DNA from: Roseivirga sp.
GTDB taxonomy: Bacteria; Bacteroidota; Bacteroidia; Cytophagales; Cyclobacteriaceae
NCBI GenBank assembly: GCA_029262895.1
Contig: JAJCYM010000030.1
Span: 1 to 54,769, forward strand
Direction of reading: 5' to 3'
DNA: 54,769 nucleotides
Shown: positions 1-54,769 of the stretch, in pieces
How positions within the stretch are numbered: position 1 is the first letter of the stretch
Layout: every line of letters begins with the position of its first letter
Program-made: the position numbers and the translations under genes
The notes under the pieces: generated by a model
Database searches by the model: none
The model's input: only the letters and a program-made list of their open reading frames with translations
What the model was told of the DNA's origin: nothing

Positions 1-189
1 GATTTGATCATTTCCTGACAGCGGTATTCGGGAGATAAGTGATTCCCTATTTTGGAAAACATCATCTACCAGAAAGATAAACGGAGCCTCAGGATTTTTT
101 CGTTGAGGTTCGATAATATCTCCTGTAGCGCTGAAACATCCTCGTCCAAATACTACCTTGGACACCATGGGGAAATTCTTGAATTCCAT
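1..189 (-). CDS. kdnB: KdnB-like iron-containing alcohol dehydrogenase, N-terminal part (cut by window edge)
   Basis: The first 63 codons are visible; the rest lies beyond the left edge. The product begins MEFKNFPMVSKVVFGRG, the typical start of the iron-dependent alcohol dehydrogenase family, followed by an FIFLVDD strand of the nucleotide-binding domain. Family knowledge: KdnB oxidises the C8 hydroxyl of Kdo to the aldehyde, which KdnA then aminates to give Kdo8N (worked out in Shewanella oneidensis). The specific call rests mainly on context, since the gene starts one base after the kdsB stop codon and follows kdnA. Metal ligands and the catalytic core cannot be seen. The alternative is another iron-alcohol dehydrogenase, but the kdnA-kdsB neighbours make this unlikely. 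Confidence 0.8.
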   Translation of the reverse strand, partial: MEFKNFPMVSKVVFGRGCFSATGDIIEPQRKNPEAPFIFLVDDVFQNRESLISRIPLSGNDQI

Positions 190-190
190 A

Positions 191-2121
<1,931 letters not shown>

Positions 2122-2137
2122 TCAATTCTTAATTCGC

Positions 2138-2145
2138 CAAAAATA
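2138..2145 (-). promoter_or_regulatory. Candidate -7 promoter element of the kdnA-kdsB-kdnB operon
   Basis: The minus strand reads TATTTTTG, an exact match to the Bacteroidota -7 consensus TAnnTTTG, ending 19 bases before the kdnA ATG. The only upstream TTG lies 27 bases away, beyond the usual 17-23 spacing, so the -33 half is weak. Confidence 0.4.
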
Positions 2146-2405
2146 GTGAGAAATGGCGAGTTTTTATAAGTGCAATTGGCCTGAAAGCAAATCTGAGTCC
2201 CGATTTGGGAACCAGATTCCTGATATGGCTCGAATTGGGAATAGTCGCACTCATGGCTTCAATCATAAACATCTGATTTTCAATTACTTATTTATAACAC
2301 ATCTTTTGGCAGCAGTCTTGCAAAAGAGTGTGCAACAGGTTACAGATAATAAACAACCTTGTTGACTAGTGAAGTTGATGGTTATTTATGTATTTGGTCG
2401 AGGTC

Positions 2406-2441
2406 TGCCCCGGAGGAGAAGCTTCCGGGGCAATTTTTTTT
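2406..2441 (+). terminator. Strong intrinsic terminator on the plus strand without an assigned gene
   Basis: A perfect 9-bp GC-rich stem (tgccccgga at 2406-2414 with tccggggca at 2424-2432), a 9-base loop, then nine T residues at 2433-2441. This is the form of a Rho-independent terminator for plus-strand transcripts, yet no plus-strand gene ends nearby. It could end a small RNA that starts within about 2280-2400. Confidence 0.65.
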
Positions 2442-2550
2442 GTAGACACCGTAGGATCAATTTACTCGCCATCAGACATTGTTTTCTTCCAACCTGTCTG
2501 ACGTTGTCCATCTGACGGTGAATCCCCTTTGATTTGTTCTTGGAAGTTCA

Positions 2551-2630
2551 ATGAGATGCTTCGTGCTTCAGCAAAAGAAAGGACAGCGCACAAAGACTGT
2601 TTTCCTATTCTCAGGAACGAAGAATCTCAT
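2551..2630. repeat. REP-like inverted repeat, diverged copy
   Basis: The left arm atgagatgcttcgt (2551-2564) and right arm acgaagaatctcat (2617-2630) are inverted copies with one mismatch. The right side, tattctcaggaacgaagaatctcat, resembles the family seen at 24722-24767 (cattctga ... gaagaatct). Confidence 0.5.
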
Positions 2631-2702
2631 CTAAGCTCTTGCTCACACTGATCAGCAAAAAAAACTGCCTTTTGCAAGACAGCTTCTCTTCCTTAGAAAT
2701 CC

Positions 2703-2735
2703 AGTCATCGGGTGACTCAAAGTCACCCGATGACT
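2703..2735. repeat. Perfect 15-bp hairpin
   Basis: agtcatcgggtgact (2703-2717) and agtcacccgatgact (2721-2735) are exact inverted copies around a caa loop. It has no T-run; it stands just beyond the terminator at 2741-2782. Confidence 0.6.
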
Positions 2736-2740
2736 CGTGA

Positions 2741-2782
2741 CACAAAAAAGAGGCTGCCCAGTAGGACAGCCTCTTTTTTGTG
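2741..2782 (-). terminator. Bidirectional intrinsic terminator after the SGNH lipoprotein gene
   Basis: A perfect 16-bp inverted repeat: cacaaaaaagaggctg (2741-2756) and cagcctcttttttgtg (2767-2782) around a 10-base loop. Both strands show a stem followed by T residues. It sits 17 bases past the stop codon of the minus-strand gene ending at 2799, so it most likely ends that operon. Confidence 0.8.
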
Positions 2783-2798
2783 TAGCATTTGAGCAATG

Positions 2799-4400
2799 CT
2801 AATCAGTTGTTAGTATAGACCTTAAAGCCAGCACATTCATTTTAGGGATAGAAGCTCCGAATGAACTGTTGATCAAATCTATTATTGCATTAGTCACAAT
2901 GCCATGCCCTCTTGGGTTTGGATGGATGCCATCGGTTGAGAACACACCATTAGGACTGAAATCCGGAGCGAGGCTTACACCATCCACAATTATTCCCTGC
3001 ACACCGTCAGCCCCGGCAACCGCAGCTGGAGAGAGGGCTAGTTGCGTAGCTAGCGCGGGTGTTAAGCCTGCGATGTCCGCCATTTGAACATTAACGTCAT
3101 ACTCGACCAATGCGGTGCTTCCAACTCCGGCATTGACTGCCTGAACGACACCTGAGATAATGGCGTTAAATGTTGCTCTGGCAGTTACTACATTTACTTG
3201 TTCAGCCTGTGTCAAGATAAACCGATCACCAATAGGGTAGGAGATTCCTGAAAGCAAAAGTGGATTTCCTCCTATCACACGCTGAATCTCACCAGCTGCG
3301 GTAAGCAATGGTAAGTCTCCTGAAACAGCAGGTCTAGATTGGCGAAATGGATCTAAGGCTGCTCTTTGTGCCGGGGTAATTGCACCAGCACCCATAAGGA
3401 TATCGAACTTCGGCCCCAGGTCTTCAAGTGCATCATCGAAAATAAGTAATGGGTTTGGCCCCGCAACATAATTGACTTTTCTTCTGTTTGCATCGGCTGC
3501 ATCATGTCCAAGTGCACCCACTATTCCATCCATTGCTTGATTAAATGCAGCAAACGCGCCATTTAGAGTAGCGGCCGTTGTTGCATCCAATGGAACGGCA
3601 TTGTAAGGAACTGCTCTAAAGAATGGAGTGGTTAGCATCATTGGTATATGGACTACCACACCTTTTGCTCCTGAAGCGGCTAGCGCACCTAGTGAGTTGC
3701 TAAGCTCAGTTTGGAAGTCAACTGCCCCCGTGATATCAGTCTCGTCAAGACCTCCACTGGTAGCGTAGCCGAGCACGTCATTGGCACCCAACTCAAAAGT
3801 GAAGAAGGTAGGACTGGCAGCCAAGGCATCACCTAATACAGTTGATATTCCAGGAGAACTGGCGAATCTTCCGTAGAGTGGGTTGCGAACGGCCAAAGTG
3901 GGATCGGCCGCATCTACAACCTTCATTCCCGGAACTGCAAAATTGTTAAGGGTGGATTTGGTGCCTCCAAAATCTGGGGGTAGCTCACCAGCGGTTGGAA
4001 CGGGCCTTAATAGGCTTAAGCTTAATTGAAACCTTCCAAGGTAATCTCCTAAACCGTTGCTTGGATCCGGATTAGCACTTGAGAAACCATTGATTGAATT
4101 AATATCAGGTTGATTAAATGCTCCTCCGCCAACTCCACTAATTTGAAGTTGAGTGGCCAGAAAACTTGCAAAATTACGTTCCTGCGCATTGGTGTACAAT
4201 GCCCCATCCTGGTAGCCTGCAGCGATCGAATTTCCAATTGAGACATACTTACTAAAGCTCAACTCTCCTGGATCTCCGGTTGGAGCCGAAGGTAGAGGGT
4301 TTTGATTCAACTGATCCTCAATCTGTCTTTGATCTTCATCACAAGCTGTAATGAAAATCAGCGTTGAAAGCGCGATTAAATAATATTTTATGCTTTTCAT
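2799..4400 (-). CDS. SGNH/GDSL-family hydrolase, predicted lipoprotein
   Basis: A 533-residue surface or periplasmic esterase/lipase-type protein. The N-terminus has a lipobox, IFITAC, with lipidated Cys20. The SGNH blocks are present: block I as SIGNSIAAGY with nucleophile Ser58, block III as LGANDVLGY, and block V as DGIHPNPRGHG with Asp490 and His493 completing the triad. It is longer than small GDSL enzymes, with an Ala/Gly-rich middle. It starts 11 bases after the stop of the TonB-dependent receptor gene, in the place a SusD-like lipoprotein would take in a SusCD pair. A role in releasing an acyl or ester-linked substrate for the receptor is inferred; the substrate is unknown. Confidence 0.85.
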   Translation of the reverse strand: MKSIKYYLIALSTLIFITACDEDQRQIEDQLNQNPLPSAPTGDPGELSFSKYVSIGNSIAAGYQDGALYTNAQERNFASFLATQLQISGVGGGAFNQPDINSINGFSSANPDPSNGLGDYLGRFQLSLSLLRPVPTAGELPPDFGGTKSTLNNFAVPGMKVVDAADPTLAVRNPLYGRFASSPGISTVLGDALAASPTFFTFELGANDVLGYATSGGLDETDITGAVDFQTELSNSLGALAASGAKGVVVHIPMMLTTPFFRAVPYNAVPLDATTAATLNGAFAAFNQAMDGIVGALGHDAADANRRKVNYVAGPNPLLIFDDALEDLGPKFDILMGAGAITPAQRAALDPFRQSRPAVSGDLPLLTAAGEIQRVIGGNPLLLSGISYPIGDRFILTQAEQVNVVTARATFNAIISGVVQAVNAGVGSTALVEYDVNVQMADIAGLTPALATQLALSPAAVAGADGVQGIIVDGVSLAPDFSPNGVFSTDGIHPNPRGHGIVTNAIIDLINSSFGASIPKMNVLALRSILTTD

Positions 4401-4411
4401 TGTTTTGCTTT

Positions 4412-7288
4412 TTATTTGAAGAATTCGTCAAAAGTGACCTGGAAGTAGTAAATGCCCCCAATAGTCGGGTTACCAAATGAGGTGGTGTACCTCTCATTAA
4501 GCAGGTTGCTAGCGCCAACCTTAACTACTGATTTGAGCTTTGGTACGCGATAGCTCACCTGGGCGTTTAGTGTTCCATATTCAGGAATAACTCCTGTGCC
4601 AAATGATGACTCCCAAAGATAACCCTGCTGCCATCTGTAGTTTATATTGAACCCAAGTCGGTCAGTGACTTTCCTATTGCTGACCTTAATGTTATATCGA
4701 TATCTGGGCGTATTATAATCTGCCCTAAAGCCTTGAGATAAGAGATCATCTTGTGAGATCAGCTCATTGAAAGCAACATTTGCACCAATCTTATAACCTC
4801 CGGCAAGAGAGTATTCTACCTCAGCGGCCCAACCTTGAGATTTAACTTTTCCAGTAGCGTTGATGTCCACACCAAAGCGCTGGGTAGGAACGGTTCCATT
4901 TAGAATGGCTTCTTTCGCTGCCGCACTGCTTGGGTTAGTAGGGCCTGGATTAGTCAACCCATTAGGTACTGCCTGAATGAAATCAATTTCAGCAATGAAA
5001 TCCTTGTATGTACTGTGATAGTAGTAGGCGTCAATAAACAGTCGACCATCCATGAAAAGTCCTTTGTAGCCAATTTCAAAAGTGTTGACTTTTTCTGTTT
5101 TGAACTCCTCGTTGATCCTAAGTTCTGGATTTAGGCTGGCAGCTCCTGTTGCTGCGGTAATGTCACCGGTCAGAATTTGCGCCTGTAGCCCTTGAACCGT
5201 ACTGGTTGGGAAAACCGTATTTGTTTGAAAATTGTACCTGTTTACTAGCAGGTCATTGCTTCCAATCAATCTTCTGGTCACAACATCTAAATCAATGAAC
5301 TGATCCTGAGTGGTTGGAATTCTAAACCCTCGTTGGAATGATCCTCTAATATTGTGGTTGTTACCTATTGTTCCAACAGCCGATACTCTTGGAGAGAATT
5401 GCCCTTTGAAGAACTCGTTTTTGTCATAGCGCAGTGAGGTGGCAAGTTTAAGGTTGTCATTGACTATGCTTTTGGAGGCTTGTACATAAGCACCCCACTC
5501 ATTGAATCCAACTTCAGAACCATCATTTTCCAAAGCGAATAGTGTACCGTTTGAGTTTAGTGAGTACCTTCTAAAGTTGGCCCCAACCACTACTTCTGCA
5601 AAATCGATTTTGTCTGAATAGTCTTTGCTGCCCTCTATATGCCATAGGTCCGATTTGTCTAAAAACTTAGCACCACCTTCAGCGATGGAAAGTGCTCTGA
5701 ACCCATTGACCAAAGTATTAAATTGTGCACTTCCGGGTTGTGGTTGCGCTGCGCGGCCGGCTACTCTGCCAGCTGCGTGAGATTGGGCTATGGAGGCACC
5801 TTGCAATCTTGCACCTGCAAAGGTCTCTAAGTAAGGCGCCAGGTATGTGGCTTGATTCACTAAGGATGCCACAGTGTTAGCAGCATAACTATCTCCAGAA
5901 TTTTCCTGAGTAGTATAAGCCCTTACATAGAAATCAGAACCCTTCAGTTCAAGTTTTCCTGTTGAAATAGTGAAGTTATCTAAAACGAAACGGTCATTGG
6001 CGGTGTATACAGTACTCCCCGATCCATAATTAAACTGTCCGAAAAGTTCAAGGTTGTCATTCAATCTATAATGGAGTGCACCTCCCAATTTCACACTTTG
6101 GGTAGTGTTATCGACAAAAGAAGATTCTGCAAACCCATCAGGAGTAAATAGTCCATCTACACCATCAGGGATTAGCGTTCTCACCGCTGCGAGTGTTGCT
6201 GCAGTAGCAGCATCCGCGGGACTGGCGCCCGGAGCCGTACCCCTGGCTATCGCGATATCCGCAATTCTTCCGACAGTAATGTCAAAGTCACCATAAACGT
6301 TTACGCCATTGTAAAATCTATTGGTACCTCTTTCAGTAGCACCTCTTTCTACAGAACCAAAGGTGGCAAAACCCTGATCTCTCGTGTCTTCACCCACAAA
6401 ATCATCGGCAGATAGGTAAGAGCCGGTAATTTTAAAAGCGAGCTTGCTATTAAAAGACTTGGCCCAACGGAATCCAAAATCATTGTATAATGCTACATTC
6501 TGATTGGGATCATCTACGTGATTAAAACCTGTTTTGGCGTAAACACTCAATCCCTGATAGTCAAAAGGATTTTTACTATTCATCAACAAAATTCCATTGA
6601 TTGCATTGGGTCCGTAAAGTGCAGAGGCTGCACCGGGAATCATTTCAACTGATTCCAAATCGAGGTCGTTGATACCCACAATATTTCCAACTGCGAAGTT
6701 CAGGCCAGGTGCCTGATTGTCGATACCATCAATGAGCTGAACAAAGCGGGTGTTACCATTGGCACCAAAGCCTCTTGTATTGATGGATTTAAATGTCAAA
6801 CTCTGGGTGCTAAAGTCAACTCCCTTTAATACTGCAAGACCATCATAAAAGTTTGCCGAAGCCGTATTTTGTATATCCAGGATATCGAGTTTCTCAATTG
6901 ACACCGGGGATTGCAAGATACTTTCTTCAATCCTGGAAGCAGAGACTACTATTTCCTGACCGAAAATTATTTGCTCTTCCATTCTAATCTCCAATCCGCT
7001 GACCGAACTTTGAGTAATTTCAATCTCCTGGGCTTTATAGCCTACGTAAGAGAAAATCAGCGTGGCCGGTGGGGCTTGATTGATTGTGATGCTGAAATCT
7101 CCGTCAACTGTAGTAATAGTCCCGATTACCTTATCTTTTACCCTGATATTCACACCAGGGAGTGACTCTCCAGTGGCATCATCCACAACTTTTCCTGCTA
7201 CAGTAATTTGCGCTTGAACCGCAAGCGAAAAGGCCATAAAGGTCAAAAGTGAAAGTGCCAGACTCCTTAATACTCTCTTCAAATTCAT
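4412..7288 (-). CDS. TonB-dependent outer-membrane receptor with carboxypeptidase-regulatory-like N-terminal domain
   Basis: A 958-residue outer-membrane transporter. It has a signal peptide ending ...SLAVQAQ, a CarboxypepD_reg-like domain (about residues 30-110, with GKVVDDATGESLPGVNI and FSYVGYKAQE), a plug domain (about 115-235, with IVVSASRIEES, INTRGFGANGNTRFVQLIDG and ASALYGPNAINGILLM), and a long beta-barrel ending in an aromatic residue near the C-terminus (TFDEFFK). There is no SusD gene; the partner is the SGNH lipoprotein 11 bases downstream. Uptake of a lipid, ester-bearing carbohydrate or peptide ligand is inferred. A possible promoter element lies about 80 bases upstream. Confidence 0.9.
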   Translation of the reverse strand: MNLKRVLRSLALSLLTFMAFSLAVQAQITVAGKVVDDATGESLPGVNIRVKDKVIGTITTVDGDFSITINQAPPATLIFSYVGYKAQEIEITQSSVSGLEIRMEEQIIFGQEIVVSASRIEESILQSPVSIEKLDILDIQNTASANFYDGLAVLKGVDFSTQSLTFKSINTRGFGANGNTRFVQLIDGIDNQAPGLNFAVGNIVGINDLDLESVEMIPGAASALYGPNAINGILLMNSKNPFDYQGLSVYAKTGFNHVDDPNQNVALYNDFGFRWAKSFNSKLAFKITGSYLSADDFVGEDTRDQGFATFGSVERGATERGTNRFYNGVNVYGDFDITVGRIADIAIARGTAPGASPADAATAATLAAVRTLIPDGVDGLFTPDGFAESSFVDNTTQSVKLGGALHYRLNDNLELFGQFNYGSGSTVYTANDRFVLDNFTISTGKLELKGSDFYVRAYTTQENSGDSYAANTVASLVNQATYLAPYLETFAGARLQGASIAQSHAAGRVAGRAAQPQPGSAQFNTLVNGFRALSIAEGGAKFLDKSDLWHIEGSKDYSDKIDFAEVVVGANFRRYSLNSNGTLFALENDGSEVGFNEWGAYVQASKSIVNDNLKLATSLRYDKNEFFKGQFSPRVSAVGTIGNNHNIRGSFQRGFRIPTTQDQFIDLDVVTRRLIGSNDLLVNRYNFQTNTVFPTSTVQGLQAQILTGDITAATGAASLNPELRINEEFKTEKVNTFEIGYKGLFMDGRLFIDAYYYHSTYKDFIAEIDFIQAVPNGLTNPGPTNPSSAAAKEAILNGTVPTQRFGVDINATGKVKSQGWAAEVEYSLAGGYKIGANVAFNELISQDDLLSQGFRADYNTPRYRYNIKVSNRKVTDRLGFNINYRWQQGYLWESSFGTGVIPEYGTLNAQVSYRVPKLKSVVKVGASNLLNERYTTSFGNPTIGGIYYFQVTFDEFFK

Positions 7289-7365
7289 AGTCTGTTATTG
7301 AGTTTGCAATAGAATTTTGTTTGGCTTTTGGCCCTGAATTGACCAATCGTTAATACGCATAATAC

Positions 7366-7373
7366 CAAAAATA
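7366..7373 (-). promoter_or_regulatory. Possible -7 promoter element of the receptor operon
   Basis: The minus strand reads TATTTTTG (TAnnTTTG consensus), 78 bases before the receptor ATG, with a TTG 24 bases further upstream, just outside the usual spacing. Confidence 0.3.
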
Positions 7374-7404
7374 CGATGTTTTCGCACTTAATGAAGGCAA
7401 TTTG

Positions 7405-7436
7405 AGAAAAATGTTAGGCATGCATAACATTTTTCT
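7405..7436. terminator. Near-perfect dyad, probably a bidirectional terminator after gldC
   Basis: agaaaaatgtta (7405-7416) and taacatttttct (7425-7436) are exact inverted copies, and the core gcatgc (7418-7423) is itself a palindrome. A and T runs flank both sides. It lies 43 bases past the gldC stop and 117 bases before the receptor start, so it could also serve as an operator. Confidence 0.5.
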
Positions 7437-7479
7437 TACCTATAGTGGTAATACGGGCAGTTGTTGCCGTGGATACTGG

Positions 7480-7827
7480 CTATCCTTGCTGATTATTCTT
7501 GTTTTCTTCTTCGAGGTGTTTGACAAATTTGTCGCACAGCCTGTTCATAGCTGAGGACATAAACTCATCGCCCGTGGAATTGAGGACGCTTTGAGCCAAC
7601 CCTCCTATGCAGTCCACGTAAAAACGTTTCATTTCATCGGTGGGCATGTCTTTAGACCAGAGGTCTATTCTTAGTGTGCTCAGGTTGGCATGGTCCCAAA
7701 TATTGAGGCTTATTGATTTGGTTGACTCTTCTCCTTTATCTTCTTTATCTGAAGCACTCCAGTAGATTTTTTCTGGTACATTTTCTTCATCCAGAACTAC
7801 TCTTAACTTAATCTCCGACTCTTTCAT
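7480..7827 (-). CDS. gldC: GldC-like gliding motility-associated protein
   Basis: A 115-residue cytoplasmic protein, matching the length of the GldC family. Family-like segments are LDEENVPEKIYWSA, SLNIWDHANLSTLRIDLWSKDMPTDEMKRFY and a C-terminal helix ending in a charged tail. GldC accompanies gliding motility in Flavobacterium but is kept in many non-gliding Bacteroidota; its biochemical role is not established. The frame is open upstream, but the ATG at 7827 is used because it matches the family start and lies 24 bases downstream of a consensus promoter element. A dyad terminator follows the gene. Confidence 0.85.
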   Translation of the reverse strand: MKESEIKLRVVLDEENVPEKIYWSASDKEDKGEESTKSISLNIWDHANLSTLRIDLWSKDMPTDEMKRFYVDCIGGLAQSVLNSTGDEFMSSAMNRLCDKFVKHLEEENKNNQQG

Positions 7828-7850
7828 CAATTGATATTTTCTTAAGGCCA

Positions 7851-7884
7851 CAAAGATATCAACATATTCAAAAGTATCAGGCAA
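7851..7884 (-). promoter_or_regulatory. Candidate gldC promoter (-33 TTG, -7 TATCTTTG)
   Basis: On the minus strand TTG (7884-7882) is followed after 23 bases by TATCTTTG (7858-7851), fitting the Flavobacterium-type consensus TTG-N17-23-TAnnTTTG. It ends 23 bases before the chosen ATG, giving a leader of about 17 bases. Confidence 0.5.
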
Positions 7885-7946
7885 TTTTTGAATCGGTACT
7901 TCTTGTTCAAGAAGATCGGGGAATCGGACGGAGTAATCTGAGGATA

Positions 7947-8468
7947 TTATTTGGCTTGTTCCAATTTGAGTGGTACAATAGTCTCACCCCAATGGAAATG
8001 CAAGGTGGCCTCTTTTCCCTCAACCATGGGGAAATAGTAAGCCAATGTTTCCATGTGCATGCCTTGAATGGATTTGACTTTCACCCTTAACTCATCTTCA
8101 CCTTTGGGGTATTCTGTGTGCCAGGCATCATGTTCATTGCTGAAAATGAATGTCCATTCAGATTCTCCAGGTATAGACCATAAGCTGTACTTTCCAGCTT
8201 CTAAGGTTTCTCCTTCAACTTTGATGTCTTTGTCAATCTCGAACACGGTCGCATTATTTGCGCCAGGTTGCCATACTTCATTAAAATCTACCAAGTCACC
8301 AAATAAATCACGCCCCCTGGCCACCGGTCGATAATAAGTGATACTGATCTCCGTTTGACCGACCATCTGAGTGAGGCTGCTTTTTTGGCTCTTTTTAATT
8401 CGTTGCCCAAATGCTGAAGAGGATGAAAAAATTAGAATAACGAGTGCTGAAAAAATTAGACGTTTCAT
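7947..8468 (-). CDS. DUF2911 family secreted protein
   Basis: A 173-residue protein with a clear signal peptide (MKRLIFSALVILIFSSSSAFGQ), so exported to the periplasm or beyond. The mature part carries DUF2911 hallmarks: SITYYRPVARGRDLFG, VWQPGANNATVFE, LEAGKYSLWSIPG and WTFIFSN. The family is common in Bacteroidota and of unknown function. The ATG at 8468 is preferred over an in-frame start 11 codons upstream because it opens the signal peptide. It lies between scoB and gldC with gaps of 48 and 119 bases, so co-transcription with either is uncertain. Confidence 0.85.
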   Translation of the reverse strand: MKRLIFSALVILIFSSSSAFGQRIKKSQKSSLTQMVGQTEISITYYRPVARGRDLFGDLVDFNEVWQPGANNATVFEIDKDIKVEGETLEAGKYSLWSIPGESEWTFIFSNEHDAWHTEYPKGEDELRVKVKSIQGMHMETLAYYFPMVEGKEATLHFHWGETIVPLKLEQAK

Positions 8469-8516
8469 TAGAATGACCTTTGCTTGATTGCTATAACGCA
8501 ATTATCACTTTTTGGA

Positions 8517-9179
8517 TTAGTCAAATTGCATTTCCGGTATTTCACCTTCAACTATTAACTTCCCTTCAGTGGCTTGCTGGATTTCTTCTACACTTACTCC
8601 CGGAGCCCTTTCCAATAATTTAAAACCACCTTCCGGCAGAACATCCATGACTGCCATATCCGTGACTACTTTCTTGACACAGGCAATTCCTGTGATGGGC
8701 AGCGAGCAGACCTTGAGCAGTTTGGAATCGCCTGATCGACTGCAATGCTGCATAGCGACTATAATGTTATCTGCAGAAGCCACCAGGTCCATGGCTCCAC
8801 CCATGCCCTTGACCATCTTGCCTGGTATTTTCCAATTGGCGATGTCTCCACTCTCTGAAACTTCCATGGCACCCAGAATGGTTAGGTGGACGTGCCCGCC
8901 TCTGATCATTTCAAAACTTTCTGCTGAGCTGAACAGGGAAGACCCGGCCGTGGTAGTTACTGTCTGTTTGCCTGCATTAATCAAATCAGCATCTATTGAT
9001 TCTTCCTCCGGAAAAGGGCCAATACCTAGTAAGCCATTCTCAGATTGAAGTACCACATTGATGTCATCAGGAATGAAATTCGAAACTAGTGTGGGAATGC
9101 CGATACCCAAGTTAATGTAGGTGCCATCCTGTACCTCCTGAGCGATTCGTTTCGCTATTCCTATCTTATCTAATCCCAT
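8517..9179 (-). CDS. scoB: 3-oxoacid CoA-transferase subunit B
   Basis: The beta subunit of the succinyl-CoA:3-oxoacid (or acetoacetate) CoA-transferase, 220 residues and full length. The catalytic glutamate is Glu47 in the motif QSENGLLG, and the NLGIGIPTLV and GGAMDLV segments are typical. With ScoA it moves CoA between succinyl-CoA and acetoacetate in ketone-body or leucine/short-chain acid metabolism in the cytoplasm. It follows scoA by 46 bases, a gap largely filled by a four-copy 8-bp tandem repeat. The acyl specificity (succinyl versus other) is inferred from family similarity. Confidence 0.92.
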   Translation of the reverse strand: MGLDKIGIAKRIAQEVQDGTYINLGIGIPTLVSNFIPDDINVVLQSENGLLGIGPFPEEESIDADLINAGKQTVTTTAGSSLFSSAESFEMIRGGHVHLTILGAMEVSESGDIANWKIPGKMVKGMGGAMDLVASADNIIVAMQHCSRSGDSKLLKVCSLPITGIACVKKVVTDMAVMDVLPEGGFKLLERAPGVSVEEIQQATEGKLIVEGEIPEMQFD

Positions 9180-9202
9180 GTCTAATTCAAATATTCTAAG
9201 TC

Positions 9203-9234
9203 CACCTAATCACCTAATCACCTAATCACCTAAT
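9203..9234. repeat. Tandem repeat, four perfect copies of cacctaat
   Basis: Four exact 8-bp units in a row, starting in the last sense codons of scoA and covering its TGA stop, then running into the scoA-scoB spacer. Each unit boundary recreates the TGA, so loss or gain of a unit would change the spacing to scoB rather than the scoA reading frame. Confidence 0.85.
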
Positions 9235-9924
9235 TCTGGTAGTGCGCTGTTCGATTCTCTTTTCGTATTGTTCTCCTTGAAAAATTCTCTGCACATAAAT
9301 CCCCGGAGTATGAATATTATTCGGATCCAGTTCACCGGGTTCTACCAACTCTTCAACCTCTGCTATCGTAATTTTACCAGCAGCAGCCATCATAGGGTTG
9401 AAATTTCTGGCCGTCCCTTTATAAATCAGATTGCCTGAAGTATCACCTTTCCATGCTTTAACAATTGAGAAATCTGCTTTGAGCCAGCTTTCAAGCAAAT
9501 GCATCTTTCCATTAAATTCTCTTACTTCTTTGCCCTCAGCCACTTCGGTACCGTAGCCAGCAGGGGTGAAGAATGCTGGAATGCCAGCGCCACCAGCCCG
9601 AATTCTCTCGGCCAGTGTGCCTTGAGGAATCAAATCAACTTCTAATTCACCAGAAAGTAGCTGACGCTCAAACTCAGCATTTTCACCTACATAAGATGAA
9701 ATCATTTTTTTGACTTGTTTGGTCTGAAGCATCAAACCAATGCCAAAGTCATCCACACCAGCATTGTTAGAGATGCAGGTAAGTCCTTTTATACCTTTTC
9801 TTAGTAGGGCTGCGATTGAGTTTTCAGGAATCCCGCATAGGCCAAAACCCCCCAGCATTAAAACCGCATTGTCTGGGATGTCTCTGACAGCCTCGTCTGC
9901 ATTCGCTACAACCTTATTTATCAT
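9226..9924 (-). CDS. scoA: 3-oxoacid CoA-transferase subunit A
   Basis: The alpha subunit of the CoA-transferase, 232 residues. It has the glycine-rich CoA-binding segment [25 protein letters not shown], and the conserved [25 protein letters not shown] region. It forms the working enzyme with ScoB. Its ATG overlaps the ribF stop as ATGA, so it is translationally coupled to the housekeeping genes upstream. Its last codons (ATT AGG TGA) are part of the 8-bp tandem repeat. Confidence 0.92.
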
Positions 9925-10856
9925 GATTCTTTTTTTAAGACTTTTCTAACGGCTAATTCGTCTTTTTTCAACTGATCTTTAAGTTGATCAAGGTTATCAA
10001 ATTTAACTTCTTTTCTGATGCAATCGATGAATTCAATGCTGATTTCCTGACCGTAAATGTCCTGATCAAAATCAAAGATATGTGCCTCAATGGTTTTGGT
10101 GCTTCCTCCAACTGTCGGGCGATTGCCGATATTCAGCATACCGTCTCGTTTTTCGTACTTGTTGCACACCTTTACGGCATAAATACCATCTGCCGGGATA
10201 AGCTTATAGGGCTCTTTTATGCTGATGTTGGCAGTTGGGAAGCCGATGGTTCTTCCAAGCTGATTGCCCTGAACCACAAGACCGGTCAGAGAATAGGGAC
10301 GGCCTAAGTATTGGCTGGCCGAGCTTACCAAGCCTTGGTCCAATGCCTCCCGAATTTTGGTTGAGCTCACCCCAATTTCATCAACATCTTGTCTTGGTAT
10401 TTCTTCAACTTCGTAATTGTATTGAGATGAATACTTGACCAGATCATCGAATCCTCCCTTCCGGTCTTTACCAAAACGATGGTCATAGCCAATGATCAAT
10501 TTGTTTGTATGCACCCGCTCATGCAGAATTATGCGAATATAATCTTCACTTGAAAGTTCTGAAAACTCCTTGGTGAATGGAATTTTGACTAAATGATCAA
10601 CTCCGTGTTTTTCGAGTAATGTGGCTTTTTCCGGGAATGTTGACAGCAGTCTGAGCCCATTAGTTTTTGGATTCAAAACCAACCTTGGGTGAGGCCAATA
10701 GGTGATCAACACGGTCTCCCCATCTATGGCATCTGCGGCTTGTCTAAGCCGCTCCAGAATTTTCTGATGGCCTACATGTACACCATCAAATGTACCGCTG
10801 GTAACTACCGCGTTCTTAAGGCCTTCAATTGATTCCGTACCCAGATGAATCTTCAT
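9921..10856 (-). CDS. ribF: Bifunctional riboflavin kinase / FAD synthetase
   Basis: A 311-residue cytoplasmic enzyme making FMN and then FAD from riboflavin. The N-terminal FAD-synthetase domain has the nucleotidyltransferase motif [15 protein letters not shown] (about residues 22-36) and [13 protein letters not shown]. The C-terminal kinase domain (about 185-305) has [11 protein letters not shown] and the DGIYAV strand. Length and domain order are standard. It overlaps truB upstream and scoA downstream by 4 bases each. Confidence 0.95.
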
Positions 10857-11563
10857 TGATCTTGTTTTACCATTTTGATGAAATCATCCAATTGGAACGC
10901 ATTGTCCAAGTGGTGCTCACCACTGCGTGTTCTTTTCAAAGCTTTCAAATAGCCGCCTACACCAAGTTCTTGTCCCAGGTCATTGGCAATGCTCCTTATA
11001 TAAGTGCCTTTTGAGCAAACAATCCGAAAGTGGACTTCGGGCAAATCTACCTTCTCAATTTCAAATTCAGAAATTAAAACCTCTCTGGATTTCATTTCCA
11101 CCTTTTCTCCCTTTCTGGCTGCCTTGTATGCTCTTTTGCCATCAACACGTAGGGCAGAGAATGCAGGCGGGGTCTGTTCAATCTTTCCCAGAAATTTTTT
11201 GGAAGCACTAGTAATTTCATCAACGCTGAGGTGTTCAACATTTGTAGCTTCAGAAAGTTCAGTTTCCAGATCAAAAGACGGAGTGGTTTGACCCAGTGAT
11301 ATGATCCCTGTGTATTCCTTTTCATCCGCGATAAGTGATTCTATGGTCTTGGTTTTTTTTCCCGTGCAAATAATCAAAAGCCCGGTGGCCAGAGGATCTA
11401 AAGTGCCGGCATGACCTACCTTTTTCACCCTGATGGCATATCTGATTTTGTTCACAACATCAAATGATGTCCATTCTCTTGGCTTATCTATCAGCACTTT
11501 CTGACCAGCGAGAAAATTCTCTTGGATAGAAAGTGAAGGATCAAGATCCAGACTAGGGTTCAT
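10853..11563 (-). CDS. truB: tRNA pseudouridine(55) synthase
   Basis: A 236-residue enzyme that converts U55 to pseudouridine in the tRNA T-loop. Motif II GHAGTLDPLATGLL carries the catalytic Asp56; KPREWTSFDVV near the N-terminus and GTYIRSIANDLG near residue 190 are also typical. The gene starts directly after the uppP stop and its own stop overlaps the ribF start. The truB-ribF order is common in bacteria; being downstream of uppP and ftsX is typical for Bacteroidota. Confidence 0.95.
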   Translation of the reverse strand: MNPSLDLDPSLSIQENFLAGQKVLIDKPREWTSFDVVNKIRYAIRVKKVGHAGTLDPLATGLLIICTGKKTKTIESLIADEKEYTGIISLGQTTPSFDLETELSEATNVEHLSVDEITSASKKFLGKIEQTPPAFSALRVDGKRAYKAARKGEKVEMKSREVLISEFEIEKVDLPEVHFRIVCSKGTYIRSIANDLGQELGVGGYLKALKRTRSGEHHLDNAFQLDDFIKMVKQDQ

Positions 11564-12355
11564 TTAGAATAGGGTATAGGCGACAGCGCCAATGCCAACA
11601 ATAAAACAGTAGTATGCAAAATACTTTAACTGACTGCGCTTGACCAAACTAATCATCCATTTACAAGCAAAAAGCCCGGCAATAAATGCTGCAACAAAAC
11701 CAACAATCAAGATAGAAACATCAGTTTGACTTGCAGCAAGATCACCACTCAAAATGTCTTTGGCCATTTTGCCCAGAATTAGGGGGACCACCATTAAAAA
11801 GGAGAATCGGGCTGCTTTTTCACGGTCTATGCCAAGCAATACGGAGGTAGAAATGGTAGCACCTGATCTCGAAATACCTGGCAGAATAGCAATTGCCTGA
11901 GAGATACCAATGAGAATGCTGTTGGTATAACTGACTTGTTTAGTGGTGTTTTTGGCTTTGTCGGCCAGAAACAACAAAAGGCCAGTGACTAAAAGCATAA
12001 AACCAACCAGCATAATCTGACCGCCAAAAAGTGACTCTATTTCTTCGTCAAACAGAACACCAGCCACAGCAGCAGGAATCATGGAAAGGACAATCTTTAA
12101 TGAGAATTTGAATTGCTCATTATTTTTGAATTGGAACAGTCCTTTGATAAGGTCGACAATGTCTTTTCTGAAAATCACGATGGTACTTAGCGCTGTAGCT
12201 GCATGTAGCACCACGGTAAAAAGTAGACTTTCTTCAGGGAGACTCTGATCGCCCAGAATTGCTTTTCCAAGCTCCAAATGGCCGCTGCTGCTCACTGGCA
12301 GAAACTCGGTTAACCCTTGAACAATGCCAAGAATTAGCGCTTCAATTATGCTCAT
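11564..12355 (-). CDS. uppP: Undecaprenyl-diphosphatase (BacA/UppP)
   Basis: A 263-residue inner-membrane enzyme that dephosphorylates undecaprenyl pyrophosphate, recycling the lipid carrier for peptidoglycan and surface polysaccharides. The two catalytic motifs are present: GLTEFLPVSSSGHLELG near residue 15 and LPGISRSGATIS near residue 155. About eight hydrophobic segments are visible. Its start overlaps the preceding DUF3098 gene by 4 bases. Confidence 0.95.
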   Translation of the reverse strand: MSIIEALILGIVQGLTEFLPVSSSGHLELGKAILGDQSLPEESLLFTVVLHAATALSTIVIFRKDIVDLIKGLFQFKNNEQFKFSLKIVLSMIPAAVAGVLFDEEIESLFGGQIMLVGFMLLVTGLLLFLADKAKNTTKQVSYTNSILIGISQAIAILPGISRSGATISTSVLLGIDREKAARFSFLMVVPLILGKMAKDILSGDLAASQTDVSILIVGFVAAFIAGLFACKWMISLVKRSQLKYFAYYCFIVGIGAVAYTLF

Positions 12356-12570
12356 TGATCAGGCTTGGGCTTTTTGAAAATGGCGAAGAACTGAATAACA
12401 AAGCCTGCAACTAAAATGATAGGGCCAAGGGTTAGCCCAAGGAAGCCCTGACCGTGCTGTGTGCTGTCAAGTGACATCACAATATAGCCTAGCAGAAGAA
12501 CACCCAGCCCAATGAGCATCCATTTATAGTTCTCTTTGCCAAAGGCAAAATTTTTCTTGTTTTCAGACAT
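12352..12570 (-). CDS. DUF3098 family small membrane protein
   Basis: A 72-residue protein with two predicted membrane helices (about residues 15-33 and 44-65) and a short charged tail. It belongs to the Bacteroidota DUF3098 family, which sits as here between ftsX and uppP. The function is unknown; the constant position suggests a role linked to cell-envelope synthesis or division (inference). It is spaced 1 base from ftsX and overlaps uppP by 4 bases. Confidence 0.85.
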   Translation of the reverse strand: MSENKKNFAFGKENYKWMLIGLGVLLLGYIVMSLDSTQHGQGFLGLTLGPIILVAGFVIQFFAIFKKPKPDQ

Positions 12571-12571
12571 G

Positions 12572-13468
12572 TTAGTAAAGTTCGTCTAACGACATTCTCA
12601 AGTATTTGTTCATTGCTCTCTGTGTGCTGATAAAGGCGATAAAACCTCCTAATACAATCAGCCCACCATAAAGCAACATTATATAAAGTTCATTTTGCAA
12701 GTCTTGCAAACCATCAATCCTGTTGTTGGCCAATTCGGTTAGCCCGAAAAGCATGCCGCACGAAACAATCCCGGCTATAGCGCCATGCATTAATGCCTTT
12801 TTCAGAAAGGGCATTTTTATAAAACCACGCGTAGCACCTACCAACTGCATACTTCTGATTAAGAAGCGTTGAGAGAAAAGTGCCAGCCTTATGGTGCTAT
12901 TGATTAGCATGACGACTACAATGAGAAGAACTGCGGCAAAACCCAACAGGAAGAGGCTGATATTGGTGAGGTTCCGGTTGATGGAGTCAACGAGACTTTC
13001 CACATAGGTAACCTCGAATACACCACTAATTCCAGCAATGTTGCTTTTAATACTGTCCAGCTTATTGGCTTCCTGATATGCAGGATCAACATTAATGACC
13101 AAGGCATCCCTCAGTGGATTATCTCCGAGAAATTCTGTAAAATCTTCCCCGGTATCTTCCATGAATTGTGCGGCAGCTTGTTCTTTGGATATAAAATTGA
13201 TTTGCGGCTGATTATCCTTTGTTAAGGTAAATTCTCGTGATGAAAGATCACCTTGAATCCGGTTTCTTTGGTTCAGGGTAACGTTTTTGTTGAGATAAAC
13301 CTGAACCTCAATATTTTCCTGAATATTGGTGGTAAGCTGTTTGGTTTGCAATAATAAGACCCCAAAAATACCAATGACAAAAAGTGCCAGTGCTATACTA
13401 AAGATGACACTGCCGTATTGGTAGGAACCAAGCTTCTTTTTTCTCTTGTATTTTTTTTCTTCTGCCAA
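12572..13468 (-). CDS. ftsX: Cell-division ABC transporter permease FtsX
   Basis: A 298-residue inner-membrane protein. With the ATPase FtsE it controls peptidoglycan hydrolases during division. It has TM1 at about residues 20-42, a periplasmic domain (about 43-170, with IEVQVYLNK and a SKEQAAAQF segment) and three C-terminal helices in the FtsX domain with the LVGATRGFIKMPFL coupling region. The reading frame has no ATG near its beginning; TTG at 13468 is the only start before an in-frame stop and gives MAEEKKYKRKKKLGSYQYG. It is the first gene of a seven-gene operon; ftsE is not in this window. Confidence 0.92.
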   Translation of the reverse strand: MAEEKKYKRKKKLGSYQYGSVIFSIALALFVIGIFGVLLLQTKQLTTNIQENIEVQVYLNKNVTLNQRNRIQGDLSSREFTLTKDNQPQINFISKEQAAAQFMEDTGEDFTEFLGDNPLRDALVINVDPAYQEANKLDSIKSNIAGISGVFEVTYVESLVDSINRNLTNISLFLLGFAAVLLIVVVMLINSTIRLALFSQRFLIRSMQLVGATRGFIKMPFLKKALMHGAIAGIVSCGMLFGLTELANNRIDGLQDLQNELYIMLLYGGLIVLGGFIAFISTQRAMNKYLRMSLDELY

Positions 13469-13483
13469 GGCTACTTATTGGAT

Positions 13484-13491
13484 CAAAAATA
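13484..13491 (-). promoter_or_regulatory. Candidate -7 element of the ftsX operon
   Basis: The minus strand reads TATTTTTG (TAnnTTTG), ending 15 bases before the ftsX TTG start. It would give a very short leader. No well-placed -33 TTG is seen. Confidence 0.35.
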
Positions 13492-13566
13492 GTAATTAAA
13501 CATGAGTTAAGGATAGAAATTAGTGTCAAGCTGTGAAAATGGCTTTTTACCTTTCTCAATACGCTG

Positions 13567-14205
13567 TCAGGTCATTTTTATTACCTCATTTTGGGCAATG
13601 GCATATATATTATCGCTCTTTCGGATAGAAATTTTGGCCGTACCTGTAAACTGACCAAAGGCAGGGAGCAGAGCCTGGTTTTTTCCAAAGTAAAAAACAG
13701 GAACGCGTAATGATTGGCGGGCCTTTCCGCGAAGCCTAACGGCTGGGTGGATATGGCCAGCAATGTTGTAGTCTCCTTCATGTTCCTCTTGAGGATGGTG
13801 GGTGAAATGGAAAGGCGCGATGTCAAGAAAATCAACCAATTCCAGGTTGGTTATTCGGTAATCGTTCTCCATCAACACGTCATGGTTTCCTCTTACCAGG
13901 ATGAATTGCAAAGGGGCCTTGGTTTTCATCCATCTTCTGAAAATCTCCCAACCCTGATTATGGTCGCTATGAAAAAGATCACCAAGGAAAATGACAGCCT
14001 CAGGTTTGAAAGCGTTGATCAGCTTTTCAATAATTAGAATGTCTTTGGAGTGGATGAGGTCAGAAACCGGTATGCCGGATTTTCTGAAATGACCCGCTTT
14101 GCCTAAATGCACATCGGCCAGAATGAGCATTTGTTTTTCCTTCCAGAAAATGACCTTTTCAGGACAAAGGATAAAAGTCTGACCTAGTATATTATGCTCA
14201 ATCAT
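13567..14205 (-). CDS. pdeM: PdeM-like metallophosphoesterase (ligase-associated DNA damage response endonuclease)
   Basis: A 212-residue calcineurin-type metallophosphoesterase. The metal-binding motifs are in order: ADVHLGK, FLGDLFHSD, VRGNHD and AGHIHPAVRL, with two metal ions expected. The sequence fits the PdeM family, usually found with a DNA ligase, an Lhr-like helicase and an exonuclease; those partners are not nearby here, so the DNA-repair role rests on family similarity alone. The ATG at 14205 (MIEHNILGQ) is preferred over one 16 codons upstream, which would add a hydrophobic stretch unlike the family. Confidence 0.85.
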   Translation of the reverse strand: MIEHNILGQTFILCPEKVIFWKEKQMLILADVHLGKAGHFRKSGIPVSDLIHSKDILIIEKLINAFKPEAVIFLGDLFHSDHNQGWEIFRRWMKTKAPLQFILVRGNHDVLMENDYRITNLELVDFLDIAPFHFTHHPQEEHEGDYNIAGHIHPAVRLRGKARQSLRVPVFYFGKNQALLPAFGQFTGTAKISIRKSDNIYAIAQNEVIKMT

Positions 14206-14287
14206 CAATAGTAAAACATAGAAACGTGTCGAATGTACAGAAAACTTCGACACGTTTTGTCCTTATGATGAAACGCTGTTGACCACT

Positions 14288-15412
14288 TTACTTTTGTTTC
14301 AAAATGTACTCCCCCGTAAATTTCAACTGTTCAGTTTCTGATAAAGGATGAAATCTTGCCCCTTGTATATCACGGAATAGTCTTTCCATTTCCTGATTCT
14401 TGAAATAGCTCTGGCCGCCATTGATTTCAAAAGCTTTACTAACCGTTTGAATTACAGCATTGGCCACGGCAGTTTTCCGGATTAAGATGTCATTTCCGTT
14501 TTGGTCCGTTGGCTCAAAATCCAAGTCATTGGCAATTCTAACCATGTCTTCCCACATCACTTTGGCATGCGTGAACATATTCTGCAATGCCCCAATCTGA
14601 CTTACGATATGTGGGGGAACGTCTGAGGATTGCCTGAATTTTTCTACAACAAGTTCAACCGCCCTTTCAGCAATTCCAACGTAGGCCGACATGATTAATG
14701 GCATGGCTACAGTTAGTACAACATTCCACACGGGATGAAACTCTCCAACATTGCGGCTTAGGACTATGGCACCTTCAGGAACAAAAACATTGTCGAATTT
14801 AATGGTGTGCGACCCTGTACCACGCATGCCCATGGTATTCCAGTTGTTGAGATGAGATACGCCCTCGGTTTTCATGGGTACTGGAAAGTGGAGGACTTTC
14901 ATACCGTTTTCAGGATCGTTGAATTGGGCACTGGTGACGATCACATCGCCATAAGCAGATTGGCTGGCGAAATGTTTCAAGCCAGAAAGGCGATAACCAT
15001 TTTCTACTTTCACTAACTCACCGTTAGACGCTAACCAATCTTTGGCACCTGTGCTGATCAATACCAATTGTTCTCTCGCTACTTTTTCAAGCATTTTTTC
15101 ACCTCCCTGGCCTTTTTTGTATTTCCAAATGTTGGCGGCCAGCAGGTGGTTGTGCATGGTCATGGCCAGTGCAGTTGACCCACAACTCTTTCCAATCCTT
15201 TTGATGATATTACACATCTCTGAATGCGAGACTCCATAACCCCCTAGCTCTTCAGGAATTGTCAATGACTGGTATCCACTGGCCTTAAGGTCAGCATAAT
15301 TATCAGCAACAAAATCACCAGCCTGATCATGCTTTGCTGCTCTTTCTGCAAATGCATTGGCCAGGTCATTCGTGATTGCGTTCCAGTTTACTTTTTCTAT
15401 TGAGGACTCCAT
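14288..15412 (-). CDS. Acyl-CoA dehydrogenase-fold flavoprotein lacking the usual catalytic glutamate
   Basis: A 374-residue protein with the three parts of the acyl-CoA dehydrogenase fold. These are a helical N-terminus (IPEELGGYGVS), a middle beta domain (LSGLKHFASQSAYGD, WNTMGMRGTGSHTIKFDNVFVP) and a helical C-terminus (AFEINGGQSYFKNQEMERLFRDIQGARFHPLSETEQ). Where true dehydrogenases have RDAxxxxIYEGT, this protein reads RDIQGARFHPLS, so the glutamate position is proline. This resembles members that work as flavin-dependent monooxygenases (DszC-like) or on non-CoA substrates; which applies cannot be decided here. The AraC gene upstream is read in the same direction and could be co-transcribed. 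Confidence 0.75.
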   Translation of the reverse strand: MESSIEKVNWNAITNDLANAFAERAAKHDQAGDFVADNYADLKASGYQSLTIPEELGGYGVSHSEMCNIIKRIGKSCGSTALAMTMHNHLLAANIWKYKKGQGGEKMLEKVAREQLVLISTGAKDWLASNGELVKVENGYRLSGLKHFASQSAYGDVIVTSAQFNDPENGMKVLHFPVPMKTEGVSHLNNWNTMGMRGTGSHTIKFDNVFVPEGAIVLSRNVGEFHPVWNVVLTVAMPLIMSAYVGIAERAVELVVEKFRQSSDVPPHIVSQIGALQNMFTHAKVMWEDMVRIANDLDFEPTDQNGNDILIRKTAVANAVIQTVSKAFEINGGQSYFKNQEMERLFRDIQGARFHPLSETEQLKFTGEYILKQK

Positions 15413-15439
15413 GGTTTTTATTTTTGCGTTTTGATATCA

Positions 15440-15447
15440 CAAAACTA
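15440..15447 (-). promoter_or_regulatory. Candidate -7 element of the acyl-CoA dehydrogenase-like gene
   Basis: The minus strand reads TAGTTTTG (TAnnTTTG), ending 27 bases before the ATG at 15412, inside the gap to the AraC gene. No -33 TTG at standard spacing. Confidence 0.4.
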
Positions 15448-15513
15448 GTGGGTCTTTCTTTTTCAGAGATGACTGAGAAGTTCAATGAGTTGACTAAGAA
15501 GGCCAAGTTGAAA

Positions 15514-16386
15514 TTAAGCCAACTGAGGTAATTGGTTTCTGTATTGTGTGGGGCTCTGGCCAAACTTCGCCTTGAAGCTTCGACTGAAGTGAGATAAGTC
15601 TTCAAAGCCAGACTCGAAGATGATGTCTGAGATAGAAAGGCCATGTCTGTGAATCAAGGCTTTTGCGTGTTGCAGGCGTTTTTCCAGCAACCACCGCCCT
15701 GGAGTGCTATCGAAGCTCTTTTTGAAATCCCTCTTGAAGGTTGATAAACTTCTATGAGACATTTCGGCATATTCTTCCAAGGAGAGGTTGTACAAAAAAT
15801 TCTTTTCCATGATGCCCTTCAAATCGACATTAGTAGAATTGCTTACACGATGAAAGTAGCTGGCTATATCCTCGTTTTTGCTGTCAGAAAGTAGGTTGAT
15901 GATTAACTCCTTGAGCTTGAGTTTCAAAAGCGAATCGGCAACTTCTCCTTTGTGGTGAAAGTAGCTAAGCATGGATTGGAAAAAAGCCTGGAGGGGTATC
16001 GTATTTTCTATCCATTGAGCCGATTCAGTATAGACCTCGGGCCTTGGCACACCAATCTCAGCAACATTTGATTCCTGAACACTCTCCTTTATGAAATTAT
16101 CGGAGATGAAGAAGCCAAGCATGCAAAAGTCATCTTCAAAGAACTGATCGATAATTTTGGCTCCTTTTTTTATGTACAAGGTTGATCCAGCGGTACCAGC
16201 CCATTCACCATCTACGGACTTCCAGGTTTTTGTTCCACTGAGTATATGTACAAGCAGGTCGCAATGCGTCCAAACAGCAGCTGTTTGAACTTGTAATGGA
16301 CAATTGTATTCGACAAATAGAAGATCGTCTACCTCAAACTTATGGTAATTCAATCCTCCTTTTAAGACATCATATAAGTTGAACAT
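15514..16386 (-). CDS. AraC-family transcriptional regulator
   Basis: A 290-residue regulator. Residues about 1-180 form an ExsA-like sensing domain with a cupin-type pattern (LLVHILSGTKTWKSVDGEW). The C-terminal 100 residues are the paired helix-turn-helix region of AraC (SLEEYAEMSHRSLSTFKRDFKKSF and HGLSISDIIFESGFEDLSHFSRSFKAKFGQSPTQYR). The first ATG (16386) is taken as the start; an in-frame TTG lies two codons before it. It is divergent from the DinB-like gene and upstream of the flavoprotein gene, both likely targets. A pair of direct repeats in the shared intergenic region is a candidate binding site. Confidence 0.9.
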   Translation of the reverse strand: MFNLYDVLKGGLNYHKFEVDDLLFVEYNCPLQVQTAAVWTHCDLLVHILSGTKTWKSVDGEWAGTAGSTLYIKKGAKIIDQFFEDDFCMLGFFISDNFIKESVQESNVAEIGVPRPEVYTESAQWIENTIPLQAFFQSMLSYFHHKGEVADSLLKLKLKELIINLLSDSKNEDIASYFHRVSNSTNVDLKGIMEKNFLYNLSLEEYAEMSHRSLSTFKRDFKKSFDSTPGRWLLEKRLQHAKALIHRHGLSISDIIFESGFEDLSHFSRSFKAKFGQSPTQYRNQLPQLA

Positions 16387-16403
16387 GATCAATTGCTCCA
16401 GTT

Positions 16404-16411
16404 CAAAAATA
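16404..16411 (-). promoter_or_regulatory. Candidate -7 element of the araC-type gene
   Basis: The minus strand reads TATTTTTG (TAnnTTTG), ending 17 bases before the regulator's ATG. Confidence 0.4.
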
Positions 16412-16452
16412 CAAAATCATTGAATTAGCATGGTTAATGTCTTATTTGAATG

Positions 16453-16481
16453 GTTGAACAATTATGAACCAAGTTGAACAA
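16453..16481 (+). promoter_or_regulatory. Direct repeats gttgaacaa spaced two helical turns, candidate AraC-type operator
   Basis: The exact 9-mer gttgaacaa occurs at 16453-16461 and 16473-16481, 20 bases apart, which places both on the same face of the helix. They lie between the divergent AraC and DinB-like genes, about 46-74 bases before a near-consensus -7 element (TATTATTG at 16527-16534) of the plus-strand gene. AraC-type activators usually bind direct repeats of this spacing. Confidence 0.5.
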
Positions 16482-16553
16482 GTGATTTCGTTAGTATCAT
16501 AAAGTGGGTATTTACTTTTCTCTTTCTATTATTGCATCTCAAAATATTTGATT

Positions 16554-17150
16554 ATGAAATACAGATTGGTTTTTGCCTCAATACTCGTTTGCTTGTGCTT
16601 TCAGATGAACGCACAAGATTCTACTGACTACTACTATCAAATCCCGGATTACCCGGCTAAATACACGGCAGGCACTGTAGCCGGTCGAGTGGCAGACGGT
16701 TTAGGGTTTAGATACTACTGGGCTACGGCAGGCTTGACTGCCGAAAACATGGCCTTCAAATCCAATGAGGATGGGAGAACAATCGAGGAGACTATGGATC
16801 ATATTTTGGGACTGACCAGAATTGTGATGAATGCTACAAAGAAAATACCGACTGATTTTTCGATAGAATATCCCAAATGGACCTTTGAAGAAAAAAGGGA
16901 AAAGACTTTGGAATATATCAAAGTGGCGAGTGAAATATTGAAGAAGGCCAAGGCCAAAGATTTTAAGGAGTTCGAAATGATCTTCCTTTCAGCTGACGGA
17001 AGTAAAAGAGAGTATCCATTCTGGAACGAGCTCAATGGCCCTTTGTCAGATGCACTTTGGCATACGGGCCAGGTTGTATTGATGAGGAGGGGAGCCGGTA
17101 ATCCTTTTAACTCCAATGCGAGTGTTCTTTCTGGTAAGGTGAGAAAATAG
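16554..17150 (+). CDS. DinB-like domain protein with signal peptide
   Basis: A 198-residue protein with a signal peptide (MKYRLVFASILVCLCFQMNA) and a helical body like the DinB/DUF1569 four-helix-bundle family. It shows GFRYYWATAGLTAENMAF, RTIEETMDHILGLTRIVMNA and ALWHTGQVVLMRRGAGNP; the H in each of the last two segments would be a metal ligand. Members bind divalent metal and include thiol transferases; the exact reaction here is unknown. An in-frame TTG lies two codons upstream, but the ATG at 16554 begins the signal peptide. The gene is divergent from the AraC regulator. Confidence 0.75.
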   Translation: MKYRLVFASILVCLCFQMNAQDSTDYYYQIPDYPAKYTAGTVAGRVADGLGFRYYWATAGLTAENMAFKSNEDGRTIEETMDHILGLTRIVMNATKKIPTDFSIEYPKWTFEEKREKTLEYIKVASEILKKAKAKDFKEFEMIFLSADGSKREYPFWNELNGPLSDALWHTGQVVLMRRGAGNPFNSNASVLSGKVRK

Positions 17151-17285
17151 TTTTTGATTTCGGGGATTGGGTTAAATAGGCAAGATCGTTTGACCAGACT
17201 GCAACCGTGGCTTATGAATGATACCGTGTGTTGAGCTCAGTTCGGTATGCATGCAGCAATGTAGGTTAACATAGCGTTGGAAATA

Positions 17286-19811
17286 TCATTCATCCTTTAA
17301 TGCTTCCACAGGATTGAGTCTGGCTGATTTCAAAGATTGAAATCCTACGGTACCCCATGCGATGACTAATGCCGAAGCTCCGGCCAAAACAAACACCCAA
17401 ATATCGATAGATGTTTTGTAGGCAAAACCCGAAAGCCAGGAGTCTACGAAGTAGTAGGCAAGGGGAGTGGCAATTAAAATGGAGATGGTCACAAACCTGG
17501 TAAACTCTGAAGAAAACAGAAATACTAAATGGGAGACTTTGGCACCCAGAACCTTTCGAACCCCCAGTTCCTTTTTTCTTTGCTCTGCTGAGAATGCGGC
17601 AAGTCCAAATAAGCCCAGGCAAGCAATGGCAATGGCCATCACGGTGAATATGTTGATGATTTCCCCCATTCTTTGCTCATTCCTGAAGCTGTTTTCAAAA
17701 CTCTGATCCATAAAACTATACTCAAACGGGAAGGAAGAATCTAACTGCATTAATTCCGATTGAATACTGGTGATGAATGACTGGAGGGTCTCTCTTGAAC
17801 CAGCGACTTTATTGTCCAATCTCAATGATAAAAACGATGGGCTCGTTCCACTATCAGGAAGGTTTGGGTTGTCGATGTGATAGATGACTAAAGGCTGTAT
17901 CTCTTGTTTCAGGCTATTAAAATTGAAGTTATCAACCACTCCGATAATCTCGAATTTTCTCGATCCACGAAGGAAGAACTTTCCAATAGGTGAGTTTTGA
18001 GCATATTCATCGGGAAGCCCAAGGCCTAAAGCTTTCACAGCTGCGGCATTCAGAATAACGCTGGATTGCTTGTCAGTCAATCGTGTTCTTTCAAAATTTC
18101 TGCCTGCCAGCCATTTTGGGTTGAGCAAACGGATATAGTCTTCATCCGTTTTCATTCGTTTCACATGAACGGCCTCGTCATCTGAATTTTCTTTATTGAT
18201 GATATCGCCTCTCTGAATGTTGGGAGGAACCTCATGAGACTGGCCAATTGCCTTAACGATAGGATTGTTGACCAATGAATTTTTGATAGCACCAACATTG
18301 GATTCCAACCTTTCGATATTATGCAATTGCAATACGTGTTCGCGGTCATATCCGACATCAAAACTCGTTGTGTAACTTAATTGCTTATGGACGAAAAATG
18401 TACTGATGATCAGCGCGATAGACACTGTGAATTGGAAAATGACGAGGACATTTCTTACTCCTTTACCTTTAAATCCTGCACTTGATTTTCCCTTAAGTAC
18501 CTGGGCGGGTTTGAATGAAGACAAATAGAAGGCGGGGTAGGTGCCAGCGATAAATCCAAGGACAAGAACGAAGCTCACAACAACGAGAATGAATTTAGGA
18601 TCGATAAGATTGGCGTAGAGGCTAAGCTCTTTTTGAGCAATTTGGTTGAAGCCGTTCAGAAACAGTTCTGTACTCACAATTGCGATCAATGTGCTAATTG
18701 CCGTATAGAGGAGGGATTCAAAGATAAATTGTTGAATCAACGATTTTCTATGTGAGCCAAGCACCTTTCTTATGCCTACTTCCTTTGCCCTATTTGATGA
18801 TCGAGCTGTTGAAAGGTTCATAAAGTTGATGCTGGAGAGGACAAGGACTATTAGGCCAATAGCCGAAAAAATGGTGATGTATTTGACATTTCCATTCGGG
18901 CCCAGAAGGTTGCCAACTTGGGCATCCAAATAAATGTCTTCAATCGGCTGTAGATATAGTTGCCAAGACTTTCCACTTTCCTCTAATTGGTCGAACGTTT
19001 GACCAAAAACTATTTGTAGAGTTCCAGCTGCCCATTTTGGTGGGATCGCCTGCATTTTGGACGTTAAGGCCACCATGTCGGTGCCTTTTTCTACAAGTCC
19101 GTAATTTCCAAAAGCCGTCCAGACCCATGTAGATTCATTGGCTTTTATGTCCTGGTAGCTGCTCATTGAGGTAAGCATATCGAATCGGATATGTGAATTC
19201 TGTGGAATGTCTTTGAGCACTGCGGATACTTGGAAGGGCTGCCATATTTCGGGTTTTTGATTTGGACCTTCCAGAATAGTGCCTTTCATATGTAATGTTT
19301 TGCCTATGGCATTTTCATCTCCAAAGTATTTGATGGCCATTGCTTCTGTAATAGCAACCTTAAATGGCTCTGCGAGTGCAGTTGAAACGTCTCCGGCAAG
19401 CAATTCGAATGAGAAGACATCCAGGAAATTTTCTTCAACAGCCAATAGGTTTTCCTGAAGAAAAGAAGTGACCGCCTTATTGTCATTTCTATAAGCCACA
19501 GCAAAAGGTTCGGTGGCCAGAACTCGTGTCACTTGTTCAAACTCGGGGATATCGGTTCGAAGCGCTATGCCCAGGTTTGGGCCGGTGTTACCCATTTGCT
19601 CATTCCAGTCGCCCCATATGTAAGACTGGTTGATTCTATAAATGCGATCTTTGTTTTTATGAAAACTGTCATAGGACAATTCGTCCTGAACATATAGACC
19701 GATCAACAAGCAGGTAGTTATGCCAATAGAAAGGCCAAGAATATTAAGCAATGTAAACTGCTTGTGTCTTATGGAAGTTCTCCAGGCAGTTTTAAACATG
19801 TTCGTGAGCAT
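17286..19811 (-). CDS. FtsX/MacB-type ABC transporter permease (stand-alone)
   Basis: An 841-residue double-module permease of the same family as the array at 34741 onward. Each half has a TM helix, a MacB_PCD-like periplasmic domain and three helices with the coupling sequence (RAKEVGIRKVLGS in the first half, KKELGVRKVLGA in the second), ending LNPVEALKDE. The frame is open to 19862, but MLTNMFKTAWR at 19811 aligns with the family start MLKNYFKTAIR. The longer form would also begin upstream of the sigma-54 promoter at 19846-19861. No ATPase gene is near. It lies more than 14 kb from the array and on the other strand. Type VII ABC proteins of this kind drive envelope processes or efflux; the substrate is unknown. 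Confidence 0.88.
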   Translation of the reverse strand: MLTNMFKTAWRTSIRHKQFTLLNILGLSIGITTCLLIGLYVQDELSYDSFHKNKDRIYRINQSYIWGDWNEQMGNTGPNLGIALRTDIPEFEQVTRVLATEPFAVAYRNDNKAVTSFLQENLLAVEENFLDVFSFELLAGDVSTALAEPFKVAITEAMAIKYFGDENAIGKTLHMKGTILEGPNQKPEIWQPFQVSAVLKDIPQNSHIRFDMLTSMSSYQDIKANESTWVWTAFGNYGLVEKGTDMVALTSKMQAIPPKWAAGTLQIVFGQTFDQLEESGKSWQLYLQPIEDIYLDAQVGNLLGPNGNVKYITIFSAIGLIVLVLSSINFMNLSTARSSNRAKEVGIRKVLGSHRKSLIQQFIFESLLYTAISTLIAIVSTELFLNGFNQIAQKELSLYANLIDPKFILVVVSFVLVLGFIAGTYPAFYLSSFKPAQVLKGKSSAGFKGKGVRNVLVIFQFTVSIALIISTFFVHKQLSYTTSFDVGYDREHVLQLHNIERLESNVGAIKNSLVNNPIVKAIGQSHEVPPNIQRGDIINKENSDDEAVHVKRMKTDEDYIRLLNPKWLAGRNFERTRLTDKQSSVILNAAAVKALGLGLPDEYAQNSPIGKFFLRGSRKFEIIGVVDNFNFNSLKQEIQPLVIYHIDNPNLPDSGTSPSFLSLRLDNKVAGSRETLQSFITSIQSELMQLDSSFPFEYSFMDQSFENSFRNEQRMGEIINIFTVMAIAIACLGLFGLAAFSAEQRKKELGVRKVLGAKVSHLVFLFSSEFTRFVTISILIATPLAYYFVDSWLSGFAYKTSIDIWVFVLAGASALVIAWGTVGFQSLKSARLNPVEALKDE

Positions 19812-19845
19812 CGGGGGCAATTTAAGTATAAACTGCGATGCTCTT

Positions 19846-19861
19846 TCCAAAAGCAGTGCCA
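19846..19861 (-). promoter_or_regulatory. Sigma-54 (-24/-12) promoter match of the lone permease gene
   Basis: The minus strand reads TGGCACTGCTTTTGGA against the consensus TGGCACGNNNNTTGCW. The -24 half TGGCAC is perfect, the spacing is exact and the -12 half is TTGG instead of TTGC. The expected start of transcription is near 19836, about 25 bases before the ATG at 19811. The same TTGG variant and geometry occur before the permease array. Confidence 0.6.
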
Positions 19862-19924
19862 AAACAAAATGTAGCCTAATACACTCTAACCAGAGTTTTT
19901 GAAATTTAGAGTATAAACCTCCTG

Positions 19925-19959
19925 TTCCAAACAGAACGGAAGTGTCCGTCAGCGAACGG
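19925..19959 (+). repeat. Dispersed intergenic 35-bp repeat, copy 1
   Basis: Begins ttccaaacagaacggaagtg and matches 21782-21816 at 30 of 35 positions in the same orientation. No coding sense is apparent. Confidence 0.6.
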
Positions 19960-19971
19960 TAGCTTTTGAGT

Positions 19972-20640
19972 CTAAATTCCGAAGATTACACCAAGCTTAT
20001 AACCGAAGTAATGGGTTAGCGATTCATGAGTGCCTTCTTCAAGCGAGAATACTCCATCACCTTCAGGGTGCATGCGATAGGTAGCTCTGCTACCCGAATG
20101 TCCATTGATGCCCATATTTATCCATAAATTATCTCTTTCCCTATCCTTACTAAACAAGGCTCCTGGATTGACCATCAATCCTATCCCTGCTCCCATATTG
20201 AAGGCTGTGCCATGGAAACTGAACTCACCATCGAAGCCAGTGTTTTCTAGAGCAGCATCTGTGGTACTGAAAAAGGTGGTCAGTCCTAATCTTGCTTCGG
20301 AATACAATTTGAATGCCGACATTTCGACCAGATCATATCGCACAAATCCATGGAGGGTGAAGAAGCAATCCTCTTCGTCTATCCTAATTTGATTGCCACG
20401 ATGCATGATATCATATGAATCGGAGCTGTACATGGCTACGCCCAGTTCTCCACCCCATGAGAATCTTGAGTTATCCGAACTGCGTTGATAGTTGAATGAA
20501 ATACCGAATGGAACCTTGTCGACATTTTGGTTAAATGCGGCCTTCGGAGCATAAGCCTTTAGGCTGATACCCATTCCTGTCTGGGCTTGAACGGATATTC
20601 CTAAGAATAAGAGGGAAGCAATGAGTAAAACTTTTTTCAT
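19972..20640 (-). CDS. Predicted outer-membrane beta-barrel protein
   Basis: A 222-residue protein with a signal peptide (MKKVLLIASLLFLGISVQAQ). The mature part consists of alternating hydrophobic/polar beta-strand segments with many Gly and aromatic residues (FGISFNYQR, WGGELGVAMY, FTLHGFVRYDLV, FNMGAGIGLMVNPG) and ends in a strand, YKLGVIFGI, as expected for a small 8-10 strand outer-membrane barrel. No specific family is recognised. A sigma-54-like site lies about 55 bases upstream of the start. Confidence 0.75.
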   Translation of the reverse strand: MKKVLLIASLLFLGISVQAQTGMGISLKAYAPKAAFNQNVDKVPFGISFNYQRSSDNSRFSWGGELGVAMYSSDSYDIMHRGNQIRIDEEDCFFTLHGFVRYDLVEMSAFKLYSEARLGLTTFFSTTDAALENTGFDGEFSFHGTAFNMGAGIGLMVNPGALFSKDRERDNLWINMGINGHSGSRATYRMHPEGDGVFSLEEGTHESLTHYFGYKLGVIFGI

Positions 20641-20693
20641 GATTCAAGGGTTTGAAGTTAAAAAATTAATAGACCCATTTTCCGGGATTCTTA

Positions 20694-20709
20694 TGCAACA
20701 ATAATGCCG
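20694..20709 (-). promoter_or_regulatory. Possible sigma-54 promoter of the beta-barrel gene
   Basis: The minus strand reads CGGCATTATTGTTGCA. GGCA and TTGCA are at the exact -24/-12 spacing and only the first base and the sixth and seventh positions depart from TGGCACGNNNNTTGCW. Transcription would start near 20683, about 43 bases before the ATG. Confidence 0.45.
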
Positions 20710-20762
20710 ATTTAGCCAAATAGACTATTTTCTATCTAAGCTAGAGTGGTGGACTATTTTTC

Positions 20763-21545
20763 CTATTCGATCTCCTGATTTAGAATATCAATGATTTCAT
20801 TTACCTGCACTTTTGTGTTTTTGAAAATATCAGAGATATAGGTGTAGTTGATTTCGAGCAAGTATATATTGTTCAGGAACACTTTGTTTTTAAAGAGGTC
20901 GCGAATTTCATTCTCCATAGTCCTTTTGTGACTTTCGATGTAGGTCGAATCATAAGTCAGTTTTAGGTTTGGAATGTCGGACTTACTCAGGTCGTAGTAT
21001 TTGCCTAAATCGACATGGTGCAGAAGGTCTTCAAGAAAAACATCATAATCATTCCTGATATGCTCATGAGCAGCTGCAATTTCCGAATAAGTCTTTTTCA
21101 AGTTCATCAGCTTGAATTTGAGCTCATCATTGCTAAGCGAACTGAAATGTCCAGAACTCTTCATTTCATCGTAGGTATTATCATTCGGCCGAAACTCGTC
21201 AACAAAGGTTAAGTCTTGCAGGTCCTGATTGAATTCGTAAAGTGACCCTACTCGCATAAGATCTGAATTTCGTTTTACATCTTGTGCCGCGCTCACCTTC
21301 GTTTTGGCCAATTCAATCATATTGTCTAAGCCTTCTAGGTCAGCGCTAAGGTCATTTTTCAGATTATAGAAGTACTGGGATTCAACTATTCGATCCTTTC
21401 TTCCCTCATTCAAGTTATTGAATTGTATGGCGATGTAGATGCCTATGACCACGAGGAAAATTTCGCTGATGGCATAGAGGAGGTATTTGGAGACTTTCTT
21501 TTGTTCCATAAGTTGTATGCGGATTTTCCGGAAGAAGGTGATCAT
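20763..21545 (-). CDS. DUF6090 family membrane-anchored protein
   Basis: A 260-residue protein whose N-terminus is typical of the Bacteroidota DUF6090 family: MITFFRKIRIQL, then KYLLYAISEIFLVVIGIYIAIQFNNLNE with one membrane helix at about residues 19-42. The rest is an acidic, mostly helical soluble region with several long charged helices. The function is unknown. It stands alone, 122 bases after the start of the beta-barrel gene region and with a repeat-bearing gap upstream. Confidence 0.85.
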   Translation of the reverse strand: MITFFRKIRIQLMEQKKVSKYLLYAISEIFLVVIGIYIAIQFNNLNEGRKDRIVESQYFYNLKNDLSADLEGLDNMIELAKTKVSAAQDVKRNSDLMRVGSLYEFNQDLQDLTFVDEFRPNDNTYDEMKSSGHFSSLSNDELKFKLMNLKKTYSEIAAAHEHIRNDYDVFLEDLLHHVDLGKYYDLSKSDIPNLKLTYDSTYIESHKRTMENEIRDLFKNKVFLNNIYLLEINYTYISDIFKNTKVQVNEIIDILNQEIE

Positions 21546-21602
21546 GATTGCTTAATATAGTGAAAGGAGTTTTGAGTTACGAGTTGTGAGCCCCTAGTTT
21601 TT

Positions 21603-21683
21603 CGTCATTCTGAATGCCTGCACGATAGCTTCAGCGTTGGCGCAGCAAAACAAACCTGCCTTCCATCGGGCAGGGAATCTCAT
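21603..21683 (+). repeat. REP-like repeat, expanded copy
   Basis: Begins cgtcattctga (21603-21613) and ends cagggaatctcat (21671-21683), the two ends of the family at 24722-24767. A 6-bp stem (cctgcc/ggcagg) lies at 21655-21674. The internal gttggcgcag (21636-21645) recurs beside the copy at 25177-25237 (25248-25257). Confidence 0.5.
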
Positions 21684-21781
21684 TTTTCATTGGGGAGTTT
21701 CTGTCGGTCGGCTTGCAGCCTCCCTCAAAATGTCGTTGACTTATACATTCCCTTCTTGGAGCCCGGAGTTTAAGCCTTCTA

Positions 21782-21816
21782 TTCCAAAGAGAATGGAAGT
21801 GTTTGTCAGCGAAGGG
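21782..21816 (+). repeat. Dispersed intergenic 35-bp repeat, copy 2
   Basis: Begins ttccaaagagaatggaagtg and matches 19925-19959 at 30 of 35 positions, same orientation. Confidence 0.6.
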
Positions 21817-21839
21817 TTCCGAAAAAACTTTTGTGACTA

Positions 21840-23228
21840 TTAGTTGCCAGCTGCTTTCTTAGCACCCTCCAGCAACTCATCAAGCTGGGCTCTATTAAGG
21901 TGTTTACCCCGAAGAATCACCGAACTGATTTTTCTAGTATTGTTGATGTCGGTCAAAGGATCGGCATCCAAAAGCACAAGACTTGCCAGTTTGCCTTCTT
22001 CTATAGTACCAAACTCACTCTCCTTATCCGTGAAGATAGCAGCATTGAGTGTAGCGGCTTTTAATGCCTCAAGCGATGACATACCACCCTCAACCATCAA
22101 CTCAAGCTCATCGTGCAGACTGAAACCAGGGTAACAATAGGGATTGGGGTAATCTGTTCCGGCAATAATTTTGACCCCCTTTTCAGAGAGCCTCCCCATT
22201 AAGGAGAGCTGTAGTTTATATTTATCAAGAGCGGCTTGAAAGTAATCTTCAGGTGCATTCTTAAAGCGAAAATCCTGACTCGGATTCCATGATTGTGTCA
22301 TGAATGTGGGTAAATATTCTAGTCGTGGATCGTCAATATATTCTGCATTATTTAGGTTGGCGATACTGCGAAGTACTGTTAGCGTTGGTGATAACCACAT
22401 GTCACTTTTCGCCATAACGGAGGCCAAAGAATCAAATTTGGCTTCATTAAAATGTTCTATCAAAAACATGGTTTTTTCGGTATTGGTAGCCGATTTTTCA
22501 TTGAGCTGTTCAAACCCCTTTGGATCATCAATACTGGCTTCGAGCATGGCGTAAAAATGCTCGCTGCTCTTTTGCCCTGCTTCCATGGTCTCCCAAACCG
22601 TCATTCCTGAGGGGATATGACCAGCAAATGAAATTCCCTTTTCTTTGGCATAATTGGCTATAGCCATATAGGTGTCTTTTGGCAACCGACTGTAGACCTT
22701 TAAGAAGTCAACACCCGATTCAATTTGTGCATCGACAGCCGCGATGGCCTCTTCGGGTGAGGCAACTCCGGTGGACGTAGGCCAAATGGGAGGGGTGCCA
22801 TCAATGATGCTACCAGCTGAATAAATGTCGGGAGCCAGCAATTTGCCCGAGGCAGTTTGCTGCCGAACATTTTTAATAGTGTTCATTTCTCCCCACATCT
22901 CACGGACGTGTGTGATACCATTTGCAATGAGCAATGGATTGGAAATGATGTAATTCCAGAAATAGTGGGTGTGCATATCGGAAAGTCCGGGAATCAGGAA
23001 TTTGCCTGTTCCATCAATCACTTCTGTTGAATCTGAGGGGCTCACCTCACCATCGTAGATTTGGATAATACGGTCTCCGTCAATGGCGACATTTCTATTC
23101 TGGAGTTTATCTCCGGTTTTGACATCAATCACAGTAACATTGGTAATCAGAAGATTATGAGAAACATCCTTTGGGGTGCTACAGGCTCCCATCAGGATCA
23201 CGAGAAGAAAGAGAATGGACTTTTTCAT
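21840..23228 (-). CDS. Amidohydrolase-family lipoprotein
   Basis: A 462-residue exported member of the amidohydrolase superfamily (imidazolonepropionase/prolidase-like branch). The N-terminus MKKSILFLLVILMGACS has a lipobox with Cys16. The enzyme core has IPGLSDMHTHYFW with the HxH metal site, FLKVYSRLPK with the likely carboxylated lysine, SFAGHIPSG and SSEHFYAM with metal-binding histidines, and IIAGTDYPNPY with the catalytic aspartate. It ends in the typical DTNAAIFTDKE-like and GKLASLVLLDADPL segments. It probably hydrolyses a C-N or ester bond in a periplasmic substrate, possibly a dipeptide; the substrate is not known. The ATG at 23228 opens the signal sequence; the frame extends 14 codons further up. 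Confidence 0.85.
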   Translation of the reverse strand: MKKSILFLLVILMGACSTPKDVSHNLLITNVTVIDVKTGDKLQNRNVAIDGDRIIQIYDGEVSPSDSTEVIDGTGKFLIPGLSDMHTHYFWNYIISNPLLIANGITHVREMWGEMNTIKNVRQQTASGKLLAPDIYSAGSIIDGTPPIWPTSTGVASPEEAIAAVDAQIESGVDFLKVYSRLPKDTYMAIANYAKEKGISFAGHIPSGMTVWETMEAGQKSSEHFYAMLEASIDDPKGFEQLNEKSATNTEKTMFLIEHFNEAKFDSLASVMAKSDMWLSPTLTVLRSIANLNNAEYIDDPRLEYLPTFMTQSWNPSQDFRFKNAPEDYFQAALDKYKLQLSLMGRLSEKGVKIIAGTDYPNPYCYPGFSLHDELELMVEGGMSSLEALKAATLNAAIFTDKESEFGTIEEGKLASLVLLDADPLTDINNTRKISSVILRGKHLNRAQLDELLEGAKKAAGN

Positions 23229-23329
23229 ACACTTTGAGTTTTGAACAAGTTCCAGTAAAAAAACCAGCACCTCGGTCCATTTTGGTGGAGCGGAAGAAAA
23301 GAGTAGTGAGTGGTTTTATGTAGGGGTTT

Positions 23330-24595
23330 TTAGTTGCCTTGAACTAAGGCCAGTATTTGATCCTCAAAATCTTCTTTGCTCATCTGAAAGGAAATAGCTT
23401 CGGCTTTTTGCTTGTAAGAAGGGTTTAACCAGAGCTCTTGAATTTTGGGTTCCAAACGTTCCAAATCGGCCTTTTTGATTGGTATACCTTTTGGCCCGGC
23501 TCCGAGATTGGCAACGGTATTGTTCCAAAAAAACTGATCAACGATGTGTGGAATAATCAGGTTGGCGCAGCCGTACTTTAGCGCGGTATGCGTTGTACCC
23601 GAACCACCATGGTGCACTACTGCATGGATTTTTGGAAACAACCAATCGTAAGGGATGTTCCTGACAAAGTGAATCAAATCTGACGCAACTTCTTGTTCAA
23701 CCAAACCTCCCCATGAAGTATTTATGATCACAGGAATATTATGTCTAGTGCAGATTTCACAAAAAGCTTTTGTGACCTTTTCAGGCTTGGCGTTGATCAT
23801 ACTTCCAAAGCTGATAAAGAGAATCTTGTCATGCTTGGTCAAAAACGCTTCAAGTTGTGCGTCCGGTTCGTATGCAGTTTTCTTATCCAGCTCCCTGAAG
23901 CCAGTGATATGAATATGATCTGCCCAATAATCGGGCTTAGTAAACAAGGAAGGAGAAAAAGAGTAGAAGGCCGTTTCCTGATTGAGCATAAAACGCTTGA
24001 TTCGCCTTGCGGTAAATTTTGTGTTTTTAAGGTCTTTTCGTAGGTCTTTGGTTAGCATCTTGGTCACAAAACCTCGAATCCAGCCTACTGCCCAATAGGT
24101 AAACAGGTTGAAGTTACTACCCAAATTTACCTTGACGCCCACCATAGGCTGGTGCTTCACGGGGTGTGCCACGCAAGGCATTGGGCTCATCATAATGCTT
24201 TTGTTGGGATTGGCCATGCCCCAAACCAAAGGGAAGAGACATTTGCTGTGATATAAAACCAGATCGGGATTTTCCTGTTGAATCACATCATGTTGTTCTT
24301 TCAAAATGGTTTTTTGAACCTGCTTGGAAGCTTTGATAATTCTTAACATGGCCTTTATGCGGAACCATCTTGAACCCTGCTGGCCCATAACCGCCCGGCC
24401 ATCTTTTCCCTCAATTAGTTCCAGAAACCTGCGGTCAAACGGGTAAAATGGTATTTGATGCTGTGCCAATGTTTCTTTGAATTGTTCGGGCATGCCGCAT
24501 ACAACCTCCCAGCCATTTTTTCTAAGCATTTGCGCCATGGCCAGAAAGGGCTCCATATCGCCACGGGTACCTATAGAAAGGAGGAGTGCTTTCAT
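23330..24595 (-). CDS. UGT/MGT-type glycosyltransferase (GT1 family)
   Basis: A 421-residue GT-B fold enzyme. The N-terminal domain begins with LLSIGTRGDMEPFLAMAQ, the acceptor-domain motif of sterol/macrolide/rhamnolipid-type glycosyltransferases. The C-terminal domain has LFISFGSM and the nucleotide-sugar motif VHHGGSGTTHTALKYG. It would transfer a sugar from a UDP-sugar to a small lipophilic or natural-product acceptor, facing the cytoplasm. The first ATG (24595) is used; a TTG three codons upstream is less likely. A consensus -7 element lies 20 bases upstream. The acceptor is unknown. Confidence 0.88.
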   Translation of the reverse strand: MKALLLSIGTRGDMEPFLAMAQMLRKNGWEVVCGMPEQFKETLAQHQIPFYPFDRRFLELIEGKDGRAVMGQQGSRWFRIKAMLRIIKASKQVQKTILKEQHDVIQQENPDLVLYHSKCLFPLVWGMANPNKSIMMSPMPCVAHPVKHQPMVGVKVNLGSNFNLFTYWAVGWIRGFVTKMLTKDLRKDLKNTKFTARRIKRFMLNQETAFYSFSPSLFTKPDYWADHIHITGFRELDKKTAYEPDAQLEAFLTKHDKILFISFGSMINAKPEKVTKAFCEICTRHNIPVIINTSWGGLVEQEVASDLIHFVRNIPYDWLFPKIHAVVHHGGSGTTHTALKYGCANLIIPHIVDQFFWNNTVANLGAGPKGIPIKKADLERLEPKIQELWLNPSYKQKAEAISFQMSKEDFEDQILALVQGN

Positions 24596-24615
24596 TTTAT
24601 GCAAGGTAAGTCTGT

Positions 24616-24623
24616 CAAAATTA
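24616..24623 (-). promoter_or_regulatory. Candidate -7 element of the glycosyltransferase gene
   Basis: The minus strand reads TAATTTTG (TAnnTTTG), ending 20 bases before the ATG at 24595. Confidence 0.4.
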
Positions 24624-24721
24624 GAAAAGGTTCAATCAGTCCTTGGCTTCAGCAATAAAAAATGTAGAATTTAAACTTATGGCATAAAAGCTTGATTTTT
24701 TACAAACTCTCTACGACACAG

Positions 24722-24767
24722 CCGTCATTCTGAGTTTTGCTTTTCACAAAACGAAGAATCTGTCTGT
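24722..24767 (+). repeat. REP-like palindromic repeat, left copy beside the GIY-YIG gene
   Basis: Three parts: ccgtcattctga (24722-24733), a perfect small hairpin gttttg-cttttca-caaaac (24734-24752), and gaagaatctgtctgt (24753-24767). Both end segments recur exactly, in reverse orientation, at 25177-25237 on the other side of the nuclease gene. Confidence 0.8.
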
Positions 24768-24776
24768 AAAAACCAC

Positions 24777-25076
24777 CTACCACCTCAAAACTTCAGATGC
24801 TAAATCTACCCATTTTGGGTTAGAAGCATTGATCAGCTCGTTTTTCCAGGCTCTGGTCTTACCTTTAATATACTTTTCCCGTTGGATAGCCTCCTCGATT
24901 GTTGAAAAATGCTCCATATAAAGTAAAATGGTCAGATTATACCTGGCCGAAAAACTTTTCGGGAATGACTTATTCAGGTGCTGACGCATTCTTGAGCCCA
25001 AGTCGGAAGTAACACCTACGTAAAGAGTTGTCTTGTTTTTATTTGTGAGTATGTAAACCGAACCTCCCCTGACCAT
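24777..25076 (-). CDS. Small GIY-YIG nuclease-domain protein
   Basis: A 99-residue protein made of one GIY-YIG domain. VYIL (Tyr8) and LYVGVT (Tyr19, Gly21) form the GIY-YIG strands, Arg29 and His33 follow in SRMRQH, and Glu67 in EEAIQREKYIK is the expected metal-binding glutamate, so the active site looks complete. It resembles the YhbQ/UPF0213 group, which occurs in many copies in Bacteroidota. No other domain is present. The gene ends 10 bases from one REP-like repeat and starts about 100 bases from an inverted copy of it, suggesting that gene and repeats form one unit. Role as housekeeping nuclease or repeat-mobilising enzyme is open. Confidence 0.88.
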   Translation of the reverse strand: MVRGGSVYILTNKNKTTLYVGVTSDLGSRMRQHLNKSFPKSFSARYNLTILLYMEHFSTIEEAIQREKYIKGKTRAWKNELINASNPKWVDLASEVLRW

Positions 25077-25407
25077 TGTTTAATTTAGTTAATGGTCGTC
25101 AGCTAATGGAACCATTATAAAAGAATCTCAACTAGGTCGGATGTGGTTTGTCGGTTCATTGCTGAAGGCTGGCTAGACAGACAGATTCTTCAGTCGTTTC
25201 CTTCTCTTGCGAGAAGCAATCTCCTTCAGAATGACGGTCAAATTAGGGTTGGCGCAGTAAGCCGCTAATCATTTATAACTCCTTTTACCTATTGCCCAAT
25301 TTCCAAATCATCTAGTCACCCAATTCCCAATCAAACAATTCCACTATTTTCTTAGCACATAAATTGCTACTATTGAAAACTGAACTGAAAATCCAAAAAC
25401 CAATACC
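25077..25407. other. 331-base gap between GIY-YIG gene and S9 peptidase gene
   Basis: It holds the right REP-like repeat (25177-25237), the shared decamer gttggcgcag (25248-25257) and a low-complexity stretch of loosely repeated cccaatt-type words (about 25283-25345). A near-consensus -7 element TACTATTG at 25368-25375 may serve the peptidase gene 33 bases on. No gene is seen. Confidence 0.5.
25177..25237 (-). repeat. REP-like palindromic repeat, right copy (inverted)
   Basis: acagacagattcttc (25177-25191) and tcagaatgacgg (25226-25237) are exact reverse complements of the two end segments at 24722-24767. The 34-base centre differs but also holds a perfect hairpin, cttctc-ttgc-gagaag. Confidence 0.8.
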
Positions 25408-27504
25408 ATGAAATTAAGGTCAATTCTTTCGGTCGTTCTGACCATTACTTTAGTTATAAGTGTCCAGTCATTAAGCGCTCAAGACAAGCTTAAAAAGATG
25501 CCGGGCTATGATCAATATAGATCCATTGCACCTCAAATAAGAGGTTCTTTGGTTTCTGGACAGCTATCCGCCAGTTGGAGCGATGATGGTAATTCTTTTG
25601 AATACAACAGGAACGGCAAACGATTCAGATATAATGTCAAAAAGGGCAATACCGTAGAGTTGGGAGATGCCCCTAGGCCACAACGAAGAACAAGAGGAAA
25701 CAGGCCCGTTAGAGGGAGACAATACGCATCGGCCGATTCGCCTGATGGCAAATTGAAAGCATTTACGAAAGATAGAAACATGTACCTCAGCAATCCTGAT
25801 GGTAGCAATGTGGTGGCAATCACCACCGATGGCAATAATGACAATCAGGTGAAATATGGTATTGCCACCTGGGTCTATGGCGAAGAGTTGGGTCAGATCA
25901 CAGCAATGTGGTGGTCGCCAGATAGCAAGAAAATTGCCTTTTACAGGTTTGAAGAAAAGCACGTAGATAAGTACTATGTCTTGCTTGATCAGGTGGACAT
26001 ATATGACTCTTTGGAAGTGATGTCTTACCCAAAAGTGGGGGCTCCTAATCTTCCGGTTGACTTGATGGTCTATGATTTAGATACCAAGAAGATCACGAAA
26101 TTCGATACACGTGATGGCAAGCCATTTAACGATGGAGCGATAGGCACCTACCTATATGGCATGAGGTGGACTCCTGATGGCAAAGAATTCCTATTCCATA
26201 GTACCAATCGTAAGCAGGACATCATGGAGTACAAAGCTGGTGATCCTAATACTGGCAAAACCAGGGTAGTGGTAAGAGAAGAATGGTTGCCAAGCTTTAC
26301 CAGAAATACGCCAGAGATCAGAATTTTAGAGGACGGTCAACGCTTTATCTGGGCCTCAGAAAGGACAGGTTTTAACAACTATTATCTCTACAACTTTGAT
26401 GGGAAACTGATTACAGCGCTTACTCAGCATGGCTTTGAGGTGAGCAATGTTGTGAAAGTGGATGAAAAAGAAGGGGTACTGTACTACATGGCGAGGAGTG
26501 GTGAAAACCATATGAAAATGCAGCTACATCGCGTGAAACTTGACGGTACAAAAGACACACGACTAACCGACCCAAAATATCATCATAGCGTGCGTGTTGC
26601 TCCAGGAGGTAAACATTTTGTGGATGTTGCACAGACGCATGACATCCCACCTTTCACCAATCTTGTGAATTCAAAGGGTAAGATAGTTGCTGAATTGGCT
26701 CAGAGCGACCTGTCTAAGTTTGAAAAACTCGGTCTTAAAAAAGTGGAGGTGTTCACATTTACTGCTGCCGATGGCAAAACGGAACTTCATGGAATGATGA
26801 GTTTCCCATCTAACTTTGACCCGAACAAGCAATATCCGCTTATTCTTGCCAATTATGGAGGGCCAGCCACCAACGAATTCCGTGAGACATTCACATTCCC
26901 CAATCCCCTGACAGAGTATGGCTTTCTGGTTGTAGATATTGACGGAAGAAATGTAAGAGGCAGGGGTAAAAGACTCTTAGATGAGATTTATGGCAAGATG
27001 AGCGTAGTAGAAATGGATGACTTTGCCGAGGGAATTAAGTCGCTTTATAATCGCCCATACTTTGACAAGGAAAGTGTTGGGGTTTACGGCACCTCTTATG
27101 GTGGCACTACTTCCGCTGCCAGTATTTTCAGACATCCGGATGTTTATCATGCTGCTGTCGTTAACTCTGCTGTTACTGACTGGAGAAATTATGATAACAT
27201 CTACACGGAGCGTTTCATGAACACAATTGAGAACAACCCTGAAGGCTATGAAGGTGCAAACCTTATGAAATACGCCAAGGACTTTAAAGGTGAGATGATG
27301 ATCTACTTCGGTACTGCAGACAACAATGTGCATCCTTCCAATTCTCTTCAATTAATTCAGGCCTTGCAACAGGCTGGCAAGAGTATTGAAGTACAAGTAG
27401 GACCGGATAGGGGGCATACTGCCTTAAATACTGACAGAATGATGGAGTTCTTTATTGATCGATTGGTGCTAAAGAAAGGTATTCCAATTAATATTGACCG
27501 GTAG
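25408..27504 (+). CDS. S9-family (DPP4-type) serine peptidase, secreted
   Basis: A 698-residue exported peptidase with a signal peptide (MKLRSILSVVLTITLVISVQSLSAQ). The N-terminal part (to about residue 440) is the eight-bladed DPP4 propeller with repeated WSPDSKK/WTPDGKE blades and the double-glutamate stretch YGEELGQITAMWW that anchors the substrate N-terminus. The C-terminal alpha/beta-hydrolase has the triad Ser563 (YGTSYGG), Asp638 (GTADNNV) and His670 (DRGHT). It should remove dipeptides, probably Xaa-Pro or Xaa-Ala, in the periplasm. The length fits the family and the gene is monocistronic. Confidence 0.93.
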   Translation: MKLRSILSVVLTITLVISVQSLSAQDKLKKMPGYDQYRSIAPQIRGSLVSGQLSASWSDDGNSFEYNRNGKRFRYNVKKGNTVELGDAPRPQRRTRGNRPVRGRQYASADSPDGKLKAFTKDRNMYLSNPDGSNVVAITTDGNNDNQVKYGIATWVYGEELGQITAMWWSPDSKKIAFYRFEEKHVDKYYVLLDQVDIYDSLEVMSYPKVGAPNLPVDLMVYDLDTKKITKFDTRDGKPFNDGAIGTYLYGMRWTPDGKEFLFHSTNRKQDIMEYKAGDPNTGKTRVVVREEWLPSFTRNTPEIRILEDGQRFIWASERTGFNNYYLYNFDGKLITALTQHGFEVSNVVKVDEKEGVLYYMARSGENHMKMQLHRVKLDGTKDTRLTDPKYHHSVRVAPGGKHFVDVAQTHDIPPFTNLVNSKGKIVAELAQSDLSKFEKLGLKKVEVFTFTAADGKTELHGMMSFPSNFDPNKQYPLILANYGGPATNEFRETFTFPNPLTEYGFLVVDIDGRNVRGRGKRLLDEIYGKMSVVEMDDFAEGIKSLYNRPYFDKESVGVYGTSYGGTTSAASIFRHPDVYHAAVVNSAVTDWRNYDNIYTERFMNTIENNPEGYEGANLMKYAKDFKGEMMIYFGTADNNVHPSNSLQLIQALQQAGKSIEVQVGPDRGHTALNTDRMMEFFIDRLVLKKGIPINIDR

Positions 27505-27624
27505 GGCTTTCAATCACCAGTCGTGTCCTTTCCTGTGGGTTGTTGTTGGCCACTCAATAGGCTCTTTTGATGATCTCTTTAAAGTCTAGAGAGGTCTATC
27601 AGGGTTCGTGTGGATGATTAGTGT

Positions 27625-28074
27625 TTAGGTTGATTTCATTTTTAAAATCATATCCAACTGAATGGTGGCTCCATAGGGTAGTTGGTGTACTCCTGTGGCG
27701 GTTCTGGCATGTTTGCCACTTTCACCAAAGAGTTCAATCAGCAACTCTGTTGCTCCATCCAAAATCTGGGGCTGCCGCATAAAGTTGTCTGATGACCTGA
27801 TAAACCCCTGAAGTTTAACCACACCATCAATCAGATCAAGGTCTCCAATGTCTTGCTTAATAATGGCTAGCATAATCACAAGTGTATCTCTTGCGGCAGT
27901 CTTAGCCTGTTTTTCCGTAACATCGGAGCCAACCGCTCCAGATAATTCGCTTTTACGGCCAGAAACGTAAAGGAGATCACCATCTCGCTTGGAACCGAGA
28001 TAATTGGCCACGGGTGCTTTGGCAGGCTCCAGCAGTATGCCTAATTGCTTAAGCTTTTCTTCAATTTTGCTCAT
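27625..28074 (-). CDS. RidA/YjgF-like protein (long form)
   Basis: A 149-residue cytoplasmic protein of the YjgF/YER057c/UK114 superfamily, in the longer YjgF_endoribonc-like branch. It has PVANYLGSKRDGDLLYVSGRKSE and a C-terminal GVHQLPYGATIQLDMIL strand. Classical RidA hydrolyses reactive enamine/imine intermediates using an arginine near residue 105; the longer branch often lacks this and its chemistry is not established. It stands alone between the S9 peptidase (convergent) and the WG-repeat gene. Confidence 0.85.
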   Translation of the reverse strand: MSKIEEKLKQLGILLEPAKAPVANYLGSKRDGDLLYVSGRKSELSGAVGSDVTEKQAKTAARDTLVIMLAIIKQDIGDLDLIDGVVKLQGFIRSSDNFMRQPQILDGATELLIELFGESGKHARTATGVHQLPYGATIQLDMILKMKST

Positions 28075-28161
28075 GGTTGAAATCTCTTACTGAATTATCA
28101 AAATGAAGATAACCATATTGAGCTTAGCGACAATATGCAGAGCTCTGAGATTATGAGACTG

Positions 28162-30261
28162 CTAATTACAGTTCTGAGCGGTCAGACTTTTGGACTTTTC
28201 GTCATAAGGGGCTAGTTGCTTCCATAGGCCGCAAGCCTTATCCTTGGTACCATTGGCAAACCAGGAATCTGCGAGATACTTGTGTATGGTGGTGAGTTCG
28301 CCACTTCCCTCAATTTGAATGGCCTTTTCATAATCTCTAATTGCGCTGCCGTGTTCGTTCTTTAGCGCGTAAGCCTGACCTCTAAAGAAGTAGGCATCTT
28401 TTCCACCAGGATTAAAACCAATGGATTTATTGAAACTGGTTATGGCATCATCCTTCAAATCAATGGTGAGTTGCAGTACACCTAATTTGTCATATACCGC
28501 CCAGGCACTCTGGTAGAACCTAAGCACTTCTTTGTATTCTTTGATGGCATCATGGCCCAGGTTCATCGCAGCAAGCATCTCTGCGTACTCCAATCTCATA
28601 TTAGAGTACTCTTCGGTCAATCTTTTTGTAAAGCCCTCAAAAGTCTGGTCATAAACAGCTTTGGCCTCTTGCATCTTTCCTTGTTTCCAAAGAACGTAGG
28701 CCTTTTCACCTCGATAGACCTTAAGTTCATTAGTTAATTTACTTTCAGGCAAAGACAGGAGTCTATCCAGGTTTTTAAGGGCTTTATCATATTGGTCGCT
28801 TCTGCTGTAGCTTTTCCCAAGCAGGGCGATGTCTTTATTTCCGTAGCCGACAGAATTAACCACTTTTTCGTAAAAAATGGCTGCATTGGTGAAGTCGGAG
28901 AATTCAAAATAGAAATCAGCGTAGAGCCTGAGAAGGTAAGTGCTCTTGTCCTCATCAATGGGTAGGCCATTGCTGACATCAATCAAATGTTCGAATCCGT
29001 TGTTGAGTGCATTGGCTTTATAATACCTGGAAGAAACACGTTCGATCCTTCCAAAAACAAGTGGTAGAATTATATTGTTGTCTTGGTCAATTACTCCTTT
29101 GTAGCTAACAGTTCTGTTTGATACTTTACTCGAACGACTTACTATGGCATGACCTGCTTCATCAAAGCCCTGGACCGAGCTATAGTTTAAAGGTATTTTC
29201 AGCTTAATGTTTTCATCCGTGAATCCACAACTGACCTGTGTCCCTTGTCTAATACAGATAGGGATGAAACCGTTTTTTAAGGAGCCAACAGACGAAAGTT
29301 CATACTGAGTTTTAAGAGAACCATTAAAATCGCTAACCGCATAAAGCGTTTGTTTTGTGTTTGGGTTATTTTTACCCACCCCAATCAGTCGCCCACTGAT
29401 TGGTAAAATTTCGTCATATCCTTCTTTGAGTATTTTCTGACCTGATAGATTCATCAGATTCCATTTTTCGTATCTGTTGCTCCGAAACTTGAGGTAGCCA
29501 TATTCCAGAAAATTAAAGTCTCCATGGACATGATCAATTGTGGGCTCCATGATCATTCCCGTGGTTGCCGACCAAAGGCCGTAATCGCTGTGTTTGAGTG
29601 TACTCCCGAAGCTCCCCTGAGATGTGGGTGTTTTGGAATCAGGCACTTCTACCAGAAATACATCATCTTTCAAATGCGTGATCTTTTCATATTCAATGGG
29701 TAAGATCACTTTGTTTTTCCCATTAATGATTCCCCATTTTTTGCCTTTTTCGGTTGCAATAAATTGGTCTTTGCCTATAAGGATGTTAGCACCATAACTG
29801 TCGTATTGTGGCTTGATGACTTGCTTGCCCTTTTTGTCCACAAAACCATATTTAGCCTCACTTCCAAGAAATGCTGCGAGACCATTTTTGTATGGTCGAA
29901 TGTTCTTGAACTTATTATCGAACAGAATTTCACCCTTCTCATCAATCACCTCATAGGACATTCCAAGTCCTTTGATTGCACCTATGGCAATGCCTTCATT
30001 GAAACTGAGCATGGAATTGTACCTCGGTTCAATGATGGTGTTTCCCTGCCAGTCAATCACACCCCAAACCCATGCCGGTCCGTGTTGTACGTCAATTCGA
30101 CCATTGTCCCTGACAAAAGCACTATGATAGCTTTGATCGTTTATTGGCTCGAGCGTTTCGGCATTAAGTACTTTCCCATTGAGCAAAATTGGCTTTTCCT
30201 GGGATCGTACGCTAATTGAAATAATCAGACAGAACAAAGAAGAAATAATTATCCTTTTCAT
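28162..30261 (-). CDS. WG-repeat and TPR protein, exported
   Basis: A 699-residue protein with a signal peptide (MKRIIISSLFCLIISISVRSQ). Residues about 60-430 hold WG/KWG-type repeats (WGVIDWQGNTIIEPRY, YGFVDKKGKQVIKPQY, WGIINGKNKVILPIEY, YGLWSATTGMIMEP, YKGVIDQDNNIILP). Residues about 455-690 hold TPR-like helical repeats (ALLGKSYSRSDQYDKALKNL, AYFFRGQAYALKNEHGSAIRDYEKAI). Both are protein-interaction scaffolds and there is no enzyme domain. The combination suggests a periplasmic binding or assembly platform; the partners are unknown. A short near-palindrome overlaps its start (30259-30280). Confidence 0.85.
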   Translation of the reverse strand: MKRIIISSLFCLIISISVRSQEKPILLNGKVLNAETLEPINDQSYHSAFVRDNGRIDVQHGPAWVWGVIDWQGNTIIEPRYNSMLSFNEGIAIGAIKGLGMSYEVIDEKGEILFDNKFKNIRPYKNGLAAFLGSEAKYGFVDKKGKQVIKPQYDSYGANILIGKDQFIATEKGKKWGIINGKNKVILPIEYEKITHLKDDVFLVEVPDSKTPTSQGSFGSTLKHSDYGLWSATTGMIMEPTIDHVHGDFNFLEYGYLKFRSNRYEKWNLMNLSGQKILKEGYDEILPISGRLIGVGKNNPNTKQTLYAVSDFNGSLKTQYELSSVGSLKNGFIPICIRQGTQVSCGFTDENIKLKIPLNYSSVQGFDEAGHAIVSRSSKVSNRTVSYKGVIDQDNNIILPLVFGRIERVSSRYYKANALNNGFEHLIDVSNGLPIDEDKSTYLLRLYADFYFEFSDFTNAAIFYEKVVNSVGYGNKDIALLGKSYSRSDQYDKALKNLDRLLSLPESKLTNELKVYRGEKAYVLWKQGKMQEAKAVYDQTFEGFTKRLTEEYSNMRLEYAEMLAAMNLGHDAIKEYKEVLRFYQSAWAVYDKLGVLQLTIDLKDDAITSFNKSIGFNPGGKDAYFFRGQAYALKNEHGSAIRDYEKAIQIEGSGELTTIHKYLADSWFANGTKDKACGLWKQLAPYDEKSKSLTAQNCN

Positions 30262-30363
30262 ATGAAGAGCTCTTATATGGCTTTAACAAACAGGGAAAAA
30301 GGGAGTCTTGTAAACGCTTAAAATCTATGGGATAAAGCTGACTGTCGCCATAAGGCATATGAC

Positions 30364-30384
30364 GTATCTTCTCGCAGAATGTCG
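30364..30384 (-). repeat. Possible degenerate REP-like copy
   Basis: gtatcttctcgcagaatgtcg resembles the reverse form of the REP-like family (agattcttc ... tcagaatgacg) with changes and a very short centre. The rest of the 174-base gap 30262-30435 shows nothing clear. Confidence 0.3.
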
Positions 30385-30435
30385 CTTAGGTGTTGAAAAC
30401 CAGGGCCTGTGTAAAACGCAAGATGAGATGGGACT

Positions 30436-31695
30436 TTAGGATTCTTTCGACTCAGTATTGCCCAGGATTTTGCGCACCAAAGGTCCTATGGTCAAGCCCT
30501 GTGCAATGATGGAGAAAACCACGATAATGTAGGTGACGGTGATGAAAAGCTCGCGCTCCATTTCTGGTTTCAGTGAAAGCGCCAAAGCAATGGAAATGCC
30601 TCCTCGAATACCGCCCCAGGTCATGATTATATCGGTTCTAGGAAGGAACTCGAGCCTGCGTTTGAAGAGTTCAATCGGGCCTTTAAGTGCAAGCCATCTT
30701 GCAAGTAATACAACAGGAATAGCGATCAGTCCAAAAGTGAGATACTCACCACTTATTGGTATGATCATCAACAATTCGAAACCTATAAGAACAAATAAGA
30801 TGGCGTTGAGTAGCACATCGATTAACTCCCAGAACTTGTCAACATAATTCTGAGTGGTTTCAGACCAGGCAATTTGAGGCGATTTATTGCCAATGTAAAT
30901 TCCTGCAACCACCACTGCCAACGGGCCGGAAAACTCGATGTAATGGGCAATGCTGTAAATCCCCATGACTAGCGCAAGGGTAATCATTACTTCAGTTTCA
31001 TAATGGTCAATGGCCTTCATTACCTTAAAGCCGATCCAGCCCATCACGAGGCCAAGGGCAATGCCCCCAAACACTTCTTCAAAGAACAAAAAGCTCACTT
31101 CCTCAGCGTCAACTGAGGCTAATCCCTGCTCGGCAATTTTGAGGATTACCAGGAATACCACCACACCAACCCCATCATTGAAGAGAGATTCACCAACAAT
31201 TTTTACTTCCAGTTTTTTTGGTGCTTTGGCATTCTTTAAAATGCCCAAAACTGCAATCGGGTCGGTAGGGGAGATTAACGCTCCGAACAAAAGACAGTAG
31301 ATAAAATCGATATGATGATTAAGTGCACCCGCGACCCAATACATCACCCCTCCAATGATGAAGGTGGACATGATGACGCCCAAGGTGGCAAACATCATTA
31401 TTGGAGCTCGTTGCTTCCTGAGTTCGTCCAATTTGGTATGCAGTGCTCCGGCAAAGAGAAGGAAACTCAGCATGACCTCAAGCAACACAGTTTCAAAATC
31501 AATGGAGCCAATAATCAACTTAGCTTCATCAAGAATCCAATGTTCAAAATGGCCGAGGACAATAATGACCAAGGTGAAGCAAATGGCAATGATCATCAAA
31601 CCAATGGTGAAAGGCAGCTTTAGGAATTTGGTGTTGATAAAAGCAAAAATTGCCGAGAGTACTGTTAGAATGGTGATAATAGTAAAGATGTCCAT
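30436..31695 (-). CDS. Na+/H+ antiporter, CPA1/NhaP type
   Basis: A 419-residue inner-membrane transporter with 12-13 hydrophobic segments. The ion-binding motifs of the family are present: ISPTDPIAVLG near residue 140, ESLFNDGVGVVVF near 168 with the ND pair, and TWGGIRGGISIALALSL near 360. It exchanges Na+ (or K+) for protons and regulates pH and salt tolerance, fitting a marine organism. It follows the histidine kinase by 57 bases on the same strand and may be co-transcribed with it, although a functional link is not obvious. Confidence 0.92.
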   Translation of the reverse strand: MDIFTIITILTVLSAIFAFINTKFLKLPFTIGLMIIAICFTLVIIVLGHFEHWILDEAKLIIGSIDFETVLLEVMLSFLLFAGALHTKLDELRKQRAPIMMFATLGVIMSTFIIGGVMYWVAGALNHHIDFIYCLLFGALISPTDPIAVLGILKNAKAPKKLEVKIVGESLFNDGVGVVVFLVILKIAEQGLASVDAEEVSFLFFEEVFGGIALGLVMGWIGFKVMKAIDHYETEVMITLALVMGIYSIAHYIEFSGPLAVVVAGIYIGNKSPQIAWSETTQNYVDKFWELIDVLLNAILFVLIGFELLMIIPISGEYLTFGLIAIPVVLLARWLALKGPIELFKRRLEFLPRTDIIMTWGGIRGGISIALALSLKPEMERELFITVTYIIVVFSIIAQGLTIGPLVRKILGNTESKES

Positions 31696-31752
31696 CGACT
31701 GTGATAAGGGCTGGGTTAACTGGTTCTGAAATTATGGATTGTTCACTGATAA

Positions 31753-33108
31753 TTAAAGCTTGAAGACTAAAAAGAAACTGGTGCCTACACCTTCCTCTGA
31801 TTTTACGGTAAGATCACCCTTGTGCTTCTTCATGATTTGCTTGGAAAGGCTAAGCCCAATACCGGAGCCTTGTTCCTTGGTAGAAAAGAAAGGAATGAAA
31901 ATCTGATCGAGTTTGTCCGGTGCTATTCCACAGCCATTGTCTTTGATTTCTATGATTTTGCCAGTCTCATTATAATAGGAGAGCAGCTGAACTTCCGGAT
32001 TGGCTTCGGTTTCTACTGCATGTCGGGCGTTTGTCAGCAGATTGATCAGCACCTGGGCAATCAATTTTTCGTCAACAGCCAGGTCGAACTTGTTTTTGGT
32101 ACTGATCTGCAGCTTGATACCCTGATTGTCGAATTCAGACTTCATAAGTTGGCCAATGCTTGTAGTCAACTCTTCAGCTTTAATTTTCTCAAGTTCTAAT
32201 TGCTTGATTTTGGTGAGTCTTCTATAGTCATCTACAAAATGCAAAAGCCCTGCACTCCTTTTTTGGATGGTGTTAAGTGAGAACCTTACATCTTCAATAT
32301 CCTCTTCAGTGAGCTCTGAGAGTGCTTTCTTCTTTTTATCATCTGTTTCCAGGAGCATAAGCATAGTCTCAGTCAATGAGGTAATAGGTGTTACAGAATT
32401 CATGATTTCATGGGTCAGAATCCTAATCAACTTATGCCAGGCTTCAATTTCTTTTTGCTCTATTTCACTCCTGATATCCTGGAAGGTGACGATACTATAT
32501 CGGTAATTAAGAATTTTAATTTTAGTGAGATGAGCTGAAACTTGCAGTGCGTTCCCTTTGACGTTTAGTTCAAGCAGCTTTCGCTCATTATCTTCCATGT
32601 GTTCAATCTCAGCAGAAAAATGAGGTAGCAATTGCTGAAACTGTTTCCAGTAATTCGGAGTAGCAATTTTGAGCGTGTCCTGAGCTGACTGGTTGATTAA
32701 TTCTATTTCATAATCTTCCTTGATCGCAATTATGCCAACGTTGATATGATCCACGATAACTTTTAGGAACCTGAATTGCGCTTCTTTTTCAACAGACACT
32801 TTTTTGAATGCGTCTATGATCTCGACAAAGGCATTTTGTAATTCTTCGAATGATTTTCCTTTTTTCTTGCCCTTAAAAGAGATCGAGAAATCCGAATAAC
32901 GGATGGCCAGCAGCAGTTTGGCTAACTCTCGATTGGTATAGGTGACGAAGCGAATCAACTCTGACACCTGAATAATGATGATAGAGAGGAGAATGATCTG
33001 ATTAAAGAATAGCTCCGTCTTCGCGAAAATAAAGGCAAGCGCAGTCAATGTAAGCATCAATAAGATGATGCGGATGATGACCAGAAAAGCAAAGCGTTTT
33101 GATACCAT
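31753..33108 (-). CDS. NtrY-like sensor histidine kinase
   Basis: A 451-residue membrane kinase. Two N-terminal helices (about residues 8-28 and 35-55) with almost no periplasmic loop suggest sensing within the membrane or cytoplasm. A HAMP-like/coiled segment and a PAS-like domain (about 110-210, VIVDHINVGIIAIKEDYEIELIN) follow. The kinase core has His233 in LTHEIMNSVTPITSL, the N box LINLLTNARHAV, and G boxes DNGCGIAP and GSGIGLSLSKQIM. It is the evident partner of the sigma-54 response regulator upstream (102-base gap). Confidence 0.92.
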   Translation of the reverse strand: MVSKRFAFLVIIRIILLMLTLTALAFIFAKTELFFNQIILLSIIIIQVSELIRFVTYTNRELAKLLLAIRYSDFSISFKGKKKGKSFEELQNAFVEIIDAFKKVSVEKEAQFRFLKVIVDHINVGIIAIKEDYEIELINQSAQDTLKIATPNYWKQFQQLLPHFSAEIEHMEDNERKLLELNVKGNALQVSAHLTKIKILNYRYSIVTFQDIRSEIEQKEIEAWHKLIRILTHEIMNSVTPITSLTETMLMLLETDDKKKKALSELTEEDIEDVRFSLNTIQKRSAGLLHFVDDYRRLTKIKQLELEKIKAEELTTSIGQLMKSEFDNQGIKLQISTKNKFDLAVDEKLIAQVLINLLTNARHAVETEANPEVQLLSYYNETGKIIEIKDNGCGIAPDKLDQIFIPFFSTKEQGSGIGLSLSKQIMKKHKGDLTVKSEEGVGTSFFLVFKL

Positions 33109-33110
33109 TA

Positions 33111-33214
33111 GTAAGCTTTAAGGTTTAAGCTGCAAGTTTCAAGTGTGCCTAGGCAACATGAATTCAGCGCCTCAGTAAAGCTTGTGACTTGAACCTTATG
33201 GCCTGTAGCTTTAC
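33111..33214. repeat. Inverted-repeat segment between response regulator and kinase genes
   Basis: gtaaagct (33175-33182) and agctttac (33207-33214) are exact inverted copies, the latter covering the regulator's stop codon. To the left, 33111-33143 holds related aagct/caag words. It could form a stem that lowers read-through into the kinase gene; it has no T-run. Confidence 0.4.
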
Positions 33215-34584
33215 AATCCATATTTCTGCAATCTTCTATACAATGCCAGCCGATCAATACCCAATTCCTTGGCTGCTCTCGTGACATTGCCACTGTTTTT
33301 GTCTAATGCTTTGAGAATAAGTCTTTTTTCCATTTCCGATAAATTTAGAATATCGTCTTCATTGGAAGAAACCGATCGTGAGGGATGAAGTAAAAAATCC
33401 TCAGGAGTCAATTTATTACTCTCACAGAGAATAATAGCCCTTTCAATGGCATGTTGCAATTCGCGAATATTCCCTGGCCAGTCGTACCGCTTGAGCTTAG
33501 ACAAAGTATTTTGGTCAATTCGCATATTGACTTTCTTATACCTTTTACCATACAGATTCATAAAATGCTTGACGAGTAAATCGATGTCATCTTTGCGTTC
33601 AGCAAGTGAAGGCATCCTGACTTCCACGGTATTAATTCGATAGAGCAAGTCTTGTCGAAAAGTACCTTCCTTTACCATTTCATAGAGTGGCATATTGGTG
33701 GCACAAACCAGGCGAATGTCAATAGGTATTTCTTTTCCTGAGCCAACGCGACTTACCTTACGTTGTTGTAGCACAGTCAACAATTTCGCTTGGAGCGGCA
33801 ATGATAGGTTGCCTATTTCATCAAGAAATAATGTGCCTCCAGAGGCAAGCTCAAACCGTCCGGGCTTGTCTTCTTTTGCATCTGTAAAAGCACCTCGCAC
33901 ATGGCCGAACAATTCGCTTTCAAAGAGTGTTTCGCTAATAGAGCCAAGGTCCACATTGATAAAGACCTCATTTCTGCGTTCCGATTGTTTGTGAAGCGCT
34001 CTGGCAGCGAGCTCTTTGCCAGTTCCGTTTTCTCCCAGGATCAACACATTCGCATCGGTAGGTCCAACTTTCTCAATTAACCCAAAGACCTGTTGAATAG
34101 GTAGTGACTCCCCGATAAAGTCTCCAAACTTCTGATCTAATTGATCAGAAAGCGTCTTTTGGGTGTTTTTAAGCCGATCAACCTCAAGCTTGCTTTGGCG
34201 CAATTGTAGTGCGGATTGAATGGTGCCAAAGAGCTTTTCATTCTTCCACGGTTTGGAGATAAAATCAGTGGCCCCTGCCTTTACCGCCTTCACGGCTAAG
34301 TCTAATTCACCATAGGCCGTAATCAGGATAACTATGGTATTCGGGTCTATATTAAGAATATTGTTGAGCCAATTCAGTCCGTCCTTGCCATCGTTCTCAC
34401 CCTTTTTGAAATTCATATCCAGCAAAACGACATCGAAGCTCTCACGATCAAAATGTTGTGGAATCAGCTCGGGGTTATTCTCGATTTGTACGAGTGTGAA
34501 CTGCTGCTTCAGATACATCCTTGCAGTGTTCAACACATCGATGTCGTCATCTACTACAAGTATTTTAGCTTCTGTTTTGGCCAT
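33211..34584 (-). CDS. NtrC-like sigma-54-dependent response regulator
   Basis: A 457-residue transcription activator. The receiver domain (1-125) has phosphoacceptor Asp56 in LLDMNF. The AAA+ domain (about 150-385) has Walker A GENGTGKE (184-191), the sigma-54 contact loop GAFTDA (231-236) and Walker B LFLDEIGN (252-259). The C-terminal Fis-type helix-turn-helix (about 415-457) reads GNVTRAAKELGIDRLALYRRLQKYGL. The phosphorylated protein should bind an enhancer and open sigma-54 promoters. The gene is divergent from the permease array, whose first gene has a -24/-12 promoter match in the shared 156-base region, so the array is its most likely target. Confidence 0.94.
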   Translation of the reverse strand: MAKTEAKILVVDDDIDVLNTARMYLKQQFTLVQIENNPELIPQHFDRESFDVVLLDMNFKKGENDGKDGLNWLNNILNIDPNTIVILITAYGELDLAVKAVKAGATDFISKPWKNEKLFGTIQSALQLRQSKLEVDRLKNTQKTLSDQLDQKFGDFIGESLPIQQVFGLIEKVGPTDANVLILGENGTGKELAARALHKQSERRNEVFINVDLGSISETLFESELFGHVRGAFTDAKEDKPGRFELASGGTLFLDEIGNLSLPLQAKLLTVLQQRKVSRVGSGKEIPIDIRLVCATNMPLYEMVKEGTFRQDLLYRINTVEVRMPSLAERKDDIDLLVKHFMNLYGKRYKKVNMRIDQNTLSKLKRYDWPGNIRELQHAIERAIILCESNKLTPEDFLLHPSRSVSSNEDDILNLSEMEKRLILKALDKNSGNVTRAAKELGIDRLALYRRLQKYGL

Positions 34585-34599
34585 GTTAAAGTTGTATCA

Positions 34600-34631
34600 A
34601 AAACAAACAGTTAAATGTATTGAAAACAAAC
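34600..34631. promoter_or_regulatory. Possible upstream activator site (direct repeat aaaacaaac)
   Basis: aaaacaaac occurs at 34600-34608 and 34623-34631, 65-95 bases before the -24 element, in the distance range of sigma-54 enhancers. The words are low in complexity, so this is weak. Confidence 0.25.
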
Positions 34632-34695
34632 GATAATATTATGAATTGATTTTGAAATACTTTATAACCTACTGACATACAATAAATTAAGAGTT

Positions 34696-34711
34696 TGGCA
34701 TCAGTCTTGGT
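34696..34711 (+). promoter_or_regulatory. Sigma-54 (-24/-12) promoter match of the permease array
   Basis: TGGCATCAGTCTTGGT against the consensus TGGCACGNNNNTTGCW: TGGCA and TTG match at exact spacing, with TTGG in place of TTGC. Transcription would begin near 34722, about 20 bases before the ATG at 34741. The divergent sigma-54 activator gene starts 112 bases to the left. Confidence 0.6.
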
Positions 34712-34740
34712 AATAACCACGTGAATAATTGACTTTAGCC

Positions 34741-37167
34741 ATGCTCAAAAATTACTTCAAAACGGCAATTAGAAATCTGCGAAGGAACAAAACGTTTGCG
34801 ATCATCAACATTCTTGGTTTGATACTAGGTATCTCATCGACAATCGTTATTTACCGGATCGTAACCTTCGAAGAAAGTTTCGACACCTATCATGCTGATG
34901 CGGACCGGGTATACCGTGTAAACATTATGTATGAAAGTGATGGCGAGGAGGCTAACTCCACCTCAGTGATGCATCCACTGCGCCTGGCGCTTAGGAATGA
35001 TTTTCCTGATTGGAATGTTGCTGGTATCCATTGGTGGGATGCTGGGGTATTCTCAGTGGAAAATGCTCAGGGCATTGAAACCAAGATTCGTGAGACCAAT
35101 CCCATCGCTTTTGTAGGTTCGGACTTCTTCGAGATTTTTGACTTTGAGGTCATCGCTGGTGGAAAGGAGCAATTGCTCGCTGAACCGAATACCATTGCCA
35201 TGTCCGCCTCCTCGGCAGATAAATTGTTCGGATTGAATGGAAGTGGTTATCAAGAGATTATAGGTAGAACTGTCAAATTCGAAAATCAGCTCACGCTACA
35301 GATTGAAGCAGTTTACAATGACCCTCCTAAGAATACAGATTTTGACATCGACTATATGATGTTCTACGAAGGGGCAAAAATTTATCCTTATGCAGCCGAG
35401 CTTAAGAGTTGGCAGACGATCAACGGAGCTGCACGGTTATGGGTAAAATTACCCGAAGGACTTACAGAGGAAGCTGCTCAACAACAACTTAAGCAGGCCT
35501 CCTCAAAGTATCTTGAAGAACTAAAGAGCTTTGTCACTAATGGATATATGGCCTTGGAGCCTCTTTCGGGAATTCACTTGGATGAAGATTCTGGTTTGAG
35601 TGTTGTCGATAAAAGTGTCATTTCAAGTCTTACGGTTCTCGGTTTGATTTTAATCATCACTGCGGCAATCAACTTCGTTAATCTGGCAACAGCACAATCG
35701 GTCAAGCGTGCCAAGGAAATCGGAATTAGAAAGGTATTGGGAAGTAAGAAATCGCATCTAATCATTCAATTCTTATCTGAAGTATTCATTATCACCTTTA
35801 TCTCCTTAATTGCTTCCTTAGGTGTCAGTGAAGCAGTGCTAATGCAGCTAGAGCCAATTTTAGGCTACAACCTCGGTCTTAATTTATTGGCAGAACCAGG
35901 AATCGTTGGATTCTTGCTGCTACTCACCTTGGTAGTGACACTCTTATCTGGTTTTTATCCATCAATGGTTTTGGCGAATTACAATCCTGTAACCGCAATT
36001 AAAAGCAATAGTATGGCGTCCGGCTCAAAATCGAAAAGCATGTCATTGAGACGGGTGTTGGTTATCATTCAGTTCTTGATTTCACAAACTCTAATTATAG
36101 GAACATTGGTGATCGTGTATCAAATGAATTTTATGCTTAATAAGCCTTTAGGGTTTGATACGGAAGCCATTGTTACTTTTTCTGTTCCAGAACGCACGGA
36201 AGAAAAAATGAGTCTTCTGAGAAGTAGAATGCAAGAAGTTGCGGGGGTAGGAGATATTAGCTTCTATGTGGCATCGCCTGGTGTAGCTCGAACGAATAAC
36301 ATCGATCAGCTTAAGGATCCGAAGGGAGGAGGCGCGGAAATGATCAGAGCGAATCGTAAAAACGTGGATGATCAATATGCCGAACTCTTCGATCTTAAGA
36401 TTCTTGCTGGTGAATTTTTTCGCGAATCTTCTCCCAATGATAACTCGGTAATTAATAAAAAACTTGCCGAGAGTCTGGGATTTGAAAGTCCGGAACAGGC
36501 GGTTGGTCAACGCTATGAAACGAGCTTCGGACGAACATATATCATCACAGGTGTGGTAGATGATTTCCATAACAATTCTTTAAGAGGTGAGATAGACCCG
36601 GTTTTCATGATGAGCGGAACTTCACAATATTTTGAAGGGGGAGTAAAGTTGAATCTTAATGATGGCTTCAATGATGCTCTAACTAAGCTTGAAGAAATCT
36701 GGAGTGAGGTCTTTACGGCTGATGTATTCACTTATCAATTCATTGATGAAAAAGTCGTTCAGCAATATCAGTCTGAGCAACGAGTGACACAGTTGCTTCA
36801 AATATTTGCAGGCATTGCCATCTTTATTGGATGTCTGGGACTTTATGGTCTGGTTTCCTTTATGGCGAACCAGAAAATCAAAGAGATTGGTATAAGAAAA
36901 GTGCTGGGAGCCACGATTGGTAGTATCCTCGGTATTTTCTCCAGGGAAGTTCTGATTCTGGTCGCTTTTGCCTTTTTGATCGCAGCGCCTCTTGGGTATT
37001 ACCTGATGAATCAATGGTTAAGCAACTATGTCTACCAAATCAATATTGGGCCTGGAGTTTTTGCAATGGCTGTTGGTGCTACAGTGCTGATAGCTGCAGG
37101 AACTGTGGGTTTTCGATCAGTTAAGGCGGCATCTGCCAATCCTGTACAATCACTAAGAGACGAATAG
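34741..37167 (+). CDS. FtsX/MacB-type permease, array gene 1
   Basis: An 808-residue fused double-module ABC permease of the inner membrane. Module 1 has TM1 (about 19-43), a MacB_PCD-like periplasmic domain (45-290) and TM2-4 (293-415), with the coupling sequence RAKEIGIRKVLGS near 323. Module 2 has TM5 (437-461), a second periplasmic domain (465-680) and TM6-8 (682-800), with IKEIGIRKVLGA near 711, ending NPVQSLRDE. The ATG at 34741 (MLKNYFKTAIRNLRRNK) is preferred over an upstream TTG that lies only a few bases from the expected transcription start. It is the first gene after the sigma-54 promoter. The ATPase must come from elsewhere; substrate unknown. Confidence 0.9.
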   Translation: MLKNYFKTAIRNLRRNKTFAIINILGLILGISSTIVIYRIVTFEESFDTYHADADRVYRVNIMYESDGEEANSTSVMHPLRLALRNDFPDWNVAGIHWWDAGVFSVENAQGIETKIRETNPIAFVGSDFFEIFDFEVIAGGKEQLLAEPNTIAMSASSADKLFGLNGSGYQEIIGRTVKFENQLTLQIEAVYNDPPKNTDFDIDYMMFYEGAKIYPYAAELKSWQTINGAARLWVKLPEGLTEEAAQQQLKQASSKYLEELKSFVTNGYMALEPLSGIHLDEDSGLSVVDKSVISSLTVLGLILIITAAINFVNLATAQSVKRAKEIGIRKVLGSKKSHLIIQFLSEVFIITFISLIASLGVSEAVLMQLEPILGYNLGLNLLAEPGIVGFLLLLTLVVTLLSGFYPSMVLANYNPVTAIKSNSMASGSKSKSMSLRRVLVIIQFLISQTLIIGTLVIVYQMNFMLNKPLGFDTEAIVTFSVPERTEEKMSLLRSRMQEVAGVGDISFYVASPGVARTNNIDQLKDPKGGGAEMIRANRKNVDDQYAELFDLKILAGEFFRESSPNDNSVINKKLAESLGFESPEQAVGQRYETSFGRTYIITGVVDDFHNNSLRGEIDPVFMMSGTSQYFEGGVKLNLNDGFNDALTKLEEIWSEVFTADVFTYQFIDEKVVQQYQSEQRVTQLLQIFAGIAIFIGCLGLYGLVSFMANQKIKEIGIRKVLGATIGSILGIFSREVLILVAFAFLIAAPLGYYLMNQWLSNYVYQINIGPGVFAMAVGATVLIAAGTVGFRSVKAASANPVQSLRDE

Positions 37168-37178
37168 ATTAAAACAAC

Positions 37179-39590
37179 ATGGTCAGAAACTATTTTATAA
37201 CAGCATTAAGAAGCCTGCGAAGAAACAAAACATTCGCCTTCATCAATATCCTTGGTCTGGTATTGGGAATTTCAGGAACGGTTGTCATCTACCGAATTAT
37301 CTCGTTCGAACAGAGCTTTGATACCTACCATCAGAGTGTCGATCAGATTTATAGAATGGCTTTGCACCAAGAATCAGCTGGAGGAATAAACAAGGACATA
37401 TCCGTGCAGCATCCATTGGGAGTTGCCTTGAGAAATGACTTTCCTGATGCTACGATTTCTCGAATTCACTGGTATACGCCCGGGATTTTTAAGGTATCGA
37501 ATGATCAAGATGTAGCCAGAAAACTACGCATCACCGATGAAATGGCCTTTGTTGAAAATGAATTCTTTTCCATTTTCGACTTTAACGTTCTGGCTGGCAA
37601 TCCGGAACACCTATTGGATGAACCAAATACCATAGCCATCTCTGTGTCTATGGCCAACAAACTCTTCGATTTGAAGGGGGACGATTATCATTCAGTACTC
37701 GGAAAGACTGTGCAATTTGAGAACAAACTCACTTTGCGGGTGACTGGTGTTTATCAAGACCCACCCAAAAACACGGATTTCAATATTCATGCTTTAATGG
37801 AATATCAGGGTGCTAAGATTTACCCATATGCAGCGGAATTAACAAGTTGGAGAACTCGAAATGGAGATGCACGGTGTTATATGAAATTATCTCCAAATAG
37901 AACGGAAGAAGCTACTGAAAAGGAGCTTAGAGAAGTGACACCTAAATATATGTCTTCCAAAACTAGTAACAACTATTTTGCCCTACAGCCATTGAGGGAT
38001 ATCCATATGAGTGAAGAATATGGAGGAAATAGTGCTTTGGATCAATCTACCATAAGCAGTCTCAAAATGATCGCTGCGATTTTGATATTGACAGCTGTTA
38101 TCAATTTTATAAACCTTGCCACCGCTCAGTCTGTGAGGAGGGCTAAGGAAATTGGAATTCGAAAAGTACTGGGGGGACGCAAAGGACATGTGATGATACA
38201 GTTTTTGGGTGAAGTGTTTATTATTACCTGTATTGCCGTGGTTATTTCCCTTGGAATAAGCGAAGGCGCTTTGATGAAATTGGAGCCATTCCTGGGAAAT
38301 GATCTTAGTCTGAATATTCTATCCGAACCTTCAACAGCACTGTTTTTATTAATACTTGTGGTGGGAGTAACATTCCTGGCGGGATTTTATCCGGCATTGG
38401 TACTCTCTCGCTATAATCCGGTGGATGCTATCAAGAACAGTACATTGACACTGCAGAAGGGCAAGGGACTTTCTTTGAGAAGAGGGCTGGTCGTATTGCA
38501 ATTTTTGATTTCTCAGACATTGATTATCGGCACTTTGGTTGTTGTTTTTCAAATGGACTTTATGAAAAGTCAGCCTGTTGGCTTTCAGAAAGACAATATC
38601 TTGACATTCCCTATTCCCGACAACAAAAAGGAAAATCTGGACTTGTTACGCTCGCGTTTGGCTTCTATGTCCGCGGTTGAAGGTGCAAGTTTTTATATAG
38701 CCAGTCCTGGAGGTGCAAGATCAAACAATAGAGGTTCTGTTAGGTATAGAGAGGCTGAAGGATCATTTCGGGTAAACAGAAAAAATGTTGATGGGAAATA
38801 CGCACAAGTCTTCGATTTACAAATATTGGCTGGAGAATTCTTCAAAGACGATTCACCTTCCGACCATGCCGTTATCAATCGCAAGTTTGCTGAGAAGTTG
38901 GATTATGTTGATCCTTCTGAAGCAGTAGGTCAACGCTACAAAACATCCGGAGGCAAAAGCTACCTTATTGTTGGGGTTGTCGAAAATTTTCATAATCGAG
39001 CCCTGAGTGCTGAACTGGAAGCCATCCATATGATGAATGGCCCTACGCAGTACTTTGAAGCAGGTGTGAGAATATCTCCACAGTCAGATGTTAGTCCCAT
39101 TATTAGCCAAGTGGAGGACATATGGAATAGCATATTCACTGAAGATGTTTTCGTACACAAGTTTTTGGATGACAACATTGCAGCTGAATATGAAAGAGAA
39201 GAGCGTGTATCACAACTCTTTCAAGTATTTGCAGGCATGGCGATTTTTATCTGCTGTCTGGGACTTTATGGATTGATTTCATTCATGGCCAATCAAAAGG
39301 TCAAAGAAATAGGGATCAGAAAAGTGCTAGGAGCAACGGTATCGAGTATCGTGATGATATTCTCCAAAGAAGTAGTCATGCTTGTTGGTTTGGCCTTCGT
39401 ATTGGCTGCACCACTGACTTACTATGTAATGGATGGGTGGTTGAGTAATTACTTCTATCGAATTGATATCGGAGCCGCCATTTTCATCATAGGAATCGCA
39501 GCAACTGCAATTATTGCAATGCTCACAGTTGGGTCACGCGCTTTCAAAGCAGCATCTGCAAATCCAGTAGAATCTTTAAGAGACGAATAA
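37179..39590 (+). CDS. FtsX/MacB-type permease, array gene 2
   Basis: An 803-residue double-module permease, the closest relative of array gene 1. Both share NKTFAxINILGLxLGIS, the periplasmic stretch DPPKNTDF and AKIYPYAAEL, and FMANQKxKEIGIRKVLGAT. It ends NPVESLRDE. The 11-base spacer before it (ending aaaacaac before ATGGTCAGAAA) is nearly repeated before gene 3, pointing to tandem duplication. Two coupling sequences are intact (RAKEIGIRKVLGG and VKEIGIRKVLGA). Confidence 0.9.
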   Translation: MVRNYFITALRSLRRNKTFAFINILGLVLGISGTVVIYRIISFEQSFDTYHQSVDQIYRMALHQESAGGINKDISVQHPLGVALRNDFPDATISRIHWYTPGIFKVSNDQDVARKLRITDEMAFVENEFFSIFDFNVLAGNPEHLLDEPNTIAISVSMANKLFDLKGDDYHSVLGKTVQFENKLTLRVTGVYQDPPKNTDFNIHALMEYQGAKIYPYAAELTSWRTRNGDARCYMKLSPNRTEEATEKELREVTPKYMSSKTSNNYFALQPLRDIHMSEEYGGNSALDQSTISSLKMIAAILILTAVINFINLATAQSVRRAKEIGIRKVLGGRKGHVMIQFLGEVFIITCIAVVISLGISEGALMKLEPFLGNDLSLNILSEPSTALFLLILVVGVTFLAGFYPALVLSRYNPVDAIKNSTLTLQKGKGLSLRRGLVVLQFLISQTLIIGTLVVVFQMDFMKSQPVGFQKDNILTFPIPDNKKENLDLLRSRLASMSAVEGASFYIASPGGARSNNRGSVRYREAEGSFRVNRKNVDGKYAQVFDLQILAGEFFKDDSPSDHAVINRKFAEKLDYVDPSEAVGQRYKTSGGKSYLIVGVVENFHNRALSAELEAIHMMNGPTQYFEAGVRISPQSDVSPIISQVEDIWNSIFTEDVFVHKFLDDNIAAEYEREERVSQLFQVFAGMAIFICCLGLYGLISFMANQKVKEIGIRKVLGATVSSIVMIFSKEVVMLVGLAFVLAAPLTYYVMDGWLSNYFYRIDIGAAIFIIGIAATAIIAMLTVGSRAFKAASANPVESLRDE

Positions 39591-39601
39591 ATCAAAACGA
39601 C

Positions 39602-42001
39602 ATGGTCAGAAATTATTTAATTACAGCATTCAGAAACTTAGCCAGAAACAAGGTTAATACTACAATCAATGCACTTGGTTTAACACTTGGAATCACTTGC
39701 TCTTTGGTGATTTTCCTTGTTGTCAGATATGAATTGAGTTTTAACCAGCACTTTGAAGACTCTGACCGTATCTATCGCGTCATCTCGCTACAAGAAAGTG
39801 AGGAGGGAGAATCCACAGAGGCCTCGATGCAATTCCCATTCGTGACTGGTTTCAAAAGTGAGTTTTCAGATATACCTGCCACATTTATCCACAATAATAT
39901 GGCGCCACCAACTTTTTTTATTGAAAAAGGTGGCGAACGGGTGCGCTTTCAGGAAAGTGGGAACCATGCAGCTTATGTACATCCTGATTATTCAGAAATC
40001 TTCAGCCATGACTGGATATTTGGAAATCCCCAATCCGCTTTGTCTGACCCTAATTCTATCGTTCTCACCCGAAAAATGGCCAGCAAGCTTTTCGGAAAGA
40101 CAGACGTTGTTGGCGAAGTAGTTGAGTTGAATGGCAGGGACATGCAGATCACCGGTGTATTAGAGGACTATCCTCAAACAACAGATTTTCCAATCGATAT
40201 TTTTATTTCAATTGAATCGAGTGGACAATATGCGAGTGACGTAAGCTCAGGTAACTGGGGGTCTGTTTATGGAGCGGTAAATGCTTACATCAAGCTTCCA
40301 GAGGGAATGACACAGTCATCCTTAGAGTCTCGTCTTCAAGGTTTTGATGAAAAGTTAAATCAATCATTAGAAGATGGAGAAAAGATGACTCGATTGCTTC
40401 AACCTCTTAGTGATTTACATTACAATGTTGACTTAGGCAATTATGCAAGACGGACCATTGATAAATCCAATCTCTGGGCAATGGCTGTTATTGGAATTCT
40501 CCTCTTGGTAGCCGCTTGTATCAATTTCATCAATTTGAACACCGCTCTTGCGGTAAGAAGATCGAAGGAGGTTGGAATTCGAAAAGTACTTGGAAGCAGT
40601 CGTAAAAGTCTGGTTATCCAGTTTATGGGGGAGACTCTTATTGTGACATTCATTGCCTTGTTGATCTCGTTTGGAGGAGTAGAATTGGCCCTGATCAACT
40701 TGAAGTCATACCTAGGCTATGACCTCCAATTCAACTTGTTTGAGGATTCACAAGCCGTACTCTTTTTAGGAATTACGTTTGTATTTGCTGTCGTCTTTTC
40801 TGGATTGTACCCATCATTTGTTTTGGCATCTTATAAGCCTATCGCAGCCATTCGAAACAAAATTACTACCGAGAAACAAGGCTCGTTTTCACTTCGAAAA
40901 GTATTGGTGACAACACAGTTGATGATATCACAGGCATTAATAATTTGTACCGTGATTATACTTCAACAAATGGATCACTTTTACAATGCACCAATAGGCC
41001 TCGATAAAGATTCCATAATAGAAATTTCCGTACCTGGAGGGCAGGTTGAAAATCATAGATTGATGAAGTCCAGAGCACTTCAAATACCAGGAATAGAGAG
41101 TGTTACCAGAACCAATAGTGGTGCCATTTCAGGTAATGTTTGGTTTGGAGGATATGACCTTCAAATGGACGGAGAAACCATAGAAAAGAGCAGTGAAGTA
41201 AAGTTCATAGATAAAGACTTTTTACAAACTTATGGCATAAAGCTGTTGGAAGGTACTAATGTACTGGAAAGAGATAGCTTGAAAAGCTTCATAGTCAATG
41301 AGCAATTGCTAAAAGAAATTGGGATTACCGATTACAATGAGGTCTTAGGAAAGCCCTTCTCATTTTGGAGCCATAGTGGTCATATTGGAGGTGTAGTAGC
41401 GGATTATAATACCCAATCACTTCACGCTTCCATCCAACCTTTAGTGATGGTTTTTAATGAAGGCTATGGAAGTATGGCCCTTAAATTCAAAACCCAAGAT
41501 ATTAGATCGCTTCTTAGCTCCTTAGGGGAGACGTACACCGAGATTTTTCCTGAAAGAGATTTCAATCCTCGTTTTCTTGATGAGACACTTGCCAATTTTT
41601 ATGAAGAAGAACAGAAGGTCTCTACACTTTTTCAAATCGCAGCCGGCATTGCTATTCTTATTGGTTGTATCGGTATGATTGGGTTGATATCCTACATTGC
41701 TCAGCAAAAAATAAAGGAAGTAGGGATAAGAAAGGTACTTGGTGCAAGTATCTCTAGTATCCTATTGCTCTTCTCAAGACAGTTCTTAGTCTTTACATTT
41801 TTAGGGTTTGCTATCGCAGCCCCGTTCGCTTATTACCTGATGAATAGCTGGCTTCAGGGCTTTGAGTCCAGAGTAGACATTGGTGTAGATGTATTTGCTC
41901 TTGGACTTATAGTTACGGCTTTGTTAGTGATATTGTCTGTAGGCATCAGAGCATACAAATCGGCTACAATTAATCCAGCACAATCCCTTAGATCAGAGTA
42001 A
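39602..42001 (+). CDS. FtsX/MacB-type permease, array gene 3
   Basis: A 799-residue double-module permease. It starts MVRNYLITAFRNLARNK and ends NPAQSLRSE; the coupling sequences are RSKEVGIRKVLGS and IKEVGIRKVLGA. The first periplasmic domain is clearly diverged from genes 1 and 2 (for example MAPPTFFIEKGGERVRF) while the membrane parts remain alike, so the extracytoplasmic domains may bind different partners. The spacer to gene 2 is 11 bases. Confidence 0.9.
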   Translation: MVRNYLITAFRNLARNKVNTTINALGLTLGITCSLVIFLVVRYELSFNQHFEDSDRIYRVISLQESEEGESTEASMQFPFVTGFKSEFSDIPATFIHNNMAPPTFFIEKGGERVRFQESGNHAAYVHPDYSEIFSHDWIFGNPQSALSDPNSIVLTRKMASKLFGKTDVVGEVVELNGRDMQITGVLEDYPQTTDFPIDIFISIESSGQYASDVSSGNWGSVYGAVNAYIKLPEGMTQSSLESRLQGFDEKLNQSLEDGEKMTRLLQPLSDLHYNVDLGNYARRTIDKSNLWAMAVIGILLLVAACINFINLNTALAVRRSKEVGIRKVLGSSRKSLVIQFMGETLIVTFIALLISFGGVELALINLKSYLGYDLQFNLFEDSQAVLFLGITFVFAVVFSGLYPSFVLASYKPIAAIRNKITTEKQGSFSLRKVLVTTQLMISQALIICTVIILQQMDHFYNAPIGLDKDSIIEISVPGGQVENHRLMKSRALQIPGIESVTRTNSGAISGNVWFGGYDLQMDGETIEKSSEVKFIDKDFLQTYGIKLLEGTNVLERDSLKSFIVNEQLLKEIGITDYNEVLGKPFSFWSHSGHIGGVVADYNTQSLHASIQPLVMVFNEGYGSMALKFKTQDIRSLLSSLGETYTEIFPERDFNPRFLDETLANFYEEEQKVSTLFQIAAGIAILIGCIGMIGLISYIAQQKIKEVGIRKVLGASISSILLLFSRQFLVFTFLGFAIAAPFAYYLMNSWLQGFESRVDIGVDVFALGLIVTALLVILSVGIRAYKSATINPAQSLRSE

Positions 42002-42007
42002 ACAACT

Positions 42008-44437
42008 ATGCTTAAGAATTATATAACCACCGCATTCAGAAATTTAAAAAGGAACAGGACCTATACTTTCATCAACGTATTTGGTCTGGCCTTAGGCATC
42101 AGCTCGGCATTGATCCTTTTCAAATTCATTAATTATCATAAAAGTTTTGATGCAGATCAAAGCAACTATGATAGGCTCTATCGTTTCGTCAGACATGAAA
42201 TTAGTGCCAATAGTATTGATAAAGATATGGGCATGCCTGTTCCTTTTTTAAAGGCATTCAAGAATTACTACCCGGATTTGGGTACAGCAGCGATTATTAA
42301 TTACGCGGAGGAGGGCCAATTCACAGTGACCAATGAACTTGGCAACAAATCAAAGTTTATGGAGCGCGGTGGTATTGCCTTTGTCGAGGAAGACTTCTTT
42401 GAACTCTTTGATATTGAGATGATTGTTGGGGACAAAGAGACCGCTCTGGACAATCTGGATCAAGTGATTTTATCGGAGAGTTTGGTAGAGAAGTATTATG
42501 GTTTTACCGGAACAAACGTGGCCTCTGCCTTGGGTAAAATGATCACGCTTGACAGCAAGGTGGATTTGATGATTTCCGGGGTTATGAAGAATAACCCTAA
42601 AAACTCGGACTTGCCAATAAGTGCATTGACCACCTTCAAATCAGCAAATAGCGACATATTTCCTCTTTTTGATGAAGAAGCTTGGGGAAGTGTGAGCTCA
42701 AGCACAAATGTTTACTTTCTGAAGAATGATGGAGTGAGCGAGGCCGATATTGAGACCAAACTCAAAGAAATTGTGGCTAAATATCAACCAGAGCAGACGG
42801 AAACCGAAGAGTACCATTTACAACGATATGGAGATGTTCATTTTGACATTTCATATGACAGCCACGGTGATCAGCGGGTTAGCAGACAACTGCTGGTTGG
42901 TTGTGCGATTGTAGCCATTATTTTGATTTTGACCGCTTGCATCAACTTCATTAATCTGGCTACGGCCCAAGCAGTCAAACGTGCCAAAGAAGTAGGCGTA
43001 AGGAAAGTGTTGGGTGGAAGCAAATCGCAATTGGTGAATCAATTTATGAGCGAGACTTTGCTCATCACCCTGATTTCTGTTGTGCTTTCGTTAGGTGTGG
43101 CAGAACTGGTGCTCAACAAATTAGACCTGTTGCTTGACTACAGACTCACCCTCGACTTATTGAACGATCCTGCAATGCTCGTTTACCTCGGGCTTATTAT
43201 CATATCGGTCACCTTGCTTTCCGGTATTTACCCATCTTTCGTATTGTCCTCTCTCAATCCTGTTGCTGCCATGAAACGCACCATGAACAGCAAAGTGTCA
43301 GGTAAATTTAATTTGAGAAGAGGCCTGGTGATTACACAATTCTTTATTTCTCAATTCCTCATCATTTGTACACTGGTAGTCATCTCTCAAATGAGGCATT
43401 TTTATAGTGCTGATATGGGTTTCAGCAAGGAATCAATCGTGAGCTTTAATATGCCTGAGCCCAACTTCAAGAATGGTCAATTGCTTAAGAGCAGGTTGGA
43501 AAGCAACCCCAATATTGAAAGTATCAGCTTTCATGTAGGAGCACCGCTCTCCGAGAATAATTTGGGCTCAAATTTTAATTATGCACCACTAGCCAACGAC
43601 ACGGACTTCGATGCTCAATTCAAAATTATTGACGACCAATACCTGGAGCTGTTTGGCATTGAACTGCTTGCGGGAAGAAATCTACGCGCTACTGACACCT
43701 TGTTGGTCAATGCCATGATTACGGAAACTGTGATGAAAATGATTGGCATTCAAGATCCAAATGAAGCCATTGGAATTAAAGTGAATACTGGTTTTAATGG
43801 AGATAAGACGATAGTGGGAGTGGTAAAGGATTTTAACGCGCATTCTTTAAAATCGGAGATGACACCACTTTTTCTGATCGGCTTTCCGAGCTTTAATTTT
43901 GAAGGAGCTATTAAGGTTTCCGGGGATGATGCCATGAGGAAAAGCACAGTTGCTGCGCTGGAAAAGGAGTGGAATGACATTTTTCCAGCCTACACATTTG
44001 AACCTTCTGTTTTTGAAGAAACCATCAAGGCCAATTATGAACAGGAGGCTGATTTGCTGGTGCTCTTTCAGATATTTTCGGGCATAGCCATATTTATCGG
44101 TTGTCTCGGTCTCTATGGTCTGATTTCCTTTATGGCCAATCAGAAAACCAAGGAAATAGGAGTGAGAAAAGTGCTGGGCGCTTCGGTAAAGCAGATTCTG
44201 AACATTTTCTCCAAAGAACTATTGCTGCTTATAGCACTTGCCTTTATAGTCGCGGCACCCCTTGGTTATTTTGCCATGGATAGGTGGTTGATGGACTTTG
44301 AATACAATATTTCCATCCAGATTTGGATGTTCGTAGTGGCCATACTTTTTACCCTGATTATTGGTGGTTTGACCACCAGCTTAAGATCATTTATAGCCGC
44401 CAAAGCTAACCCAGTAGATTCATTAAGGTCAGAATAA
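42008..44437 (+). CDS. FtsX/MacB-type permease, array gene 4
   Basis: An 809-residue double-module permease, the longest complete member of the array, starting 6 bases after gene 3. It begins MLKNYITTAFRNLKRNRTYTF and ends NPVDSLRSE. Coupling sequences are RAKEVGVRKVLGG and TKEIGVRKVLGA. It groups with genes 1-3 by its C-terminal half (FIGCLGLYGLISFMANQK). The loop before TM2 (YDSHGDQRVSRQ) has no counterpart in its neighbours. Confidence 0.9.
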   Translation: MLKNYITTAFRNLKRNRTYTFINVFGLALGISSALILFKFINYHKSFDADQSNYDRLYRFVRHEISANSIDKDMGMPVPFLKAFKNYYPDLGTAAIINYAEEGQFTVTNELGNKSKFMERGGIAFVEEDFFELFDIEMIVGDKETALDNLDQVILSESLVEKYYGFTGTNVASALGKMITLDSKVDLMISGVMKNNPKNSDLPISALTTFKSANSDIFPLFDEEAWGSVSSSTNVYFLKNDGVSEADIETKLKEIVAKYQPEQTETEEYHLQRYGDVHFDISYDSHGDQRVSRQLLVGCAIVAIILILTACINFINLATAQAVKRAKEVGVRKVLGGSKSQLVNQFMSETLLITLISVVLSLGVAELVLNKLDLLLDYRLTLDLLNDPAMLVYLGLIIISVTLLSGIYPSFVLSSLNPVAAMKRTMNSKVSGKFNLRRGLVITQFFISQFLIICTLVVISQMRHFYSADMGFSKESIVSFNMPEPNFKNGQLLKSRLESNPNIESISFHVGAPLSENNLGSNFNYAPLANDTDFDAQFKIIDDQYLELFGIELLAGRNLRATDTLLVNAMITETVMKMIGIQDPNEAIGIKVNTGFNGDKTIVGVVKDFNAHSLKSEMTPLFLIGFPSFNFEGAIKVSGDDAMRKSTVAALEKEWNDIFPAYTFEPSVFEETIKANYEQEADLLVLFQIFSGIAIFIGCLGLYGLISFMANQKTKEIGVRKVLGASVKQILNIFSKELLLLIALAFIVAAPLGYFAMDRWLMDFEYNISIQIWMFVVAILFTLIIGGLTTSLRSFIAAKANPVDSLRSE

Positions 44438-44450
44438 ATAAAAAAAGGTC

Positions 44451-46829
44451 ATGTTTAGAAATCACTTAAAATCCATAATCAGAAGCCTCAAAAAGAACAG
44501 AGGCTATACGCTGATCAACATATCAGGGTTAGCCATCGGTTTTGCTGCTGCCATTCTGATTGCCATCTATGTGAATCAGGAATTCACCTATGACAAGCAT
44601 TATAAGAATCACGAACAAATTTACAGGCTAAGCGCCCGAAACTTTGCGTACTCGTCTATTGCACATTTGAACCTCCTAAAAGAAAAAGTGGCTGGGGTTG
44701 AAGCTACTGTGATGGTTCAACCTATAAGCAGTTCAACCTTGAAATATCAAAATTCAAGCTTTGTTGAAGAAGCCGTGTATTACAGCACCAAAGATTACCT
44801 AAAGGTTTTTGACCAGAAATTTGTTTATGGCAACCCTGAAACGGCATTTGATGCGCCTAATGCATTGCTGCTTAGTGCATCCATGTCCAAAAAGATATTT
44901 GGCAATCAAAACCCTATAGGAGAAATAATCGAAGTGAATTCTCAGTCAGCTTCAAATACTCATCAGGTGACTGGAGTTATTGAAGATTTACCCTTGAATA
45001 CACACCTCAGGTTTCAGGTGCTGGCCAAGATGCCGCAGGCCTTTGAGGATGATAACAAATCTACTTTTAACATGACTATTGGCTTCTCCTATTTCAAAAT
45101 GGAGACGACAATAGACGATCGGATTATACAGGATCAGTCGGATGAAGCATTTGCCAGGCGGAGCTATGAATTTGGTGAAAAGGATGTTGATTTCGAAACT
45201 TTTTTAGCTGCGAACAAACAGAATCAAATGTTGGTAATGAATCTTGCCGATGTTCATTTGAATTCAAATTTGTCATTTGAGGCTTCAGCAGCAGGCAACC
45301 TTCAGTACCTCTATATATTCCTCGCTATCGCTGTTTTTATTATTATTTTGGCCAGTATCAATTATGTTAATCTGGCAACCGCACAGGCCTCCAAGAGGGC
45401 CAAAGAAGTGGGGGTAAGAAAGGTGCTTGGCTCATTTAAACGAGACTTGGTGATTCGCTTTCTGACAGAATCTTTTTTGATCACTTTTGGTGCCGCAGTC
45501 ATCGGTTTAGGGTTGGCAGAAGGAGCACTAAACCTGATGTTCAGTATGGGATTTTCAAACTTTAATGTTGACGTTTATGACTACCCGTCTCTTGTGTTAG
45601 TCGTTTTGGTTATTGCCGCGGTCACTGGCATGTTGGCAGGAATCTACCCGGCTTTATTTCTTACTTCTTTCAAGCCATCAACTGTGCTCAAGGGAGATTA
45701 CCGAATGGGTAATCGCAGCAAGGCCTTTAGGAGCACCCTTGTCGTTTTCCAGTTTGTGGTTTCTCTTTCTCTGGCCATTTTCTCGGTCTTTGTTTATCAG
45801 CAATTGAATTACGGTTTGAGTAAGGATTTGGGCTTTACTAAAGAAGGTGTCTTGGTGATTGAGAATAATAAATCACAGATTGATGAAGACACGGAGGCTT
45901 TCAAGAATGAACTACTTCAATTACCGGCTGTGCAAAATATTTCATCCAATCGTTTTAGTATGATTGGCAGCCTGGCGCTTGCCGGGCTGCTGGAAATTGG
46001 TGGAGAAGAAACCTTTCATCGAGTGCAGTATAAATTGGTCGATGCAGAATTTGCGCCTACCATGGGTATGACCTTTGTCGATGGGAGAAATTTTGATGAT
46101 GCCATTGATGAGGATAGGGAAACCATAATTGTTAATGAGACCTTCGCAAAAATATTGGGCACTGAACTCTATGAGAAGAATTTTAATGCTGGGTTTTTGG
46201 GCGAAAAAATGAATATAGTTGGTGTAGTCAAAGATTTTCATGCCGCAGACTTCAGTCAGGCGATTGCACCAACAGTTTTCTTTAAAGCAAATCGGAACAA
46301 TCAATTTAATATAAGGGTGCAATTGACAGAAGCAGGAAAGACATTAAATCAAATAAAGTCAACCTATGCTCAATTTACAGACGAGCCACTAGAATATTAT
46401 TTCTTCGATCAGAAGTTTAATCAACTCTTTGCATCTGAGAAGCGCATGAGTCAAATCATAACCGTATTCACCGGGTTGAGCCTGTTTGTAGCACTACTTG
46501 GTTTGATTGGATTGATTAGCTACAAATTGGATCAGCGTATCAAGGAAATTGGGATTCGAAAAGTCCTCGGAGCAAGTATTACCCAAATCCTGAGCATCTT
46601 TTCTAAGGAGATGGCAAGACTAATTGCCATCGCTATGCTGATTACGATTCCTGTTGGTTTTTACGCCACAAGCAAGTGGCTTGATGGCTTTGCTTATCAT
46701 ATAGATATCGCGCCTGTGCCCTTTCTTACAGTCGCTGTTTTAGGGTTGAGCATTACACTTTTGATTGTCTGTTTAAGAACGGTCAAAACAGCGTCAATGA
46801 ATCCGATTAGTGCTTTGAGAGATCAGTAA
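44451..46829 (+). CDS. FtsX/MacB-type permease, array gene 5
   Basis: A 792-residue double-module permease with a 13-base spacer upstream. It starts MFRNHLKSIIRSLKKNRGYTL and ends NPISALRDQ. Coupling sequences are RAKEVGVRKVLGS and IKEIGIRKVLGA. The first periplasmic domain is shorter at its beginning than in genes 1-4. In the second half, TM6-7 read LIGLISYKLDQR rather than the LYGLISFMANQK of genes 1, 2 and 4, so it marks the change from the first to the second subgroup. Confidence 0.9.
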   Translation: MFRNHLKSIIRSLKKNRGYTLINISGLAIGFAAAILIAIYVNQEFTYDKHYKNHEQIYRLSARNFAYSSIAHLNLLKEKVAGVEATVMVQPISSSTLKYQNSSFVEEAVYYSTKDYLKVFDQKFVYGNPETAFDAPNALLLSASMSKKIFGNQNPIGEIIEVNSQSASNTHQVTGVIEDLPLNTHLRFQVLAKMPQAFEDDNKSTFNMTIGFSYFKMETTIDDRIIQDQSDEAFARRSYEFGEKDVDFETFLAANKQNQMLVMNLADVHLNSNLSFEASAAGNLQYLYIFLAIAVFIIILASINYVNLATAQASKRAKEVGVRKVLGSFKRDLVIRFLTESFLITFGAAVIGLGLAEGALNLMFSMGFSNFNVDVYDYPSLVLVVLVIAAVTGMLAGIYPALFLTSFKPSTVLKGDYRMGNRSKAFRSTLVVFQFVVSLSLAIFSVFVYQQLNYGLSKDLGFTKEGVLVIENNKSQIDEDTEAFKNELLQLPAVQNISSNRFSMIGSLALAGLLEIGGEETFHRVQYKLVDAEFAPTMGMTFVDGRNFDDAIDEDRETIIVNETFAKILGTELYEKNFNAGFLGEKMNIVGVVKDFHAADFSQAIAPTVFFKANRNNQFNIRVQLTEAGKTLNQIKSTYAQFTDEPLEYYFFDQKFNQLFASEKRMSQIITVFTGLSLFVALLGLIGLISYKLDQRIKEIGIRKVLGASITQILSIFSKEMARLIAIAMLITIPVGFYATSKWLDGFAYHIDIAPVPFLTVAVLGLSITLLIVCLRTVKTASMNPISALRDQ

Positions 46830-46841
46830 AACCCAGAAACC

Positions 46842-49187
46842 GTGTTTAGAAATTATGTAACCCTAATATTAAGAAAATTTAAAACCGAGAGGTTCTTTAG
46901 TCTCCTGAACATTTTGGGATTATCGATAGGGGTTACTGCTTTCATTCTCATTGGTTCCTTTGTACAATACCATCTGAGTTTTGATGATTTTCATGTAGAT
47001 AAGGATCGCATTCAAATGATGACCTCCCGATCTCAAAATCAATATGGAGAAAGATTGTCTGGCTATTCAAACTTAGTTATTGGTGATTTAATTAAAGAGA
47101 GTATTCCTGGTGTGGAAGTGTATCAGACTATAGGAGCAGGAGAATCTTTAATTAGCGCAAATGGGAATTCCTTTTATGAAGAAGAAGTCATCTATTCAGA
47201 TCCATCATTATTTTCATTTTTTAGTTTCGGGATGATTGAAGGTAACCCGAGACAAGCACTGTCAGATCAAAATCGGGTTATCATTACTGAAAGAATTGCT
47301 AAGCGATTGTTTGGCTCTAAAAATGCAATTGGAGAAGAATTAAAAATTGAAAAAAAGACATATTTAATTGCAGCGATTGCTCAAAACCCACCTGAGAATA
47401 GCCACATCACCTTTGGAGTTGTTCTTCCATGGATTGAATATGATAGGACAAGCCCTGATTTTTGGAGAAAGAATTGTCTGAATTATTTAAAGTTCGACAA
47501 GAATTTGGAAATGGCATCCTCTCAAAGAGCTATTACGGAATTATTAGAGAATAAAATACCTCAACATCTGGAAGGCCGCGATATTGGATATACTGCTTTA
47601 AAAGACATCCATCTTAATGGTGAACTAGAGGCCAGCCTCAAGCCGAGTTTGGACAAAAGGTATGTCTATCTATTCATGACGATAGCCATTTTTTTATTGA
47701 TGATTGCTTCTTTCAACTATGTGAATTTAGCAACAGCATTATCTGTTAAACGAGCCAAGGAAGTTGGACTTAGAAAGACTTTAGGGGCATCTCGGGGGCA
47801 GATAGTCAATTATTACTTGACAGAATCACTGCTGATAACTTTTGTGGCTGTGGTTTTGGCCTTTGCCATTGCAGAAAGGATGCTTCCAATTTTCAATGAT
47901 TTTCTTAAGATCAATCTTGAACTTCACTACTTCAGTTCTCAATTTTTCATTTTGACAATTGGCTTGTCTTTGCTACTCGGTATCATGTCAGGTATTTACC
48001 CTGCATTTTATTTGTCACGATTCTCACCACTTAATGCCTTTAGAGGAGGCAAAGACATAAAGAGTAAAGGTAGATTCAAAAAGGTGGCAGTGATTAGCCA
48101 ATTTTTCATAACTCAATCCTTGATCATTGGGACTATAATTATTCAAAGTCAACTCAACTACCTTCAAACTAAAGATTTGGGGTATGAAAGAGAACAACTT
48201 CTTTACTTAAATACTCACGGTGAGATTCGGGGAAAGGGAGAACTGATGAAGGCTGAACTACTTACGATTTCAGGTGTAAATGATGTTTCAATGAGCTTTG
48301 GAATTCTTGATCATAGTTCAACTCTTGTTATTCCTATAAGTGCAGTTGAGGATAATGAAAACTTGGACGGGTATTCACACTTGATACTTCAGAATATTGG
48401 TGCTGATAAGGATTTTGTACAGGCAATGGGTATGAAGATTATTGCTGGAAATAATTTTGATCAATTAGAGTTCTCGAATAATAAACGCAAAGTTTTAATA
48501 ACTGAAACAACAGTGAGAAAATTAGGATGGGAGGAACCTCTCGGAAAGTCTATCAGTGGTATGATGGTAATAGGTGTTGTTAAGGATTTTCATTACAAAT
48601 CTTTGAAAGATGAATTGTTTCCAACGGTTATACAATTTCGTTCTAGTGCATCCACTTATGCTAACCTTAAAATATCATCAGCAAATACAAAGGAAGTACT
48701 TAAACAAATAGGAGCAGTTTGGGATCAATTTATTCCGGAAAGACCTTTTGAATATGAATTCTATGATGATAAATATGACAAGTATTACAGGTCTGAAAGT
48801 AGATTAGCTACGCTCTTTTACATTTTTGCGGGGCTGTCAATTACTATTTCTCTGCTAGGTTTGGTTGGACTTTCCACGTTCTCTGTTCAGCAAAGAATGA
48901 ATGAAATTAGCATTCGAAAAGTACTGGGAGCTACTTTCAAGAGCATTCTATTTATGCTGTCTAAAGGCTATCTTGGTTTGATTCTAATAGGTTTTGTCTT
49001 AGCAGTACCAATTCTATATTACTTTATGAATCAGTGGCTTGATAACTTCAAATATAGGATCGAATTGAGTCCCACAGTTTTTGTGTTGGCGATTGTCCTG
49101 ACGCTCGCCTTTACCATGTCAACAGTGGTATTTAGAAGTTGGAGAATAGCAAAGCAAAATCCAGTAGACACATTAAGAAATGATTAA
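46842..49187 (+). CDS. FtsX/MacB-type permease, array gene 6 (GTG start)
   Basis: A 781-residue double-module permease. It begins with GTG at 46842, read as MFRNYVTLILRKFKTERFFSL, aligned with the family start. It ends NPVDTLRND. Coupling sequences are RAKEVGLRKTLGA (Thr where the others have Val) and MNEISIRKVLGA, which lacks the usual KEIG. By eye its base composition is more AT-rich than the flanking genes. It pairs with gene 7 in sequence (SGIYPAFYLSRFSPLNAF versus AGYYPAFRLSKLSPTNAI) and the spacers before both contain aaaacccaga. Confidence 0.88.
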   Translation: MFRNYVTLILRKFKTERFFSLLNILGLSIGVTAFILIGSFVQYHLSFDDFHVDKDRIQMMTSRSQNQYGERLSGYSNLVIGDLIKESIPGVEVYQTIGAGESLISANGNSFYEEEVIYSDPSLFSFFSFGMIEGNPRQALSDQNRVIITERIAKRLFGSKNAIGEELKIEKKTYLIAAIAQNPPENSHITFGVVLPWIEYDRTSPDFWRKNCLNYLKFDKNLEMASSQRAITELLENKIPQHLEGRDIGYTALKDIHLNGELEASLKPSLDKRYVYLFMTIAIFLLMIASFNYVNLATALSVKRAKEVGLRKTLGASRGQIVNYYLTESLLITFVAVVLAFAIAERMLPIFNDFLKINLELHYFSSQFFILTIGLSLLLGIMSGIYPAFYLSRFSPLNAFRGGKDIKSKGRFKKVAVISQFFITQSLIIGTIIIQSQLNYLQTKDLGYEREQLLYLNTHGEIRGKGELMKAELLTISGVNDVSMSFGILDHSSTLVIPISAVEDNENLDGYSHLILQNIGADKDFVQAMGMKIIAGNNFDQLEFSNNKRKVLITETTVRKLGWEEPLGKSISGMMVIGVVKDFHYKSLKDELFPTVIQFRSSASTYANLKISSANTKEVLKQIGAVWDQFIPERPFEYEFYDDKYDKYYRSESRLATLFYIFAGLSITISLLGLVGLSTFSVQQRMNEISIRKVLGATFKSILFMLSKGYLGLILIGFVLAVPILYYFMNQWLDNFKYRIELSPTVFVLAIVLTLAFTMSTVVFRSWRIAKQNPVDTLRND

Positions 49188-49206
49188 GCGCTAAAACCCA
49201 GAGACT

Positions 49207-51609
49207 ATGTGGACAAACTATTTTAAACTGGCTGTTAGACGAATGAAAAGAGAAAAGCTCTTTTCAGTTTTGAATATTTCAGGTTTGACCATAGGCGTAA
49301 CTGCCTTCATTTTAATCTCTCTCTATGTTCGTTATGAATTGAGTTTTGATAAGTTTCACAGCAAGGGAAAACAGATATATGCACTGACACAGCATGTACA
49401 GTCTTTGAACGGGGAAGCTTTTTGGGAGCGCTTTTCGGTGAAGGGAGCCTCAGTAATGCGGTCTAAGATTCCGGAACTGAAAATGATGACTCAAATCCGA
49501 ATCGATGACAACAACGATCTTGTGACAATCGGCCAGGAGAAGTTTTACGAAAGTAAAGTGCTTCAGACCGACAAGAACTTCCTCGAAGTTTTTGACTTTC
49601 AATTATTAGAGGGTAGCAATCAATTGGATGAGCCCTATAAATCAATCATTACTGAAAGCACTGTGACCAAGTATTTTGGTGCCGCTGATCCATTAGGTCA
49701 ATTACTAAAAATAGAAGATGAAGGAGAATTTGAAATAGTTGGAATAATAAAGAATCCTCCTGCAAATTCTCATATCAGTTTTAGTATCATCATTTCGAAC
49801 CACCATTTTGTCAATGCTAGAATAAACGATGCAGCATCACGCGATCAATGGGGTCCTGTGGCAAGCAATTTTGTGTTATTGCCGGAAGGAGTCGATATAG
49901 GCAGTGTGGAGGGCAAAATGGCGGAGGTTCAGCTAAGTGACTTTCCTGAATCCATGGCCACCAAGGCAGTTAATGGGGAAGTGGAGACGCAGATAGAGCT
50001 TTTTCCATTTTTGGACATCCATTTGAACTCAGGCTTTAGTTGGTCAATGAGCCCTGTGAATGACATCAGTTATATCTACCTGTTCTCATTTATAGGCATT
50101 CTCATACTGGCCATTGCCTGCTTTAACTATATCAATTTGGTAACCGCAAGATCCATAAAAAGAGCCAAGGAAATTGGCTTGAGAAAGGTGATTGGGGCAC
50201 AGCGCAAACAAATCATTTTGCAGCAAATGACCGAGGCTTTTGCCTTTACTTTTTTGTCGGTTTTTTTGGCCTTCGCCATTGCCGAACGATTGCTGCCATA
50301 TTATAGCAATTTAGTCGAACAGGATTTAGCGCTTACCTACGGCAGTGCTGAGTTTTTTGTATTCATTTTTGGGTTGAGTCTTGTTGTGGCTCTTCTGGCA
50401 GGTTACTACCCGGCCTTTCGGTTGAGTAAGCTCAGTCCTACAAATGCCATTAAAGGAGCCAGCTCTGGCAAGGGGAAATCAACCATGAGAAGAGGTCTCG
50501 TGCTCTTTCAATTTCTCATTGCACAGGCCTTGATTATCACAACTTTTGTCATTCAATATCAACTTCACTATCTGCAGACAAAGTCCTTAGGCTATGACAG
50601 GGAGCATGTATTGTACATTGATGCTAAAGAAGAACTTCAAGGGAAAAGGAAGGTTTTCCATTCAAATCTCAGTGCCATTCCGGGTGTGAAGTCCATTTCG
50701 TTTTCTAATAATATTTTGTCGTCAACGGGCTTGGCTTTTTTTAAGCTTAATGAAATAGAAGGATTTGAGGATGCTCCTGCCAGCGAGATGGTCATTGCTG
50801 ACCTCTGGCATATCGATAGCGCCTATACATCCACAATGGGTATGAAGATGCTCGTATACGGCACTTCTAATGCCGCCCTGGGGGAGGTAGAAAATCAAAT
50901 GATTATCACCGAGTCTACAACACGAAAGATGGGCTGGGAGAATGATGCCATAGGCAAGCAATTAGAATTATGGGGCAAGCTCAGGACTGTAGTAGGAGTT
51001 GTTGAAGATTTCCATAATGGGTCATTAAAGAATGAAATGCGGCCGGCCTTTATGCTTCTTGATAGTCGAACATGGATGTATGTGAGCATCAAAGTAGACG
51101 CTGCAGATGTTATGCAAACAATGGATGCAATCGAACAGGAATGGGCCGGTTTGGTTGATGGTATACCTTTGGAATTTCAGTTTTATGATGATTACTACAA
51201 TGCTCAATATGACAAGGAAATAAGGCTTGGAAGTATTTTTAATGTTTTTGCCACAATCGCTATTGGCATCTCAATTTTGGGTCTTATAGGCCTTACAACC
51301 TATTCTGCTGAACAGAGACTGAAGGAGTTTGGCATTAGAAAGGTACTTGGAGCAAGACTGTCACAACTGGTTTTTTTGCTGTCAAAAGAGTTTTTGGCCT
51401 TGATATTACTTTCTTTTCTGGTTGCCTGTCCAATTACATATTTTGTGATGAGCGATTGGTTGACAGCATTTGCTTACCGCATTGACATTGGTGCATTTAT
51501 CTACATTCTGGCTCTCGCAAGCGCGGCCATTATAGCCTTACTGGCAGTTGGCCTCCAATCTGCGAGAGTAGGGAGTCTCAATCCATCTGAAATCCTAAGA
51601 AACGAATAA
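49207..51609 (+). CDS. FtsX/MacB-type permease, array gene 7
   Basis: An 800-residue double-module permease with a 19-base spacer upstream, the longest in the array. It starts MWTNYFKLAVRRMKREKLFSV and ends NPSEILRNE. Coupling sequences are RAKEIGLRKVIGA and LKEFGIRKVLGA. It is closest to gene 6. The second TM group reads LIGLTTYSAEQR, like the lone permease at 17286-19811 (LFGLAAFSAEQR). Confidence 0.9.
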   Translation: MWTNYFKLAVRRMKREKLFSVLNISGLTIGVTAFILISLYVRYELSFDKFHSKGKQIYALTQHVQSLNGEAFWERFSVKGASVMRSKIPELKMMTQIRIDDNNDLVTIGQEKFYESKVLQTDKNFLEVFDFQLLEGSNQLDEPYKSIITESTVTKYFGAADPLGQLLKIEDEGEFEIVGIIKNPPANSHISFSIIISNHHFVNARINDAASRDQWGPVASNFVLLPEGVDIGSVEGKMAEVQLSDFPESMATKAVNGEVETQIELFPFLDIHLNSGFSWSMSPVNDISYIYLFSFIGILILAIACFNYINLVTARSIKRAKEIGLRKVIGAQRKQIILQQMTEAFAFTFLSVFLAFAIAERLLPYYSNLVEQDLALTYGSAEFFVFIFGLSLVVALLAGYYPAFRLSKLSPTNAIKGASSGKGKSTMRRGLVLFQFLIAQALIITTFVIQYQLHYLQTKSLGYDREHVLYIDAKEELQGKRKVFHSNLSAIPGVKSISFSNNILSSTGLAFFKLNEIEGFEDAPASEMVIADLWHIDSAYTSTMGMKMLVYGTSNAALGEVENQMIITESTTRKMGWENDAIGKQLELWGKLRTVVGVVEDFHNGSLKNEMRPAFMLLDSRTWMYVSIKVDAADVMQTMDAIEQEWAGLVDGIPLEFQFYDDYYNAQYDKEIRLGSIFNVFATIAIGISILGLIGLTTYSAEQRLKEFGIRKVLGARLSQLVFLLSKEFLALILLSFLVACPITYFVMSDWLTAFAYRIDIGAFIYILALASAAIIALLAVGLQSARVGSLNPSEILRNE

Positions 51610-51617
51610 GGAAGGTT

Positions 51618-53963
51618 ATGCTTAGAAATTACATTCTTGTTTTGGTTAGAAATATGCGTAAGCATTGGTCTTATACATTGATCAATATTATAGGCCTGGC
51701 TACGGGTATTGCATGTTTTGTATTGATTGCCCTTTTCGTTCGGGACGAACTTACATTTGATAAGTTCCATGAAAAGGGAGATAGAGTCTTCCGTATGTTG
51801 TCTAACGTGAAAAACATGGAAGGCACACTTCAGGTGCCCAACGCTTTGGCCGGTGTTTTGACAGAAAGATTTCCTGAAGTTGAAAGCGTAGTCCGCATGG
51901 ATTTTGCAAAGAAGGCCATTGAATATAAGGAAGAAGTAATATATGAGCAGGGCTTCTATTATGCAGACCCGAGCCTTTTTGATGTATTTGATTTCGACTT
52001 GGCCCAGGGAAACCCGAAAACCGCCTTGGATGCACCGAATAAGATAGTTTTGTCAGAAGAGATGGCAGAGAAGTATTTCCCTGATCAAAGCCCCATGGGT
52101 AATGTGCTGCGCTTTAGCAATGACTCTACAAGCTATCAGGTAACTGGGGTGCTGTCACCAATCCCCCAAAATTCCAGGTTTAATTTTAGCTTTATCACTC
52201 CTTTTTCTGGACTCCCGGATGCGCGATCTGGCAGAGATCAATGGGAGACACTCGATGCCACATATTATGTCCTTTTCAAGAATGAAAATCAGGATATTGA
52301 GGCTTTTTCAGATAAGGTAGTCTCTGTCTATAAAGAGCAAGAATTGGTCTACCTGCCTCTTATCGAATCTTTTGAAGGATTGTATTTGAACAGCGACTAC
52401 AGTTTCACACCAAGCAATGTAAACGGAGAGAGAAAGACGATCGTTACTTTTTCAATCATTGGAGTATTGATTTTAGTGCTGGCCTGCATCAATTACGTGA
52501 ATTTGACCACCGCCAAGATGACCGTAAGGGCTGGAGAGATCGGGGTGAGAAAGGTATTTGGAGCGGGCAGAAGGGACATCAGAATTCAGTTTTTATGCGA
52601 GACCATGGCCTATGTCTTGTTGGCGGTTATAATTTCATCTGGTTTGGTGGAATATTTCCTGCCCCACATCAACGAACTTACTAATAAGCAGATTACGCTT
52701 AACTATTGGAGTGATCCATGGATACTTCCATTCCTCATATTTCTGGTGCCATTTATTGCTTTTTTGGCCGGGTTCTACCCTTCAATGATCCTGTCAGTAC
52801 TAAAGCCGGTGCTCGTTTTGAAATCTAACACCACAGTCGGTGGAAAAATGTTGCTACGCAAGGCTTTGGTCACATTTCAGTTTGCTATTACGCTTATGCT
52901 GATCATCAGCACCATTATTATGAATAATCAGTTCAGACATTTTATGGATTTCAAGGGTGGCATTGACAAAGAGCATCTGGTGCGAGTTGGAAGTGGAAGC
53001 ATGGTTAGAGAAAAATTTGATCTGCTGAAAAATGAGTTTGAAAGAATCCCAGGAGTTGTGGATGTCATTGGAGGACCATTCGGTAGTTTAGGTGGGTTGT
53101 TTCCATTAAGGTCAGAGAACATTGAAGGTGGAAGCACTTATATAAACTTTTTAGCCGTTTCGACCAACTACCCTGAAGTCATGGGCCTGAAGTTAAAAGA
53201 AGGCAGGAATTTCTTGCCTGATAGTGAGTCAGATTTTTTGAATTCCGTTTTGATCAACGAAGCATTGGCCAAAGAGCTTGGCTGGGAAAATCCGGTGGGT
53301 ATGAAAGTAGAAACCGTGACAGACAATTTCAAAATATCAGAGCGTACAGTAATCGGTGTGCTGGAAGACTTTAGTTATAATGCCAAAAGACTGCCCGACA
53401 AGTTGGTGGTCCAGCCTTCAAAAAGATTTTATCAGATGTCTGCCAAGTTGCAAGGCACGAATTTAAATGAGACCATGGCTGCCATTCAGCAAGGGTGGGA
53501 GGAGATTAATCCGGGAGTACCTTTTGAGTCCCAATTCCTGGATGAACATATCCAAAATTTCTATGAAAGAGAGTCGAAGTTCAGTACTCTTTTTAATGCC
53601 TTTTCAACCTTGGCAATTTTGATTGCCATACTTGGCTTGGTTGGATTATCGGCTTATAATACCTCCAAAAGAGCCAAGGAAATTGGGGTCAGAAAAGTCC
53701 TTGGAGCATCTTTTATGGACATCATTAAAATCCTGAGCAAAGGCTATATCGGACTGGTGATTTTGGCATTCCTGATAGCGGTTCCCATCAGTTACTTCTT
53801 TGTCGACAATTGGATGAAAGACTTTGCTAATCGAATTTCTATTGGCGTTTCCCATTACGCACTGGGAGTGATTATATCACTTTTAGTGGTGTCAATATCT
53901 ATTGGTTATCAGTCGATTAAAGCGGCCAGAATCAATCCTGTAAATCTTTTAAGAAACGAATAA
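51618..53963 (+). CDS. FtsX/MacB-type permease, array gene 8
   Basis: A 781-residue double-module permease, 8 bases after gene 7. It starts MLRNYILVLVRNMRKHWSYTL and ends NPVNLLRNE. The first coupling sequence is unusual, VRAGEIGVRKVFGAGRRD, while the second is standard (AKEIGVRKVLGA). The first-half divergence may alter how this half meets an ATPase. The second periplasmic domain contains GGPFGSLGG, not seen in the others. Confidence 0.9.
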   Translation: MLRNYILVLVRNMRKHWSYTLINIIGLATGIACFVLIALFVRDELTFDKFHEKGDRVFRMLSNVKNMEGTLQVPNALAGVLTERFPEVESVVRMDFAKKAIEYKEEVIYEQGFYYADPSLFDVFDFDLAQGNPKTALDAPNKIVLSEEMAEKYFPDQSPMGNVLRFSNDSTSYQVTGVLSPIPQNSRFNFSFITPFSGLPDARSGRDQWETLDATYYVLFKNENQDIEAFSDKVVSVYKEQELVYLPLIESFEGLYLNSDYSFTPSNVNGERKTIVTFSIIGVLILVLACINYVNLTTAKMTVRAGEIGVRKVFGAGRRDIRIQFLCETMAYVLLAVIISSGLVEYFLPHINELTNKQITLNYWSDPWILPFLIFLVPFIAFLAGFYPSMILSVLKPVLVLKSNTTVGGKMLLRKALVTFQFAITLMLIISTIIMNNQFRHFMDFKGGIDKEHLVRVGSGSMVREKFDLLKNEFERIPGVVDVIGGPFGSLGGLFPLRSENIEGGSTYINFLAVSTNYPEVMGLKLKEGRNFLPDSESDFLNSVLINEALAKELGWENPVGMKVETVTDNFKISERTVIGVLEDFSYNAKRLPDKLVVQPSKRFYQMSAKLQGTNLNETMAAIQQGWEEINPGVPFESQFLDEHIQNFYERESKFSTLFNAFSTLAILIAILGLVGLSAYNTSKRAKEIGVRKVLGASFMDIIKILSKGYIGLVILAFLIAVPISYFFVDNWMKDFANRISIGVSHYALGVIISLLVVSISIGYQSIKAARINPVNLLRNE

Positions 53964-53974
53964 ACTCAAAGGTC

Positions 53975-54769
53975 ATGTTCAAAAACTTAATATCAACAAC
54001 GCTAAGATCACTCAAGAAAAGCCCAAGTTTCACAATAGTGAATGTGCTGGGTCTTTCGGTAGGTATCGCAGCATTTGTCTTAATCACGGTGTTTGTCCGT
54101 GATGAATATACTTACGACAAGTTTCATAAGAATCATGAGCGTATTTATCGTGGCATGACCAAATATGAGCAGGGTTTTGTAATGGGTGTGGCTGACAAGC
54201 TTATCGATCTAATGAAGCAAGACCTTCCTGAGGTGGAGGCACTGGCAAGACTCAATTTCGGAAGCACTGTAGTCATGAACTATAATGGTGAAAAGGTCTT
54301 CGAACCAGAGGTTTATAATGCCGATCCGCAAGTCTTTGAGGTTTTCGATTTCTCCTTGAAATATGGAGACGAGGCCGAGGCATTGAGAACACAGAACGCT
54401 GTTGTGATTTCGAGCTATATGGCCATGAAATATTTTGGAAAAGAAGATGTTGTTGGGGAGATATTTAAAACGGCCAATGACGACAAAGGCAAGATTATCA
54501 CTGGCGTACTGAACGAAATTCCGGGAAATTCAAGATTCAAATTTAATGTATTAATGCCCCATCCTGAGAAGGTTGCCAACCCGAATGACCTCTGGGAAGC
54601 TTCAGGGTTAATGTATTTCCTATTGACAAATCCAGTGAATGAAGACGAGTTTTCTGCTCGCCTAATGGATTTGGCTGAGAAAAATGGTTACGAGCAGAAG
54701 GGAACAACCTTTATGGTAGAAAACTATGGAGAACTCTACCTCAATAGCACTTGGTCGTTCACGGCATCA
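53975..54769 (+). CDS. FtsX/MacB-type permease, array gene 9 (cut by window edge)
   Basis: The first 265 codons are visible, starting MFKNLISTTLRSLKKSPSFTI, with TM1 (about 20-43, VNVLGLSVGIAAFVLITVFV), the conserved DKFHKNHERIYR and most of the first periplasmic domain (AVVISSYMAMKYFGKEDVVG, LNEIPGNSRFKFNVL). The spacer to gene 8 is 11 bases. The coupling sequences and second module lie outside the window, so intactness is unknown. Confidence 0.88.
   Translation, partial: MFKNLISTTLRSLKKSPSFTIVNVLGLSVGIAAFVLITVFVRDEYTYDKFHKNHERIYRGMTKYEQGFVMGVADKLIDLMKQDLPEVEALARLNFGSTVVMNYNGEKVFEPEVYNADPQVFEVFDFSLKYGDEAEALRTQNAVVISSYMAMKYFGKEDVVGEIFKTANDDKGKIITGVLNEIPGNSRFKFNVLMPHPEKVANPNDLWEASGLMYFLLTNPVNEDEFSARLMDLAEKNGYEQKGTTFMVENYGELYLNSTWSFTAS

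Follow-up and report, generated by a model that had tools for sequence, protein, structure and literature searches.

A permease array at the edge of a contig

The window, by which we mean the whole stretch of Roseivirga sp. DNA that was analysed (54,769 nt, contig C30), carries eight complete genes and one cut gene for duplicated MacB_PCD/FtsX permeases, which lie on the plus strand as tightly packed ORFs with intergenic gaps of 6-19 nt. These genes and the neighbouring features are as follows:

17286..19862, minus strand: single permease of the array family with its own sigma-54-type promoter (19862-19847); the true start necessarily lies inside the ORF
31753..33108, minus strand: histidine kinase-like protein (HATPase_c), adjoining the regulator
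33211..34584, minus strand: divergent sigma-54-dependent response regulator (receiver, AAA+, Fis-type HTH)
34593..34631, plus strand: paired enhancer-like site TGTATCAAAAACAAAC-N7-TGTATTGAAAACAAAC
34695..34710, plus strand: sigma-54-type -24/-12 promoter TTGGCAT-N5-TTGG
34741..37167, plus strand: array permease 1, duplicated MacB_PCD + FtsX (ORF, family profiles, Pfam); the ORF as listed opens at TTG 34729, and 34741 was taken as the start
37179..39590, plus strand: array permease 2 (ORF, family profiles, Pfam)
39602..42001, plus strand: array permease 3 (ORF, family profiles, Pfam)
42008..44437, plus strand: array permease 4 (ORF, family profiles, Pfam); of the solved structures, E. coli YbbP is the nearest to its AlphaFold2 model
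44451..46829, plus strand: array permease 5 (ORF, family profiles, Pfam)
46842..49187, plus strand: array permease 6 (ORF, family profiles, Pfam)
49207..51609, plus strand: array permease 7 (ORF, family profiles, Pfam)
51618..53963, plus strand: array permease 8 (ORF, family profiles, Pfam)
53975..54769, plus strand: array permease 9, N-terminal part only, cut after 265 codons; the rest lies on contig C99 (L048:2-1552)

Pfam searches of contigs C30, C93 and C99 found no match to PF00005. When the HlyD and OEP proteins of contig C62 and two ATPases, all described below, were used as phmmer queries, no ORF of at least 90 aa in the ten array regions gave a hit at E 1e-3. The original observation of a tightly spaced run of double-module permease genes lacking a neighbouring ATPase or adaptor is borne out, for eight complete genes and a cut ninth. 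Chance ORFs were ruled out by the long profile matches and by synteny.

The right edge of the window is the end of contig C30, and the array itself runs on. Residues 266-781 of permease 8 are matched by the opening ORF of C99 and residues 1-266 by the gene-9 fragment, and ten further permeases follow the continuation of gene 9. The two parts of gene 9 complement each other on gene 8, and with the synteny this indicates that C30 and C99 abut; if they do, the whole array has 19 genes, which we read as two operons of ten and nine genes. The number nine first noted describes the layout of the window and not the total, and the apparent continuation to its right, proposed as the place to look for an ATPase gene, holds the rest of gene 9 and ten permeases. 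Across eight Roseivirga genomes the same locus contains 5-19 such permeases, with at least five in a row in every one (8/8); the scattered single copies in relatives that had been named as counter-evidence are absent there. A contig artefact was ruled out, as the array goes on in C99 and relatives show it whole.

It is extremely improbable that the array consists of decaying tandem duplicates without function. The first gene is truncated in G010 (574 codons) and loci differ in size, with 5 to 19 genes, but none of the eight complete window genes has an interrupted reading frame, the regulatory sites described below keep a 64-nt spacing in 15 of 16 operons, and dN/dS between G008 and G010 is 0.026-0.071 in the five of 15 gene pairs with finite dS, the other ten being saturated (15 of 17 genes compared, paired by position, with the gene-4 ranges used for all). 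Decay was rejected on these dN/dS values, and the sequence data already speak against it.

Domain build and known relatives

Pfam detected two FtsX stretches in all eight complete window genes and MacB_PCD in all eight, with a second MacB_PCD stretch above threshold in six; the ninth-gene fragment contains MacB_PCD alone. An alignment of permeases from this array, from C93 and from seven relatives shows the Glu of the coupling helix conserved in 108 of 110 N-halves and in all 109 C-halves. The AlphaFold2 model of permease 4 has two 4-helix halves, and a fold search with it returned YbbP first (E 5e-21, TM 0.47), followed by MacB, LolCDE, BceB and others. Pfam FtsX matches, model helices, fold matches and coupling motif together point to the build of a type VII ABC transporter (MacB, LolCDE, FtsEX, YbbAP), with FtsX-type 4-helix halves and a coupling helix predicted between TM2 and TM3. 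Operation with a LolD-like ATPase dimer, as in that class, would fit the co-occurrence and linkage data given below. The periplasmic domains are the most divergent part among the paralogues.

The permeases resemble the ADOP family (TIGR03434), whose full name describes duplicated permeases that are orphan and acidobacterial, the word orphan referring to the lack of neighbouring ATPase genes. The likeness extends to a full or near-full-length match, a duplicated MacB_PCD/FtsX build (two FtsX stretches in 8/8 complete genes, with the coupling motif in both halves) and many copies. The arrays of the window likewise have no adjacent ABC ATPase, but relatives do. The system differs in belonging to Bacteroidota, in forming arrays of up to 19 genes and in its scores: the eight complete genes reach 240-297 bits, below the curated cut-off of 622.3; among the matches listed for the permeases of the whole genome, none lies above it. 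Some genomes, among them those of Acidobacteria, carry duplicated FtsX/MacB permeases by the dozens.

Two further systems offer partial parallels. MacAB-TolC shares the periplasmic core and FtsX domains, and HlyD and TolC-like genes occur in the joined loci described below, but MacB works as a homodimer, whereas the array genes each fuse two permease halves and leave the ATPases to genes of their own. In MacB the ATPase is fused to the permease, according to an excerpt of PMC5985334. YbbAP(-TesA) of E. coli provides the best fold match for the array permease model, and the excerpted account in PMC12646458 describes one permease, pseudosymmetric and with two coupling helices, together with two ATPase subunits; YbbP has ten helices there, with an extra pair in mid-protein, whereas the array permease model has two 4-helix halves.

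Candidate partners and their distribution

Elsewhere in the genome, contig C62 carries genes for HlyD, an ATPase that we call ATPase2 and a TolC-like protein (OEP), with ATPase2 between the HlyD and TolC-like genes; a sigma-54 regulator and a kinase are encoded two genes from this trio. On contig C79, a permease gene is followed by that of a second ATPase, the hub ATPase. Both ATPases carry Walker A, Q-loop, signature, Walker B and H-loop motifs. Further ATPases of the LolD/MacB type lie on C48, C57 and C91. In total, at least 141 permease frames compare with seven ATPases whose match to the hub ATPase reaches E 1e-30, where the frames (67 + 74 from two merged lists, after eight FtsX matches in frames below 480 codons were dropped) take in genes cut at contig ends and FtsX permeases adjoining their own ATPase (e.g., on C57 and C79).

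These components resemble DarBCD (NF038008, NF038010, NF038007), which likewise combines a duplicated permease, an HlyD-type adaptor and a LolD-like ATPase. The best NCBIfam match is DarD for both ATPase2 (283 bits) and the hub ATPase (236 bits) and DarC for the C62 adaptor (165 bits), while the eight complete array genes score 91-134 bits against DarB (NF038008); all parts lie below the equivalog cut-offs (DarB 700, DarC 450, DarD 375), and the C62 adaptor passes the general RND_mfp cut-off. The window has no adaptor or ATPase genes of this kind; they lie on C62 and, in other genomes, in joined loci. The system differs from DarBCD in having many permeases per ATPase, a second ATPase and sigma-54 control. 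The permease family is already known (ADOP, DarB), though no array gene reaches a curated cut-off. The original remark of knowing no described system with this layout was too strong as regards the parts, since ADOP, DarB and, in an excerpt of PMC11573002, two Dyadobacter genomes with 28 and 33 copies of such permeases are on record; the layout itself did not turn up in searches of an open-access library.

We then surveyed 197 genomes of the class, scoring the best five permease and the best 14-15 ATPase candidates per genome. A gene-4-like permease occurs in 30 of them. ATPase2 is present in 31, comprising 30/30 permease-positive genomes and 1/167 others (G147, with no permease match), and the hub ATPase occurs in 14 of the 30 permease-positive genomes and in none of the 167 others; Fisher p values against permease presence are 1e-34 and 1.5e-13, respectively, uncorrected for kinship. 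Sixteen of the 30 permease-positive genomes are without the hub ATPase, including G117 with 41 first-look permease candidates, a loose count. A joined locus running from HlyD through ATPase2 and permeases to the hub ATPase was found in six other class genomes, in some with other ORFs in between, and contains eight permeases in G107, nine in G153, two in G120, seven in G056, and four each in G094 and G177. Outside Roseivirga, the hub ATPase directly adjoins a permease in nine of the 14 hub loci read and does not in five; within Roseivirga, the ORF preceding it is a recognised permease at 9/12 loci. Of 20 stretches from hub-less genomes, 14 (as called) have ATPase2 adjoining 1-4 permeases, and HlyD lies beside ATPase2 in ten of those 14. 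One Roseivirga genome, G009 (84% complete), has three weak permease matches and is without the hub ATPase.

This distribution bears on which ATPase serves the array. It is unlikely that ATPase2 alone, or another ATPase of the LolD/MacB type such as those on C48, C57 and C91, drives the array while the Roseivirga hub ATPase serves only its neighbouring permease. ATPase2 is the more constant companion, and it is the one joined with permeases in hub-less genomes, but the hub ATPase ends whole arrays of up to nine permeases in other genomes and accompanies high permease numbers (Mann-Whitney p 0.0002, or 0.0004 without the own genome; first-look counts, kinship uncorrected). We consider it very improbable that the permeases act without any ATPase, for instance by scaffolding or regulating enzymes of the envelope. 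The orphan name of the family and the absence of PF00005 from C30 and C99 would fit such a role, but the coupling Glu is kept almost throughout and relatives join the permeases to ATPases.

Regulation and a proposed modular exporter

The enhancer-like pair is present at all 16 operon starts examined in eight Roseivirga genomes, and in 15 of these 16 operons it lies 64 nt from the sigma-54-type promoter, the -12 element of which is mostly TTGG. A genome-wide search allowing up to three mismatches gave two matches in the own genome and none in the control. Because both belong to the two array operons, with none at the hub ATPase or on C62, the latter genes are not under the array enhancer. A sigma-54-type promoter precedes the hub ATPase at 12/12 Roseivirga loci. 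The stricter pattern TGGYAY-N5-YTGC matched one of 20 intergenic stretches, the C93 start. Outside Roseivirga, G032 and G209 alone have a strict promoter pattern directly ahead of the hub ATPase, and G107 has one ahead of HlyD. A promoter-to-permease check located five sites near the start of a permease, in a sample of 57 of 88 sites and of 52/67 and 23/74 of the at least 141 frames, with starts estimated. A divergent regulator gene of equal size stands at all eight Roseivirga loci (domains examined in the window and C93); the array regulators of five relatives are 81-94% identical, and those of C62, C93 and the array 56-60% identical to each other. With a -24/-12 promoter, upstream activator sites and an AAA+ activator gene nearby, the array operons have the predicted make-up of sigma-54-controlled operons.

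The constancy of the regulator gene, together with BceB chains among the fold matches, would also suit sensing or damage-response modules like BceAB-BceS, which bind envelope-active compounds and signal to a kinase without export. We regard this as quite unlikely: HlyD and TolC-like genes belong to the joined loci, one kinase would hardly be fed by 19 sensors, and the array permeases are unlike BceB, which has ten helices and one extracellular domain, in helix and domain build.

Gene layout, domain content, the promoter and enhancer sequences, synteny, co-occurrence and the linkage seen in other genomes lead us to propose that the array probably supplies alternative permeases to a single dispersed exporter of the type VII ABC class, akin to DarBCD and MacAB-TolC, with ATPases shared in trans. 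Each fused permease, with two 4-helix halves, two periplasmic domains and two coupling helices, would form a complete membrane part, powered in trans by the DarD-like ATPase2 of C62 and the derived hub ATPase of C79 and assembling with adaptor and channel. The sensor kinase and sigma-54 regulator would turn on the two array operons through the paired enhancer sites, and the periplasmic domains may set which compound is exported or drawn out of the membrane. The earlier idea of alternative permeases sharing a remote ATPase gains partial support from co-occurrence and from the array-ATPase loci elsewhere, and it is extended by a second candidate ATPase and by the adaptor and outer-membrane channel on C62.

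A more tentative and rather doubtful extension is that ATPase2 and the hub ATPase form a heterodimer, one for each of the unlike permease halves, that this would be a universal motor for more than 100 permeases per genome, and that gain of the hub ATPase opened their expansion. In the N-half coupling motif, Glu is kept at 98% and the following Gly at 90-94% in hub genomes, versus 81% and 59% in hub-less ones. The C-half Glu, Arg and second Gly are kept at 99-100% in all genome groups, and other C-half positions are looser in hub-less genomes (Gly 48%, Leu 54%). The N-half tightness is a hint for a heterodimer, and the C-half loosening counts against it; kinship and overall divergence could cause both.

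One ATPase common to several systems is known for some sugar importers, and we know of no such sharing among exporters of this kind. Duplicated FtsX/MacB permeases, so far called orphans, now have named candidate ATPases, adaptor, channel and regulator, and the orphan question therefore becomes testable. If the proposal is true, these permeases would belong to a modular exporter in which one motor serves a large permease set.

Extent and divergence of the permease array

The window spans the entire contig C30 of a draft genome of 5.79 Mb. On its plus strand, from position 34741 onward, eight permease genes are complete and a ninth is cut by the contig end, with intergenic gaps of 6-19 nt. All eight complete genes encode MacB_PCD and two FtsX stretches; their top NCBIfam match is ADOP (TIGR03434; 240-297 bits, under the cut-off of 622.3), followed by DarB (91-134 bits). 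The original prediction described a row of nine such genes, and the tight tandem layout held up, but the row runs on into contig C99. The first C99 frame (open, 516 residues) aligns with residues 266-781 of gene 8 and the gene-9 fragment at the end of C30 with residues 1-266, so the two contigs abut within about one codon. Beyond the completed gene 9, C99 carries 10 further permeases, for an array total of 19, and then neighbours that resemble the genes right of the relatives' array in size, strand and order. The array permeases are not decayed.

At the corresponding locus, seven further Roseivirga genomes have 17 (G008), 17 (G010, with a truncated first gene), 15 (G005), 8 (G002), 7 (G001), 7 (G011) and 5 (G003) permeases, each time with a divergent gene of 457-458 codons; this divergent regulator is 81-94% identical to that of the window in the five of seven relatives compared (G008, G005, G002, G001 and G003). 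Our genome also has a second array:

Contig C93, 85-41062 (L038, L039, L097): 17 permeases, cut at the contig start, with a separate sigma-54 regulator and kinase alongside

In a quick tree of 111 permeases (the window's single one and 110 from the arrays and C93), old paralogue groups are common to the species, with gains and losses. Among window-array paralogues the periplasmic domains are 20-21% identical versus 37-43% for the FtsX domains, which fits the earlier proposal that the membrane parts are conserved while the periplasmic parts differ; the C93 paralogues gave 22% versus 31-35%. In all 15 G008/G010 pairs matched by position, the periplasmic domains had the greater non-synonymous difference; the last four of these pairs are 46-56% identical and may not be orthologues (at least two are not, by the tree).

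An AlphaFold2 model of gene 4 (22 sequences, pLDDT 77.9, pTM 0.71) predicts a protein built of two halves. Each half consists of a long first helix, a mixed periplasmic domain and three more long helices, of which the first two are separated by a short one. The top solved Foldseek match was YbbP (9ge6; E 5e-21, TM 0.47, rmsd 10.9), followed by MacB, a Streptococcus permease, BceB and LolCDE; given this rmsd, we do not trust the relative domain placement in the model. Its periplasmic domain is similar to 3is6, a Porphyromonas gingivalis structure (TM 0.67-0.71 by target).

A single permease of the family lies at window 17286-19862, where the TTG that opens the listed ORF overlaps with a sigma-54-type promoter, placing the true start further inside. 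Numerous permeases of this genome sit in frames of about 870-900 codons, one of which follows a 112-codon ORF on contig C19 (L115:10165-13154); a similar gene pair in Adhaeribacter swui is annotated as a helix-turn-helix regulator and an ABC transporter permease.

Control sequences and regulators

A paired site, TGTATYAAAAACAAAC...AAAACAAAC, occurs before the first gene and again mid-array, in a gap of 124-205 nt, at all eight loci (16/16); the second half of one G003 site reads TATATC. By a loose pattern, a promoter-like element begins 64 nt past the paired site in 15 of 16 cases. Twelve of these match TGGCAY-N5-TTGS exactly and three (G001 start, G001 mid, G011 start) differ from it by one or two bases; in the sixteenth (G002 start) the spacer is one base shorter. 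Within our genome, the paired site with up to three mismatches matched the two array operon starts only (control zero), and the promoter pattern by itself gave 88 matches versus 20 for the control. The C93 array starts with a TGGCAT-N5-TTGC promoter, and the window-type paired enhancer was absent there in the same search.

Because six of eight mid-array gaps have, as judged by eye, a hairpin and T run separating the enhancer from the promoter, we read the array as two putative operons, of 10 and 9 genes in our genome. At these terminator-like hairpins, found at L048:3976-4093 and in gaps of relatives, the first operon apparently ends within the control region of the second.

Pfam searches (E 0.001), which for the array kinase covered our genome alone, matched HATPase_c and found no HisKA dimerisation domain in three kinases:

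Window 31753-33108: HATPase_c kinase
L097:2612-3976: HATPase_c kinase
L104:434-1783: HATPase_c kinase

Candidate ATPases and their linkage to permeases

Our genome has 46 PF00005 matches, seven of which match the ATPase on contig C79 at E <=1e-30. This hub ATPase (224 residues) follows one permease of the family and recurs at 89-98% identity in 11 further Roseivirga genomes; it was not found at that level in G009 (84% complete, three weak permease matches). A sigma-54-type promoter precedes it in 12 of 12 Roseivirga loci, and the ORF ahead was recognised as a permease in nine. Upstream of the permease ahead of the hub ATPase in our genome, the product of L109:11335-12573 matches PycTM (Pycsar effector) and HD.

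A second, DarD-like ATPase on contig C62 (ATPase2), 52% identical to the hub ATPase, has an HlyD-type adaptor on one side and an outer-membrane efflux protein on the other. To the left of this group, two genes away, are a sigma-54 regulator and a kinase, and the start of the adaptor ORF contains TGGCATTCTTGTTGA, a near match to the sigma-54-type promoter. In a tree of 46 ATPases, with long branches elsewhere, hub ATPases form one clade (26 rows, 100/100) next to ATPase2-type sequences. The Walker A, Q-loop, signature and Walker B motifs are conserved in both types; by regular expression, so is the H-loop, with the exception of a single hub member.

Among 197 genomes of the class, we found the permease in 30 (E <=1e-40), ATPase2 in 31 and the hub ATPase in 14 (both E <=1e-80). 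ATPase2 was present in 30 of 30 permease genomes and the permease in 14 of 14 hub genomes. At least 15 first-look permease candidates occurred in 14 permease genomes, 13 of which have the hub ATPase (the exception is G117); G120 has it with just eight. Co-occurrence scoring covered the top 5 or 14-15 candidates of each genome, and since the genomes are related its p-values overstate independence.

We then read 15 stretches: 14 around non-Roseivirga hub ATPases (from the sample's 13 remaining hub genomes, plus G016) and another from G117. The order HlyD, ATPase2, permeases, hub ATPase was found in G107 (with other ORFs of up to 450 codons interspersed among the permeases), G153, G120, G056, G094 and G177. 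Three of these loci (G107, G153 and G120) have a TolC-like gene after the hub ATPase. In G056 such a gene sits on the far side of HlyD, and the queries recognised none in the G094 and G177 stretches. A window-like regulator stands at the stretch edge in G153, G120, G056 and G177. G201, G124 and G016 have the hub ATPase after permeases, with no ATPase2 within the stretch read (in G201 and G124 ATPase2 is elsewhere on the same contig). The hub ATPase occurs with a TolC-like gene and no permease in G032, G163 and G209, and with neither, by the queries used, in G019 and G204. The G117 stretch has ATPase2, then permeases.

Of the 16 permease genomes lacking a hub ATPase, 15 (all except G072) supplied twenty stretches. 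ATPase2 was called beside a permease in 14 (G073, G057 twice, G092, G205, G125, G049, G075, G113 twice, G080, G175, G117, G214), with HlyD adjoining it in 10 of these. In further stretches of G068, G205, G049 and G117, mapped positions put ATPase2 beside a permease where ORF calling had dropped it; it is on another contig in G058 and some kilobases off in G159. A Parabacteroides distasonis plasmid record (L164) carries an ATPase 70% identical to ATPase2, then four permease frames, one short.

That the array permeases are truly orphan is thus unlikely. The sequence data support the reading of a dispersed exporter whose many permease modules would use common remote ATPases, an adaptor and a channel. 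The original prediction of alternative permeases sharing one remote ATPase draws support from linkage and co-occurrence, from which we infer physical assembly with these partners. The permease family was already known; new are how far the array extends, its sigma-54-type control sequences in a two-operon layout and the partners named here.
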